From NCBI GenBank assembly GCA_004335835.1, contig RWJK01000504.1, positions 28,071 through 92,070 on the forward strand: a stretch of 64,000 nucleotides of DNA, read 5' to 3'. A program made the translations under genes and the position numbers. The DNA is from Scenedesmus sp. ARA3 (Eukaryota; Chlorophyta; Chlorophyceae; Sphaeropleales; Scenedesmaceae). The notes under the pieces were generated by a model. That model searched no databases. It was not told the DNA's origin and saw nothing but the letters and a program-made list of their open reading frames with translations. Positions 1 to 64,000 of this stretch are shown here, piece by piece. Every line of letters begins with the position of its first letter. Within the stretch, counting starts at the first letter, position 1.

Positions 1-3
1 AGT

Positions 4-250
4 GAGCCCAGGCCTGCAAAGCAAGGGGAATCATAACACAAAGATGAGTTTGTTGGGTGACAAGAAGAGGACAAAGGGTGCACTTGTGGCTGGTGCTGGT
101 GGCTGGCCATGGCTGCCAGGGAGCCCAGGCCTGCAAAGCAAGGGGAATGACAAAGATGAGTTTGTTGGGTGACAAGAAGAGGACAGAGGGTGCACTTGTG
201 GCTGGTGCTGGTGGCTGGCCATGGCTGCTAGGGAGCTCAGGCCTGCAAAA
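4..250. repeat. Tandem duplication of the kinase's last exon and its 3' splice site
   Basis: The block beginning GAGCCCAGGCCTGC at 4 recurs at 121 (117 bp on) and again, truncated, as GAGCTCAGGCC at about 232. On the minus strand each copy starts with a TTTGCAG acceptor followed by the same exon sequence. Copy 1 has a 6-bp insertion relative to copy 2. This makes the exact 3' end of the kinase coding region ambiguous. Confidence 0.9.
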
Positions 251-3200
251 TAACAAAAGCAAGATAACAAATTGGTCAGACAATGCCAGGGAAAGACGCT
301 GTGACAGGTGATGCATATGCACAAGGTGTCATGCACGTGGTGGGGAGCCCTGCTTTGGATGAGGCACACAACACAAATGCAAAGGATGGGTTGTTGCACA
401 GGCGCAATGTTGAGTAACACACATTTGTGCTCCAAAAACCACCGCCAGCAGCCTCGCACAACTGATAGCAGGTTGCTACAACGCTTCTAATGATGTATGA
501 AAACGCGGCAATGCAGCAAGCTGCTGCACTCACCAGCCACGTTGCGTGAAGAGAAGCAGCGCGGCATGCCGGTCCTCTTTGCAGTCTTCTTCACTCGAGG
601 CGGCCCGCCAGCAGCACCCCCAGCCATGGCAGCAGCAGCAGCACCCGCAGCAGCTGCGCTATAATCCACACCACCCCCATATGCCAGTTGCTCCGGTGAC
701 ACTAGGCCTGCCAGGTAGTTTGCTGCTGCAGCTGCTGCTGCTGATGGCGGCATTGCGCCGCCTGCTGCTGCGGCTGCAGCAGCGGCGGCTGCTACTGCTG
801 CATTCAGCGAGCCAGATGCTGCAGGCGATGCAATGCCTCCCCGAGTTGATCCAGGAGGAGCAGATAGGGCAGGAGCAAGGCCGCCAGATGGCAGCACCTC
901 TGCTGCTGCTGCTGCATCGGCGTGCTGCATCCGCAGCGCATGATCGCTGCCTGCCGCCTCAACCTGCTGCTGCTGCTGCTGCTGCTGCAGGCCGCTGCTG
1001 GCTGCTGCTGCTGGCGCTGCTGCCGGCATCATCAGCTGCCGCTCCGGCTGATGCACTTGGAGGTAGGCCAGCACCTGACCCTCCATGCCCGCACGCCTGC
1101 AGCAGACAACATCAAGCAGCAAGCAAACAGAACGCAGCAGGGCACAAATCAGTTTAGTGAACGAGAGAGGGAGCTGCAGGTAGGCCAGCACCTGACCCTC
1201 CATGCCCGCGCGCCTGCAGCAGACAACATCAAGCAGCAAGCAAACAGAACGCAGCAGGGCACAAATCAGTTTAGCGAACGAGAGAGGGAGCTGCAGGTAG
1301 GCCAGCACCTGACCCTCCATGCCCGCGCGCCTGCAAGGCAAGGATACACCAAGCAGCATGCAGCAGAACATCAGTCAGCTGATAATCATTAGCTGAAGTC
1401 CCTGTTCAGCAGAGGGCATCCAGTAATGCGCCGCAGGCTGCTACCATTAAACCAAAGAGCACATCGGCATGCAAGCCTCACCTTGCATGCTCCAAGATCC
1501 AGGGGTGTGCCATGAGTGCTGCCAGGCTGCTGCGCTGCGCCGCAGGCTTGACCAGTGCGTCGCTGATGAAGGCAGCCAGCCCCGGTGACATGAACTCGGG
1601 GAAGCTGGGGGCACTGCCACGGATGGCGCGGATGGTCTCATCCCGCGTGGACTGCACGCGGCAAGAATGGGGCGAAGCAGCAGCAGCAACAAACAGCACG
1701 TGAGGCATTTAGTGTTGGAGCTGTCGCAAACGGATGGTCTCGCCGCACGGAGGCTGCGCTCACATTAGCTGCTGTATGAGCCCACCATGCAAAAGGGTGG
1801 TCGCCCCTGCCGGCTGAGATGCCACTCAACAGTCCCAGAAACACGCCTAAAAGCCCTCCCTGCCAAGAGTTGCGCTCACCATGACAGAGGGCGGCCGGCC
1901 CGCCAGCTCGTAGCGCATCACACGCCCAGGCGTCAAATGCCATGCCAACGCTGCCCCCAACCCCACCCTCCTGTGAAAGTAAAGACGTCTGCACACTCAC
2001 CATGCCGAAGGGTGGCCGGCCCACTGCCAGCTCGTAGGCCAGCACGCCCAGCGCCCATGCGTCCACTGCCGGGGTGTACCACAGCTCGCTGCGCTCCTTG
2101 TTGTCACTGGGCAGGTGCTTGTCGGGGCACACCAGCACCTGCAATCGATCAATGTGCGAGGCATAGTGACGAACAAGACAAGGCAGTGCGCACCAGCAGG
2201 CCAAGCCAAGCGCTGCAATGCGGATGCATGCCTCGCGCTATCAAAGCAATCACCCTGCCAGCTAAGTTGCAAACGCTTCTCTTGTCATCAACCACCAGGT
2301 AGGCACAGCACGGGCAAATGTCCCTCATCAACCAGACAGAACAGAACAAAAACATGGCACAGGCACAACGATCTGGGCTGTTATAACACAACAATAACGC
2401 GGCCGCACCTCAGGAGCCATGTAGTCCAGTGTTCCGAGGCGCGTCACAGGCCGCTCCATGACGTGGTTCACAGCAAGCCCAAAGTCTGCGGCAGCAGCAG
2501 CAGCAGCAGCAACATCGAAAGGGTCAGGCACACAGTGCGCTGGTTCTACAGTGGTCAACAGTTCCAGGCCAAACTGCCGCAGGTATGCTGGTGACTGTGC
2601 AAGCCAACTCGCCCATTGTCACGACACACCGGAAATATCCTTGCTGCTGTTCTACAGCATCCATCGCAGGTATGTAAACAGCGCCCCAGCCAACAAACCC
2701 TGCCACGCCACCTCCCTTGCCCCCAACCCACCTGCCAGCTTCAGCACCCGCCCCGCGGCAAACAGGGTGTTCTCTGGCTTGATGTCTCTGTGGATGAAGC
2801 CCGCGCTGTGCATGGCCAGCAGCGCACTCATCATGGGCAGCAGCACGCTGGTCACCAGCTGCGCCTCAGGCATGCGGCCCAGCGTGCGCTTCATCTCGTC
2901 AAACAAGTCGCCCTGCGGAATGTAACAATGTAACACCTTAGGTAAATCAACACCACAGAGAGGTTGTCATGTGACAAAGGCAGCGCGGTACAGGCATGCG
3001 GCCCAGCTTGCGCTTCACCTCGCCAAACAGGCCATCCTGCTCAGCGGTTCTGCAAAGTGCTATGTTTGATGTAAGGCTGTACTCATAACATACAGCTCCA
3101 ACACAGCAACGGATCACAGGGCTGCTAGCGCTGCTTCTGCTGCTGCTGCCTCACAACTGCTGCAAGCCTGCATTGTGGGTGCATGTCTGCGCAAGGGCAA

Positions 3201-5082
3201 GTCTGCTAGGGCAAGCAGCGCTGGCGCTCACCCCCTCCGCAAACTCCTGCAGCAGGTGCACCTTGTCGTTGTCCTCAAAGGCGGCGTACTGCGCAGCAGC
3301 AGCAGCAGGAGCAGCAGCACCAGCACCAGCATCTTAGCACAATGGGCGATGCACGGCCGTCTTTCGTCAGCATTGGTCCGTGCTCAGCAGCAGACCCTGA
3401 CCACCCAGCAAACCCTGCTGAAACTAAACCTCACCAGCGAAATTACGTTGGGGGTCCCAGCTGCGCGTGGATGCTGACCCTTTCCAAAGCCCTCAAACCC
3501 TGCAGAACCCAAACAAGCAGCAAAACCCTCCCTCACCAGCGCGATCACGTTGGGGTGGTCCAGCTGCGCATGGATGCTGATCTCTCTCGCCACCTGGCAG
3601 CGGTTCAGCGGGCTCAGCTTGCGCTTCTTGTAGGTCTTGATGGCCAGCGGCGCGCTTGTTTTCTTGCAGAAGGCGTACCACACAGTGGAGGCGTTGCCGG
3701 TGCCGATCTCCTTGACAAGCACAAAGTCGCGCACCGCCCTGGCGAGGAAAGTTGAGATTGAAATATTTACAGAAGAGATCCTTGCTGTGAGTAGCTGCGC
3801 TTGCTTACACTGTCGCTGCTGCTGCTGCTGCTGCTGCTGGTGGTGCCATACGCTGCTGCACGCTGCTTGCAATAGCCACCTGCACACGCGGTCAAGAATG
3901 ACGCCACTGCTGACTACGCCACTTGAACCCTTGCCCCACTGCTAAACTAACAAACGCAGCCTTTGCTGCATGTTGCTGCCTCTGCTGCTGCTGCTGCTGC
4001 TGCCCCTGCTGCTGCCCTCACCATTCCGTGCGCAGCCGCATGTTGTAGGGGCACCGATCAGTCACTGCCAGCACGCGCGTCACGCCCCTGTGAGACAAAC
4101 GACAGAACGACGCACAGCACATACGCAGCAACTCAGCTGCAAGCTCCAGTGCTGCTGCTGCTGCAGCTTCCCGCACAACTGCTTGGCAGATGGATTGGCA
4201 GCCGAGCATGCTGCTGCTCTGTAGCCTGCCCTGCTCAGCCGCTGGGTGAAGGTGCACAGCTGGCAGTTGGTAGCACCTGGCAGCCTGCGCCACATGCTGT
4301 TGCAACCATTTTAAGATACTCGAGCATTCTGCAGCTCCTCTGCTTGATCAGGCTTTTCGCACCCTGTGCGCTGCAGATTGCATCACTCCGTGCTGAAAAC
4401 TGGCGCTGCTTGCTGTGCTGCTGCGGGAACTCACGGAGGCAGGAAGTCGCATTTGAGCGACTCTGGCACCCAAATGCCTGTCGGGTACGGCTCCACGCCT
4501 ACACATAATTTAAAACACATACATAATAAATATGCAGCAAGCAAAGCGCTGCTTAGAGCTTGAGTGACCTGCTATTGCTGTGCAGCAAAAACCGCCAGAG
4601 CCATGCTACAGCTGCCTGCAGGACACTGGCTGTGTGTATGCATGCAATTGCTGCTGTGCTTGTTGCTGCAGGTGCACAAATTGAAGTTTGCGGCACTGAC
4701 AGCACAACTGTTGAAGGCTGATGTGTACAGTTTTGGGTCTGTAACTGGACCTGGCAGCAGTAGCAGCAGCAGCAGCTGTGGCTGCACCTGCCAGCACAGC
4801 AGCAGCAATTGCTTCCCCCGCACCTCCTTGCTGGTACCCTGCATCACACGGTGATGCCTGCCAGGGGCTTGTGATGCTCCTGTGCCATGCAATAACGGAA
4901 GATCAGGCCAGAGTGCCGAGAGCTGACTGATGTAAGCAGAACGCCAGCAGAAGGCCAGCAGGCAGCACTGGCCCTGCTGCTGGAGTACCCCCAAAAGTCA
5001 AGCTTATGATGTTCAATACATACCCGAATGCCGATGCCGCGGAATAGCTCTCAAAGCGACTGGCAGCTGCGACGCAAGCCAT
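31..5082 (-). CDS. Aurora/ALK-like Ser/Thr protein kinase with low-complexity C-terminal tail
   Basis: Twelve-exon model: 5082-5024, 4879-4824, 4498-4435, 4087-4022, 3738-3537, 3288-3232, 2912-2732, 2485-2409, 2138-2001, 1651-1482, 1096-534, 242-31. Phases close to 614 residues ending in TGA at 31-33. The catalytic domain covers about residues 85-357: glycine loop GTGNASTV (94-101), ATP-binding Lys116 in LAIK, catalytic HRDIKPEN with Asp211, DFG 229-231 and APE 252-254, with RLGTLDYMAPE in the activation segment. All catalytic residues are present, so it should be active. Green-algal Aurora-like kinases (the Chlamydomonas CALK type) share the activation-loop style; the subfamily call is inference. 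The tail (358-614) is rich in Ala and Gln. The in-frame ATG at 5112 is an alternative start. The last exon lies inside tandem repeats, so the true end may be beyond the left edge. Confidence 0.8.
1061..1340. repeat. 117-bp tandem repeat, about 2.4 copies, in frame in the kinase gene
   Basis: The segment starting AGGTAGGCCAGCACC occurs at 1061, 1178 and 1295, exactly 117 bp (39 codons) apart. It spans the CTGCAG acceptor and first codons of the eleventh kinase exon (GMEGQVLAYLQ). Because 117 is divisible by three, the copies form one open frame, so splice choice could add 39-residue units without a frameshift. Confidence 0.93.
1874..2052. repeat. Duplicated exon end and donor in a kinase intron
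   Basis: Plus-strand 1996-2052 (end of the exon 2001-2138 plus its GTGAGT donor) is echoed at about 1874-1932, roughly 120 bp away inside the intron. The copy retains a GTGAGC donor and a diverged version of the peptide ELAVGRPPFGM. Confidence 0.8.
2868..3041. repeat. Duplicated 5' end of the kinase HRD exon
   Basis: 2868-2917 (start of the exon 2732-2912 with its acceptor) is repeated at about 2991-3041, 123 bp upstream on the coding strand. The copy keeps an AG acceptor and a similar peptide (LFGEVKRKLGRMP against LFDEMKRTLGRMP). Confidence 0.85.
3429..3585. repeat. Duplicated 3' end of the kinase ATP-binding exon
   Basis: CCTCACCAGCG plus about 45 bp of exon end at 3531 is repeated at 3429, a 102-bp period. 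The intronic copy has accumulated substitutions, for example GGGGGTCCC where the used copy reads GGGGTGGTCC. Confidence 0.85.
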
Positions 5083-6954
5083 CTCGCCAGGCCCTCCACC
5101 AGCTGGCCACACAGTTAAATTCCTGCTGACCCTACTTTAATTCATCTGCTTGTGTTATGATTTGGTAACTGCCTTCCCTTGCAGAGAAGAAAACGCCACT
5201 TCAGAACAGCAACAGCTGTCGTCCCAATGATGTTTGCTCGGCTTGGCCCTAGTGATTAGTTTGACTTTCGTACAAGATAACCACAACCAATGCGGCGAAC
5301 TAGGACCACTCTGCTTGATATGTCATGTTCGCACAGGGACCCTCGAGATCGGACCGCAATGCCGGTTTCACCGTCAGAATATACTTGATCATGATTAAGA
5401 AATTACTGTCATTTATCAGACGAGAAATTGCGTGTTACACTATGCACTCTCCTCGGCAGGGGACAGAAGCATCTGAACCTTCAAAATGTGGCTGACCTGA
5501 TTGACTAAGTCCTTGTGCGAGCGTATATGCTTTAATGTTTCAAACACACATGGTGTCGATGACTGACGCACTCACCACCAAACAACTGAGGTACTGCTAC
5601 CAGATGTCTGTCCAAGGACAGCCACAACAAGCTCCGCACCTCCACCGTTCTCTGAGCTATGTGAGAACACCAGCCGCCTGTACTTCAAAGCACAACATGT
5701 TCAGCTGCCTTACTGTCATGCATCGTACGTGCTCAACAACAGCACTGCAGCAGGGCTGCCCTCAGCGCAGCAGTGCTGCGTGACACACTTTTTACTGAGC
5801 AATGCACGCACTCACAAGCATTTCCAGGGCCCACCGCTGAAGCCTACGCAAGCATTTCAAAACATGATGCTGGCTGGCACAGTGGACATGTGATTGATGC
5901 CAGAAGGCTTCTGGCAGAAGCCAGACTATGAGACCCCGTCTCTCTGGTCTCTCAAGCACCTGCCATCTGCAGTTGCATGACAACTAGGTCCCCTGCATCC
6001 TACCTAACAAGCCAAATACGCTGCACCATACCAGGGACAGTCCCAGCAACAGCTGCACCAGGCAGCAGCAGGAAGCCACTTATTTTACGCACAGCAACAA
6101 GCGGCTGTACACACAACATGCATGACAACATTGTGGCAGTCGACACCTCGCCCACACCCAGCGCCAATCTAGCTTCCAACGTTCAAACCCGCTGCTGTTC
6201 AATATGCTCTGTGTGATGACTTGTGCCACTGTCAACCCCGCCCCCCTGCCTGACACGGCGCCTCTCTGCGGTGACTGCCTGCCAGTGACACCAGTCACGT
6301 GCTGACAAGGCAGTGCCTGCTGCAACAGAAGCCCCACTTATTTCCAGCCAAGTTGACAACAGGCACACCTTGCTCAGCCCTGATAGCAACTGACGCGTCC
6401 AATCGGAAGCCGACAACACCAACCAATGGAACCAGCGTTGCATGCATGGCATTGCTGCAGCAACAGCTATGGCTTTGAATGGCAGCCTGATGATGGGTTT
6501 GACGGTGCCTGCAGGCTGTTTTGCAAGTCGCAGACAACCATTTATGCTGGCAGGCGACCTGGCCAGACGATGCAGGAAAGCAGCTGGCGTGCAGCTGCAC
6601 AGAGCCTATATAGCGAGCAACAGTAATGCAGTTGTAAGGGGCAGTAGCTGCAACCCCTGTATCCTGAGTATGCGATGAACAAAGCACAGACACTGCTGGC
6701 GTGCACAGTGCACGTGCAGGCAGCTGCATGCCTGAGAGCAAGCCAACAACAACAGTCAATCCCATACGACCTGCAGCATAGTCTGCAGCTGACAACACAA
6801 CTCCCTCAACACTGTGATACCACCCATACCACAACCCTTTCACAACATGCGTCACAGCCCTTGCTGCTGCAAGGCACAGCTGCAATCCGCTGCACACACC
6901 AACCGCACACAAGCACAAGGGAACAGCCTCTCATGCACAACCAGCCACATACTG
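5083..6954. other. No gene recognised (kinase 5' side to DGAT1 3' side)
   Basis: About 1.9 kb between the kinase start and the DGAT1 stop, both on the minus strand. It should hold the kinase promoter and the DGAT1 3' UTR. Short open frames exist on both strands, but none shows domain-like sequence or a coherent exon series. Confidence 0.5.
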
Positions 6955-9900
6955 CTACTGCACGGCTGCTGCTGTTCCATTGAAGCCCTGCCCAGCCAGG
7001 GACCCCACTGCAGCGCTTGCAGCAGCACCTGCGCCCGCTGCTGCTGCCTTTGCCAGTCCTTGTACTCCCATGTGGGCCAGCACATAGTCATGGTAGTACA
7101 GAATCAGGCACATGGGTTGCCCAAGCACGCAGAAAGAGGCCCAGAAAATCATGTTGCCCAATGTGTCGCTTTTCAGCCGCTTGCGCATCATCTCTGTGAG
7201 GCTCACCAGTGGCACCTGACGGGGCGGGGCGTTACGTAACATGTTGTAACGTTTGGGGGAACGGCAGGAGGCGGCGCGGCAGGGGCAGCAGGGGCGGGGG
7301 CAGGTAGTTGTGAGAAAATTGCGGCTGAATACATTATGTTGTTTGCTGACGTGGCTGTGCCGCAGCAGCAGCAAGATGTGTGACAGTGCTGCAGCCATGT
7401 CAACTTTGCTGTACCACCCTGTTATCATCATGGCTATCATCACATGATTGATTTCTCTATTTTCATTTTCTCAGTCATGAAACGACTCTGAGAGCTTAAC
7501 TGGACGAGCCCCGCAGCATGCAAACACTCACGCTGCTGCTGTGGTGTATTACTTAGAAACATCACCGCCACTACCATTGAAGCATTATCTTCCATGCTGG
7601 CAACCCACCTGGAAGAGCATGCCCCAGAAGGCCCAGCCGCGCAGCATGCAACAGCTCACCCTGTTTTCATCATAATCATAATCACTAGTACTACTACAAT
7701 GTCCATCTCGTTGAAAACCCTGGAACCTCACCTGGAAGAGCATGCCCCAGAAGGCCCAGCCGCGCAGCATGCGCAGCGGCACCGCCACCGCCAGCTCGTG
7801 CATGACCGCGGACAGCCCAAACACCAGCAGCATGGCAGGGAACTTGCCCACGCGGCGCCGCATGAGCGGGAAGAACACGCTGCGCAGCATCCACTGCCAA
7901 GTGGAAAAATGTGAAGAAAAATGTGAAATGAGAAGATTAATGTGAAGAAACAAGGTGAATGACGGAATGACGGATTGCAAGCAGCCAAGGAGCACATTGA
8001 ATTGTACATCTCAGGTGCGCATGAGCAGGAGGCACATGCTGCTGCGCCGCATCCACTGCAGCGCAATGTTTTTGATGCGTGCAGCAAGAGGCAGAGATAC
8101 ATCAGTGGCGAAAGAACTGTTGGCGAAACTAGGAGCCTTGCCGTTAGACAAACTGCTTATCAAGCCTGCAACATAAGCTGCTCTGGCTGAGCACTCCCCC
8201 CCCCCAACTGTGATGTATGCACATGCACAGCAAGCTGCTCGCTCGCACCTTGTGCACAGGGATGTTCCACAGCCGCCAGTAGTCACCTAGGGTGGCCGCA
8301 TTCCACCACTCCTGCACGACGCGGCAGCAGCACAGCACAGCCGCGGCGTTGCACACGCAGCAATGAGGGCGTAAGCTGCAACCCATGCACAGCATCCATG
8401 GTATACAGGCGCTAAGGATGCCACAGCAGCTGGTGTGATGCATACTGAAGATTGAAGCAAAGCATAGCACAATTTTTTTGGTGCAAAGCCACAAAAGGCT
8501 AGCCCCCAGCGCACCTTGTAGAAGAGCCTGTCCCCAAACATCAGCAGCTCGCCGAGTATGTTCAGCCACAGGTGGATCCACCGGCTTACACATTACCAAC
8601 CAGTCAACCCCAGCTCATAAACCCTGCAATCCCGTGAACCCTTCTAAGACACCTTCATACCTTGTAGAAGAGCCGGTCACCAAACATCAGCAGCTCCCCG
8701 AGTATGTTCAGCCACAGGTGGAAGACCAGGTAGAACATTACTAACCAGTCTACCCCAGCTCGTAAACCCTGCAATCCCGTGAACCCTTCTATCGCACCCT
8801 CATACCTTGTAGAAGAGCCGGTCACCGAACATCAGCAGCTCGCCCAAGATGTTGAGCCAAAGGTGGAACACCAGGTAGAACATGACCAGCCAATGTGCCA
8901 CATTTGGCACTGACAGCCGCAGCAGCCGCTCCGTGAATCGCAGCAGGTTGGTCTCGTGCAGCGGCATCAGGCTGCTCTGCATCAGCGGCAGCAGGAACTG
9001 CACCTGCAGGACAAAGGCAATACAGAGAGATAGAGCGGTGAGCTGCAGTGGTGACAGCTTAGGTGCAGCGCAGCAAGTGCTTGTGTAGAGGCTGCTCTGC
9101 ATCAGCGGCAGCAGGAATTGCACCTGCAGCACAACAAGAGAGAAATACAGGGGCAAGTTGCAGAGGCAGCTGTTGTTGGGGTGCGACAGGTTGATCTCAG
9201 GTAGCAGCATGCAGCGGTGCAGCAGTGGCAGCAGCAACAGCACCTTCGGCTGGAACCAAAAGCCCGGCACTAGAGAGAAGGATTTCTAGCCGCAACTGTT
9301 GAGGTCCAGCACAGACATTTGCGCAGCACACATAAAGCATAGTCCCCGTGGGCAACCCAGTACCCTGTTGCACCGCGGCCTGCCACCACTTGCATGAACC
9401 CCACAGACTGCAGACTCTGCTCACTCCAACGCCAACACAGGCCACCACTGTTCAACTGCTCTACCCAACACCGACCACGCAAACGCAAGATTAAACAAGC
9501 ATCCTGTCCATGCCAGCCCCCGCCCACCTGCATGAAGCTCATGAGCAGCAGCGTGCCCAGCAGCAGCAGCACCCAGCGCCGCAGCAGCCGCAGCCGCCGC
9601 CGCTTCATCCTCGGGAAGTTCAGCTGGTACGTCAGCGTGGGAGCCAGCATGTAGTACGCCACGTCAGCAGCGCTGAGGTTTTGCGGGTAGGCGATAAACC
9701 CTGAGGCCGAGCCAAACCCTGACTCGCTGCCGCCCTGGTGGTTTTGGGTGTTGAGCCCCGCCGCAGCGATGGATGCGAACGGTGTGTCGGTTGCGGCGGT
9801 GGCTGGTGCGTCTGCGAGTGCTGCTGCCACTGCCGGGTTGTCGTGCGGCGCTGCTGCTGCTGCTGCTGCTGTATCGCTGGCTGCCCTGCTTCGGGATTGG

Positions 9901-12900
9901 CAGCGCAGCGTGGTGTTGCAGTGCGCATAGGTGCAGAGCTTCATGCAGGTCACAATGGACACCATGGTCAGGGCTGACGCCGGCAGCAGTGTTGACTGCA
10001 GCGTTGCAGCAGCAGCAGCAGCAGGAGGAGGAGGCGGGACAGAAGCACAGGTGATTGGTTGAAAGAGTGAATGCATGCTGTGGCTGCCAGTCACATGCAT
10101 GGCACTTTGCACTATGGTGGGAGCCACTGGTAAGCCTCAGCAGCAGCAACAACAGTGGCGGCAGTCGCACATTCATCGCGCACATATTGCCACATTGCCA
10201 CTTCTGTGCTGCTGCCATTCACACTCCACCTTCGGCTGCCAGCTGAAACACGCGACAATCCAGTCAACAACACTTGAAACCTGTGCCAAAAGCATCTCAT
10301 GACTCACCTTGTTGCACAGCACCATGCTGCAGGGCAGCAGCAGCGAGGCTTACAAACTGCACACACGCGTCCAGAGCTAGCAAACATCAGCCACAGGACA
10401 GCAAAGCCAGGCTGCCACAAGTCTGCATTGATGTGGACAGTGGCAGCCAATCTGCCGGTTTGCCACACACATACATGCCCCTGCTGCACAAAACCTCCAT
10501 CTATCAATTCCAACCAGCCACAAGCCATGCAAGATTGCAACATGACACACAGCACTGCTGGCATCACTCACCTTGTTGCACAGCACCATGCCGCAGGGCA
10601 GCAGCAGCGAGGCGCCCACATTCAAGACGTTGAGCAGGAACAGCAGCCACTCGTGCAGCGCAGCAGCAGACGCAAGCCGCCGCAATGCTGCTGCAGCAGC
10701 AACATCCTTCTTCATCAGGCCCGACCGCAGCTGCAGAGCAGCAGCAGCAGCAGCCGTGGCGGCAAAAGCAGCAGCAGCAGCAGCAGCAGCAGCAAGAGTC
10801 AGCTGCCTTGTCAACAAACACAGCATAGCAGGGCTTGTGCTGGCGCACCCAGCAGGCATACATATATACACAACAGCCACAGCGCAAGCCACAAATACAT
10901 CATCCTACAAGCAGCTCATGTTGCACACACAGTAACTACACAAACCACAAGTCCCAAATCTGCCCGCTCACCCGTGCTTCGCGCTGCAGCAGCACCACCC
11001 CCAGCCGCTCAATGCCCAGCGCAGCCAGGTAGAAGCCCATGCAGCCCAGCACTGCCACCCAGGTGACAGCGTCATCAGGGCTGCCTCTGCCCCGACAAAT
11101 CATGCTCACTGCCACACGCAACCAAAGCTCAAGACACACACACAAACACCATGTCACAGATGGTGAAGCACGTTGAAGCACGCAACGCTAGCCACACTCA
11201 ACCACACGATAAACACCAGCCCCTTACCCGTGCTTCACGCCGCAGCAGCACCACCCCAAGCCGCTCAATGCCCAATGCCGCCAAATAAAAGCCCATGCAG
11301 CCCAGCACTGCCGCCCAGGTGATGGCGTCATCAGGGCTGCTGAGGCCGCGCAGTGCCGCCTGCATGGAGGCCGGATCAACCTTGGCCTTCCAGCCGTAGG
11401 TGAAGATGTTGGACATGATCAGCCTGCAGTAGACACACAGCAGCAGCAACAGCCGCAGCAGCAGCCACAGCAGCGGCAGCACATGGTGAGTGGTGTAACA
11501 CCACGTTCGCCTGCATGGAGGCTGGATCAACCTTGGCCTTCCAGCCGTAGGTGAAGATGTTGGACATGATCAGCCTCCAACAAACACAGCAGCAGCAGCG
11601 CAGGTCCAGCATTCATTGCCACATCTGATGCTTCAAGTACATGTACTACATGTTAGTGACGCACCTGATGTTGGTGGCCAGCAGCACCACCACGCCCAGG
11701 TTCAACATCCAAACATCCAAACATAATTGCAGGCTGAAGCAGCAACATGTTTTGCAGAAACTGAATTGCATGTTGAGCACCTAGTACATGTAACACACCT
11801 GATGTTGGTGGCCAGCAGCACCACCACGCCCAGGTTCAGCAGCCCCTCGTGCCGCGAGATGCGCCAGTCATCCTGCCACGTCAGCACCGAATCCTTCACC
11901 ACAGTGTGCACCGCAGACGCACCATCCAGCTGCTGCCGCCGAGGCCTGCTGCCGCCACCTGCCTTGCTGCCACCCCCTGCTGCTGCTGCTGCTGCTCCTG
12001 CTGCTGCCGCATCCACTGCTGCTGGCGCCGCATCCCCTGCTGCTGCTGAAGTGAGGCCGTCAGGGCCGGCGGCGGGAAGGCCTGAGGTTGAGGTTTGGGC
12101 TGACAGCTGCGCACTGACAGCTGTACTGCCTACTGCTGCGAGCTGCGGCTGTACTGCCTCGTCCAAGCTGAGGTGGGTTGTCAGTTCAGCGGCAGGCGCT
12201 TCGTCATCGTCATCGGCTGTGTCGCCGCCCACCACCCACCTGCACAAGAAGTGCGGAGTAAAGTGCAAAGGTTCACACAGGTTTCAGGGTTTGATGGTCA
12301 GCCTCAGGTTCTAGAGCCCGGGTCGGACTTTGAAAATGACGCTGACTGACCCTGGCACTGGGGCGATGCTTCACCACTGATTGCATGTTGCACAGCTGGC
12401 TCCGCCATACCATGCGTCAATGTTGCAGCACAGGTTTGCTGCTCTTGCAAGCTGAGATTGCAGACTATGACTGCACAGCATGAGCAGCAGCAGCCCCGCA
12501 CCTCCTGTTTGAGTATGTGCGGGACAGCATGCGCCGCAGCTGCTGCAGGTGCGTGCCACCAGGGCCAACCTGGGAGCCCTGCCGCTGCTGCTGCTGCTGC
12601 TGCTGCTGCGGCTGCTGCTGCTGCAACACCTCCCCCACACTCTCCCCTCCATGGAAAGTAGCCGGCCTACGCAGCTTCACTTTCGGCCCTGTAGCAGTAC
12701 CCACTGCGCTGTCATCAACTGCTGCAGCCTTCTTTCCTGCTGCCCCTGGTCCCGCCGGCGGCTTGTGCGCTGCATGCTGCGGCCGCACACGCACCACACT
12801 GATGTCGCTATCCATGCTGTCAGCCGGCGACTGCGGCCGGTAACTCAACGCCCTGCCAAACGACAGCAGCCGCTGCCGCAGCCCTAGCCCACCACCATCT

Positions 12901-14602
12901 CCCCTATCTGCTGCTGCTGCCGCTGCTGCTGCTGCTGCTGCTGCACTCTGCTGGCCAATTTGAGCCCCTGCATGCCACTCCCCACTGAGGTGTGGTGCAC
13001 TTTTGTGGCTGGCCATTAAACCTGAGTCAATCCCTGGGCCGCTAAGCCCTGGGCCCTGGTGTGAGGTGAAGCGGTGCAGGTGCTGCACATAGAGCCCTGC
13101 TGCCTGCAGGGCCCCCACCCAGGCCTTAGCGGTTTCCAGGCGGTCTGCTGACAGCCGCAGCAGCATCTCTCCCTCTGGATCAGCGATCTGCGCAGTTCAT
13201 GAGATGTGGGGTGAGGTGAATACAGCAGGCGATGTGACAAAGAGCAGGGGTCTGTGTGAGGATCAATTAGCATTTGCTGTCTCCAGGCGGTCTGCTGACA
13301 GCCGGAGCAGCATCTCGCCCTCTGGGTCAGCGATCTGTGGGTGTTTTGATAATACATTTGAGTTCAGCAGATTGTACACAGGGGCAGCCAGCGCAGGAAG
13401 CTCTGCAGGCAGACAGCACTGCGCTACACGGCTCATGCACAGACACTGGGAGGTGCCGGCCAAGCTGTCTGTCACATTATTACACACTGATCCAAACACA
13501 AGCTGGCATGCTGCTTCTCTGGTGCAAGCAGCGATGCTTTCAAACATGGCTACCTGGAAGATGAAGGGGCCTGTTGACTTGACTGGCAGCTCCACCTCGA
13601 CAGTGCAGTCCTGCAAAAGAGACGCAGCAGCGCATAAATGCAAATGAAATGCAATCCAGAGACGTGTTTGGCATACAAGAGCACTGTACATGGTCAGGCG
13701 TGCAGGCCAAAGCGGCAATGCACAGCACACTGTCAGCGTGCGTGTGTGAAGTCGCTGCCACACATGTGTAGGTATGACAGCCGTGTACGAGTGCAAAATG
13801 CTGCTGATGCTGCTGCGGCGGCGGCTGCTGCTGGCTGCACCTGCAGCTCCAGCACCCCTCTGGGGTCATAGCCCACATCCCTCTCGCTGTTGTAGTACTT
13901 CAGCAGCGTTCCTGCAAGCAGCGCAGGCAAACACAGCGGGACAAAGTGAGATGGGACACGCAGCGCAGCACTAGCGTTGCATGTTGTTGGTCACAGGTGC
14001 CGACTTATACTACCGTTGCATGTGCATACAACAGACCGAGGTGTGCAGGCTAGCGTGCTGGGCATGGCAAGAGGCGCAGCAGGTGCCTCAGGTGGGGTGC
14101 ACCGCCACCCACCACAGCAGTGCCGCAGCTCCAGCCAGCGCACAACAGCGTGTATATGCTGCAGGACGCCACTGCATGATTACTCAGATACTACTGCATT
14201 GTCATTCTGATCTTTCTCACCGCTGAGCACGAAGTATCTCAGCTCCCAGTCCTGCGAGAAGATGCCCTGCTGCCCCGCATCTGGGTTCCACTTGCTCAGG
14301 TGGCCGCGCAGGTCTGCCCCGCCACGCTGAGCCAGGCGCAGCTGCAAAAGCACATAAATGGCAGTACAACGAGTCCAATAGTTGAACGAAGACACGAGAA
14401 AGGGCAGTGCAAGAAGCCCATGCATGGTGAGAACAAAATGGGTTTGCTGTACTGCTGTCATGGGCTGCGCTGCACACTGCCTTGCCAACTGCTGTGGTGC
14501 TGCCCCGTGCTGATCAGCAGGACTTACAGCTTCAATCAAGGCAGCATTCTCCTCCCTGAGCTCTAGCAGCTCGCGCTGCAACGCTGCTGAGTCGGTAGTC
14601 AT
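6955..14602 (-). CDS. DGAT1: PH-domain diacylglycerol O-acyltransferase type 1 (MBOAT)
   Basis: Transfers an acyl group from acyl-CoA to diacylglycerol to make triacylglycerol in the ER membrane. Thirteen exons: 14602-14528, 14341-14221, 13911-13841, 13610-13554, 13187-12502, 12239-11799, 11423-11228, 10730-10572, 9995-9528, 9003-8806, 8311-8249, 7893-7732, 7215-6955. Phases close to 985 residues. A coiled N-terminus is followed by a PH domain (about 36-125: GHLSKWNPD, YFVLSG, TLLKYYNSE, WVGALQAAG), then about 340 residues of poly-Ala/Gln linker, then the MBOAT region from about 484. FYKEWWN (822-828; FYxDWWN with Asp to Glu), YWRLWNIPVHK and the active-site His877 in AVMHELAVAVP are intact. 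Plant DGAT1 is usually near 500 residues; the extra length is the PH domain and linker. N-terminal PH domains are known in green-algal DGAT1. Many of its introns hold duplicated exon ends. Confidence 0.93.
7606..7775. repeat. 44-bp duplication of a DGAT1 exon 12 end plus donor
   Basis: CACCTGGAAGAGCATGCCCC and the following bases (44 bp in all) are identical at 7606 and 7729, a 123-bp period. The used donor is at 7731; the copy at 7606 lies in the next intron and keeps a CAG|GTGGG junction. Confidence 0.92.
8036..8060 (-). repeat. Decayed copy of the start of DGAT1 exon 12
   Basis: On the minus strand, CTGCAG|TGGATGCGGCGCAGCAGC resembles the used exon start at 7893 (TGGATGCTGCGCAGCGTG) and has a perfect acceptor. 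The reading frame soon diverges from the family sequence, so it is judged a partial, decayed exon copy. Confidence 0.65.
8513..8925. repeat. Triplicated DGAT1 exon 10 end with splice donor
   Basis: CTTGTAGAAGAGCC begins at 8515, 8661 and 8806, periods of 146 and 145 bp. Each copy covers the peptide around LNILGELLMFGDRLFYK and its donor. The 8806 copy joins the complete exon (8806-9003); the other two are truncated copies in the following intron. Flanking intron bases (TAAACCCTGCAATCCCGTGAACCC) are duplicated too. Confidence 0.93.
8970..9250. repeat. Duplicated start of DGAT1 exon 10, two extra copies
   Basis: GCTGCTCTGCATCAGCGGCAGCAGGAA at about 8969 recurs at about 9089 (120 bp) with the same CACCTGCAG acceptor. 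A third, more diverged copy near 9190-9245 encodes a peptide resembling FLLPLMQSSLMPLHETNL. Confidence 0.85.
10306..10615. repeat. Duplicated DGAT1 exon 8 end
   Basis: ACTCACCTTGTTGCACAGCA and the next 20-odd bases occur at about 10303 and 10568, a 265-bp period. The 10572-10730 exon is the complete one; the 10306 copy is an intronic exon end with a donor. Confidence 0.88.
10968..11345. repeat. Duplicated DGAT1 exon 7 (first MBOAT membrane segment)
   Basis: 10973-11086 and 11228-11341 encode nearly the same 38 residues (SPDDAITWAAVLGCMGFYLA and onward to the donor), about 255 bp apart. Hand comparison of 38 codons gives nine synonymous and four amino-acid-changing differences. Each copy ends at its own good donor (GTGAGC and GTAAGG). 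The 11228 copy belongs to the complete exon that phases correctly. Confidence 0.9.
11345..11850. repeat. Further DGAT1 exon-edge duplications (exons 6 and 7)
   Basis: GCCTGCATGGAGGC(C/T)GGATCAACC through ATGATCAGCCT is present at about 11353 and 11508, a 155-bp period (start of exon 7 with acceptor). ACCTGATGTTGGTGGCCAGCAGC is present at about 11664 and 11796 (end of exon 6 with donor). Confidence 0.9.
13130..13342. repeat. Duplicated PH-domain exon start in DGAT1
   Basis: CCAGGCGGTCTGCTGACAGCC through CAGCGATCTG is present at about 13136 and 13284, a period of about 148 bp. Both copies have an acceptor and encode ADPEGEMLLRLSADRLETA. Only the 13187 copy continues into the long downstream exon. 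Confidence 0.9.
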
Positions 14603-14716
14603 GTTGAGCTTGTGCTGCTGCTCTGTGCCGTGAGAGCAAGGCTCGCAACCACCCGGCGCGCTCGAAGCAAGCTACACAAGGACAAGCTCGGTGAGGTGAG
14701 CCATCTTTACAGCACA
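14603..14716. promoter_or_regulatory. Short bidirectional promoter interval
   Basis: Only 114 bp separate the DGAT1 start codon (minus) from the start codon of the 97-residue gene (plus). Both 5' UTRs and any core promoters must fit here or overlap transcribed sequence. No TATA box was recognised. Confidence 0.5.
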
Positions 14717-15123
14717 ATGAGCGTTAGCGGTGGAGCTTCACGAACACGGATCAAGCAAGGGGACACGCAACTCCAAACGCTTGCCGTGGGTGAACTTTTT
14801 GGGCTGGACGTGTCGGAATTGCAGCACCGAACTCATGCCGAGCAACTTGTGCTAGCCAAGGTAAGTGACTCGGACAACCGCTGCGTGTCCGGAGGAGTGA
14901 TCACGGAGTCACTTGAAGGTCACTTGTGCACTAACAGGAACGAACGTTGACTTGCGATGCTTGAACCGCACAGAAAGAGCTTATGCTGGTCAAAACAGGA
15001 CACAAAGATGCAAGCGCGCCTGCAATGCACCTGCTTACTCAGCAAACTGTCTGCAGCAAGCAGCAGTACAAGTACACTTGCAGCCAGCCTGAAGGCAAAT
15101 GCCAAAAGTCACACACACAGTGA
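14717..15123 (+). CDS. Small 97-residue protein, unknown function
   Basis: Two exons, 14717-14860 and 14974-15123, join in phase 0 with a perfect GTAAGT donor and a CACAG acceptor. The product starts MSVSGGASRTRIKQGD, has an amphipathic middle (LGLDVSEL-like region near 28-36 and a Glu/Leu stretch), and ends in a Lys/Gln-rich tail with three Cys (CSKQQYKYTCSQPEGKC). There is no signal peptide or membrane segment. It is head to head with DGAT1, so the two may share regulation. No family was recognised. The model rests on clean splice sites and phase, so the gene is likely but its identity is open. Confidence 0.55.
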
Positions 15124-15373
15124 TCGCTGCATTCAGCAACGCAGGGCAATGCGCAACCAAGAAAGACACAATCTTGATGATGTTCCTTTGCTGGTATATG
15201 ACCACCTGGCAAGCACCACACAGCTGAGGATACTTCCATGCTTTCATGCTATATGCAAACTCTCTGTGAACAGCACTGAAGCGCCAATTCGGCCAAACGT
15301 AATCACTGGGTCAGCATCATCAACACATCAATAGGCTGGTAGAAGGTGCTGCTGCCATACAACATAGCCAACA

Positions 15374-17352
15374 TCAATAGTAAGGGTCTGAATCATCCTC
15401 ATAGTGCTGCTCTGCTGCCGTATGCCCCCCATGTGCAGTTGGCTGCATAGTGTCCAAAAATGTTGTGTATGTCGCTTCCAGCATCTGCTGCACTTGCACT
15501 GGCAAATGCTGCAGCGCAATCACTGGGATTGGCAGGAGCCCTGTGCTCTTATCCAGGTCACACGCGAGCATGGTAGCATGCCAGTGCTGCTGCTGGCTAT
15601 CCTCATCCCCACTCTCCCCAGCAAAATCAAAATGACCAGGCCCGCAGTGCTGCTCCTGCCACGCCATGTCAACCTTGTCTGGCTCAAACTGCATGGCAGT
15701 AACATCCCGCACGCTCGGCACCAGCTGCTGCTGATCCACAGGCGTGGTTGCACCCCACACCTTGCAGCCCTTGTGGTCATTCCAGGCACAATGAGGCCAC
15801 AGCTTGCCTGCGGCTGTGCAGTGCAGGAACATCAGCTCCCCATGCAATCCTCGCTGCATCATGCCCGCATGCACAAACATACCGGCCTCAACTGGCCGCG
15901 ACAGTGCCTGCAAGGGGTAGTGCGGCACATCAGTAACATACTGCTCCTTTCCTGCAAGCTGAAACGCAATCAGGTAGGTGTCTTTGTCTCCCCAGATGCT
16001 CCTGCCAACCACCCCAGCCTCCCTAACACCTGGCACTCCACTGCTTGAGTGTGTGTTAAGCAGCCACAGCCACTCTAACACGTCATAGTGCTGAACCCTG
16101 TCCAGCAGCAGCTGCCCTGCCTCCGAAGCCCTGAATTCAGGGTTTACTTCCCAGGGCACGTCTAAACCCAGCAGGCTGTACAGCCCTGGCTGCATCCACT
16201 GGTTTGTCCAGAAGTCCAGCCACAGCAAGTTGCCAAAAGTGGTGAATTCTGCTGATTCGAAGAGGTATGTAGGGTCTGCAAGCGGCGTGTTGTCGCTGTC
16301 AAGCAGCAGCACCTGCAGCAGAATGTATCAAAATGGTAGCAGCGGACGCATGGGTAAGTGTGTATGCATGGAGGCATGGGCGTGTCCGGTGTGCTTGAAG
16401 GACAGTACACCTAGCATTGTCAACACTACGGTTAAACTGGCGAACATTGACTTGCACAGCAGTGGCACCCTTATGATATGCTGTTGATGGTGACCATCAT
16501 ATCTTGCACTGCAGCAGCAGCTGTCAATTGCCTCACCTGGTCAAATGTTGTTACGAATGCCAGCGCATGCACTTTTGTTTTGAAGCCCGTCAGGTGCACA
16601 GTGGGCAGGTGAGGCTCCAGATCCATTTCTGCTGCTGCCTCTGAGCCATCCATGATTGCCAGTTGCATATTTGTTTTGGCAGCATGGGCCGTCATGAGCT
16701 CTGCTGTTTCCACGTCATACTCTGATGGCCCATAGTAGATGAGCTCTGCCGGCAAGCTGCAGTTGATGGTTGGGTGGCGCAGAAGCTGCAGGAGAATGTA
16801 CGCATTCAGGAACTGGTGCCTGCCACCAGCCACAATGAGTATGCCGCGTGATGCCGCATCCTGCTGCGTGTCTGCTGCTCCGCTTGTACTTGTGCTGCTG
16901 CGCTTGGCTGACCTGGCTTTCAGTGCCTCCCAGCGCCTTGCTGCTGCTCCGTGCATGAGCGACTCGCGCAGTGCTGCTGCATCCTGCAGCAACGAGACTG
17001 CTGCATCTGCTGTGAATGTGCCGGCTGCAATGCTGCTGAGCACGCTCAGCATTTGCTGCTGTGTGCGCAACTGTTCATGCAGGCGCCTTGTTGCAGCTGC
17101 AGCTGCAGCTTCTCTGGCTGCTTCCAGGGATTCTGAGTCGTCATAGTAGCCTTCTAGCTGCTTTTCGCTGCATACAGCCCCCTCTTCATAGTCTTGCAGG
17201 CTGCAGGAGTTGCTGTCTATTGTTGCTGTTGCTGGCAATGGTGGTTGCTGCTGATCAGCTGCTGCCACTTCAAGCCGACAAAGAAGAATAAAAAGGCATA
17301 TGGTAGCAAACAGCAGGCCGTCAAGGTATCGGCTGTGACGAAGGCAAGCCAT
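15374..17352 (-). CDS. MNN1-like alpha-mannosyltransferase (GT71 type)
   Basis: Two exons, 17352-16537 and 16312-15374, join in phase 0 to give 584 residues. An N-terminal hydrophobic segment (YLDGLLFATICLFILLCRL, about 8-26) is a signal anchor, as in type II Golgi glycosyltransferases. A Gln/Ala-rich stem follows, then the catalytic region: GILIVAGGRHQFLNAYI, YYGPSEYD, the intron, then LLLDSDN with a DxD metal/nucleotide-sugar motif at Asp277 and Asp279, followed by PTYLFES and a Trp-rich segment. These are hallmarks of the fungal MNN1 mannosyltransferase family, which adds mannose from GDP-mannose to Golgi glycans. Donor and acceptor sugar are inferred only. The C-terminus is acidic and Tyr-rich. 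Confidence 0.85.
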
Positions 17353-19606
17353 TTCAGCACCTGGCTGACTGCTGGAGCATTTGATGTTGTATCAGCAGCA
17401 AGTTGCTATTGCTCGTACAGTGCAAGCTTAGATTAGCAGTGAACATACACACTTTCAGCCGCTTGTAAGGCTCTTCTTGCTCAGTGTCACTGGTATGGTA
17501 AAATCGAGTACAGTGTGCCGTTGCAGCCGGGTTGAAGTCTGATCAAACAAGTTCTTAATGACAGTGTAAATCAAGCATACGTGAATAGATGACGTGCGCT
17601 CAAGCACGTGGGCAGCATTACATTGATCAGTGGCACTGCAGACAGTGGTGCAGCACAGCAAATGCGCTCAAAGGCATGCAGGTGCAGGACCTTGCAGCGT
17701 ACCAAGCATGCAATCGCAGCTTACTGTTGTTTTCGTAGTTCCTTTAGCTATGTTTTCTGGTATGCTGGACCAGCTCTCTGTGCTGCATGGTTGCCAGCAA
17801 TGCTGATGTGGCAGCTGTCATTCCGTTGGCACAGCCGCGCCTGTTGGGCTTCTGGCCATGTCAGAACTGGGTCCCAGATCGCTGCATTATACAACTATGC
17901 GCTGTGGTTGGCACGAAGTCAGATAATTCTTTCGCCTTTTACTAGAGAATTCTGCGTGTCATCCACTCCAAGGCGCTTCAACATCTATCTTTGTAGGCCT
18001 TTCTAGGCCATATACATTAAGGAATCTTGCACGGCGCTGCCGGCCATGGTCAGCGTCTGCGGACCTGTGTCTGCGTGATCTGTGAATGCTTGCATGGGAA
18101 TGTGCACCTCTACATGCTTCATGTTGATGTACACCCCTGCATGACGCTGCAATGCAGTGTCAGTCAACCTGAAATTGTTGCGTCAAGGTGGCCTGGCATG
18201 CAGCACAATGACTTGCGCGTACTGCAAACGAGATTGCAACAGCAATCCATCACCAATCTGAAGCATATGTGGCATGCACAGCAGGCTTATCTGCATCCAT
18301 TCTCAAGCATGTAGCTGCTGCTGCGAACCACCTCCGGTTTCTGCGGACTTTAGGGGTCTCTTGCAATCACGTTGCTGGCAGCCTGCAATACATAGTCACA
18401 AACAAACAAGCTGTACAGACACGCTGAACACACGCTGCACAAAACATGCTTCACAAGCATACATCAGAACGTGCTGCACTGCGGCACTGAGTGGCACTGC
18501 GCGACTGCGCCTTTGCATATGAGAGGACTGCGCGACTGCGCCTTTGCATATGAGAGGACTCCAGACACTGCATTGGGTGTGACAGTCCTGCCATCTTAGC
18601 TCTGCCTGTCGGGGCATTCGCACAGCTGATGAGTTTGCTGCTATGCAACTGCTGCTTGTGCCGCGCAAGACTGAACCACCGCTGTGACAGCCAGGTGATG
18701 GCATGTCAAACATGTGGCAGCGTTATGATGATGGCACCTTGCTGTGTGGCAGTGTGTGGACTTCATCCAGCGGCTGGCGTACGGGTTTTGCTGGGCTGTC
18801 ACAAAAATAAAAAGAGAGTCCAGGGGAGTTGCACCTTCATGCTTACATGCCTGCCGTGTGCTTCAGGTGTTGCTGCTGCCAGCAGTGCTGCCTGGTTGCC
18901 GCTGCAGCTGCTTCTGCTGCTGTTGCTGCTTCAGTGCCGAAATGCAGAGATCGTCAAGCCCAACAACAAAAAGCTTGCTGTGCTGTGCCTACATGCTGGT
19001 GTGTGCGTGTGCAGTGTGATGCCTGTGAAACAATGAGTGCGAGAACGAAAACTCAACAGCCTGATGCAGTTGACAGTGCGCTCCTGAAACGTACTACTGT
19101 CATGCTCCTGTGCTGCATGCCCCCTGCTGTGCTGAGCGTAATACACGGCACTGTATTTACGTAATGCAGTGCATCACCTCAGTCTCTGCGGCTGTGGAGG
19201 TGACAGCATGGGTACCAGCTGCACCAGCTGCTGCAGGTACAGCTGCCTCACGCATGCAGCTGCCTGCGTCAACAGTGTGTAGTTTGAGAGCATTATATTG
19301 CCAACATCCATATGTATTGTATACACGTGCGTAGTGAACCCCTTGGCAGCAAGCAGCATCATATGCCAGGGGGCAACAGAGCAGCAGCAGGCAAGACGCC
19401 ACAGCACTGAGTAAAACAGTACTAGAGCGTATCATCAAACGATCAAAAGCCGGAGCAGGGGAGTGTAGCTTTGAACGCGGAAGCAAGGCACCCGAGTATG
19501 TAGCGAGGGTCTAGGGCTCAGCAGCCAAAGACAGAACTCCAAAGCGCGCAGCAGCGTCGGTCTCGGCCTCTCAGTTTGTCAGGCCACTGACAAGGAAAAA
19601 GCCACC
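17353..19606. other. Divergent intergenic region, no gene recognised
   Basis: About 2.25 kb between the mannosyltransferase start (minus) and RPS16 start (plus); it should hold both promoters. The only clear structure is the 32-bp tandem repeat near 18495. Open frames are short, Cys- and Leu-rich shadows of CTG tracts. Confidence 0.5.
18495..18560. repeat. 32-bp tandem duplication
   Basis: ACTGCGCGACTGCGCCTTTG followed by CATATGAGAGG is present twice back to back, starting at about 18497 and 18529, with no mismatches seen. Confidence 0.9.
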
Positions 19607-22600
19607 ATGGCGGCCCCTCTTCAGGTGGGTGCTGCTGGCCGGCTTTAGAGAAGCTTTGCGCGATATTCGGTGCTAACTCTGCCTGCTCTTTCCCTTTCGT
19701 GCCTACAGTCAGTGCAGACCTTTGGTCGCAAGGTGAGAAAACATATTGTAGCGCTGCCGGGCTCATGCAGCAGTGTGTTCTGACTAGTGCTCGGCCCACC
19801 ATCGAGCCACTGCTCACAGCGCGTGTTTGGTGCTGCAGAAGACAGCAGTGGCTGTGGCCTACGCCAAGCCTGGCAAGGGTCTTGTGAAGCTCAATGGTGA
19901 GCAGCCGATCGGGTAGTACAGTGGGGTGGTCAACAGCAGCAAGCAGCAGCCAGCCACTCTCAGCAGTGGTTGCACACGGCAGGGCCGGCCAGACGACGCG
20001 CACAACACAGATTATTCGCAGACGGATCAGGGTCCGCAAGCAGGCGGGCAAGCAGCAGCAGGAGGCAGGCACAGCAGGGAAGGCAGCACCAGCAGCAGCA
20101 GTGCTGTGTGAAAGCAGGCTGCTGCAAAACACGCTACAGATGCAGACGCTGGAGGCTGGGTAGCGTACAAAGCAGCTGTGCGGGCAAAGCGGCTGCGCTG
20201 GCCTGTGCTTCTGGAGCACGGCAGTAGCCCAGTCAGCTTTGACGCGCAACTTGTCAGAGCTGCAACATCTGCAGCAGCAGCAGTAGCAACTGCGCTTGCT
20301 GCAACAGACATCAAGCACTAGCCTGTATATGCAAAGTGCATAACAGCAGCACCAGCAGCAGCATGGACAGCTGCAGCCGCGGAAAGGTTGACAGCAGCAA
20401 CCGTCGCAAGTTGGAGCAGCTGCCTGGGGGGACCCAGCTCCAGCAATCAGGCAACTCCCACAGACAGCCTGCTACAGCCTACATGGCGGTCGCTGTGTGC
20501 ACACCTGCAGCTACCTGATAGCCCTTTGTAGCTGCCGCATCAGCAGCGTCAAGTTTGACAGCAGGATGGCGTGCCCCTGCAGCAGCAGCAGCAGCAGCAG
20601 CAGCATCAACATGCTGCGTTTTGCACAGCTGCAATTCTGCACACGTCCAAATCCTACTCAATCTATTTTACACTCTGCCTGAAGCATGCTTGTCATTTGC
20701 ACGTCACTAACAGGTATCCCCCTTGAGCTGATCAAGCCCGAGGCCCTGGGCCACAAGGTGTTCGAGCCCCTGCTGCTGCTGGGCAAGCAGCGCTGGGGTT
20801 TCCTGGACATCAGGCTGCGCGTGAAGGGTGGCGGTCACGTCAGCCAGATCTACGGTGAGGCTCTTTTGATGCTTGTTTTCAGTTGCTTGAAAGTCAAACA
20901 CTGGTAGCAAAGGTTGCTGTATGGTGCGGGCTGCTGCTGCAGTTTGCTCATGTTGATGCCAGTTGTGTGTTGTCGTGTACGGGGGTGTTTGGAAGTGGCT
21001 CTGCCAGTGTCGAGAGGGTTTGTCAGCAACAAGTCAGGGTTTCGCGCGCTCGCGGGAGGGGAGGGAGATCAGGCCAATAGCTGTGCAGCAGCAGCAGCAG
21101 CGGCGGCGGCAGTGCCAACAGAAGCCATGTGCCGGGTTGCCCGGTGTCAAGCGCTGGTTCCCGGTGCTGGCGTGACACAGCTGTACCACCGTTGCGAACA
21201 GCAGCAGCAGCAGCAGCATCAGCATCAAGTGCCGGTGGCGCGCTGGCTGCCGGCTGCATGGGCGCTCTGGCACGGTTGCTGGCCTTGGCTGTGCAACTCA
21301 CAGCAGCAGCAACAGCAGCAGTGATGACAGTTGCAGCTGCAGATGCTGCCCACATACCACTGCTGGAAGCGCGGCACGCTGGGATTGTCTCTGCGCCGGC
21401 CACAGCACAGCAGGAAAGCAGGCAGGACACCAGTGGCGGCCAGTGTTAGCAGCAGCTGGCAGCAGACGCGCTGCAGTGCGCACACATGGCGGAAACCATG
21501 GTGATCGACTTGCACAAGAAGCAGCGCCTGACAGCCAGCCAGTATCAGTACTGCAGTTGGGGGGTGGGGTTTGCTGAGTGCAGGCGCATGCGCAGCAGCA
21601 GGAGCGGCAGGGCACCAGCACCTGCTGTTGGCAGCGGTGGGGACAGCAGTAGCAGGCAATCGACAGCTCATCAGCAGCTGCTCATGGCAGGGAAAGGGGT
21701 TGCTGCATGGTGATGTGTATGGTGGTGGTTAGGTGCAGGGGCTTGGTGTGGCGCTGTGTGTGTTGCGTGGCACGTGGAAGTTGGCTGCTCGCTGGAGGCG
21801 CTTGTCAGCTTGCAGAGCAGTCGTGGGGCCGTATTCTTGCTGAGGCTGATCCTCTGTTGTCTTGATGGCTTATGCTTCACCCTGCGACTCTTTCTGGCTT
21901 TCTATTGTGTGGTACGCCATCAGCAAGGTCAAGTTGGATCCGGTGCTGCTCAACAGAGCGACGCAACCTCATAGTTACCTCTGTTCCCGACCCTCTTGTT
22001 CTGCTGCCACTGTATATATCTGCTGCAAACTGTTTATCATTCATGCTGCAGCGCTGCGCCAGGCCAGCAGCAGGCCATCGGCAGCATACTTTCCTGCACC
22101 ACAGCATTACATAATAACACATCTTCCCAAATTTCAGTGGAAGAATGGTCCTTGACTTGGTTATGTTGCCGCTGCGCTTTCTCCGCTGCAGCGCTGCGCC
22201 AGGCCATCAGCAAGGCCATCATCGCGTACTACCAGAAGTACGTGGACGAGCAGAGCAAGGTGCAGATCAAGGAGACGCTGCTGCAGTACGACCGCACACT
22301 GCTGGTGGCAGACCCCCGCCGCTGCGAGCCCAAGAAGTGAGTCACCGCTGCTTTTGCACCTTTTTGTTTTTATGGCTTGTTGGTTGATTGTGGCATGCTG
22401 TATCAGTGCGAACGCACACTGCTGGTGGCCGTGGCAGACCCCCGCCGCTGGGAGCATAAGAAGTTAGTCGCTGCTTGATGCTCGTCGGTTGGGTCTGGGT
22501 TGGGTGTGGTGTGTTGCTGTAGTGCCGTGCACATGCAGCACTGGTTTTGGGCCATTACGCTGCCTGATGCTAGGCCAGTTCCTGCAGGGTGGGTCGTGTT

Positions 22601-22726
22601 GACCTCATGCTTGTCATTGCTTGCACTGACACTGCGGTCTTGGCTGCTGCCGCTGCTGCCTCCCTTGCTGCTTGCAGGTTCGGTGGTCGTGGTGCCCGCG
22701 CAAGGTTCCAGAAGTCTTACCGTTAA
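19607..22726 (+). CDS. RPS16: 40S ribosomal protein S16 (uS9)
   Basis: Small-subunit protein whose C-terminal Arg tail reaches the decoding centre. Six exons: 19607-19624, 19710-19733, 19839-19896, 20714-20854, 22192-22336, 22678-22726. Phases close to 144 residues, the normal family length. The start has an ideal context (GCCACCATGG). Recognisable segments are [90 protein letters not shown] and the invariant ending ARFQKSYR. The first three exons are tiny. A TGTAA element lies 222 bp after the stop. Partial copies of exon 5 sit in both flanking introns. Confidence 0.97.
22040..22470. repeat. Partial copies of RPS16 exon 5 in flanking introns
   Basis: The exon 5 start (GCTGCAGCGCTGCGCCAGGCC, about 22186) is echoed at about 22047. 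The exon 5 end (CACACTGCTGGTGGC, GACCCCCGCCGCTG) at about 22296-22325 is echoed at about 22414-22452 with a GTGGCC insertion and AAGAAGTTAGTC in place of AAGAAGTGAGTC, so the copied donor is damaged. Confidence 0.85.
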
Positions 22727-23613
22727 GCTGTGCAGCTTTTCAGCTGGATTGGCGCATGCTGCTGCTGCTTCTGCAAGGCAGCCAGCAGTCGGTGACAGGT
22801 TAACGCTGCTGCTGCTGCAGCTGCTGATCTTGCCACTGCAGTCCGTCAGTGCTCAGCCACCCACCATGTTTGTTAGACAAGTACAAGGGCGCAGCAGCAG
22901 CTGCGCAATGGGTGCTGGCGTTGCACTGGGCTGTTGCTGCTGATTCATGTAACTCGACCTGAGATGTGGACAGGCGTTCTTCTGTGCGACGTGGTGCTCG
23001 CATTTGCCGGCCTGACAGCAGCAGCCAGCTGTAGTTGTAAAGATGGACAGTCTAGCATGAAAATAGAAAAGTTGTCTTGCAGTGTGCAAAACGGACGGAG
23101 CACATCACAGATTTGTGTGTGTCAATGTGTCTGCTAGCCTCTACCAACTCGTTCACGCTGGCAGCGCTGGTGAACCTGCACTATCAAACCAAGGTGCTGA
23201 CCCCTGTTGAGTCAGACCTGACCTGCAAAGCTTGTAGTATCTCTGTGTTGTTACTTTGAAGCAGTCTCAGTGCGGCACATGGCGCGCAGCCACTCTCTGC
23301 TGCATTGGCCACTGTAGCTCGCCTCATTGAACCTGTGCTGATGGTAGCGCGATGGCATGTGCCTGCCATTGCGAATTCGACCTTGATACTAACTCCACTC
23401 GGTCAAACTGACAGTAATAACATGTCATGTGTCACATGACACACTTTCGATTTAAAGGGGTTGATTGAGCTCAAGCACGGCACTTCTTGCTCATGGTGGT
23501 CCGCCACAGGCGGCCTACATTAAAAGTACTCTACCACGTTGCCGCCCCCACGCTGACCTGCTGCGCCCTCGGGTACTGTACTCGTCGCGATAGTACCACC
23601 ACCGCAGCACAGG
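22727..23613. other. RPS16 3' region and upstream region of next gene
   Basis: About 0.9 kb holding the putative RPS16 3' UTR. No coding exon was recognised and frames are short. Confidence 0.5.
22948..22952 (+). terminator. Possible TGTAA polyadenylation signal for RPS16
   Basis: TGTAA, the usual green-algal polyadenylation motif, occurs 222 bp after the RPS16 stop codon. It is a five-base match, so chance occurrence is possible. Confidence 0.35.
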
Positions 23614-26505
23614 ATGACACGCCACATCGTTATTGCAGCTTTGTTATCGTTATTTTCAGCTCTTCTACTCAGTCTTTGTAGCTGCGGCAGGCCCATGTTG
23701 CCCGAAGCGGGCAGCCCTGGCAACAATTCTCGGAGTCCAGCCCTGCTGCAGACCAGCCCACTGATGCCCATCTTTGGGTGAGCACTATGTGTGCAGATTG
23801 ATGCTCAATCCTTTCTTGAGAGTGTTGGCCGTCGGGCATCTTACCCAAGCCATTGCTCCTTGCAGGAACACTTCCAGGTCTGATACTGCGGCAACATGCT
23901 CGTGCCCTGGCTGCGCAAGCGTAACAAAAAGGGGGTATGACCAGATTATATATGTGGACTGGAGAGCTGCTGCACCCGCTACCATCACGTTGATGACGAT
24001 GGTGAGATTTTACACCAGAAGCAGTGCTACACTGTGTGGTAGTACCACCATGAGCAGAGCTTCACTACCTACGCGGTACGCCTCCTCCCCCTGCACATGT
24101 GTGATACCTCTGTTTCTTGATCTGCCAGCTGTACAGCAATTGAATGCATTTATGGGCCTGCAAATGCTTTGCCGTGCAAGTCGTGCCGCACAGCACTGCT
24201 ATAGGGCACGGTTCGCCCTGTGGTGCTGCTTGCATATGTTTTAGAGGGATTGAAGTGTTTACCCTGCGCATCCTTGAGTATCCTCAATGTGCAGTCTATA
24301 AACTGTGCATGGAGTGCTGCAACACAGCATTGTATGAAGCGCCTGATTAGTGTCCTGCTTCATCTGGATCTGTTAAACTGCCATCATGTTGGTCGTGTGT
24401 TGCTGGCTGGTAATCTGTACTGCATACTTCTGCCGCAGGACGAATTTGGGTCATGTGACCCCTACGCAATCTTTGCAAGCTTGTACATTAGCACGAGTGC
24501 TGGTTACGAACAGCTGGTCTTCCATCAGCAGTCCTATGAGGGCTGTATCAACGTCACTGTGGACTGGCCACACCACGCAGCAGCGGCCGACTTCAGCCTT
24601 GGCCAGTGCAACTCTATCTATTTCAGAGTTGGATGTTACAGAATGGACACAGATTGCCACTGGGGCATCAAGGTAGAGCCCGAGATGCCGCCATGTACTT
24701 ACTCAGGGTCGGGAATTATGGTCGTGTCCGACCCTGACCAGTCAGGCAGCCCGGCCATACCACCCCTCGACAACAGCTCATCCTCATCTGACAGCACCAG
24801 CCCCACCACCACCTCCGACAACAGCGGCAGCAGCAGCACCCCCAGTGATGCCACGTCCTCCGCTGATGCCAACCCTGCAGGCTCCAGTGCATCATCGGCA
24901 CCCAGTGACTCAGCCAACCCCAGCAGCAGTAACAACAGTGGCCTAAGCTTAATTCCTGAACCCGCCAGCACCGCCAATGATACAGACACTGCTGCCTGCC
25001 CTGGTTGCACCAGCGCCGTCGCACCTGGCAGGTGGTCCGGCAGCAATTATGAGGTTGCTTTGGCGCACACGACACACGTCAAGTATACGGTGTTATTCAA
25101 CCACTCGGTACGTGCCGCTGTCAGAGTGGCAGAGGTCGCTCAAGCACACCACCTCTCAGTAGCAAAAAATGAAACTTGCTTACTTCAGCAGCCATTGCGT
25201 GTGCAGTGCTGAACGTTTCAGATTGCTCCCTACACCCGTGCACCCTGATGTTAGCCTAGTGTTTCGCACAGCATCATTCATGTGGATTGCATGAGCAAAA
25301 CAGGCCAATCACTGATTCAGTGTGCTGTTGCTCTATGCTGTTGTTGCAGGCCCATCCAAACCACGCCAAGCTCAACATCATCGTCATGGTTGGCGGAAGT
25401 ATGGTACAGTATTTGGGTGATAACCATGATCAAGACCTCACAGTCAGCGAACTGGACTGGCACAACACGGCAACTGAGCTTCAAGGTGCTAATCATGGTC
25501 TATGCCCAAACGCCACCCTGGCATTCATGTGTATCAATGACGTTGGCGATTGTACTGTACAGTACAAGGTGGAGATTCTGGACGAGTGCACCGACAACTC
25601 CACTGGTGGCGCTTCAACTGAACCCCCTGCTTCTGCTCAGCTAGGCCAGGCAGAGAGAGACATTCCACCGTCCTCCATTGAACTGGACAACCTTGATGCC
25701 CATCTGGCCTATTACTTTGCCAGCATCGGCCAAACTGGCAACTTCAACATCACCAAGCAGCAGTGCCTGGCGCAGCCGTTCATATCTGGCAACCTCACAC
25801 TGGCCAGCACCCTGCCTGCAGCATGTCAAAACTTGCAGGAATGCCTGAACAGCTACAGGGTGTGGCTGTACCGTGGCAGCGCATGCAATGTGGCGCTGCT
25901 GTACACAGCTGGAGGCAGTGGCTGCACTGGCGGTGTGGGTACAGTCACCTGGGGATCTGATGGTGAGTGATGGAGGATGAAACGCCATGTCACAGCATGC
26001 TTTTTGAGGTGATGGAATGCAGCGCCCTGCGGTGGTGCAAGGGGGCTGCTGACAGCATGACCATCCCACATCAAGAATATCCTGCAGGCAGCGCCACTGC
26101 AACAGCATGGACGGCTGGCAGTGCAAGACAGCGGGCCGCCCCTCATGCCGCAGCGCTGAGCGCAGCAGTCCCTTGCCAGCTCCTGCAACGCTGAAGTCTC
26201 GGTTGATGTTGGTCATCATTGCAACTAGCTGCCTGCTGTTCTTGCTCTTCTGCTAGTTGCTAGGCACCTGGGACACAATCGGTGTCTTCCCCAACACAAC
26301 AACTGGTGTGGCTAGCTTCTACGCGGCTCGCAAGACGAAAAACACAAACCCAACAGATGTGGCAGTAGAAATCAATGGCGGCTGTCTTGCCAAGTACACA
26401 GCATCAACTGCGCTCACGCGCAACAACAATGCTGCATCTGGCCTGTCATGTGGCTTGCTGAGGCTGACTACACTGGTAGCACTTGCCATGGCTCTGATGT
26501 TCTGA
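23614..26505 (+). CDS. Secreted, probably GPI-anchored protein with duplicated domain
   Basis: Five exons: 23614-23777, 23866-24001, 24439-25107, 25350-25962, 26264-26505; phases close to 607 residues. The short first exon encodes a classic signal peptide (HIVIAALLSLFSALLLSLCS). Two similar modules follow, each beginning CPGC(A/T)S, running through a hydrophobic strand where an intron falls at the same place in both, and continuing with a strand-rich, Cys-containing half ending in xDCxxxxKVE. A Ser/Thr/Asn/Pro-rich linker joins them, and a third Cys-rich region follows. The C-terminus has small residues (NNAASG) then a hydrophobic tail (LLRLTTLVALAMALMF), as in GPI-anchor signals. Several N-glycosylation sequons are present. 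No family was recognised; the modules look like beta-sandwich domains. A cell-wall or surface role is inferred. Confidence 0.75.
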
Positions 26506-28867
26506 TGCGCATGTGCGCTGTGGCTGTTTCCATCGCCAAAAAGTTGTTCAAAGCGGTTTGTGATTGATCTCAACGCACGTGTCTGTAGATTGACGGCAGC
26601 TGCAATCAGCCTGCCTGCCCTGCGTGCAGCTGCTCAATCTGTTGATGAAGGACCCCCTCTCTCAGTACTCTGCTCAGGGTGAACAGTTTGATGAGCAAAA
26701 CCAATGTGAGTCATTTCTAGAATCGTAAGGTCCACACCAGCACTCAGTAGCTAGCGTGTTGCTTGTGTGCAGGAATCATTTGATGCCTGTGATTGCCAAT
26801 GAACTTGATACTGCACTGCCCTGGCCTTGCCGTTATGTTGTACTGGAACTGGGTGTGTGCGTATGAACCATTTTGTGGGCTGCACATCAGCTCCAAGGGT
26901 TGGGCAAGACAAAGCTGTTTTCTCAGTCACACCTCACGCACTCAGCATCACACACCTGTGCAGGAGATCATAGCATTGAACGTCTGTGCTTGCTGGTATA
27001 TGTGATCCTCCTGGGTTCAGCATTTCAAACGGACACACTGTGTAGCCAGTTAATCCCAAGTTTGGTATTGCAATGTCGCATGCATCACAGCTGCCTGGGC
27101 TACATTGGCCATTATTGTGCTGCGCTATCATCCTGGATCTTGTTTGGCCTGCAGCTGATACTGGAGGCTATTGCAACCATGATCCTTATATCTTCTGCCG
27201 TTCTCTGTCATTTGCATCCAGCATGTCCTAGGTCTGGGGTTTCGCGCGTCCCCTGTGGTACACACACTCATTCCTCCTACAGCTGTGGCGGCTGCAGAAT
27301 TGTATGTTTTTTTAGTGCCAGGTAGATGGTTTGCTTTTGGAGGCTGCTTGCTTGTGGGAACATGCGTGGGGTCGCCCTGCTGGCAGAGTGAACACAGCTG
27401 GGGGGCAGAAGGAAGGCTGGTGTCTGTTTCTGTGGAGTGCTGCTGCTTGCGACTGTCTCGCACAAGCGTCTGGGAGCTGGTATTTGACGGGGTACTACCG
27501 TTGTAGTGATATGCTGTTTGTAGAAGGACTTAGTGGGCTTGATGTGGCTATGGATGCCATGCAGCGGCTGAGCAGAGGTGGACTTTTGTATGTGTAGTTA
27601 GGGATTTGAGGAGCTTGCGGCAATGCGACTTGCGCTGGACTCACCGGCAAATGCCTGCTGGCGGTTGTTGGACTTTGTGGTTGCCCGGAAGCTGTCATCA
27701 GCGCAGCAGCGGCTGATGTCTTTGCCAGCTTAACATAGCACATTGATTGTTACAAGGTGTAACGATCACCGGCTGGTCAGGTGGCCCCGATCCGACTGTG
27801 CAAGTAGTCCAGATACAGAACCCTGGCCGAAGCTGTATGTTCATGTGACGGCCTACTGCACTGCACACCGCATAACAGATATGAAAACACCAGAAGGACG
27901 TCCTTCAGGTCTACCTGGTGCACCACGTGGCAGCAAAAGCAGGTGCAACATGCTCCGCCAGCGCAAACACCTATCAGCATAGTATATGCTGTAACGAAGG
28001 TGCAACGAGAAAGATGCAGCCACAGGACATCAGGCTGGCCAGGCGTCGCCCCTGCCACACCTGCTGCATCTAGTGCAGATGCTATGCTCGTGCCGAAGTT
28101 TTGCATGCAGATCTGCCTGGTCTATTCTTGTGCAGCTGCTGTGGCTCTTGCTCAGCAGGTATGCTGTACATCTGCACAGGTCATCAGCATACCCCACACC
28201 CCATTGAAGTGTCAGTAAAGGCAACTGCAGCCTGACAACAGATGGTTGCAAAGCCATATGGGACACACTGATCACGTGGCCTGCCAGTTGAAACAGCTGC
28301 ATCACCGTTCTCATTATGATTCGAACAGCATGCCTGGCGCTTCTGTAAACCAGTAACATGAGCACGGACATCCCACGCAAATATGCCTTGCTGCCCACAA
28401 GGTGCACATCATATTCTGCATTGTAACAGAGCAGCAGCGTGCTGAGCTGAGCTGGCATCAAATGCACACAATGTGTTCAGAGCGACACAAAGTGTTCATG
28501 GGCACCACACAGAAATTCCCACAACAGCGGCGCGTGATACCTGTTGCAACTGCAGTACGATTGCAAGCCTTGGCACCATCCCAATAGTGTATTGCAGCCC
28601 TTTGCAATCAATATAGGGATGTATGCCTTGCAGCAGAGCCAACAGGCAGCTGCGCTGCACCAGCACTGCTGAAATGGCAGCAGCCACCCATGCTGAACAT
28701 AACAGGATGTATGACAAGTTCCTGGCAGCCTCAAGGCATTGCTTCACAGCACTTCAGCAAAACCTAGCGTCATGGCAAGCTGTGCCTTTCGCGCTATGTA
28801 CATAGTATGCTACCCTTACATACCCATGCATGCACACAGAATGCGCAGCACCAGAACGGAACTAATC
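26506..28867. other. No gene recognised between convergent genes
   Basis: About 2.4 kb between the stops of the GPI-type gene (plus) and the glycosyltransferase (minus). It includes both 3' UTRs. Open frames here are short and unlike proteins of neighbouring genes. Confidence 0.45.
28816..28820 (-). terminator. Possible TGTAA polyadenylation signal for the GT4 gene
   Basis: TTACA on the plus strand reads TGTAA on the minus strand, 48 bp beyond the glycosyltransferase stop codon. The position is reasonable for a 3' processing signal. Confidence 0.4.
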
Positions 28868-31800
28868 CTATGCCAGCCCCAGACCTTGACCTAACCCCCC
28901 TTGACCTAAACCCCCTTGATCTGATCGCTGTTGCTGCTGCTGCTGCTGCCCTGCGTGCTGCTGCACCACCCCAAGCTTGCCAAAAACACCTCGCTTTGTA
29001 GCCACCCCCTGCATCCTCTTAAGGCCCAGCAGGCTTCCAATGCCACTGCCGCTGCGCCGCTGCTGCTGCTGCTGCCGCTGCCGTGCTACGCCTTGTAGCC
29101 GCTGCACCTCAGCAGCAATGATGTGTGCGAGCACGCGTGGCGTGTAGTGCCGCTGGATGTGGCGCCGCGCTGCTGCGCCCTTAGCTGCTGCCTGATCCGG
29201 GTTCCTGCAAGCGAAGAAGACGTAAAATAATCCAAAAGTAAGTGCACATTAAATGCCTGTTAAATGTCTTTGTAACAGGCAAGATGCAGCAGCTGTCAGC
29301 GTCAGCAGCCGTACTGAAGGTTGCCAACACTGCTGCCTGACATACCCCCCGCAGAAATTTCATCGCCCTGCCACCTGCGAACATGATACTGCAAGCAGGC
29401 AGTGCTCGGCAGTGCATGCGCCAAGAATGCGCACGCCGCATACACGTGCAGCAGCATCAACTGCATCAAGTGCTTCAGCCGTGCCAGCACCTTTTTTGGA
29501 CAGGAACTCATCAACTTGCCAGCAAAAGAAGTCACAACCTCACAAAGCAATAGTCAACAGCGCACGCACCAGGAATTAGTGCAGCACGCTCACCTGTACA
29601 CGTGCAGCAGCAGCTGCGTGAGGTGCTTCACCGAGGGCTGCGCCCAGCGCTGCCCAATAAAGGCCTGGAAGAAATTTGGGTCCCCATCGCTGCGCACTTC
29701 GCTCAGGCCATCTATGGCCAGCGGGTATGCGATGCGCTCGTTCATGAAGGCAGTGGGACCAGACCTGCGGCAGCAGTAGCAGCAGGGCGTAGGGCATGCC
29801 TAGTCAGCAGTAAGAAAGGAAAAACAGCAGTTTCTTGTCGCTGCACGGCAGTTGGTGGATCGAGGGACGGCAGCCCATGGCAGTCACATCACACACAGAG
29901 CACACAGCCACACCATGCATAGGACATGCGCACACAGAGAGTTGAAAACACTGGCTCACCAGTTGGTGGTGATCACGGGAAGGCCCATAGCCATCGCCTC
30001 CAGCTGCCGCCACGGGCAGTGATCACGGGCATATAGCACAAACCCACAGTCACAGCTGTCTTAAATGCACCCTTGAAGCTCCAAGCACCGCCTCACCAGT
30101 TGGTGGTGATCACGGGAAGGCCCATAGCCATAGCCTCCAGCTGTGGCCTTCCCCAGCCCTCGCCATGCGTGGGAATGACCAGCACATCAGCTGCCTTATA
30201 AACGCGCACAAAATCTTCCTCGGACAGGTGCCGTGCCGAGGTGTAGATGCGCGGCAGGCGCGAGGAGACCTGCGCTTCACTGAGGTTGTGAAGGGAGGCT
30301 GCAAAGCGGCGCACTTTCTGGTCAAAGTCCTGCAAGAAGAAGAAGAAGCAGAAGGCACAGGCAGCAGCAGCAGCAGCAGCACACAGTGCGGTTTTAGTGC
30401 GATAGCGGGTGCGCTCACTGCGTCAACTGATAAACAAAACAAATGAGGCACAGCACCAATCAGGCTCTTAAGACAGTTGCAGAACACTATGAAGGCTGGC
30501 AACCTCCTCTGCTGTGTTGGGCATCCGTTTGAGGCTTGCTAGCCTCGTCTGCTGCAGGAGGCTCCTGGCGGGAGTGCCCACAACTCTTTGGTACCTGGAT
30601 ATGCCACAAAATGTATTGACTGTCAAACAATACACATGCTACTTGCTGTAACAGCAGCAGTGCCGCACCGTGCCTGACTCCATGAAGGGTCGCGCCAGGA
30701 TCCACAGCACAGCGTTGTCTGAGGGCTTGAAGGCAGCGGTGAATCCTTGGATGAGGTCCTTCCAGCCCTTACGCGCCTCCCACTTGAACACAGCAAGAAA
30801 CACTGCAGCAGGCATACAGCAGCAGCAGCAGCAGCATGAGCAACTGTGGCGCACAAGAGGTCAGGCCAGCATAGCGTGCTGGCAGCTTTTGCGCGCCTCC
30901 CACTTGAACACCGCCAGGAACATTGCGAAACCGGTGGGTAGATGCAGCAGCGGAAGCAGCAGCAGCAGCATCAATGGGAAGAGAAGGAGCAGAAATCTCT
31001 GCCGGTGGCTAACTCCCGCCTAGCCACCCATGGCCGACGCCAACAGAAACTAGCAGTGCATGCAACAGCCCTTTCCAACCAGGCGCACTTCTACCAGCCA
31101 ACACTGAGCAACAACTCGTCATGCATTACCCACAATGCTTTACAGCTGGCGCCACCGCCTCACCTTAAGGCTTCTGCTGCGCAGCAACCGGCAGCTTGCC
31201 CCACAGCATGGCCGCATCAGGCAGGCTGGCGTTAGGTCCCGCAGGCGGCCCCGTGGCTTGCACCAGGCCCAGCCGGGTCAGATATGCCACCAACACAAAA
31301 CTAGCAGTGCATGCCGCACTCCACACACTCAAACAGCCAGTGCTGAATAAAACTCCGCATATGTTGACATTGCAAGTGTGTCTATGCATGTGCCACGCAG
31401 CGCGCCCTCACCGTAAGGCTTCTTCTTCCCGCTGGCCGGCAGCTTGCCGCGCAGCATGGCCGCATCAGGCAGGCTGGCATTGGGCCCCGCAGCCGGCCCT
31501 GTGGCTTGCACCAGGCCCAGCCGGGTGAGGTTGACGGGGCTGTAACGCTGAGGGTCCCACAGGTCAGTGTCAATGGCTTCCGGCACAACGCGGATCTTGG
31601 CTGGATCAACACCTGTCATGAGTAGCAGCAGCAGCACAAGCAGCACCAGCAGCAGCAGGAGCAGCAGCAATGCGCGGGTTGTGAGGAGTTCTGAGGGTCT
31701 GGGCAGCTGCAGGACCATACGGGTTTTGCCACAGTTGACGCCTGTAGTGCTTGTTTAGCATCACCCCATGCGTGCGCAGGACGTGACGCAGCAGCACAGC

Positions 31801-33153
31801 CGATGGCAGCAGGGACAGCTGTACGCGTGGCAGTGATGCGTTCACCAGGCACCAAGCGATCACATACAGTGAGCAGCTGAAAAGTACGCGTCACAGCGTA
31901 TGTACTGCTCCGCCACTGCACGCACCTGCTTTTGTGAACGTCTCTTTGTTGAACAGCGTAGGCACCCACACCTGCAGGCAGACGCCATTTTGCGTAACGG
32001 CGGGCAGCAGGCACTTGTGACTCGCAATGACGAATGCACGGGCGGCGTGCATTGGCGCTACAACACAATTCACGTGCTGATGTGAGCATGCGCAGCACTA
32101 TCACGCACAACACAACACATGAGTGGGCCAGCGGCGCACAAAGTGCTTCTACGTCGCAGTTTGCATGCAGCAGCAGGCCTGCCCAACATCAGCCCACATC
32201 CCATGTCCCATGTCCCAGGTCTGTCACAGGTCTGCAGTCATGTTCTGTAACAAGGTGTTACTGTTCAAACATGTCACCTCATCCATTGCCTTCACGTGAT
32301 CAGCCAGGTGGGCTGGCAGGCCGGCTGTCTCAAACATGGTGCGAGCCACGGTGAAAGCAGTCTGCAGCAGGCAAGGGCCATGCCGAATTCGGGAGGCAAC
32401 AGCACAGCACAGCACGGCAGGCACAGCACCAGCAGCACCACCAGCTACATGTTTGTGACGATGCATGGACAAAGACAATACCTACATACAATACCTACTT
32501 ACAATGCAGACATGCTGCTTCCATGCACCAAACCAATGAGCATCATGCTGCACGTATGACGCTGCAGCAGCCGGAAGCTCCATCAAGTTTAGTCAAACAA
32601 CATGTCTGCCCGGCTGTATCGCTTAGGCAGCGCTAGTAGACATGCAGACTCTGCTCTTTATACTGGTGTTCAGCAGCAGCAGCAGCAGTGAGCTGCGCGG
32701 CCGCCCACCCTGTTGAGGCTGAGGGGGCAGGGGCAGCCAGGCATGTTGGAGGGCATCTCGCCTGCACGCCGCCAGCAGTCAAACCTGCAGCAGCAGCAGC
32801 AGCAGAGTGCTTCAGTACAACGCAGTAGCTTTAGATTATACAGGGACAGCACCACCATCCACCACTCGCTGTGCACCAGACGCAATACCGCAGACACCCT
32901 GCAACAAACAGGCAGCACAGTCCTGACTAGTGTTGAAGCAGCCTGTGTTTGCTGCTGCAGATGATTCTGCCAAAGCCACAGGTACTCCTGTGCAGCAGCA
33001 GCGGCTGCAGCACAGCATGGCAGCTTTTTCTCAACCCACCAGTTGTGGCAAACTGCGATTGCTTTGCGCGTGTCGTGCATGTCGGCCAGCCGCTGCAGCT
33101 GCGTCTCTTTCTGCGCAGGAAACAGCAGCTCCATCCACTCGTCAGCAACCTGT

Positions 33154-33184
<31 letters not shown>

Positions 33185-34731
33185 GCGGCGGCGGCGGCGG
33201 CGACAACAACAATCTTCATCAGGCCGAAATCAAGTGGCGTGCAGCAGAAACATGGGTGTCCTTTGTAGCTGTCTTGAGTGAACAGCAGCAGCAAGAGCAG
33301 CTTGTTTGCGGGCAACCGCTCCACTCGCACGCCAGCACATGCAGCGCACTGTGCTTGCCAAGCGTCATTATGCCAATGTCACTCTACATGACACACCGTA
33401 CAAGCCTGACATCGCCACCAGCGTGCTTTGCCCACATACCTAAGCTCATGCAAACATGCAAAGTCATGCGCAAGCCAGTTACATACACCGGAATATGTCA
33501 TCAGCCGCGCCGCATTCGCACCTGCTGCGGGTGCTGCCGGTGTGCCAGCATGTTGCGCGTGGCCGCGCTGAAGGAGCGCAGCACCTTGTGGTCAAACGCG
33601 TCACCCGAGTGCGTTATATAAATGTCTGCGGCACACACAGAATGGAGAGCAAGCTTCAGAGTAAAGCATTTGACAGACAAGTACCATGAGCGCAGCACCT
33701 TGTGGTCACATGCGTCACCCGAGTGCGTTATATTTATGTCTGCGGCAGGGGCGCAGCAGGGGCGGCAAGGATACATAAGCTTGATAGTGCCTCCTGTGAA
33801 TGATGAATGACTCTTCAAATGCAGCATTGCAATGCTGTGTAGTCTCGCATGCAGGCAACGTGCTGGACGTACCACTGCACTTAATGTTGTTCAAATGTCA
33901 TCCCTGTCCAAGCTGATGCAGCAAGTGCTGCTGAAAGCCGCTGACCTGCTGCTGCTGCTGCTGCTGCTGCCTCACCGTCTGCCCTCATCTGCCGTGTTGC
34001 AATGAGTGACTCAATCATCATGATGGCCTCAGCGCCAAGGCCTGCAGCACAGCACACAGCACACAGCACAGCACGCAGCAAGCAAAACCAACAGTTGTGT
34101 AAGACAAAAAAGGCATGCCCACCACACTGCAAACATGCTGGATGCTCCAGTTCGTGCTTTAGTCGATGAGCAGGCTGCTGCGATTGCCACACCGCTACTG
34201 TAGCAGACAGCGCAAACAACAGACTAGACACAACAAGGATAACGCCCCTTGTGTTTTGATCAGTTGGACAAGCATAAAACCTTGTGAATGGGCTAGGCCT
34301 CTTGAAGTCCTGCTGCTGCGTAGACAGTATGAGTGCATGACCTGCTGCTGCACCTGGCAACGCTATGCAATGTCTCTGTCACTTGCATGTGCCACTGTCA
34401 CTTGCATGTGCCACTGTCACTTGCATGTGCCACTGTCACTTGCATGTGCCACACCTGATTCTGCCACAAACGGTGCATGCCACCACAGAGGGAACTCCAG
34501 ACTCCTAGCTACCGCCTGCTGCTGCCCAGGCAGCCCCGCTCCGCTTGCTGCTGCAGTGTACGGCAGCTGTATCTTGTGCTGCGTGGCTTTCATGCCATGT
34601 GCTAGCCATACAAGCGCCAGCGCAGAGAACAGCGCTGCTGCCATTACAAGCATCTGCAGCATGCTCAGCTGCCTCCTGCCAGTTATTAGGCGCCGCGGCA
34701 TATGCCCTGCAAACAGCATTGGTCGCCGCAT
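28868..34731 (-). CDS. GT4-family glycosyltransferase, type II membrane protein
   Basis: Twelve exons: 34731-34455, 34041-33976, 33625-33522, 33149-33040, 32784-32709, 32361-32278, 31971-31926, 31612-31412, 30802-30669, 30329-30097, 29764-29594, 29204-28868; phases close to 612 residues. An N-terminal signal anchor (MLQMLVMAAALFSALALVWL) implies Golgi or ER location. The N-lobe shows LWWHAPFVAESG then GAEAIMMIESL, ARTMFETAGLP and MDEVWVPT. The C-lobe shows VFLAVFKWEARKGWKDLI, AADVLVIPTHGEGWGRP and the retaining-GT4 E-x7-E pair at Glu423 and Glu431, then AMAMGLPVITTNWSG. The family transfers a sugar from a nucleotide sugar with retention; donor and acceptor cannot be told. The C-terminal tail is Gln- and Gly-rich. 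Several introns carry copies of exon ends. Confidence 0.88.
29950..30150. repeat. Duplicated GT4 exon end with donor
   Basis: GCTCACCAGTTGGTGGTGATCACGGGAAGGCCCATAGCCAT and following bases at about 29954 match those at about 30092, a 138-bp period. The complete exon is 30097-30329; the 29954 copy is intronic with a usable donor. Confidence 0.92.
30770..30930. repeat. Duplicated start of GT4 exon 9
   Basis: GCGCCTCCCACTTGAACAC at about 30772 recurs at about 30893, followed by CGCCAGGAACATTGC versus AGCAAGAAACACTGC. The copy lies in the preceding intron. Confidence 0.85.
31155..31545. repeat. Duplicated GT4 exon 8 end, about 130 bp
   Basis: CCTCACCTTAAGGCTTCTGC through CCAGGCCCAGCCGGGT (about 31157-31280) is a diverged copy of about 31407-31527, a period near 250 bp. 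Both retain a CTCAC donor complement. The peptide ATGPxAGPNASLPDAAMLxG is readable from both. Confidence 0.9.
33560..33770. repeat. Duplicated GT4 exon 3 start
   Basis: GAGCGCAGCACCTTGTGGTCA through TCTGCGGCA occurs at about 33573-33631 and 33688-33747, a 115-bp period. The used exon starts at 33625; the other copy changes the peptide (ITHSGDACDHK for ITHSGDAFDHK). Confidence 0.9.
34375..34455. repeat. 18-bp tandem repeat abutting the GT4 exon 1 donor
   Basis: CACTTGCATGTGCCACTGT is repeated four times from about 34379 to 34453 with a period of 18 bp. The last unit runs into the exon 1 donor (CAG|GTGTGG at 34455/34454), so the repeat forms the first part of the intron. Confidence 0.92.
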
Positions 34732-35801
34732 GACTGCAGCTGGTCAGGCTGCTGCTGCTGCTTTGTTGAATCAGCTAGCAACGCCCCGCCCGGCTCTCCT
34801 GCCTGTGAATGCTGCCTCTCAGGCTATAGGTGTGGTCTGTTACTGTGCTGAGGATCGAGCAATGCCAATATACGATCCATGGGTCAGTAACCCCAGACTG
34901 CTAGTTGACAAGCAGCACAGACCCTGCCACTCCGTACAGTTGAATATATGCGATGGAGCGCAATTGTGTATGAGATCAAATATACTGATAGTATTGACCG
35001 GCAATGGCGAACCAAAGAGCAGATTGAGGGTAGGAGTGCCACTTGCAGGACGAGCGGCCGGCAATGCAGCGAATAGTTTGCAACAGTAGAAGCTTCCGCA
35101 CGTAACGCTCTTGTGGGAAGCGTCGATTCAGGCGGCGATCATGTTTGAACGTGGCGGTTGTCAAAGTTATGTAACAACGAGTGACAACCCTAAGCCGCAT
35201 TGCGTAGGTCTTGCGCAAAACGGTGCAGCACTGCTGCAGTCGCTCTGGAGCATCTAAAGGTAACATTTTGGAGCCGCTGGCTGCAACAAGTGACCACAGG
35301 CCCCTAATCCCGCCCAGGTGAATGAACCGCCAATATGACTTGCCAAGCTCAGCACGAGCAGAGGTTAAGCCGCTTAACCTGCTGCAGCCCCTGCTGCTGC
35401 TGCTGCTTTCTTTATGGGCAATGTGAGCAGTTCATGCTGAGCCAGACGGCATAACAGCCATGCTTGACGATTCCAGCACACCGCGCATCGACAAAAGCAG
35501 TACGCAATGTGACACACATGTAAGCAGTTACAAACGGTCGAGAACTAACGGCCGCACCGCCAACCGGGCTGAAGCAGGCAGCACATGCCGCTGCCTCGCC
35601 ACCTCAACTGCTGCGTGTTGCACGCACATGCGCGCAGCTGCCTTTGCCCCTCACAGCAGGCGCACTGAAAGCTACAGCTGCAGCTGACAATCTGCACCGT
35701 GTTGCTGCTGGAGCGAAGGGCTCCTCTGCCTGCAGGCCTCGCAAACAATAGGCCACGCTTGACCTGCTGCTGCTGCCGCCGTCGCTGCTGCTTCCAGCAG
35801 T
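34732..35801. other. GT4 upstream region and RPS9 3' region
   Basis: About 1.1 kb between two minus-strand genes. It should contain the GT4 promoter and RPS9 3' UTR. No gene was recognised. Confidence 0.5.
35528..35532 (-). terminator. Possible TGTAA polyadenylation signal for RPS9
   Basis: TTACA on the plus strand (TGTAA on the minus) lies 270 bp past the RPS9 stop codon. It is a short motif and only weakly supported. Confidence 0.3.
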
Positions 35802-38558
35802 TTACTCGTCATCCTCATCGCCACCGCCCTTGTTGCTGCAGGGGCAAGAAGAAAGGCACAGCAAGCGCAGCAGTAAACATCAGTTTCAGGCACAAGGAAA
35901 CTGCACTGCCACCAGAACAGCAGGGGTCACATGTAGCATAGCTTGCTGCAGATGCCATGTCCAAGCACAGCAGCTTACGATACAGTATTTGAATACTGCA
36001 GGAACAGTTTAGCCCCAGAACAGGAGCAGTCTGCTTGTGCAACAGCAACTTGCAGCAACCGAAACAGCACAGCATGCATGCATGCGCAGCTAGCAGCAGG
36101 GTAAAGCGATCAGGGCTAACATAACAATGCCCATAGTACTCACGCCTGGCTCTTCCTCTTCACGCGGCCTGGGCGGCCACCGCCGAAGGGCGATGTCAGC
36201 GCAAAGTCGATGTGCTTCTGGCTGTCCACGCGCACCATGAAGGAGGGGATGTTGACCACCTGCTTGCCCACCCTGCGAGCAGACAGCAGCACACAACCAA
36301 TGCATTCAGACTTTTGGGGGTGGGGACGCAGTGCTGAGGTACAGAGCATGGTGACACCGAGCTGCACGGTCAGCATAAAGCAGCTGTGTGCGTTCTGCCG
36401 CTGCTGCTGATCCTTGCTGCGCTGCACCGAACGTGTTGATACACTGATTGTTCAGCACATCCATCTGCGCATTCCTGGCCACTGCTCACCCACAGCTGTC
36501 TCATAGACTTGCCGCTGCGTTGCGCTGTCTGCGCTGCGTTGAGCTGTCTGCGTTCGATGTGGCACTGCATGCTGTGAGCACACTTGTGCGCATTGCCGGC
36601 CACTGCTGGCAACCAACAGCTTTACTGGCCTGCACAACTGCCTGACGTACATGCACGCGCGGTGGTGCCCACCACCGCACATAACCATCATAGCTTGGTG
36701 TTCGCACTGAGCCGCACTACGCGGCACTGCACTGCGACGCACCTGAACCTGCCTGCTGAGCACTACCCTGGCAAACTGCCAGCCATTGCTCACCCACAAC
36801 TACTATATCCTCCACAACTGCTACAACCTCCTCGTCTGCTGGAAAACTTGCAACATTAAGGAGACTGTGCGCACCTGATGTGGCGCTGCCTGATGAGCAC
36901 TCGCGCGTGGTGGATGGACTTGGCCAGGCCCTGCTTGAAGACCAGAGTCTGCAGGCGGCGCTCCAGGAAGTCCTGCGGGCTCAGCGCCAGCACGTAATCC
37001 AGCTTGTCCTGCGTCTCATTCAGCAGGCCGTACTTGTACATGCGGCGCATCAGGGCCTGCGGTGGTGGAAATAAGGAAGGGAGCAGCGACAGGCAGAGCA
37101 GCAAGGAAAAGTGTGAGCAGCAAGGAAAAGTGCGAGCACGCGGTACTTGTACATGCAGCGCATCAGGGCTGGTTGGTTGATAGGGTGAGGCAGCAGTGCC
37201 GCAGGGCAAGGTAAACAAGAAGGACAGGCAGTGCAGTGCAGTGTCGTGTCTCGTTCAGCCGGCATGGCAGACAGTGCAAGCATGCGCTTTTATGGGACCC
37301 GAGGGGCGCTGATGGTCGCCAAAGTGCGTATGGAAGAACCCAGACGTAAATGCACGACAGTACATTGCAGCAGCATTTGTTGGAATGCAGATGCATCACA
37401 GCAGTCTATGTATTAGGGGTCGCTGCCTCTTGCTGCATATGTGTCGGTCCTAGGGCTGCTTGGCGGGCAGCTGAAATCAAGCAGCAAGCTCCAGCGTGCT
37501 GCTGCTGCTGCATCCCACGCGTGACATTCCTGGGTATCCACGAGCTGTGGCTGCTACTGCATGTGCCGCCGACAGCTTGAGCTTGCCCATTCCACTCGAA
37601 GCATCAAAACTGCTGCCTTGACAATGCTGCTCTACAGCTGCTGTCGGAGCCAGCTGCCTGCTGTTGCCCAGCCATGCAGCAGGCACTGCTGGCAGTGCTG
37701 CACTGTGCAGCCACAGCGTACAGCCACAGCAGCAGCAGCCGCCGCCGCAGCAGCAGCTGCTTCTGCAACGCATCCAGTCGGAGGCTGTGGCCTCCCCTGC
37801 TTCGCAGGGCAGGAGGCTGCATTCACCATCACCTCACTGCTGCAGCCGCACTGCCGCTGCCGCTGCTGCTGCCACTCCTGCTGCTGCCTCCGCTGCCGCA
37901 GCCTGCCGCCAGCGCTCCTGCAGAGTGGCATGACACTAAACAACAACAGCTATTGATTGTTATGTTATGTATAGTCAAACGCGCACCTGGCCCTCGAACA
38001 TGCGCTTGGCGTCCTTCTCCTCCAGGGTGAGCAGGGTACGCGCAGCATTGCGGATCTTGCTCAGCACCATCTGCACGCGCCACAGCTCGCGCTTGTTGCG
38101 CAGGCCGTACTCGCCCACCAGCTTCAGCTCAGCATCCAGGCGCTCCTTCTCGAAAGGACGCCTGGGCTTCTTGAAGGTCTTGCCATCTGCAGGTGAAAGA
38201 AGCAAGGCGTGTGAGACACCAGCAGCAGCAGCACCAGCAGCAGGCCAGGGCATGAGCTGCAGGCATGCCAGGCGCTAGCAGAGGGCTGCTGGATCGTTGT
38301 GAAGGTGTTTGGGGATGACCATGCGACTGATAGGCCTGTCGCCGGCACTGCAGTGCAGCTTTGTGGGGAACACCGCTGCTAGATATGTGCTGCGCCACCC
38401 CCTCCCAGCTGCATGGCTGTCAGCGGCTCATTTCTGACGCCTTTTCTGCTATTAAAATAATACAGTGCTGCTGGAGCTAAAGAATCGCGCGGCCGCCCTG
38501 GGCCACTGCACAGTGGGCGAGGCTGCTTACAGGAGTGATAGAACGATATCTTCGGCAT
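35802..38558 (-). CDS. RPS9: 40S ribosomal protein S9 (uS4)
   Basis: Small-subunit protein with an S4 RNA-binding fold, needed for early assembly and decoding fidelity. Five exons: 38558-38531, 38186-37987, 37056-36875, 36272-36144, 35835-35802; phases close to 190 residues, close to the usual length of about 190-197. Recognisable segments are [107 protein letters not shown] and [14 protein letters not shown]. The last exon adds only a short acidic tail ([10 protein letters not shown]). The intron between exons 2 and 3 exceeds 900 bp, and copies of exon 3 ends lie in both flanking introns. Confidence 0.97.
36550..36900. repeat. Decayed copies of the RPS9 exon 3 end
   Basis: The exon 3 end with its donor (about 36871-36905: GCACCTGATGTGGCGCTGCCTGATGAGCAC) resembles about 36554-36588 (GATGTGGCACTGCATGCTGTGAGCAC) and about 36737-36770 (GCACCTGAACCTGCCTGCTGAGCAC). 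Both copies are in the downstream intron. Confidence 0.65.
37025..37175. repeat. Duplicated start of RPS9 exon 3
   Basis: GTACTTGTACATGC(G/A)GCGCATCAGGGC is present at about 37030 and 37143, a 113-bp period. The second copy, upstream on the coding strand, encodes the same ALMRxMYKY start. Neighbouring AAGGAAAAGTG(T/C)GAGCA bases are duplicated as well. Confidence 0.88.
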
Positions 38559-40311
38559 CTTGGCGACTTCGGTCCTAGTTAGACCAACAGTCTGCCCTTG
38601 GAAAGAGGCCGATCAAAGGGAGCAGTGGCGCCTATGGACTTCTGCACACAGTGCGGGTTTAAGGGGTTTGAAGGTGGTGGGCGAGCACGGTCGCTGCAAT
38701 TGAAGCGACTTCTAGCAAGCACAAGTCGCCTTAAACGTTGGCATGTACCGTTTATCAGCCCATCCTTGCCTTGCCTTGCATTTCTACTGGGACCAAGCCA
38801 ACGTAAGCCTGGCACAGTTGCTCTGGGAAGGCCGGTAGCTAGTCATGCGGTTGAATTAATGCTGAAGATGCGTTGCAGTTTCTTTGACAGCTAAGGTGCT
38901 TGCATTGCCCCACATGGTGATGCAGCAGCAGTATTAAGTACTGGCGCTGGTGCCATCAACAGGGCATTGCTGAGTGACTGCTAAATGCTGTGGCTAGGAG
39001 GCATATGCGAAACCGTCGCCGTCAGGATTGAGTAGCTGTAGAGGTGCGTTGCAGTGTGCACAGCAGGTAGGAGACGGCCGACAGCTTGGGGTGGACAGGA
39101 TGCATATGCATCAGCCTGCTGCACCCCGTGGGTCTGGGCCAGATGATCATCCTGCTGCAGACATAATAGCCGCAGATGCTGTCCAACACACATGCAATTT
39201 AAAACTGTACAGAGTATCATAAAGTATTGGGATCAAGTGTTGCAGCTGATGCCCTGCTTTGAGAAGCAGCCTGTAGTTTCGCACTGCACCCTTCCTGGCT
39301 GGGCAGTTGCGCAGCTGTGCAATGAGACCAGGCCAGCAACATGTTCTGCTGGGTGCTACAGCTGGCATAGAGTTACAATTCTAGCTCTCTGCAGCAGTGC
39401 TCTGCACGGTGTTTGGCTGCTGCTGCGCAACGCTTCTTGTGTAGCACCGCTGCAGCAGCAATGGAATGCGCAGCGCACTGTGCAGCAGCCTGGCTGATTT
39501 CACACCGTGATGGATAGTATCAGCTAGTGCCTGCAGCAGTGCTTGCAGTCGGGTGGGTGTGGATCTGTGTAGGGATGCACATGGGTGCATGCAGTGCTGC
39601 CTGTGGTGCTGTGGCGCAGTTCTGCGGCGGGACCAGACAAGTCGTTTCAACCATTTCAAGGTCATGCCGAGAAGTGGTAAGCCATCCCCATTTGCTATAT
39701 ACCCGTTACATGCTACCGTGCGCCTTTTTATTCGCATCCATTGTCCTTCCATCACTGATGATGGCATCCTTCGGTGCTGTGTCAGAGTCCCAGTTGACAC
39801 AGCAGATGGCTGTCAAGGGTGGTCACGCCGTGATGTTGCCACGCCTGACCTTTGAGTTTGACGTTGTTGTTCAAAGTAGGCAGCACAGTCGCCATGTTGA
39901 AGGGTGCTGTACGCTGGGGAACAGCAGGTGCTGCCAGCCAAGATCCCTGGAGCCTACTGCTCAGCACTAGGCTAGTGGCGAACTATGCCTTGAGGCCGCC
40001 TCTAGAGCTCAAATCTGAGCACTGCGAAGACCCTTGTCTTCATGTCAGCATTGCATTGGTTCCTTGCCATACCCATCAGCTGTGCCTTTGGCACTGTGTG
40101 CTTGCCTGGTGCAGTACCGTCAACGGTGGGGTTTTGTCATTACAGTTTGAAGGTGACAGACCACCCAGCACCCCCTTCCTGCACCGACACAACTTGCATG
40201 ACAGTTGCTGCGTGTTTTATTGCTGACGTTGTTGGTAAGGCTTGACGTTGTCTGTGGTACGATGGGGCAAGCTGCAAGCTAAGGAAGCACTGAGTGGCAC
40301 AGTCAGCAGGC
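38559..40311. other. Divergent intergenic region; one doubtful secreted-protein frame
   Basis: Between RPS9 (minus) and the pseudo-subtilase gene (plus). A frame from the ATG at 39710 begins with a signal-peptide-like stretch (MLPCAFLFASIVLPSLMMAS) and runs to about 39880. Another frame, 40042-40245, ends CMTVAACFIADVVGKA with paired Cys. They could be exons of a small secreted protein, but no convincing splice combination was found, so no gene is called. Confidence 0.25.
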
Positions 40312-41785
40312 ATGGAGCAGCAGCAGCACGACCGCCCTGTGCGGCTTGCAGAACTATTTGAGCTTGACGAGGATGAAAGGCGCAGTGGGCTTGTGCACAG
40401 GGCCAGCAGCTCCGGTGCCAGAAAGCCAACAGTTTCGCAGCACGCTGGGCCAGCTACCGTGTTCATCCAAGTCTCCGCAACAGGCAGTGGTAGATGGACA
40501 GATGAGCTTGGCTCCGAGTATGGCTCAGTTGACTGTGCTGTACAGCTGGGCGTTGGCCAGCAACAGCCGGAAGTCAAGCAGGAGCAGGTGGGCGAGTCAC
40601 CGACAATGTTTGACGGGCCATGTGCTGCCCTATGCGTCCTCGGATGCCACTTTCGTTGATGCTCAAACTATTCAATGCATGGTTCTGCTCGTATCCGGCG
40701 TGCTCGTCTGCTGAGCATGTACTGACTGTGCATGGACATGTGAAGCTGTACTGCCACTTGCCCGCCAAACCTACACAGTCAACACACCTGCCCGCTTCAC
40801 CCTGGCTGCAGCTTGTCCCTGCTGCAAGAAGCAAAGCCCGCAGCTGGATCAAACGTGTGGGCATAGCAACTCTTGTTCTGGGCTTGATGGCAGCAGCTGT
40901 GCTGGTGCCTGTCTCTCAAATCATAGGCTTCAACAAGCAGCTGCCAGCACAGTACAAGCTGCTGCCAGCACCAGCAGCCTCCCACCGAATCTTCTTTGCG
41001 CTCAGCAGCAAGCAAACCATACCAGCTCCAGGCAGCCTGCTGCCGACAGAGCTGGCAGCAGCAGTGCTGCAATGGACAGTGCTGGCTTCTTCTGGCATAC
41101 ACGTTGCCAGCTTCAACAGCAGGCCTGCAATGCAGCAAGCAATGGCAATATTAGGCAACACAACAGGTCTGAGGTATGCAGTTGTAGACTTCAGGCTCTT
41201 GCAGGACAGCGCTGTCAGCAATGTTGTAGACCCTGGGCAGCTGTATGACCTCTTGCGGCGGCTGCCAGCTAGGCAGCTGCTGCAGCAACAGCAGCAGGTC
41301 TCAAGCGCTGGAGTGGCAGAGTCGGCAGCAGCAGTGGGACCCAGCAGCAGCAGCAGCAGCTACCGTGCAGCACAGGCCAGCAGGCTGCTAGCCACTCACA
41401 GCCAGCGGCTTGCTCAGCGCAAGGCTAGGCGGCGGCAGCTGCTGCTGGATCAGCCAGCTCTGGCGTCTATCGGGCTGCCAGACACAGCACATGGCTTGTG
41501 GGAGCAGCAGCGCCTGCACTGGCTGGATAATGATGCAGGGAAACAGCAGCAGCACGTGCCAGCAGGCGCATATCGACTGCTGCTGCCAAAACAAGCAACA
41601 GCGGGCACTCCTGCAAGCAGCTTGGGCATGCAGCAGCAGCAGCAGCAAGTTCAACAGGCAGTCGGCCCATTTGGCAGCACCATCTGTGCTGGAAGTGGCT
41701 TGCAGGACAATGCAGTCGGCAGTCACAGCTACAGCAGCAGCTGGGCTCACAGCTACGCATGTGGCTCTAGCACCACTGCTGCTGC

Positions 41786-41818
<33 letters not shown>

Positions 41819-43985
41819 ACCCGGCACAGACTGGCAGCCCGCTGAGCAGCTGCAGCATCAACAGCAGCGTAGGCTGCAGCAGCTGCCGCCCGTGCAAGCA
41901 GCGCCCACACCTCAGCCGCAGCAGGCGCAGGCCAAGCAGCACATCCAGAGAGGCGGCCAGGGGGTGGCGTGGCATCTCACAGCCGCAGGCTTGGATGCCA
42001 GGCAGGCATGGAACAGGACTTATGGTGGGTGCTGCGCAGCTTGCCGACGTATGCAGCAGAACCTGGATAGCCTTCTGTCTCTGTGTGCGGTTGCAGCTGT
42101 CCACCCTGCCGGACCCTGCTATCCCGCAAAAGCGCGTGGTCTGTTGTGGCATCCTTGAAGTCCGCTGCAGTTGGCTTTGGCTTTATGCCTTTTTGCAAAG
42201 CGACTTGGTGGCGACAATGTTGATGCGACTAGCCTGCACAAACGTGTTTGTGACAGTCGCTGCCCACCCTGCCACGTGCTGTCATGTGTTGGTCTGCAGG
42301 ACTTGATGAGGTGGTGGTGGCAGTGGTAGGCTCTGGCATTGAGCTGTCACACAGCGGGCTGGGGCCCTCAGTGTGGGCCAACGCAGGCGAGGTGGCAGCA
42401 GACGGCATCGACAATGATGGCAACGGTGAGCAAGGGCGGCTGCACACTACACTCACCTGCATGCAGCTTCACTGGCTGCATTGACAGCAGACAGCCTAGC
42501 CAACCAAACGCGCGCAGTCAGCGGCTGCTGATCTGCCGTCATGTTCTCGCGGCCAATCTCCTGTTTGCGCTGTCTGACTGCGGCCGGCACCATCATTTAG
42601 GCCTTAACATCACTGCTGTTTTCAACACGCTATGGCCACTGCTGCTCCTGCTGCAGGTTACATTGATGATGTCATGGGCTGGGACTTTGGCGGCTCCTGC
42701 GCGGATGATGCCTGCAGCCGCTGCACCCCAGGCCCAGACCCCAGCGACATGGCAGGCTGGGGCACGCATGCAGCAGCCGTCATTGCAGCGCAGCCGGAGG
42801 TTGCCTCCGGCACAGCTGGCATTGCACCAGGCGTGCGCGTGATGGCCCTCAAGGTGGCAGATTGCAGCTCTGGCACACAGCTGGGCGACTGGGCAGTACA
42901 TCAGGGCCTGGGCAGTACAGAAGGCAGCAGCAGTGAGAGGCACCTGCGAGGGCATGGGCCAGCACACCCTGTGCTACTTGCCAGTGCAGCAGTGCAGGCC
43001 TTTGACTATGCGCTGCTGAATGGGGCTCATGTGGTGCTGGCTGCCTGGCGCGCTGGCAGCATCCTTGACGCCACCAGCAGCGATGGCAGCAGCGCAAATG
43101 CAGCAGGCAGCGCAGATGGCACAGCTGCAAGAGCAGCAGCGGGCCAGCCAGAAGTTGACTGCCTGCTGGGCGCTGCAGACGCCGTAACCCCCAGCAGCAG
43201 GAGCAACAGCAGCAGTGCTTGCTTGGCAGCTGTGCAGCGGCTGCTGTTCCTTGACGCCCTGGAGCCGCTTGAGCAAGCAGGTGTGCTGGTTGTTACGATG
43301 CACCCTGATGACAATGACACCACCATCAGCAGCAGCAGCAGCAGCGCAAGCGCAGCAGAGGATGATATTGCAGCAGCACCCATTCCCTGCAGCCTGGGAC
43401 TGGAGCTGTCAAACGTGCTATGTGTTGCCTCAGCGCCACCTGAGGCTGCCAGCACACAGCCCCTGGCTGCTGATGTGGCCCCAGCTGAGTTCTTTGCTGA
43501 GCTGATCTATGACCTCAGCAGCGATGCAGCACCCGAGCCAGCAAGCAGCGCCGACAGCAGCAGCAACAGCAGCGGCAGCGGCAATGCCACAGACAACAGC
43601 AGCACAAACTCCACAGGCAGTGGTAGCGGCAATGTCACGGGGCATTACAGCAATGCGCCTGATGCCGATGACAATGCGGCACCAGACCAAGAAGCAAACA
43701 CCATCACAAGCGTAGGCGGAGCAGGCGTGAGCCCGGAAGCAGGTGTGGCGCGCACGCTGCTGCTGGCGCCAAGCCCAGTTGCGCTGCTTGCGCCAGGCAG
43801 GAATGTATTTGGGGGCTGGGCATGGGGCGGGCATGCTGCAGTATCTGGCGGCTCGGCGGCTGCGGCTCTGGCGGCTGGTGCGGCAGCGTTGACTTGGTCA
43901 AACCTTGGGCTGCTGCTGGGGGCTGAGGCAAGCGGGGCTGCAGCACATGAGGGGCTTGGGCAGCTTGTCAAGCAGATGCTGGTGG

Positions 43986-44016
<31 letters not shown>

Positions 44017-47000
44017 GGGCAGGGGCAGCGGTGAGGCCAGTGGTGGTGGAAGCAGTGCAGGTGTCAAGAGCCCTGCGGATGCAGTACGGCGCGGCAGCGG
44101 TAGCAGCGGCAGCAGCAGCAGCACCAGGTCAGGGCTGGCGGCAGGGCGGCCAGCACTCAACCTGCTGCAGGCGCAGCAGCTGAGCAGCGCTTACACAGGT
44201 GGGCTGCTGCAAGGCATGGCACTGCAAGGGTTACAGCAATCCGTAGAGCAGAGTCTGTGCGCTGCGTATGCTCTTGCGAGCTGCTTGTTGCTAGAGTGCA
44301 TTGAGTGAGCAGCTGGTGCAAACAACCTCAGCAATTGCCCTGTACACGCATCATACAATCGTCCTGGTTGCCTCCATAACCTTCACCTCACCTACACTGC
44401 CCTCGCCTCTGTTCTTACTCCTAACGCCCACCGCACTGCCACTACACACTGACATCACATCCCAACAGGCCCACTGCGGCTGAAGCCAGCGCAGCTCACC
44501 ACAGCCCTCACAGCCGCCAGCAGCAGCCTCAGCTACTCCTGGCACATTTCATCCGCAGCCTCGGGCCCTTACGACACCCAAGCCATGGCTTTCGTGGCCC
44601 GCAAAGCCCTCAACACCTCATCTCCTTTCCCCCTCAGTGACTGGGAGTTCTTTGGGTACACGTCGCTGGTGGAGGTCGAGGGTTTTGTGGCTGTGCAGAA
44701 CCCCGGCAACTACAGCCTGGCGGTGTCCAGCAAGGACAAGTTTGTGGTGTGGCTGCAGGACAAGTGGCTGGCAATGCGGGCCATTGGCGAGGCTGGGCCT
44801 GGCTTAGGGGTCGATGCTGAGGCGTGGACTGCTGGCGTGCTGTTTACGCAACCTGGTGAGCTGCAGGGAAGAGAGGGGAGCGGCAATCAAGCAACAGCAG
44901 CATTGCCTGCATGGCATCTTGCCTGCAGAGGTAGAGGCAGCTGCTCCAGGTGCAACTAGGTTGAGCTGCTACAGCAGTTGTCAAGCAGCTGCTGCAGCAC
45001 CATCTACGACCATGGCCCTGTCAGCAACCAGCATGTGCTGCTTGCAAGCATTGCTAGGCCACAGCTGCCTTGCCTAACCCGTACCACCCAAACCTGACTC
45101 TCACAGCAACTAGAATAACACACTTCCTGCTGCCGACTTGCTGCATGTTGCAGGCCTGTACCGGCTGCGCATCATCATCTACATGCCCAGCCTGTCTGCA
45201 TTCGACCTCAAGTGGCTGCCGCCAGGCGCAGCAGGCTACAGCCACATCCCGCGCTTCCTCAGCTTTGGCAGGACGCAGCCGCTGCCGCTGCAGCTGGCAG
45301 ACCAGATCAGCGGCCACATGCTGATGCACAGCAGCAGCAGCGGCAGCAAGGCGGTGCCCAGCAGCAGTGGCGGCAGCTTGATCAGCAGTGAACACAGCAG
45401 CAGCAGTCCTGCTGCTGCTGCTGCTGTTCCAAAGCTGCATGTGGCTGCTGAGCCTGTCATTGCAAGCAGTACGCAGCCCAACAGTGAGGATGCTGCTGAT
45501 GCTGTCAGCAGCAGCGCCCAGCCTTTGCAGGACAGCAGCAGCCACGAACAACACTCCTATGACAAGCCAGCAGACCACTCGGCATACTACCCTGCAGCAG
45601 CACCTGCGCCTGAGCAGCAGCAGCAGTACTACACCAGCAGCGGCAGCTACGGCGGCAGCGCACAGACCAATAGCTTCGGCAGCCTCTTGAATGCACTGTT
45701 CGGTGGCTTTGGGTTCAACTTCGAGCGGGGCAACAGCCAAGCTGGCTCGCCTGTAGCTGCTCAGCTGCAGCGTGGTGCGCCAGCTCCTGGCGTTGGCACA
45801 GCACAGTACATCAGCAGCCCTGCAGATTTTGCAGGCACTGCGAGCACAGCAGCGCAACAGCAGCAGCAGCAGCTTCCAGCGACAAGGAAGCGGCAGCGCT
45901 CGCTGCATGCTGCGCAGTGGATGACGCAGCCGTACAGCAGACAGTCTGCAGTCGCGCCGCTGCCAGGCGTCTTCTCAATTGCAGCCACACTCGACGAGCC
46001 TTGGGAGTACCGCACCATCATCCCTTCACTGAAATCCCTTAGCCTGCAGCGCACTGGAGTGCTGCGCGGCCCGGGGATTGCTGTGCTTAACCGTTTTGAG
46101 CTGCAGCAGCAGCTGCTGGGTGCTGCGGATGCAGCAGACGGCAGGTCGGCGTATGGCGTGGTGCAGGGCTGGCTTGATTGGCAGGACCTGAACCCGGCTG
46201 CAGTGGAGTGGCTGCAAAACCTCAGCAGCAGCAGTGAGAACAGCAGCGCTGGCAGTACAAGTGACACCAGTGGTTTGGGTTTAGGTGTGGGTGCGCCAGT
46301 GCTGGGCAGTGCTGGCGTGCAGTTTGAGCTTGTGTGTGGCAACCAGGATCAGCCACACGGCTGCACGCTGCACATTGATGGTTTGGTGGTGGCTGGCAGC
46401 ATTGGAGAGCCCGCCATGTCTGCTTGCATTGTCCCGGCACGTCGCCTGATCACCAGCAGCAGCAGCAGCAGCAGCAGCATTAGTGAGGCGCTGGCGGAGC
46501 AGCTGCTGCACCTGAAGCTGCTGTTTGCAACAGATGATCTGCGGGAGATAACCTTTTCAGTGAGGAGCCGGCCGTGCCTGATGACAGCAGATGGCAGCAG
46601 TGAAGTGCCTGCTGGCAGCGACGGCAGCTTTGCTGCTGTGGTGCCTGCTGCTGGGGCATCGTCACTAGGGCTATCACTGGCAGATGTTGCTGCAGCAGGC
46701 AGCAGTGGCGGCAGCGGTGCGGCTACAGAAGGGTACATGCGCGGCATGCTATGCACAGTGCGTGCAACAGTGCCAGCACAGGCTGCAGCAGCGGGCAACA
46801 GCAGCAGCAGCAGCAGCAGCAGGCAGCTGGAGAAGATTGTCGTGCTCTCTGCACAGCAGCTGCAGCAGGCTGCAGCAGCAGCAAATGATGCTACAGCAGG
46901 CGAGGCTGGTGCTGCAGCTGCTGCTGGGGAGCATACGGCAGCAGCTGCTGCGAGTGCAGGCACAGCACATGATAGCCATATGGCAGCCACTGCTGAAGTG

Positions 47001-47666
47001 GTTGCAAGCGTGCCTGGCATTTCTGTGCAGCAGCTAGCCCCTGAGTGGGTAGCCAGCCTACCGCACGACACTAGCTACGGCTTCACTTGTGGTTGTTACT
47101 GGAACGGCAGCTGGCATGGAGGTGTGTCGGTTGGTGTTGCAGCTGGCAGCACAGGCACAGCCAGTATGTACCTTGCCGGCTGGCCTGTGGATGTGCAGCG
47201 AGTGCTGCCGCAGTACGGACCCAGCGACATAGAAGTGAAGGATTACTCATCCTGGCTGCAGCGGCAGCAGCTGGCCTCCGGCAGTACAGTCGCAGACCCC
47301 ATCCACTGGCGTAGCCCAAGCAGCGGTCCAAACCCCAGCAGTAGCTCCAATGTTCTAGAGCCAGCTGATCTAAGTGATCCAGCTGTGCTAGCGCAGCTGG
47401 GGTACCGTCCACACATGTTGACTGGCGGCTCGCCATTCAACTTAGGCAAGCTTACTGGGCTGTATGCATATGCAGTGCCAGCTGGCGCAGGCTGGGGCCA
47501 GCTGCTGGTGCTGCAAGCAGAGGGGCTGTCAGGTGCTGGGCGCTTGGTGGCTGTTGATGACGTGGCAGGGGCGGTTGATCTGGGCTCCAGTGACAGCGGC
47601 CGGCCGTTTGCTGCGCTGAAAGAAGGGTGGATGCCTGGGGAGTGGGATGCGTGGCTGCCTGCATGA
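40312..47666 (+). CDS. Giant membrane-anchored subtilase-fold pseudoprotease with PA14-like domains
   Basis: Six exons: 40312-40587, 40812-42024, 42300-42425, 42657-44198, 44469-44855, 45154-47666; phases close to 2018 residues. An acidic cytosolic-type N-terminus is followed by one membrane helix (GIATLVLGLMAAAVLVPVSQ, about 109-128) and a Gln/Ser/Ala-rich stalk. From 497 there is a peptidase S8-like domain: VVAVVGSGIELSH, then ADGIDNDGNGYIDDVMGWDF, GWGTHAAAVIAAQ (His576), GTAGIAPGVRVMALKV, LAPGRNVFGG and SGGSAAAALAAGAAAL (Ser938). The catalytic Asp of the family's VAVIDTGID is Gly507, and the oxyanion AAGN segment reads TMHPDD. PA14-like sequence follows at about 1100-1200 (FFGYTSLVEVEGFV, GNYSLAVSSKDKFVVWLQDK) and about 1450-1620. 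The extracellular part carries Ser repeats and N-glycosylation sequons. A non-catalytic adhesion or wall role is inference. Confidence 0.85.
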
Positions 47667-48532
47667 TGGCTGTTTGCAGAATCATTCATTGTTTGTGTAC
47701 TTGCAGCTGCATGCAGGACGCTCCGTACGGGCGCGGTTGCAGTGAACGTGGCGCTGTGTAGGTGGTGTGCCACTGTTGCAGCCAGCAGTTTGCCGTGCTG
47801 AGCAAGCACGCTGGTACTCTTGTGTCTTGCTGTCGCCTTGTGTGACCGTGAGCACCCCCGATGGAGACCTGTTTGGCTTGTCGCAAGTCATGAAGCGTGA
47901 ACTACGTTGCAGTAAAAAAACTATGTTGCAGTAGTACTGTCGTTCAGCTCTTGTCCACTAGAGCCATGGCAGAAGGGTAGCATCAGATCTGGCTGGTGGA
48001 GAGAGAAAGGGGCACTGGTCGTAATGTCCTTGTGTGTTAAGCGACAAACAAGCCGGTTGCGCCATGCTCTGCCATATTACCACTGGAACACGGAACACAA
48101 ATGCCTGAGATCCTGCATTGACGGCTGTGAATGCAGTCAAAAGTTGCAAGCACACCTCCGTGCTGCAACCTGTGACACCACCAACCTGATTGCAAAGCGG
48201 CATGCTGAGTCGCCACTGGCTACTACACAGCCCAGCCACTGACTACCACCGGCAGCCAACCCGGCCGCCGCACTCTGATCATCAAAATGCAATGCCTATG
48301 CACGCCGTGTGCGGCAAGCTTGCGCAACCTAAGGTGTTGGTTGCACACATCTTGCAGCTATCACCGTGGGCGCTACACCTCGCGATGCATGATGCAGCAC
48401 ACCTGGCAGCAAATCAATTCTGTTGTGTTTCTGGAACAAGCGGTGGCCTCACAACACCAGCAGCCCCAGCAAGTCAAGGTCCACCAGCTGCTGCACCACC
48501 AGCATGCTAGGTGGAGCGCAACTGTCAGCAAA
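47667..48532. other. 3' regions of two convergent genes, with a duplicated gene tail
   Basis: Between the pseudo-subtilase stop and the F-box-like gene stop. The only recognisable feature is a diverged copy of the last coding segment of the F-box-like gene at about 48415-48505. Confidence 0.55.
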
Positions 48533-48612
48533 TCATTCATGTTGTGTTCCCCGAAACAAGCGGTGTCCCCACAACACCAGCAGCCCCAGCAAGTCAAGGT
48601 CCCCCAGCTGCT
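48415..48612. repeat. Duplicated tail of the F-box-like gene
   Basis: AACACCAGCAGCCCCAGCAAGTCAAGGTCC and flanking bases occur at about 48451-48496 and 48565-48613, a 114-bp period. The 48415 copy carries an in-frame stop (TGA) where the coding copy reads TGG, so it cannot extend the protein in the same frame. Confidence 0.88.
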
Positions 48613-51600
48613 GCACCTGCCTCACGCAGTAGCGCTGCATCAGCTGCGCACCTGCAGGCAGCTGCTCTGCTGCCACTACTGCTGCCAGCACTGCCTTAGC
48701 CCTGGCCAAGTCTGCTGCACTGCTGCCTGGGTGCAAACCATGCTGCAGCCAGTCACTCAGCAGGCACTCATCATTAGGTGTGATGTTTAGCAGCAGCAGC
48801 GCAGTCTCAGCAGCAAGCTCAGCAAAAACAGGGCGCCCAGGCAGCTGCTGCTGCCGGTGCGCCTGCAGCTGCAGCAAATCCGCACGCTGCTGCTCAGGTT
48901 GCCTGCTGACAGCATTGCTAATCGGCGTGCACCGCTGCTGCAGCAAGTCCTGCAGTGCTGCCTTTGCAGCGTTGTGTGCAGAGCCCCACAGCCGCATCTG
49001 CTGCTGCGGCTGCAGCGCCCAGGCCAGCAGCTGCGGCCGCCGCAGCTCAACTGCTGCCTGGGCAACTAGCCGGCCCCATGGCAGCCGCGGCGGCTGCGGC
49101 GTCACCGGTGGCCCGGTGACAAACGCAGGATCACCCAGCAGCCGCTGCAGCGGCGCAACATCTTCCGCATCTGCTGTTGCTGCTGCTGCCGGGGTTCCTG
49201 CAACCAGCATGCCTGATGTCAGGTACACGCTCAGCCCGTTGGCCGCCACGCGATCAGACATGATCGACCGGGAGTGGTTCGCCACCAGCTCAAGCAGGCA
49301 CTGCTGCCACAGCGGCAGCGGCCCCAGCTGTGCCTGCTGCGGCACTGGAATGCTGCGCTCCCCGGCATCCAGCCGTGCCTGCAGCTGCAGCAGCACTGTT
49401 GCATTAGAATTGTCCTCCTGCGGCAGAGGCTCTGGCTCATCTGCATCCTGCTGATCTGCCACGTTTGCGATTGCATCTGCTTCAAGCTCTGCAATCTCTG
49501 CCTCAGGAGCCCCCGCCTGCTGCAGCGCCTGCACCACCTGCTGCACCTGCAGCAGCGCTGCGTCTGCCTGCGCCTGCATCTGGTTCTGCTGCTGCTGCTC
49601 AGCGATCAGCTGCTGCTGTTCAGCATTCTGCTGCTGCTGCTGCTGCTCAGCATTCAGCTGCTGCACCAGCTGCTGCATGGGGTTCAGCGGCTGCTGCTGC
49701 TGGACAGCTGCAGCGTTGCCAACAGCAGCATTGTTTTTCGCATCCGGAGCTGCATCGTCGCCGTCATCATCATATCCTTTGTCATCAGTGCTGCTGCTGC
49801 TATCATCATCCTCGTCGTGATCTTCACCGTCGCCTTCTTCATTATACTGGCGCTCCTGTATGGCTGAGACAAGCGCTCTGCGAGCAGCGCCGCGCATCTG
49901 CTGTGCTGTCGCTGCCTCGTCCTGCGCCGCCATCAGCGTGTGCTGCACAGCGCGCAGCAGCTTCTCGCGGCGCTGCTGCTGCATCTCTGGAGGCGTGAAG
50001 GCAGCATGGAGTGCCACGAAATTGTCCAGTCGCTGCATGAACAAGCGCTGCAGCAGCTGCCAGGGGGGGCCCAGCTCCTCTGCTAGGCTCCCTAGAGTTA
50101 CTGCACGGCCCTGGAATCCGCCAGAATGGCTGGCAGCAGCAGCGGCGTCTGCAGCGTGCGCTTCTGTTGCAAGCGGCAGTCACAGCAGTGGCAGTTGCGG
50201 CGCTGGAGTCACAAGGTGAATATGAACAAGGCACACGTGGGTGCAGAATGTGACAGCAAGTGACGTGGTGGATTGCTGCTTCTGGCTGCTTCCGAAGCAG
50301 GCGACGCGCAACAAGAGAAACTGCACACCCATGCAGCAATGAGCACAATCAAGGCGTCCACTCATTCAAATTTGAAACTTAAATAGGCCGCGCACCGCCA
50401 AGCAAGCTGCTTCACAGCACAAAATCTGATGTGCTTATTACAGCAATGCTGCCTACACTGCTGCTGCTGGTGCCGTCTCGACTGCAGGGGGCAGGCTCAA
50501 GAGCATTTCCAGCAGGTGAAGTCAACACGCCGACACGCATCTGCTGACTCACCTTGAGATCCACAAAAGCATTGCTGACAAAGCACACCAGCCGCTGCAG
50601 CTGAGCCACAGCAGCAGCATCGCCCGCAGAGCATGGCCTGCGCAGGTGCCCGCCAATGCTGCTTGAAAGGAAGCCACCTGCCGTCCATTTCAGGGCCTCC
50701 TGCCGTACCCCACCCAAGCCCTGCACAATGTTGTGTAGCTGCAAGGCGCGCGCAAAGTCCCCTGCTTCGTTGGCCGCTCTCATGGAAGCTTTGAGTGCGC
50801 AGTACGCATTCTGCTGCTGCTCTGGCGGTACCAGCTGCTGCTGCTGCAGCCACGCCACCCTTGCTGCAGGCAACCGCCACCAGTGAAGCTCCCAGGGCTG
50901 GCTGCGTTAAACAGCAGCAACACAAAACAGCAGCCTGCTGTTGATGTCAGTCCCTGACGTGATGCGACTTCGTGCTGCCCACTGTGCAGCTGCATCAGCC
51001 TCTAGCGCAGGGTGCTCTGTCCCACGGCGCCTTGCAGGAACCGGCGCGCGCTGGTACTGCCGCAGTGCTGCCTCCCTGCCCTGCTGCACCACCAGGTGCT
51101 GCCACAGCAGGTCTGCCATTTGCAGCCTGGTTGCATCCTCTGCTGCCTGCCACTGCTGCTGCTGGCTGCTGCCGGGGTTCTGGCTTGCCTCGCCAGCCCT
51201 GCTGGGCAGTACCAAGTGCAGCGCTGAGGTCAGCTGCTGCAGGGACAAGCAGGACCAATCTAAGACCGGTAAGACCACAGCTGCTGCTTGCTCTTGCAGC
51301 TCTTGCTTTTCCACCTCATCCTGCTGCCGCTGCTGCTGCTGCTGCTGCTGTTGATGGGTGCTCTGATCTGCCTGCAGCAGCTGCCGCCAGACCTGCAGGT
51401 TGCCTGCTTCCGCAGCAGCCTCCGGCAGCACTGGCAGCTGCTGACGTGGCGTTGCTGCTGCCACATTTAGCAGCACGCTCAGCACCGGCGTACAGCCGCT
51501 GCTGCAGGCCGCCTTGTAGGCTGGCCGCATGTTGGCTGGCTTGCGCTGCTTGGCCGTCAGCGCCTGCAGCAGCTGCGACACAACACCTGCGGTGGCAGCA

Positions 51601-52997
51601 GCAGTACGGGATGGTTGGGTGAGCAGACGACATGCCACTGCCTGCCTCATAGCGTCAAACAAACAGCTGACATGTGTGCCAGAGCTTCAGCTGCGTAATT
51701 TCGCTGAGATGCCAGCAAAGTGTCCACAGAGGCCGCCGCAGCTAAGCACCAGACTTGTACTGCTGCTGTATAATCATTTAGCATCAAGGACGCAGAAATC
51801 CAAGCAACCCAAGGCACACACAAACATCAAAAGCTGCACTGCCCACCTGCAGCCCAGGGGTTAGTCCTCCCTGCAGCCACCTGCAGGTGCTGCGGGGCCA
51901 CCAGGCAACCTCTTGCGTTCTCATGATACGTAGCATACGCCCGGCGTGCTGTCAGGATTAACTGCAAGCACTCTGCGTTGCTCTGGCGCGATGCACACCG
52001 TAGCAGCAGCGTGCTGCGCCAGCCTTTTGTGAGGTTCCGACCCCACAGCAGCAGCTGCTGCACCGCCTGCAGGTCTCCGCTAGCCAGTGCTGCATAGCAG
52101 CAGGTGAGGTCGCTGCGCAAAAAGGTGTAGCCTTCGCAGCCTTTGAACCAATGGTCAGGGAACACAAACACTTCGCTGCTGTGCGCTGTCACGTGGTGCT
52201 GCAGCAGCTGCTGCAGGAGGCCCTGGTTGCGTGACTTGGCTGCAGGACCAGACCATTGGCACAGACGCACAGGCAGACAGTGCGGCACAGGATCAGACTT
52301 GCAGGCTGTGGCAGAGGGCGGCTATTTTCAGAGCATGCACTCCTGTGCCTGCAATAAGGCATTTGTGCCGCAGCTTTTTTGCAGATTGACAGCACAGCAC
52401 AGCACAGCACAGGTCAGCTGGGTAGCGCCACCTGGCTTGTTTTTTCTCACCAGCATAGGCGAGAAGTACAGAAGTTGACCCTGGGCATAGGCAGTACAGC
52501 GCATCCAGAGCGCACGTCCCTTTGCCAGCAGCTGCTGTGCCCGACCCACTGTGGATGGCAGCAGCTTGCAAGCCAGGGGTAGCGAGAAGTAGCCTTCGCA
52601 GCTGTTCAGCGGCTGCAGCATGGTGCGGGCTCCTGCTGCTGCTGCTGGTGTGGCTGCAGCTGCAGGTGCAGCAGCATCTGCCGTGTTCCAGCTCGTTGTT
52701 GTCGCAGCTGCCGCTTTGCCTGCCACAGCTGCAGCTGAGTTCTGCTGTTGCTGCTGCTGCTGCTGCTGCTGGCTCCAGTCATTGAAGCGCAGTAAGAAGG
52801 CAGCAATCTGCTCAGGGCTGGCGTGTCTGTGCAGCTGCCACGTCAGCGCAGCGTACTGCCAGGGCCTGTCAGGAGCACGGCTCCTGCAGCAACCAACAGC
52901 AGTGATACTAGATTAATGAGCAAGCACGAAGTCCTGAGAGTCGACGCTTTGACTTGGAGGAGCATAGGCAGTCAGAGCGTGGTGAGCTGAGTGCTTG

Positions 52998-53038
<41 letters not shown>

Positions 53039-53195
53039 CCAGTGCAAGCGACAAGTGGCACCTGTGGTGTGCGGCGAACCACTCCAGACGAAACTCTCCA
53101 TCGCCAGCAACCTGGCTTGCAACTTTGCAGCAGCTGGCGAAGGATGTTGGATCTGGCAGCAGAGAAGCAAGAGCGCGAAAGATGTGCGAGTCCAT
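48533..53195 (-). CDS. Large F-box/repeat-like protein, unknown function
   Basis: Six-exon model: 53195-53062, 52883-52451, about 52297 (or 52321) to 51847, 51586-50983, 50901-50553, 50047 (or 50056) to 48533; about 1160 residues. The N-terminus (HIFRALASLLPDPTSFASCC) resembles an F-box. Central exons have helical, ankyrin-like segments (CYAALASGDLQAVQQLLLWG, AACSSGCTPVLSVLLNVAAA). The last exon holds a Glu/Asp stretch and a long poly-Gln coiled region, then a Leu-rich tail ending LLVLWGHRLFRGTQHE. An F-box would suggest substrate recognition in an SCF ubiquitin ligase; this is inference. Weak points are the AAG acceptor of exon 3 and an unusual donor in exon 4. It could be two genes, with 50044 as a separate start. 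Confidence 0.55.
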
Positions 53196-54194
53196 CTAAC
53201 TCAGCGCCCCCGGTGGGGTGAGTCGGCACTCAGGCAAAGCATGTGCTCAACAATGACCATGTCAGTGAGTAATGAGCTCCATGACAGCCGCTCTGGCAAC
53301 AGTGCAGATGTGAGAAGAGGGGCAGTAACCGCGCAACTGCCAGAGTCAAACGTGCTCAACAAAGCCAGCAGCCCAGCAAGGTCACCGAAGCAGTTTCGAT
53401 CACTTACGATTACTGTGGAGACGTCAGTCAGGTACCTCAAAGGCTGTCAGCTTTTGACAAGAGAACGTTAGATCTGAGGAGTCGAGGTTGGCCATCCCAC
53501 CATGTTCTGGTTGGCGCAGCAGATCCAGGTCAGAGTCTTGCAGAACCTACAATTGGTTTGACGCAGTTCCACAGCGCCTCGCCCTTCCTGTGCAGGTCAC
53601 TTGCCAACGTCGTGTACGAAAAGTGCAGCACGAAAAGCAGCCCCAGACGCTGCAGTGCAGCCGAGGCAGCGTTCGGCACGCAAGGCTGAACACTAAGAAT
53701 CCGTTATAATGCCGTCTGCAAGCAGTAGTACCAGCAATTGGCCAAGTAACTAGCCTGGCCTCCCATCGACGACAGGCCTGCAGCTGTTCTGCTGTGGGCC
53801 CAGAAGCACAGGCTCAGCCGCACTCCGCAGGTGTGTAGATACGGAATAAAAATCAACCCTTTGTGACTCCTACGGAGTGGTTGCAGACAAGCACTGCTTG
53901 CATTCACCAGCCTTGCAGGTGTAGGAGGCGAGTTACAGCAGCACAATGCTTTTGCTGCTGCACAGGCACTCATGCTTATAAGGATCAAGAGAAACATGCT
54001 GCATGTCTTGCTGCAGGACTGCCTTGGGCTCAGCACAGCATCCCCCTGCAGCTGCCCCTTCTGAGGAGGCAGCAGCGCAGTGCTGATTGGACTGTCTCGC
54101 TGGAGTGTGTGCTGACAGCCACTCAGCCACCAACTTGTTGCTTGAAGCAACACCGTGTTGCTTGGCTGTGACAGCCATATTTGACGACCACAGC
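53196..54194. other. Divergent intergenic region, no gene recognised
   Basis: About 1 kb between the F-box-like gene (minus) and the intronless membrane-protein gene (plus). It presumably holds both promoters. Short frames only. Confidence 0.5.
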
Positions 54195-56345
54195 ATGAGT
54201 GTGAACAGCTACAGCCACCAGGCCCTCTGTGATCAAATCACAGCAGATGACGTGTATGCATACACAGTGAAGATGCTGGCGAGCAACGCATCCTGGGGCA
54301 GAAAGCTGCAGGCAGCAGCAGGCAGCTGCCTGACTGCACTGATGCAGGTTGGGGTGCTGGTGCTCATTTGGTACGCGGTGTTCACAGGCACCAGCGCCCC
54401 TGATAGCTTGTCAGAGACAGACAAGCTGTGGATGCAGGCAGGCCAGACACAGCGGCAGCTGTGCTGGCTGCGTCACCACATGCAGCTCAACACAAGCACC
54501 ACACGAACATGGAATGTGAACCAGGCATGCGTTTTGGCATGGCCCAAGGCGCCTACTACACTCAACAGCACCGGCTGCAGTTGGAAGGACTCTGCTACGG
54601 GCATCACAGCAGATGAATTGCCATCTTTCGAGGATGTTGCATCTTGTGTGGTGGTCAATTCAACACAGAATCGTGGCGAGCCATGCAAGAACTTGGACAG
54701 AATCTCTTCACTTAAAGCATATGGCCGTGGGCTGTCTTATCCCCCAGCTTCAAATGCTGGTGACAATCTGTCTTTGTCACTGGGAGGATGGCAGTCTCCG
54801 CAAAAGGCCTACGTATCTCACAGCACATGCATTACAGCCAGCATTCAACCACGCTTCAATGACCCTTCCTTATTCCCTACATTGTTTGCATTCCTTGCTC
54901 TGGCCCTTTTCATACATGACGAGGCTATGAGGGCAGTTTGGCTAGCGTATGTGGCTGCAGCATGCATAGGGGTTGTGCCAGGGTTTTTGGATCTGCATGT
55001 CGCAGACAACAACCCTTGGGTTAGTGCAAACCTGCCAGCGCCAACAGCGCAAATCCGCAAGCACAACCCAAGTGTTGTTGCATCCTTGTGTATGATGCTG
55101 GTCCCAATGGCACAGCTGTTCGTGTCAATCGCTGTCCTTTTCACAGGCAGCATCCTCTTCTTTACAGTGGATGCAACCAGCAGCATCATACAAATCATCA
55201 TCAACGCTGTGGCCTTGGGGTTTGTGCTAGACATAGACAACAAAGTAGGCGCCATACTTGCACTGCAGCAGCGTGTTTCTGGACGGGACGAGGTGTTTGT
55301 GACACCAGTGCTTGCGCATGGGGAGAATGCGGTAGGCCTCAGGTGGTGGTTCCTTGGGTACCTTCACCTCGCAGTAGTAGGCTTGCTTGTATTTACAGAA
55401 ACGCTGCTGCTGTCCACCCCATATGCAGCTGGTGCATTCTTTTCTCAGGATGTTGCTGTTGGAGCCGCAACCAACTCAGCGTGGACGTTGTATGCATACC
55501 AGTATGCACTCAAGAGGCTGCACAGGAATGGTGCACAGCAGCTGGCAGCAGATGTCAAAGGGGTGCTCGTTGCCTTCTATGTTGTGTACCCTCTTCTTGC
55601 GCTGTTCTTTGTGCTGCTGCTATCGCAGAACACAATGCCCTCGCCAAACACTGCGTGGAGGAGATGTCTGCTTGTTAGCCTGCTACTGGTTACGGGAATT
55701 TCCCACTTGGCTATCTGGTTGGACTCATTTTGGTGGTTTTACGGTGGCAGTGAAACGTACAGTGGCGACGAGCGGCGCCTTCTGCATGGAAAGCACATCT
55801 TGTACGTGCAGTGGACATTTGCGCCATGCCTTGGAGGTCTCTTCTGGATTGGCTTGTTTCTCATCTGGCCAGCCTGGCTGTCATGGGCTGCAGGCGCTGC
55901 GGACAGGCAGGCTAGGGCGGCTCAGGCCAGGGCTGACAGGCAGGCCAGAGCAGACTACGACCAGGCTGCCATGGGGGTCAGGGCAGCTTATGCCAAGGCA
56001 GTCAGGGCCGCCAGGGAAGAAGAGGCCAGGGAAGAAGAGGCCAGGGAAGAAGAGGCCAGGCAGGCCAGGGCAGCTGAGGACATGGCCGCACACCCTGTGC
56101 CAGCTGTGGCATCGGTAGCAGCTGCTTCCTCCGGCCATAAGCTTGGCCAGGCGTTGCAAGACTACCTGCCAGCCAGCCTCTTGGGGGTGACGCGCTTGCC
56201 GCAGATCAGCGGGGCAGCCTCCAGCAGAGAGCCTTCCAGGGATGTTGAGCTTGGCCGCATGCCTAGCGCTGGTGCCGCTGGTGTGCCAATGCGACGGCTT
56301 GTTTCTCATCGCATTGACAGGATTGAGGATGAAGATGAACGATAG
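54195..56345 (+). CDS. Intronless polytopic membrane protein, unknown function
   Basis: A single open frame of 716 residues from the ATG at 54195; an in-frame ATG at 54087 would add 36 residues. About eight or nine hydrophobic segments are visible, including LTALMQVGVLVLIWYAVF (about 47-63), LFPTLFAFLALALFI, LAYVAAACIGVVPGF, MAQLFVSIAVLFTGSILFF, IIQIIINAVALGFVLDI, GYLHLAVVGLLVFTETLLL, VLVAFYVVYPLLALFFVLLL and FWIGLFLIWPAWLSWAAG. A Cys- and Asn-sequon-rich loop of about 150 residues after the first segment looks extracytosolic. After the last segment comes a charged Ala/Arg/Glu tail with three exact AREEE repeats, probably helical. No family was recognised; channel or transporter are possibilities. 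It is the only long intronless gene here. Confidence 0.8.
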   Translation: MSVNSYSHQALCDQITADDVYAYTVKMLASNASWGRKLQAAAGSCLTALMQVGVLVLIWYAVFTGTSAPDSLSETDKLWMQAGQTQRQLCWLRHHMQLNTSTTRTWNVNQACVLAWPKAPTTLNSTGCSWKDSATGITADELPSFEDVASCVVVNSTQNRGEPCKNLDRISSLKAYGRGLSYPPASNAGDNLSLSLGGWQSPQKAYVSHSTCITASIQPRFNDPSLFPTLFAFLALALFIHDEAMRAVWLAYVAAACIGVVPGFLDLHVADNNPWVSANLPAPTAQIRKHNPSVVASLCMMLVPMAQLFVSIAVLFTGSILFFTVDATSSIIQIIINAVALGFVLDIDNKVGAILALQQRVSGRDEVFVTPVLAHGENAVGLRWWFLGYLHLAVVGLLVFTETLLLSTPYAAGAFFSQDVAVGAATNSAWTLYAYQYALKRLHRNGAQQLAADVKGVLVAFYVVYPLLALFFVLLLSQNTMPSPNTAWRRCLLVSLLLVTGISHLAIWLDSFWWFYGGSETYSGDERRLLHGKHILYVQWTFAPCLGGLFWIGLFLIWPAWLSWAAGAADRQARAAQARADRQARADYDQAAMGVRAAYAKAVRAAREEEAREEEAREEEARQARAAEDMAAHPVPAVASVAAASSGHKLGQALQDYLPASLLGVTRLPQISGAASSREPSRDVELGRMPSAGAAGVPMRRLVSHRIDRIEDEDER

Positions 56346-57321
56346 GTTTGCCTCATAGCATTGTCTGTGGTTCCTGTTCTGCTTCCAGACATGACGACGG
56401 CGCTCACCAAGTTCTTGATTGTTGTTGTTGCCACAGTGTGTTAAGTTCAACTGCGTGCACTGCCAGTACTGCACGTCTTTGCCATCACATGGGCCGTGCC
56501 ATCTTGCAGTATGGCAGTCCATGTCACAATTTTGGTGCTGCAAACGCAAGATCAGTTCTGCAGTTGCGTGTCCTGCAGCTGTTTGTCAGTGTTTCAGTAG
56601 TTGCCCGCAGCAGGTGTGTCAAGCGCTGCCTTAAGCTATTGTGGGTTGGCAGGCAGTCATGCACGAGCGCAATGTCCATATAACTGTGTTGCGGACAGCC
56701 AGTATTCTAGCCAAGTGCCAACGACACAGCTGACCGTTGCGCAACAACCGAATTCACTTGGAGCTTCACTGTGCCCAGGTGTGCATGCACCATGCGTAAA
56801 ACTGTCATTTCACTTGCAGCTTCACTGTGCCAGGCACTGCAGACTCTGCGGTGCCGGCCAAGAACACCAGCTGCCCGGTCAACACTGATGATGCTGGAAA
56901 CTGCTTCAGGGCACCAGATTACCTGGAGTGTAGCAGCAGCTGCACCTAGGCACGGTGCAGCAACCACATCCCCTATCATGCTGCCATCAAACATGTGTCA
57001 GTAAGCCAATTTTGTCACCACATCAAGCAGAGCATTCAAGCTGCACGTGTGCTATACTTCATTTTGAGCATGCCATATTGTAGGAGTTTATGATACTTAT
57101 CAAAGTCAGCGGATGCCATGTGCCCACGTGCCAACTATGCTGTGTGGCTATTAGCGAACTCTTGCCTGTGCCTTGCTGTCATGAGTCAGTAACCCTCACA
57201 CCGAGCGTTAGAACAGACCAAGTTTCAGCGCAAACGTTTGCTGCTGTTTTACCAAGTTTATTAATCAACTGATACACGGGGGTGTGTTGATGTGCTTGCT
57301 GCTGAAGTGAATTCAAGCGCG
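56346..57321. other. Intergenic region upstream of lycopene cyclase
   Basis: About 1 kb. It should contain the 3' UTR of the membrane-protein gene and the lycopene cyclase promoter. No gene recognised. Confidence 0.5.
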
Positions 57322-59409
57322 ATGCAGTCGACCATGCTGCACTCCAGCAGCCACATCAGCAGAAGCTGCAGAAAAGTAAATGCAGTACACATAAATAGTT
57401 TGCCTCATGCGAGGGTGGTCAGGCGCGCAAATGCGCGCTCGCCAGTGGCACAAGCAGCAGCAGCACCAGCAGCATCAGAAGACCGGCCTACAACACCGGG
57501 ATATTACTTCCGAGAAATGTCGGCATGGCCCACAGATGTTCCAATTGTGCAGCATGACCCTGAAAAGGAGAGTTATGTAGACCTAGTGATTGCAGGCGCG
57601 GGCCCTAGTGGCCTAGCAGTGGGCGAGCGAGTAGCACGAGCTGGATACAGGGTCTGCATAATAGATCCTCAGCCGCTGGGCATTTGGCCCAACAACTACG
57701 GCGTCTGGTGCGATGAATTTGAAGCCATGGGCCTGAGCGACTGCTTGGAGGTCATCTGGCCCAAGGCAAAGGTGTTCCTGGACAGCGACAACCTAGGCGA
57801 GAAGTGAGTTCATGCTTGCAGGAAACCTCTAGCGTGGCCTGCTGGGCCAAAGGTAGCAGGCCAGCAGGTGGTTGCAGGCCTGGTATTGCAGCTGCTGTGC
57901 CAGGCTGCATGCAGGGTGCGATGCAGCAACACAGCCACCTCATTGAAGCAGCTGCTTGTATCAATTGGCATCATACAGCAGTCCTTAGCTGCGTTTGCAG
58001 TCACCTATTCAAGTCATGAGCGCACGCAGCTGTGTGTATCAATGTCGCGCCTAGCCAGTCATCTTGCTTTCACATCACATGGCCCAACTAGCTTGTGCCT
58101 TCTATGCTGTCATCATCTTACAATGTCATATGTCTTGACACTTGCCATAATTTTTTTCTTTCTATGTTGTCTGTATTTCATTCTGCGCCAGGTTCCTGCA
58201 GCGGCCGTATGGGCGTGTTGACCGGCCTAAGCTGAAGCGCACGCTGCTGGAGCGATGTGTAGCAGCTGGTGAGGCGGCAGCTGGCTGATGTTGAAACTGT
58301 CGGAAATCTTGGGGAAATAGTTGTGCCTGCAGCGGGCAAGCGAGCAGCAGTCAACTGCAAGCAACAGCAGCATTCCTGCAGGTCAGGCGCAGTGGTAGCG
58401 GTGCCATCAGTTGCTGCGGTAGAGTAGGGATCTCGCCCTGCAGGAAACACAGGATTTCAAGTAGCGTTGGGGTCGAAATACGCTTGTCTTGCTGCTGCTG
58501 TTGCTGCTGCCGCAGGTGTCACCTTCATGACAGGCAAGGTGGACAGCGTCAGCCACGGCAGTGGCGTGTCAACAGTCAAGCTGCAGGACAGCGAGGCCAG
58601 CATCAGCGGGGCGCTGGTGCTGGACGCGACAGGGCACAGCCGGCGGCTGGTGCAGTTTGACAAAAAGTTTGACCCTGGGTACCAGGGCGCGTACGGCATC
58701 ATCGCAGGTGGGCAAAGCTTGGGTAGCTATGGCAGATGCTGATGTGTTTAGCAAAGGGGTTCTTGACAAGAAGTTTGACCCGGGGTACCAGGGCGCGTAC
58801 GGCATCATTGCGGGTGGGCATGGTTTAGTTGGTTATGGCAGATGCTGATGTATTTAGCAGGGGGAGTGCAGTTTGAGAAATGATCTGACCCCGGGTACTA
58901 GGGCGCGTACGGCATCATCGCAGGTGAGCAGCCGTAGAGCTGTGAATGTTCGGCAGGGAGTGTCGTTGGAGCTCTGCACGCCATGTGTGGGTCCAGAAGG
59001 TGCAGGGTAGCTGCCAGTGCCGTCCGTGCTGTGAGCGGGAATATGCCTGCGCTCCTTGTCTTCATGCTGTGAATGTCAGAGGCTCAATGTTGTGACAGTA
59101 CTGGCGTCCAACCTTACTGGCGTTGAAAGCTGTTGCTGCTGCTGCTGCTGCTGCTGCAGAGGTGGAGAGCCACCCCTTTGAGCTGGACACCATGCTGTTC
59201 ATGGACTGGCGCGACGACCACCTGGCAGGCGAGCCTGAGATCAAGGCGCGCAATGACAAGCTGCCCACCTTCCTCTACGCCATGCCCTTCAGCAAGACCA
59301 AGGTACGGCAGCGCAGCAGGCAACACAAATAAATAACGTGGGGCGCTGCAGCAACTAAGCTGACTTCTGCAACAACAGCAGTGGCAGCGAAACAAGTTTG
59401 CAACACAGC

Positions 59410-59448
<39 letters not shown>

Positions 59449-59695
59449 ACAACAGCAACGTTCTGACAGCGGTGTTTCAGCAGGACCAAGGTGCGGCAGC
59501 ACAGCAAGATGCAGCCAGCCAAGCGTGATATCAGCAACATGCCAGGTGACAGTGACAGTGCCACATGCATGCTGCCCACCTTCCTCTACGCCATGCCCTT
59601 CAGCAAGACCAAGGTGCGGCAGCGCAGCAGCATGATGCAGCGCTGGTCTGCTGCAGCAACCAAGGGCAGCAATAGCATCGGTGCCGCACGAAGCT

Positions 59696-59752
<57 letters not shown>

Positions 59753-60591
59753 GGCAACGACGGACAGCGGCGTTTCTGTTGTCATCAATGGCAGCAACTT
59801 GTGATGACACCATCGTGTGTCAGAATCCCAAGAGTATCACTTGCTGCATGCTTGCTACTGGCAGGTGTTCCTGGAGGAGACGTCGCTGGTGGCGCGGCCC
59901 GCGGTTGACTTCCCTGACCTGAAGCAGCGGCTGGACGCGCGCATGAAGCACCTAGGCATCAAGGTGAGCGGCTTTGCGACACACTTTAACATTAGTTGTG
60001 ACAGCAGCTGAATATCTCCACAGATTTCTGTAAGTTTTCATCTTATAACCTGCACAGAACCACATACCATGTTGCTTTGATGGACCTGCCGTGGAACTGT
60101 GCAGTTACCTAAGAAATGGATGTCACACGCATAATTCTCTTCCCATGTGTTGCGCTGTGCAGGTCAAGTCCATTGAGGAGGAGGAGTACTGCCTGATCCC
60201 CATGGGCGGCGTGCTGCCCACACACCCGCAGCGCGTGCTGGGCATTGGCGGCACGGCAGGCATGGTGCACCCCTCAACAGGTGCGGTCAAAATGACAGTT
60301 TCAACAAGTAGACTACAAAGCGCGTGAAACAAGATACCCATGTCACAACCGTGCCAGCAGCTTTGTAAGATGCTGCACCACATATTGCCTGCGTTGTGGA
60401 GCACTGGCCGTCGATCTGCTGCAAAATGCACACCACCATGTTATATAACATCTTATGTAACATGTTGTGTAACAACTTGCTACTGCAGGCTTCATGGTGA
60501 GCCGTATGCTGGGCGTGGCGCCCACCATTGCTGATGCCATCGTGGAGCAGCTGTCCAAGCCGTGCGACAAGGCGGTGGATGCAGGTGAGGC

Positions 60592-60645
<54 letters not shown>

Positions 60646-60696
60646 CTTCGATGGAAATCGTGTTGCATATGCATCGCGCAAGCAGCAGGCAAAGGC

Positions 60697-60788
<92 letters not shown>

Positions 60789-61898
60789 TGTCAGGATGCA
60801 GGTGAGGCAGCAGCAGCAGCATGCCACATCTCGCGCGCCAATTCTGCTGCATGTTTGATCCCACCTGCTGCACAATTTGATCATCACAGCATTTTCATGC
60901 AATTTACCTATGCGTTTTGCGTCTTGCTGCAGGTGCATCCGGCCGCCCCGCCAGCGAGGCTGAGGCAGCCGCCATGTCTGCTGCCGTGTGGCGTGCCGCA
61001 TGGCCGGTGGAGCGGCTGCGGCAGCGCGCCTTCTTCACCTTTGGCATGGACGTGCTGCTGAAGCTCAACCTGCAGGTGTGTGCGGTATTATCACTTGTCT
61101 TTGCTATGATGTTGGCACACAAAGCATGCACAGACTGCTTTGACCACCTGTACGCTAATGATGAGAGAGCCCCTTGATGCGAGTATTCATGGCGTAACTG
61201 CTGCCTTGTCTGCTGCTTGTCTTGCCGTTCTCCCCGTCGCCTCTCCCGTGCACTGACTTCGGCAGGAGACGCGCTCCTTCTTCAACGCGTTCTTCAGCCT
61301 GTCGGCCTTCCACTGGCACGGCTTCCTCAGCGCACGCCTCGGCTTCATGCAGCTCATCGGTGAGGCGACGCAGCAGGCTTCATGCAGACTGCGTAGCACA
61401 CATCGTCTCGGTGTCATGCGCATGCGCATTTAATACACCAGCATGCAGCTGCATTGAGCTTCATGCCGCGCGTTATATGTACTGTCCTGGCAGGCTTGGC
61501 AGCTGCAAGAGCGCAGCAGTCAAAGGTGACATGGTGGCTCTGCTTCACCTCTGCTTCACCTCATGCACTGTCACCTTGTCGCTCGCACGTGGTTGGTGCT
61601 GTCTGCCCTCTTTACCTTTGCCCCGCCCCGTGCTCAATTCCGCTGACCACATTTGCTCTTTTGCTGTCCACCATTCTTGCTGTCTGCTGCAGCCTTTGGC
61701 CTGAGCCTGTTTGCCAACAGCAGCAACCAGGCGCGCGCTGACCTGCTGGTGAAGGGCCTGCCAGGCCTGCTGGGCATGCTGCTGGAGCTTGCCCCGACCA
61801 TGGGTGACTACTATGGTGTGAGGAAGGAGCAGAAAGCGGCGGCAGCAGCAGCGCGCGCGCAGCCAGCAGCAGCACCCGCACCCATGTCTACACGGTGA
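57322..61898 (+). CDS. LCYB: Lycopene beta-cyclase, plastid
   Basis: Converts lycopene via gamma-carotene to beta-carotene in the plastid by cyclising both ends. Ten exons: 57322-57803, 58192-58268, 58516-58707, 59160-59302, 59865-59963, 60163-60280, 60489-60584, 60933-61075, 61266-61359, 61693-61898; phases close to 549 residues. Residues 1 to about 55 are Ser/Arg/Ala-rich, a transit peptide. The FAD Rossmann motif is DLVIAGAGPSGLAVGERVA (GAGPSG 92-97). Further signatures are IWPNNYGVWCDEFEAMGL, LDATGHSR, FDPGYQGAYGIIAEVE, DTMLFMDWRD, FLYAMPFSKTKVFLEETSLV with the catalytic FLEET (300-304), GGTAGMVHPSTGFMVSRML and FHWHGFLSARLGFM. All key motifs are intact. The C-terminus after VRKEQ is an Ala/Pro tail. 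Three introns or flanks carry copies of exon ends, and two introns carry long CAG tracts. Confidence 0.97.
58645..58930. repeat. Triplicated end of LCYB exon 3 with donor
   Basis: The used end (about 58657-58712, TTTGACCCTGGGTACCAGGG onward) recurs at about 58763-58818 and, more decayed, at about 58876-58926; periods near 106 and 113 bp. Copy 2 differs from the exon mostly at synonymous positions. Copy 3 has TAG for CAG and a deletion. All three keep a GTGxGC donor. Confidence 0.93.
59265..59625. repeat. Duplicated end of LCYB exon 4
   Basis: CTGCCCACCTTCCTCTACGC through GACCAAGGT is identical at about 59262-59304 and 59571-59615. A fragment of the same end (AGGACCAAGGTGCGGCAGC) occurs near 59481. 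The intron after exon 4 therefore holds one complete and one partial extra donor-bearing exon end. Confidence 0.92.
59408..59749 (+). repeat. CAG tracts in LCYB intron 4
   Basis: A CAG run covers about 59409-59447 and a pure (CAG)18 covers 59696-59749, both inside the intron between exons 4 and 5. Confidence 0.95.
60594..60787 (+). repeat. Long CAG tracts in LCYB intron 7
   Basis: A pure (CAG)17 at 60594-60644 begins 9 bp inside the intron. After a 53-bp interruption comes a pure (CAG)30 at 60698-60787. The counts were read directly from the sequence. Confidence 0.96.
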
Positions 61899-62044
61899 TT
61901 GCTCATTGCTGCAGCGCGTGAAGTTTGAAGCTGGCACCCACTATGGGTGACTATTACGGCGTGAGGAAGGAGCAGGAAGCGGCAGCAGCAGCAGCACAGC
62001 GCGCGCAGCCGGCAGCTGCGCCCGCACCCATGTCGACCCGGTGA
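61781..62044 (+). repeat. Tandem duplication of the LCYB C-terminal coding end
   Basis: The last 38 codons and stop of LCYB (61781-61898) are repeated as 61928-62044, a period of 142 bp. The second copy keeps the open frame from KLAPTMGDYYGVRKEQ to the TGA at 62042-62044. It differs at about a dozen synonymous sites, one Lys-to-Glu change and one inserted codon in the Ala run. Confidence 0.93.
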
Positions 62045-63462
62045 TTGGTGCGCAGATGCAGTTGATGGAGGGATTAAGTGGAGTGCGGTTGGTGGCGCTG
62101 GCGAGCGGAGTGCTGTGTCATGCAGAGGTGGCAGGAAACCAGAGGGTGACCGTTGTATGAATGGCTGCGGTTGTATAACTTTTGACTGCATCGTGTTGCG
62201 TCGTCCAGTGGCAGAGGAGTGTGCGAATTGCATGGCACGGCACAGCTTGCATTACAACATGGCTTGATCAGTGATACGATGATGAGCATGCATCACAGGG
62301 TCATTAGATGACGCCATTACGTTCTGGTGTTGAGGGTCAAAGATAATGCCGCTTTTGCCACTTGCTGTGCTTGAAGCGCGTTGCTTGTGCTTTGTTAACT
62401 ATGTTGCCTTGCAGCAATGATTCTGGTGCTGTGCAGCAGAACTGGGGGGATTGTGAAAGAGCACTGGAAGCAGGTGTACAGACAGCAGGCACACGGGACA
62501 GGCTTTTATTGACATTGTGCTGCTGGTGGTGAGGCTAAAGCAATTGAACATCATGAATCTGTGGAACTCAACTCATTGTGCGCCAGTTCTGAGCTGTAGA
62601 TTGCTTGTGGTTGGCGGATCAACATGGCATGTGACACGCTGTGCACTACACTGTACACTGGCAGTGTTGCTGGAGCAGCAGCACAGTGGAGCAGCGATGT
62701 CTGCATTTGCCGTTTTGGTTGGGCCAGTGGAGATGCGTTGTCGAGTAAGTAATTGATCTCGGAATGCAGGATGGAAGTGGGCTTGGAGCCGGAGGCTGGT
62801 TCGCGCTGACATCATGCTTGTGTGATCACAGCCAACTTTGGACGAGCACCCTCAACTTGTGCTCTCTTGCAAGCGTCTCGATCTTCGTCCCCACCGAGGC
62901 AGTTTTACAAAGAAACCTTGATATACGTTCGCTGATTCGGCGCATCGCGAGCGGTTAAGTTTGCCTTAGCTCACTTAAACAAGCTAGGCTACGCCGAGCG
63001 CGCCTGCCATTATCAATTGCCGAGTTGATTACAGCTGGTGCAAAGAAACAGCAGTGATGGATTGTTCGTCGAAGTTGAAACTCCTGTGACGAATGGCATC
63101 TGTGGCAGTTTCGTCCTGTCCACCTGCCCCTGCGACAGCAGGTGTGCCAACGATCCACCGTCGAGCAGCAGAAACAGACCAGCAAAACCACGCAAACAAT
63201 TGTTTGTTGGGGTGCATTTTCATTGCGCCGCGTCCCACGTCGAGCCCGGCTTGCGTGTGTGACAACAGCTGACCCTCTGCCCTGGCAGTCCGCATACAGC
63301 TGCCCACGATCACGCCAAGCACCACGCTATCCAAGAACTTGTTTTTTGTATGTCAACTATCCTAGTAAGAGATCATTTCGTGTTCAACATGCTCAATTGC
63401 ACGATCATTTGGCACCTGAACTGCTTTCCTTCCTGCTTTATTCCTGCCTGCACTGTTCACAG
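62045..63462. other. Region between LCYB and the primase-like exon; upstream exons unresolved
   Basis: About 1.4 kb. It should hold the LCYB 3' UTR and the 5' part of the next gene. Frames such as 63038-63262 (plus) and 63029-63334 (minus) were seen but could not be joined to the downstream exon with confidence. Confidence 0.4.
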
Positions 63463-64000
63463 CTGCGTGACGTGCGATATGTAACCAGTCATGTTCTAGA
63501 GAATGAAGTCAACCCTGGAGTGAGTGGCGCGCTGTGTGAGCCGGGAAAGGCGAAAAGTGTTACGAGAAGATCAATAGACGCGCATGGACGGGTGTTTAAT
63601 CATGCACATGCATCTAGCATTGAGGCTGCTGCACATGCTGCAGCATCATCGTATTTAAGCAAAAATGAGGTGGTCACAGACGGCTGGTCAGTGCGGCCTT
63701 TTTTTGACTTGGAATACAGCACGACTTGCAATCCACTGCGAAATTGTGATGATGCCATGTTGACCGCACTGTTGGAGTGCATCCATCAAGTGGCCTTAGA
63801 GGCATTGGGTTTTGAAGTGCAGCGCACGATTGTGTTGGACAGCAGCAACACTGTCAAGTTCTCATTGCATGTGATTGTGCACTTGCACAACGGTTACGCC
63901 TTGCGTACCATCAAGGATGCCCAGTGCTTTGCACAGTTGGTTGTTGCATTGCTGCCGAATGAGCTGCATCATATCACCAGTTCAACAGGCGGACAGCAGA
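63463..64000 (+). CDS. PrimPol-like archaeo-eukaryotic primase (partial, runs off right edge)
   Basis: An exon opens after the acceptor CTGTTCACAG at 63453-63462 and stays open to the end of the window (about 179 codons). It contains WSVRPFFDLEYSTTCNP and TIVLDSSNTVKFSLHVIVH. PrimPol enzymes and related viral and element primases share a DxE metal-binding motif in a (Y/F)FDLE context and a downstream LDSSxxxKFSxH motif; both match. Such enzymes start DNA chains and extend them past lesions or stalled forks. The first exons and the C-terminal zinc-binding part are outside or unresolved. It may be the cellular PrimPol or a primase of a mobile element or large DNA virus; the window cannot decide. 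Confidence 0.7.
   Translation, partial: MRDVRYVTSHVLENEVNPGVSGALCEPGKAKSVTRRSIDAHGRVFNHAHASSIEAAAHAAASSYLSKNEVVTDGWSVRPFFDLEYSTTCNPLRNCDDAMLTALLECIHQVALEALGFEVQRTIVLDSSNTVKFSLHVIVHLHNGYALRTIKDAQCFAQLVVALLPNELHHITSSTGGQQ

Follow-up and report, generated by a model that had tools for sequence, protein, structure and literature searches.

Direct repeats at exon edges in the window

The window, a stretch of 64,000 nt from the green alga Scenedesmus sp. ARA3 that was analysed over its full length, was surveyed for non-redundant local direct repeats (spacing 80–320, complexity filter). Overall, 22 loci with lengths of about 49–235 bp and a spacing of 102–311 were detected in the genes for a kinase, DGAT1, RPS16, GT4, an F-box-like protein and LCYB (lycopene cyclase), in agreement with the about twenty short duplications reported in the first-pass annotation. 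The duplication also listed there for RPS9 is present as a shorter pair (37022–37169) but falls below the complexity filter applied later and was hence not counted. The claim that each duplication spans a splice junction holds for most of them: 20 of the 22 loci have a copy that includes a predicted splice junction or the end of a CDS, whereas, according to the predicted models, the loci at 1–249 and 1875–2070 are intron-only and exon-only, respectively, and the border at 61783–62047 is a stop codon.

The kinase gene (minus strand) carries three copies of the acceptor-side edge of exon 1096–534 (1058–1369; period 117), those at 1213 and 1330 retaining GCAG. Also copied are the acceptor-side edge of exon 2912–2732 (2867–3040; spacing 124, 86 % identity, alignment beginning 7 nt inside the exon) and the donor-side edge of exon 3738–3537 (3429–3580; spacing 102), with GTGAGG after both copies. 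Whole-strand translations of window positions 1–4800, with stops masked, gave no match in a Pfam scan.

The conserved region of DGAT1 (MBOAT, PF03062; 7072–11899, minus strand) comprises the exons 11899–11799, 11423–11228, 10730–10572, 9995–9528, 9003–8806, 8311–8249, 7893–7732 and 7215–7072. Six of its seven introns harbour a scored copy, and a degenerate copy was recognized by eye only in the seventh. Intronic copies of donor edges belong to exons 7893–7732 (7597–7772; spacing 123, exon part identical, GTGAGG/GTGGGT), 10730–10572 (10298–10613; spacing 264, 96 %), 11423–11228 (10964–11340; about 120 nt, 88 %, nine synonymous and three non-synonymous changes in 37 codons) and 11899–11799 (11656–11844; spacing 134, GTGTGT/GTGCGT). 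The donor edge of exon 9003–8806 is present in three copies (8513–8892; steps of 145 and 146); exon and next copy differ by nine synonymous and no non-synonymous changes in 29 codons, and spacers 1 and 2 are homologous to each other, in contrast to the outer flank. Upstream copies of acceptor edges were found for exons 9003–8806 (8969–9166; spacing 120) and 11423–11228 (11357–11597; spacing 151, outer copy with GGAG instead of GCAG), as well as for exon 13187–12502 in the upstream part of the gene model (13123–13337, minus strand; spacing 147), where 7/7 differences fall on third codon positions. The gene finder took intronic copies for exons in DGAT1.

In RPS16 (plus strand, Ribosomal_S9 domain) the end of the predicted model is copied 120 nt downstream (22284–22476); judged by the C-terminus of the family, we take this end to be a splice edge and not the true stop. 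GT4 (minus strand) has intronic copies of the donor edges of exons 30329–30097 (29946–30143; spacing 137, one synonymous difference in 15 codons, GTGAGG/GTGAGC) and 31600–31412 (31158–31529; about 120 nt, spacing 248, in-frame TAA in the copy), and upstream copies of the acceptor edges of exons 30802–30669 (30763–30970; spacing 120, outer copy with GCAA for GCAG) and 33625–33522 (33574–33747; spacing 114). Its paralogues on C515 and C1053 possess edge copies at other intron positions, as found by tblastn and reading by eye, and their introns appear to be placed differently. A direct duplication at a predicted exon edge is located in the F-box-like gene region (48385–48617, minus strand; spacing 119, 85 %). 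In LCYB (plus strand) the donor edge at junction 58707 is present in three copies (58657–58930; steps of 106 and 110), spacers 1 and 2 again being homologous and the outer flank not, and that at junction 59302 recurs as a direct repeat 311 nt downstream, with a middle copy (59257–59776). The final part of the CDS, stop codon included, is copied just 3' of the stop (61783–62047), with 13 synonymous and two non-synonymous changes in 37 codons.

Preference for exon edges in the genome sample

The sample comprised 24 stretches (273,820 bp in total) of the 87 Mb genome, for which the gene finder returned 51 genes with 272 introns. Some introns were split at copies, and edges were therefore re-derived between strong exons only, yielding 228 introns with low-complexity edges left out; exon-end copies can thus be miscalled as exons by gene finders, a caution for annotation. 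The sequence also served to train the gene models, of which only DGAT1 and, in part, LCYB and xylose isomerase were checked against outside proteins. All seven DGAT1 junctions are ungapped relative to the transcriptome-derived protein P0001, as is LCYB junction 58707 relative to the protein of Tetradesmus obliquus (99 % identity to LCYB over the aligned part), and the exon edges of xylose isomerase (stretch L024) are present in the match to a solved structure. A search with an ADH protein returned none named T. obliquus among the best 120 of 7,857 matches. With looser filters and a smaller sample, 204 direct stood against 10 inverted pairs, eight of the latter being palindromes at a single location. 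L023, a stretch with coding-like sequence in a long tandem array (63 of 204 pairs), was excluded from the spacing histogram and all later counts.

Among 81 loci of the sample, 66 hold a junction or CDS end, compared to 29 ± 4 under random placement (maximum 44 in 1000 trials) and 32 ± 4 under placement restricted to the same stretch. For loci with at least 93 % identity the figures are 12/12 and 3.5 ± 1.5. The edge-copy test, which compared 45-nt exon ends with their own intron (score at least 20, low-complexity edges omitted), likewise retrieved copies of the last 45 nt of 21/172 exons and of the first 45 nt of 17/182. Controls gave 0/1,048 for edges of other genes, 0/354 for reverse-complemented edges and 0/124 for the end of the next exon. 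Exon sequence 50–95 and 100–145 nt away yielded 6/140 and 4/100 on the donor side and 0/136 and 2/83 on the acceptor side, and intron sequence adjoining splice sites, compared with the remaining intron, 3/273. Tiles gave 27/691 for all introns versus the next 320 nt (copies inside arrays included), 7/336 for exons and 7/316 for intergenic DNA. The proposal that junctions are favoured beyond random duplication is thus borne out, and an equal density in intergenic, mid-intron and mid-exon DNA did not occur within the sample.

The simpler alternative put forward in the first-pass annotation was a high tolerance for failed duplications inside introns. Under mere tolerance, duplications would arise everywhere and survive where harmless, those containing exon remaining recognizable for longer. 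This agrees with the rarity of exon-only loci (2 of 81) and with the similar divergence of intronic edge copies (14.8 %) and alignable intron parts (14.7 %). Intron-only and intergenic loci would, however, be equally tolerable, yet number only three and six of the 81 (the other four being mixed), and none occurs among the 12 loci with at least 93 % identity, where decay cannot mask them. Tolerance therefore fails to account for the preference, and with exon and flank divergence also being decoupled (below) we regard it as very unlikely.

Structure and divergence of the arrays

Exon-end copies are present in 43 of the 228 introns (about one in five), in arrays at 48 junction sides, 35 of which carry one extra copy and 13 more. 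Arrays have the form E(sE)n-b, E denoting the exon edge with its splice site, s an intron-like spacer and b the outer intron end. Copies comprise a median of about 48 nt (48.5) of exon edge plus 5–11 nt of intron, and units are spaced by 99–151 nt in 56 of 66 cases and by 217–311 in the remainder. The alignment extends exactly to the junction in 59/69; the first two intron bases are shared with the exon's copy in 38/40 and 39/40 donor cases, and the last two in 29/29 and 28/29 acceptor cases. With regard to mutually exclusive exons, whose copies would each have both splice sites and keep the frame, a splice site was seen on the junction side of the copy only in the arrays inspected by eye.

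Chimeric haplotype joins or unmerged read overlaps of about one read length could in principle produce such repeats. The minimum of about 100 nt resembles a common read length, and a published T. obliquus draft (about 108 Mb in 1,368 scaffolds; a different assembly) was built with 101-bp reads and gap filling. The copies are not near-identical, however: the average difference between exon and intronic copies is 9.1 % (copy versus copy, 14.8 %), with substitutions, indels and eight stop codons in 2,362 codons (99 partly overlapping pairs). Further evidence against an artefact is the largest array, with seven copies, the presence of the exon edges in DGAT1, xylose isomerase and at LCYB 58707, and the 21 pairs spaced 195–320, with a middle copy detected in 12, clear in four more, weak in one and absent in four. 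An assembly artefact is accordingly judged highly improbable.

Beyond the outermost copy, b mostly cannot be aligned with s, yet looks like an authentic intron end. Intron homology spans at most 25 nt in 38 of the 48 outermost pairs, while E is 81–100 % identical; in the other 10 it is longer. Exon-attached and next-copy flanks are homologous (z at least 4) in eight of the 13 multi-copy arrays, and the outermost flank is not in seven of these eight (the window array at 1058–1369 lying just under the line with 3.8) and alike in one. Homologous inner spacers were missing in five of the 13, including xylose isomerase in L024, where one pair reached z 5.5 under other settings. In some cases, spacer and outer flank are distantly homologous (tested against two nulls; donor, p = 0.018 and 0.18; acceptor, p = 0.003 and 0.015). 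The pyrimidine content of 17 outer acceptor flanks is 0.653, compared to 0.638 for real ones and 0.514 for random intron.

Differences between copies are biased towards synonymous sites, to a degree intermediate between simulations of a neutral copy (0.37–0.40) and of two functional ones (0.77–0.79): among changed codons, the synonymous share of outermost pairs is 0.566 where flank homology is short (38 pairs) and 0.795 where it is longer (10 pairs), and the 18 inner copies give 0.564. Alternatively, unequal recombination may have placed two diverged versions of a junction (from different alleles, strains or a hybrid partner) in a head-to-tail arrangement; with both versions functional, E would differ chiefly at synonymous sites, and s and b would both be genuine intron ends. 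Consistent with this are the authentic-looking outer acceptor flanks, the drop of identity at the splice site, which is also typical of orthologous junctions, and the synonymous bias of the C-terminal LCYB copies, the first of which is closer to the T. obliquus protein. In contrast, a second version of four genes (960 aa) was not found in the assembly, nor was one seen for 7000–13500 among the best 40 of 655 candidates scored, which were dominated by simple repeats. Many pairs have almost no synonymous differences despite unalignable flanks, divergence within DGAT1 is uneven (synonymous changes in 18/66 versus 3/74 codons, p = 0.0001, for a grouping chosen after seeing the data), and arrays of up to seven copies would require an additional process. 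Joined versions are therefore considered rather unlikely.

Copying targeted to junctions, e.g., by templated insertion at R-loop or stalled-fork breaks, would place about 57 nt from around the splice site in the neighbouring intron, at a distance of about 60 nt. Such a process would match the narrow spacing, the location of the 12 most similar loci at edges and the stop of most copies 5–11 nt past the splice site, the other end being variable. Polypyrimidine tracts in the outer acceptor flanks would not be expected at random intron positions, however, and the LCYB copy past the stop lacks a splice site; as the synonymous bias also exceeds that of the neutral-copy model, we deem targeted copying unlikely.

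Possible origin of the arrays and comparison with known systems

A plain single tandem duplication with steady decay was rejected, as exon and flank divergence are decoupled; homologous outer flanks, as left by duplication of a whole unit, exceed 25 nt of intron in only the 10 pairs mentioned. The explanation tentatively preferred here, with somewhat less than even confidence, is that repeat arrays straddling the border persist, their exon-attached copy being spliced and recurrent recombination keeping the copies similar. They would start with a tandem duplication across a coding/non-coding border; the duplicated segments do include the splice junction, as boundary-crossing duplication implies. 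Unequal exchange, slippage or gene conversion among E copies would follow, and selection on the used exon edge may anchor the exchange, such that E (and s within an array) would remain homogeneous and the outer edge diverge. With splicing at the exon-attached junction, all other copies would become intron and lengthen it. Judging by the LCYB copy past the stop, what counts may be the transition from constrained to unconstrained sequence and not the chemistry of splicing. For conversion to work efficiently, repeats of about 50 nt are on the short side, and concerted evolution alone accounts neither for the rarity of intron-only loci (3/81) nor for the size floor of about 90–100 nt. The uneven synonymous divergence within DGAT1 and the lack of homologous inner spacers in five of the 13 multi-copy arrays likewise count against this explanation. 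Arrays with exchange agree better with the data than tolerance alone, intron gain, alternative exons, introners or an assembly artefact. It is possible, if doubtful, that junctions are hot spots of repeated duplication with a step of about 100–150 nt and that introns grow inward from their ends out of fossil exon ends.

Copy-bearing introns exceed the others in length (median 494 versus 258 nt), and copies likely lengthen introns, although longer introns may simply offer more room for them. The mean intron length of T. obliquus, given as 462 bp versus 230–302 in four other chlorophycean algae in PMC5966456, fits such lengthening. Intron growth and the origin of intron sequence are usually untraceable; here a source can be seen, namely exon ends inside the neighbouring intron whose step and boundary are defined. 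If upheld by reads and RNA, the alga would be a test system for intron lengthening, the choice between near-identical splice sites and recombination across exon borders.

It had further been proposed that the duplications generate introns or splice options, for which potato provides a precedent: as described in PMC4974935, a duplication across an intron–exon boundary created an intron. The copies described here reside inside existing introns. A one-period structure occurs in only 5 of 66 introns of 60–200 nt, two in one array of stretch L019 and three next to a predicted exon of low score (1–4), and relatives' proteins align without gaps across the DGAT1 junctions and LCYB 58707. Use as splice options looks unlikely, since only 21/66 copies lie at a distance from the exon edge that is divisible by three and a retained copy would leave an open frame in 8/66. 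Intron gain or alternative splice sites are hence scarcely credible as the main explanation.

Among the literature matches listed, titles and abstract openings do not name the pattern as a genome-wide feature. The potato case (PMC4974935) shares a boundary-crossing tandem duplication that carries a splice site and has diverged copies, but represents one event with a new intron, whereas in the alga dozens of junctions of existing introns are affected on donor and acceptor sides with no sign of a new intron. Direct repeats also flank inserted sequence in the intron gains at staggered double-strand breaks in Daphnia (PMC3443670); those of the alga range from tens of bases to over 100 and are tied to existing junctions. 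Introners (PMC9860276) likewise affect many introns and have direct repeats around intron-like sequence. In the alga, these repeats are not short target-site duplications but tens of bases of local exon edge (median 48.5 nt of exon), and a dispersed family was not found: eight spacers searched in their own genome gave eight matches, each to itself, and 25 spacers searched against the 273.8 kb sample matched only themselves, their own array or short stretches. Capture of spacers from elsewhere in the nuclear assembly was rejected on the same result for the spacers searched (8/8).

The AGGT tandem-duplication model shares duplicated sequence with splice-site motifs, but predicts a one-period intron between two AGGT copies; introns as long as the duplication period with a matching copied exon end are not the pattern of the alga. 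In minisatellite-like arrays under concerted evolution, units are alike inside the array and its edge is diverged. Of the 13 multi-copy arrays of the alga, seven (one of them near the line) resemble these in having similar inner units and a diverged edge. The arrays differ in straddling a splice junction, with the exon copy under selection.

Occurrence and spacing of local direct repeats

Self-alignment of the window (C345:28071-92070) revealed 22 non-redundant local direct-repeat loci with spacings of 80–320 nt, in agreement with the approximately twenty short local duplications reported by the first-pass annotation. A survey of 24 stretches (273,820 bp) from the 87.3 Mb assembly (1,567 contigs) yielded, after filtering of pairs for length, complexity and self-overlap, 204 direct pairs versus a single inverted one. 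One stretch, L023 (C1000:10001-20000), was excluded from counts after this first tally, leaving 141 direct pairs; its positions ~1–4200 hold a coding-like long tandem array of numerous diverged units, which differs from the arrays at exon edges. None of the 141 pairs is spaced by less than 80 nt, one falls at 80–90 and three at 90–100 nt, followed by 11, 15 and 17 pairs per 10 nt from 100 up to 130 nt and a second peak at 220–260 nt. A middle copy was detected in 12 of the 21 pairs spaced 195–320 nt, was clear in four more, weak in one and absent in four. Unit spacings range from 99 to 151 nt in 56 of 66 cases and from 217 to 311 nt in the other 10; multiples of three are preferred neither among them (19/66) nor among the copies (21/66). 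Mismatches prefer one codon-like phase (591 of 1,127 versus 529 ± 9 simulated; 105 pairs). CAG/CTG repeats are very common in the window (e.g., 59406–59447, 59696–59749 and 60593–60821) and also make up the spacers between copies in stretch L019.

Association with exon edges and anatomy of the copies

A self-trained gene finder predicted 51 genes with 272 introns. DGAT1 was modelled by hand, and its seven junctions show no gaps relative to the transcriptome-derived protein P0001; judged by eye, the DGAT1 gene model (window 6955–14602) starts with a PH-like region, and PF00169 occurs together with PF03062 in the homologues P0003, P0004, P0005 and P0010. The xylose isomerase piece in L024 agrees with solved structures. 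The lycopene beta-cyclase (LCYB) of the window shares 99 % identity with T. obliquus OEZ85_003051 over the aligned part (95 % at 88 % query coverage in the search table), which makes T. obliquus, or an alga very closely related to it, the likely source of the genome. Two joins of the query were hand-made, so that this comparison is a check on the 58707 junction alone.

Of 172 exon ends (last 45 nt), 21 are copied within the exon's own intron, and of 182 exon starts (first 45 nt), 17 are, as compared to 0 of 1,048 trials with edges of other genes and 0 of 354 with reverse complements. Further controls comprised exon sequence 50–95 nt off the donor (6/140) or the acceptor (0/136), intron sequence adjoining splice sites (3/273), all intron tiles (27/691) and intergenic sequence (7/316). 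A junction or CDS end lies inside a copy at 66 of 81 loci, versus 29 ± 4 by random placement (32 ± 4 if restricted to the same stretch), and at all 12 loci with at least 93 % identity (random, 3.5 ± 1.5). The earlier claim that the duplications favour junctions over random dispersal is thus borne out, with some circularity, since the self-trained gene models derive from the same data. The remaining 15 loci are intergenic or unannotated (6), intron-only (3), mixed (4) or exon-only (2). Together with the size limit, this scarcity of intron-only arrays leaves room for a junction-targeted process or recombination of diverged versions.

The 228 introns between strong exons contain 40 donor-side and 29 acceptor-side copies, whose alignments run right up to the junction in 59 of 69 cases and to within 3 nt of it in 66; the latter fall on 48 junction sides. 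In the 48 outermost pairs, homology extends over a median of 48.5 nt exon-ward and 9.5 nt intron-ward (≤25 nt in 38 pairs). Past the splice-site consensus, homology persists in 21 donor pairs as far as about +6 to +11 and in 17 acceptor pairs as far as −5 to −8. Splice-site scores of copies equal those of real sites, as expected if the sites were copied. The acceptor copy in DGAT1 intron 1 (window 11574) carries GGAG versus GCAG at the used site and is a decayed splice site, the rest of the 45-nt exon edge being identical.

Array structure and divergence of copies

The exon-attached flank is homologous to that of the next copy in 8 of 13 multi-copy arrays and the outermost flank is not in 7 of these 8 (one barely below the line); inner flank homology is absent in the other 5. 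The clearest case is the seven-copy donor-edge array of stretch L017 (reverse-complement positions 8268–9068, steps of 130–137 nt, in a 1,026-nt intron), which is a good test locus. Inner flanks being alike and outermost ones unlike, the arrays take the form E(sE)n-b, with E the exon edge including its splice site, s an intron-like spacer and b the intron end outside the outermost copy. Eight spacers searched across the genome matched themselves and nothing else. Pyrimidine content beside outer acceptor copies (0.653, n = 17) is close to that of real acceptors (0.638, n = 205), whereas interior GCAG (0.493, n = 852) and random intron positions (0.514, n = 594; p = 9e-7) have less, arguing against b being random sequence. 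In some cases s and b resemble distant homologues of each other.

Outermost pairs whose flank homology is short (38 pairs, 651 codons) contain 98 synonymous and 75 non-synonymous changed codons, with 2 stops. Their synonymous fraction of 0.566, matched by 0.564 in 18 inner copies, lies between the values for an intronic copy neutral from birth (0.37–0.40) and for two constrained copies (0.77–0.79). Outermost pairs whose flank homology is longer (10 pairs, 208 codons) reach 0.795 (35 synonymous and 9 non-synonymous), a value resembling that of two constrained copies. Intronic copies differ on average by 14.8 % from each other and exons by 9.1 % from copies; among DGAT1 pairs, synonymous divergence is unequal, in a post hoc grouping. 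Codon-change pattern and divergence indicate that the copies probably either functioned during part of their past or were renewed from a functional copy.

CDS ends, GT4 paralogues and favoured reading of the arrays

Copies of the predicted CDS end occur downstream of the stop in 7 of 28 genes and of the CDS start upstream of the start in 3 of 28, predicted ends being uncertain: one stop case (L005) depends on a weak exon, and that of RPS16 is probably a splice edge. The LCYB stop is backed by the T. obliquus protein; here the CDS end, stop codon included, recurs in the 3' flank (duplication at window 61783–62047), and 13 synonymous versus 2 non-synonymous differences in 37 codons give the impression that the spare copy long remained functional. 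GT4 and two paralogues carry edge copies at three distinct intron positions (tblastn, read by eye), so that the copies seem to follow the position of the border rather than the protein sequence. By eye, introns of the paralogues L035 (C515:50801-53000) and L036 (C1053:82401-84200) seemingly occupy other positions of this protein region and have edge copies of their own; GT4 introns may be changing place or be recent gains.

Arrays, their borders and spacing, divergence at array edges and codon bias are direct observations. The favoured reading is that of short repeat arrays straddling borders between constrained and unconstrained sequence, where selection would anchor the arrays, exchange would homogenise the copies and the exon-attached copy would be the one used in splicing. 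Introns may grow through such arrays: the median length is 494 nt for the 43 introns with copies and 258 nt for the 185 without, long introns also offering more room.
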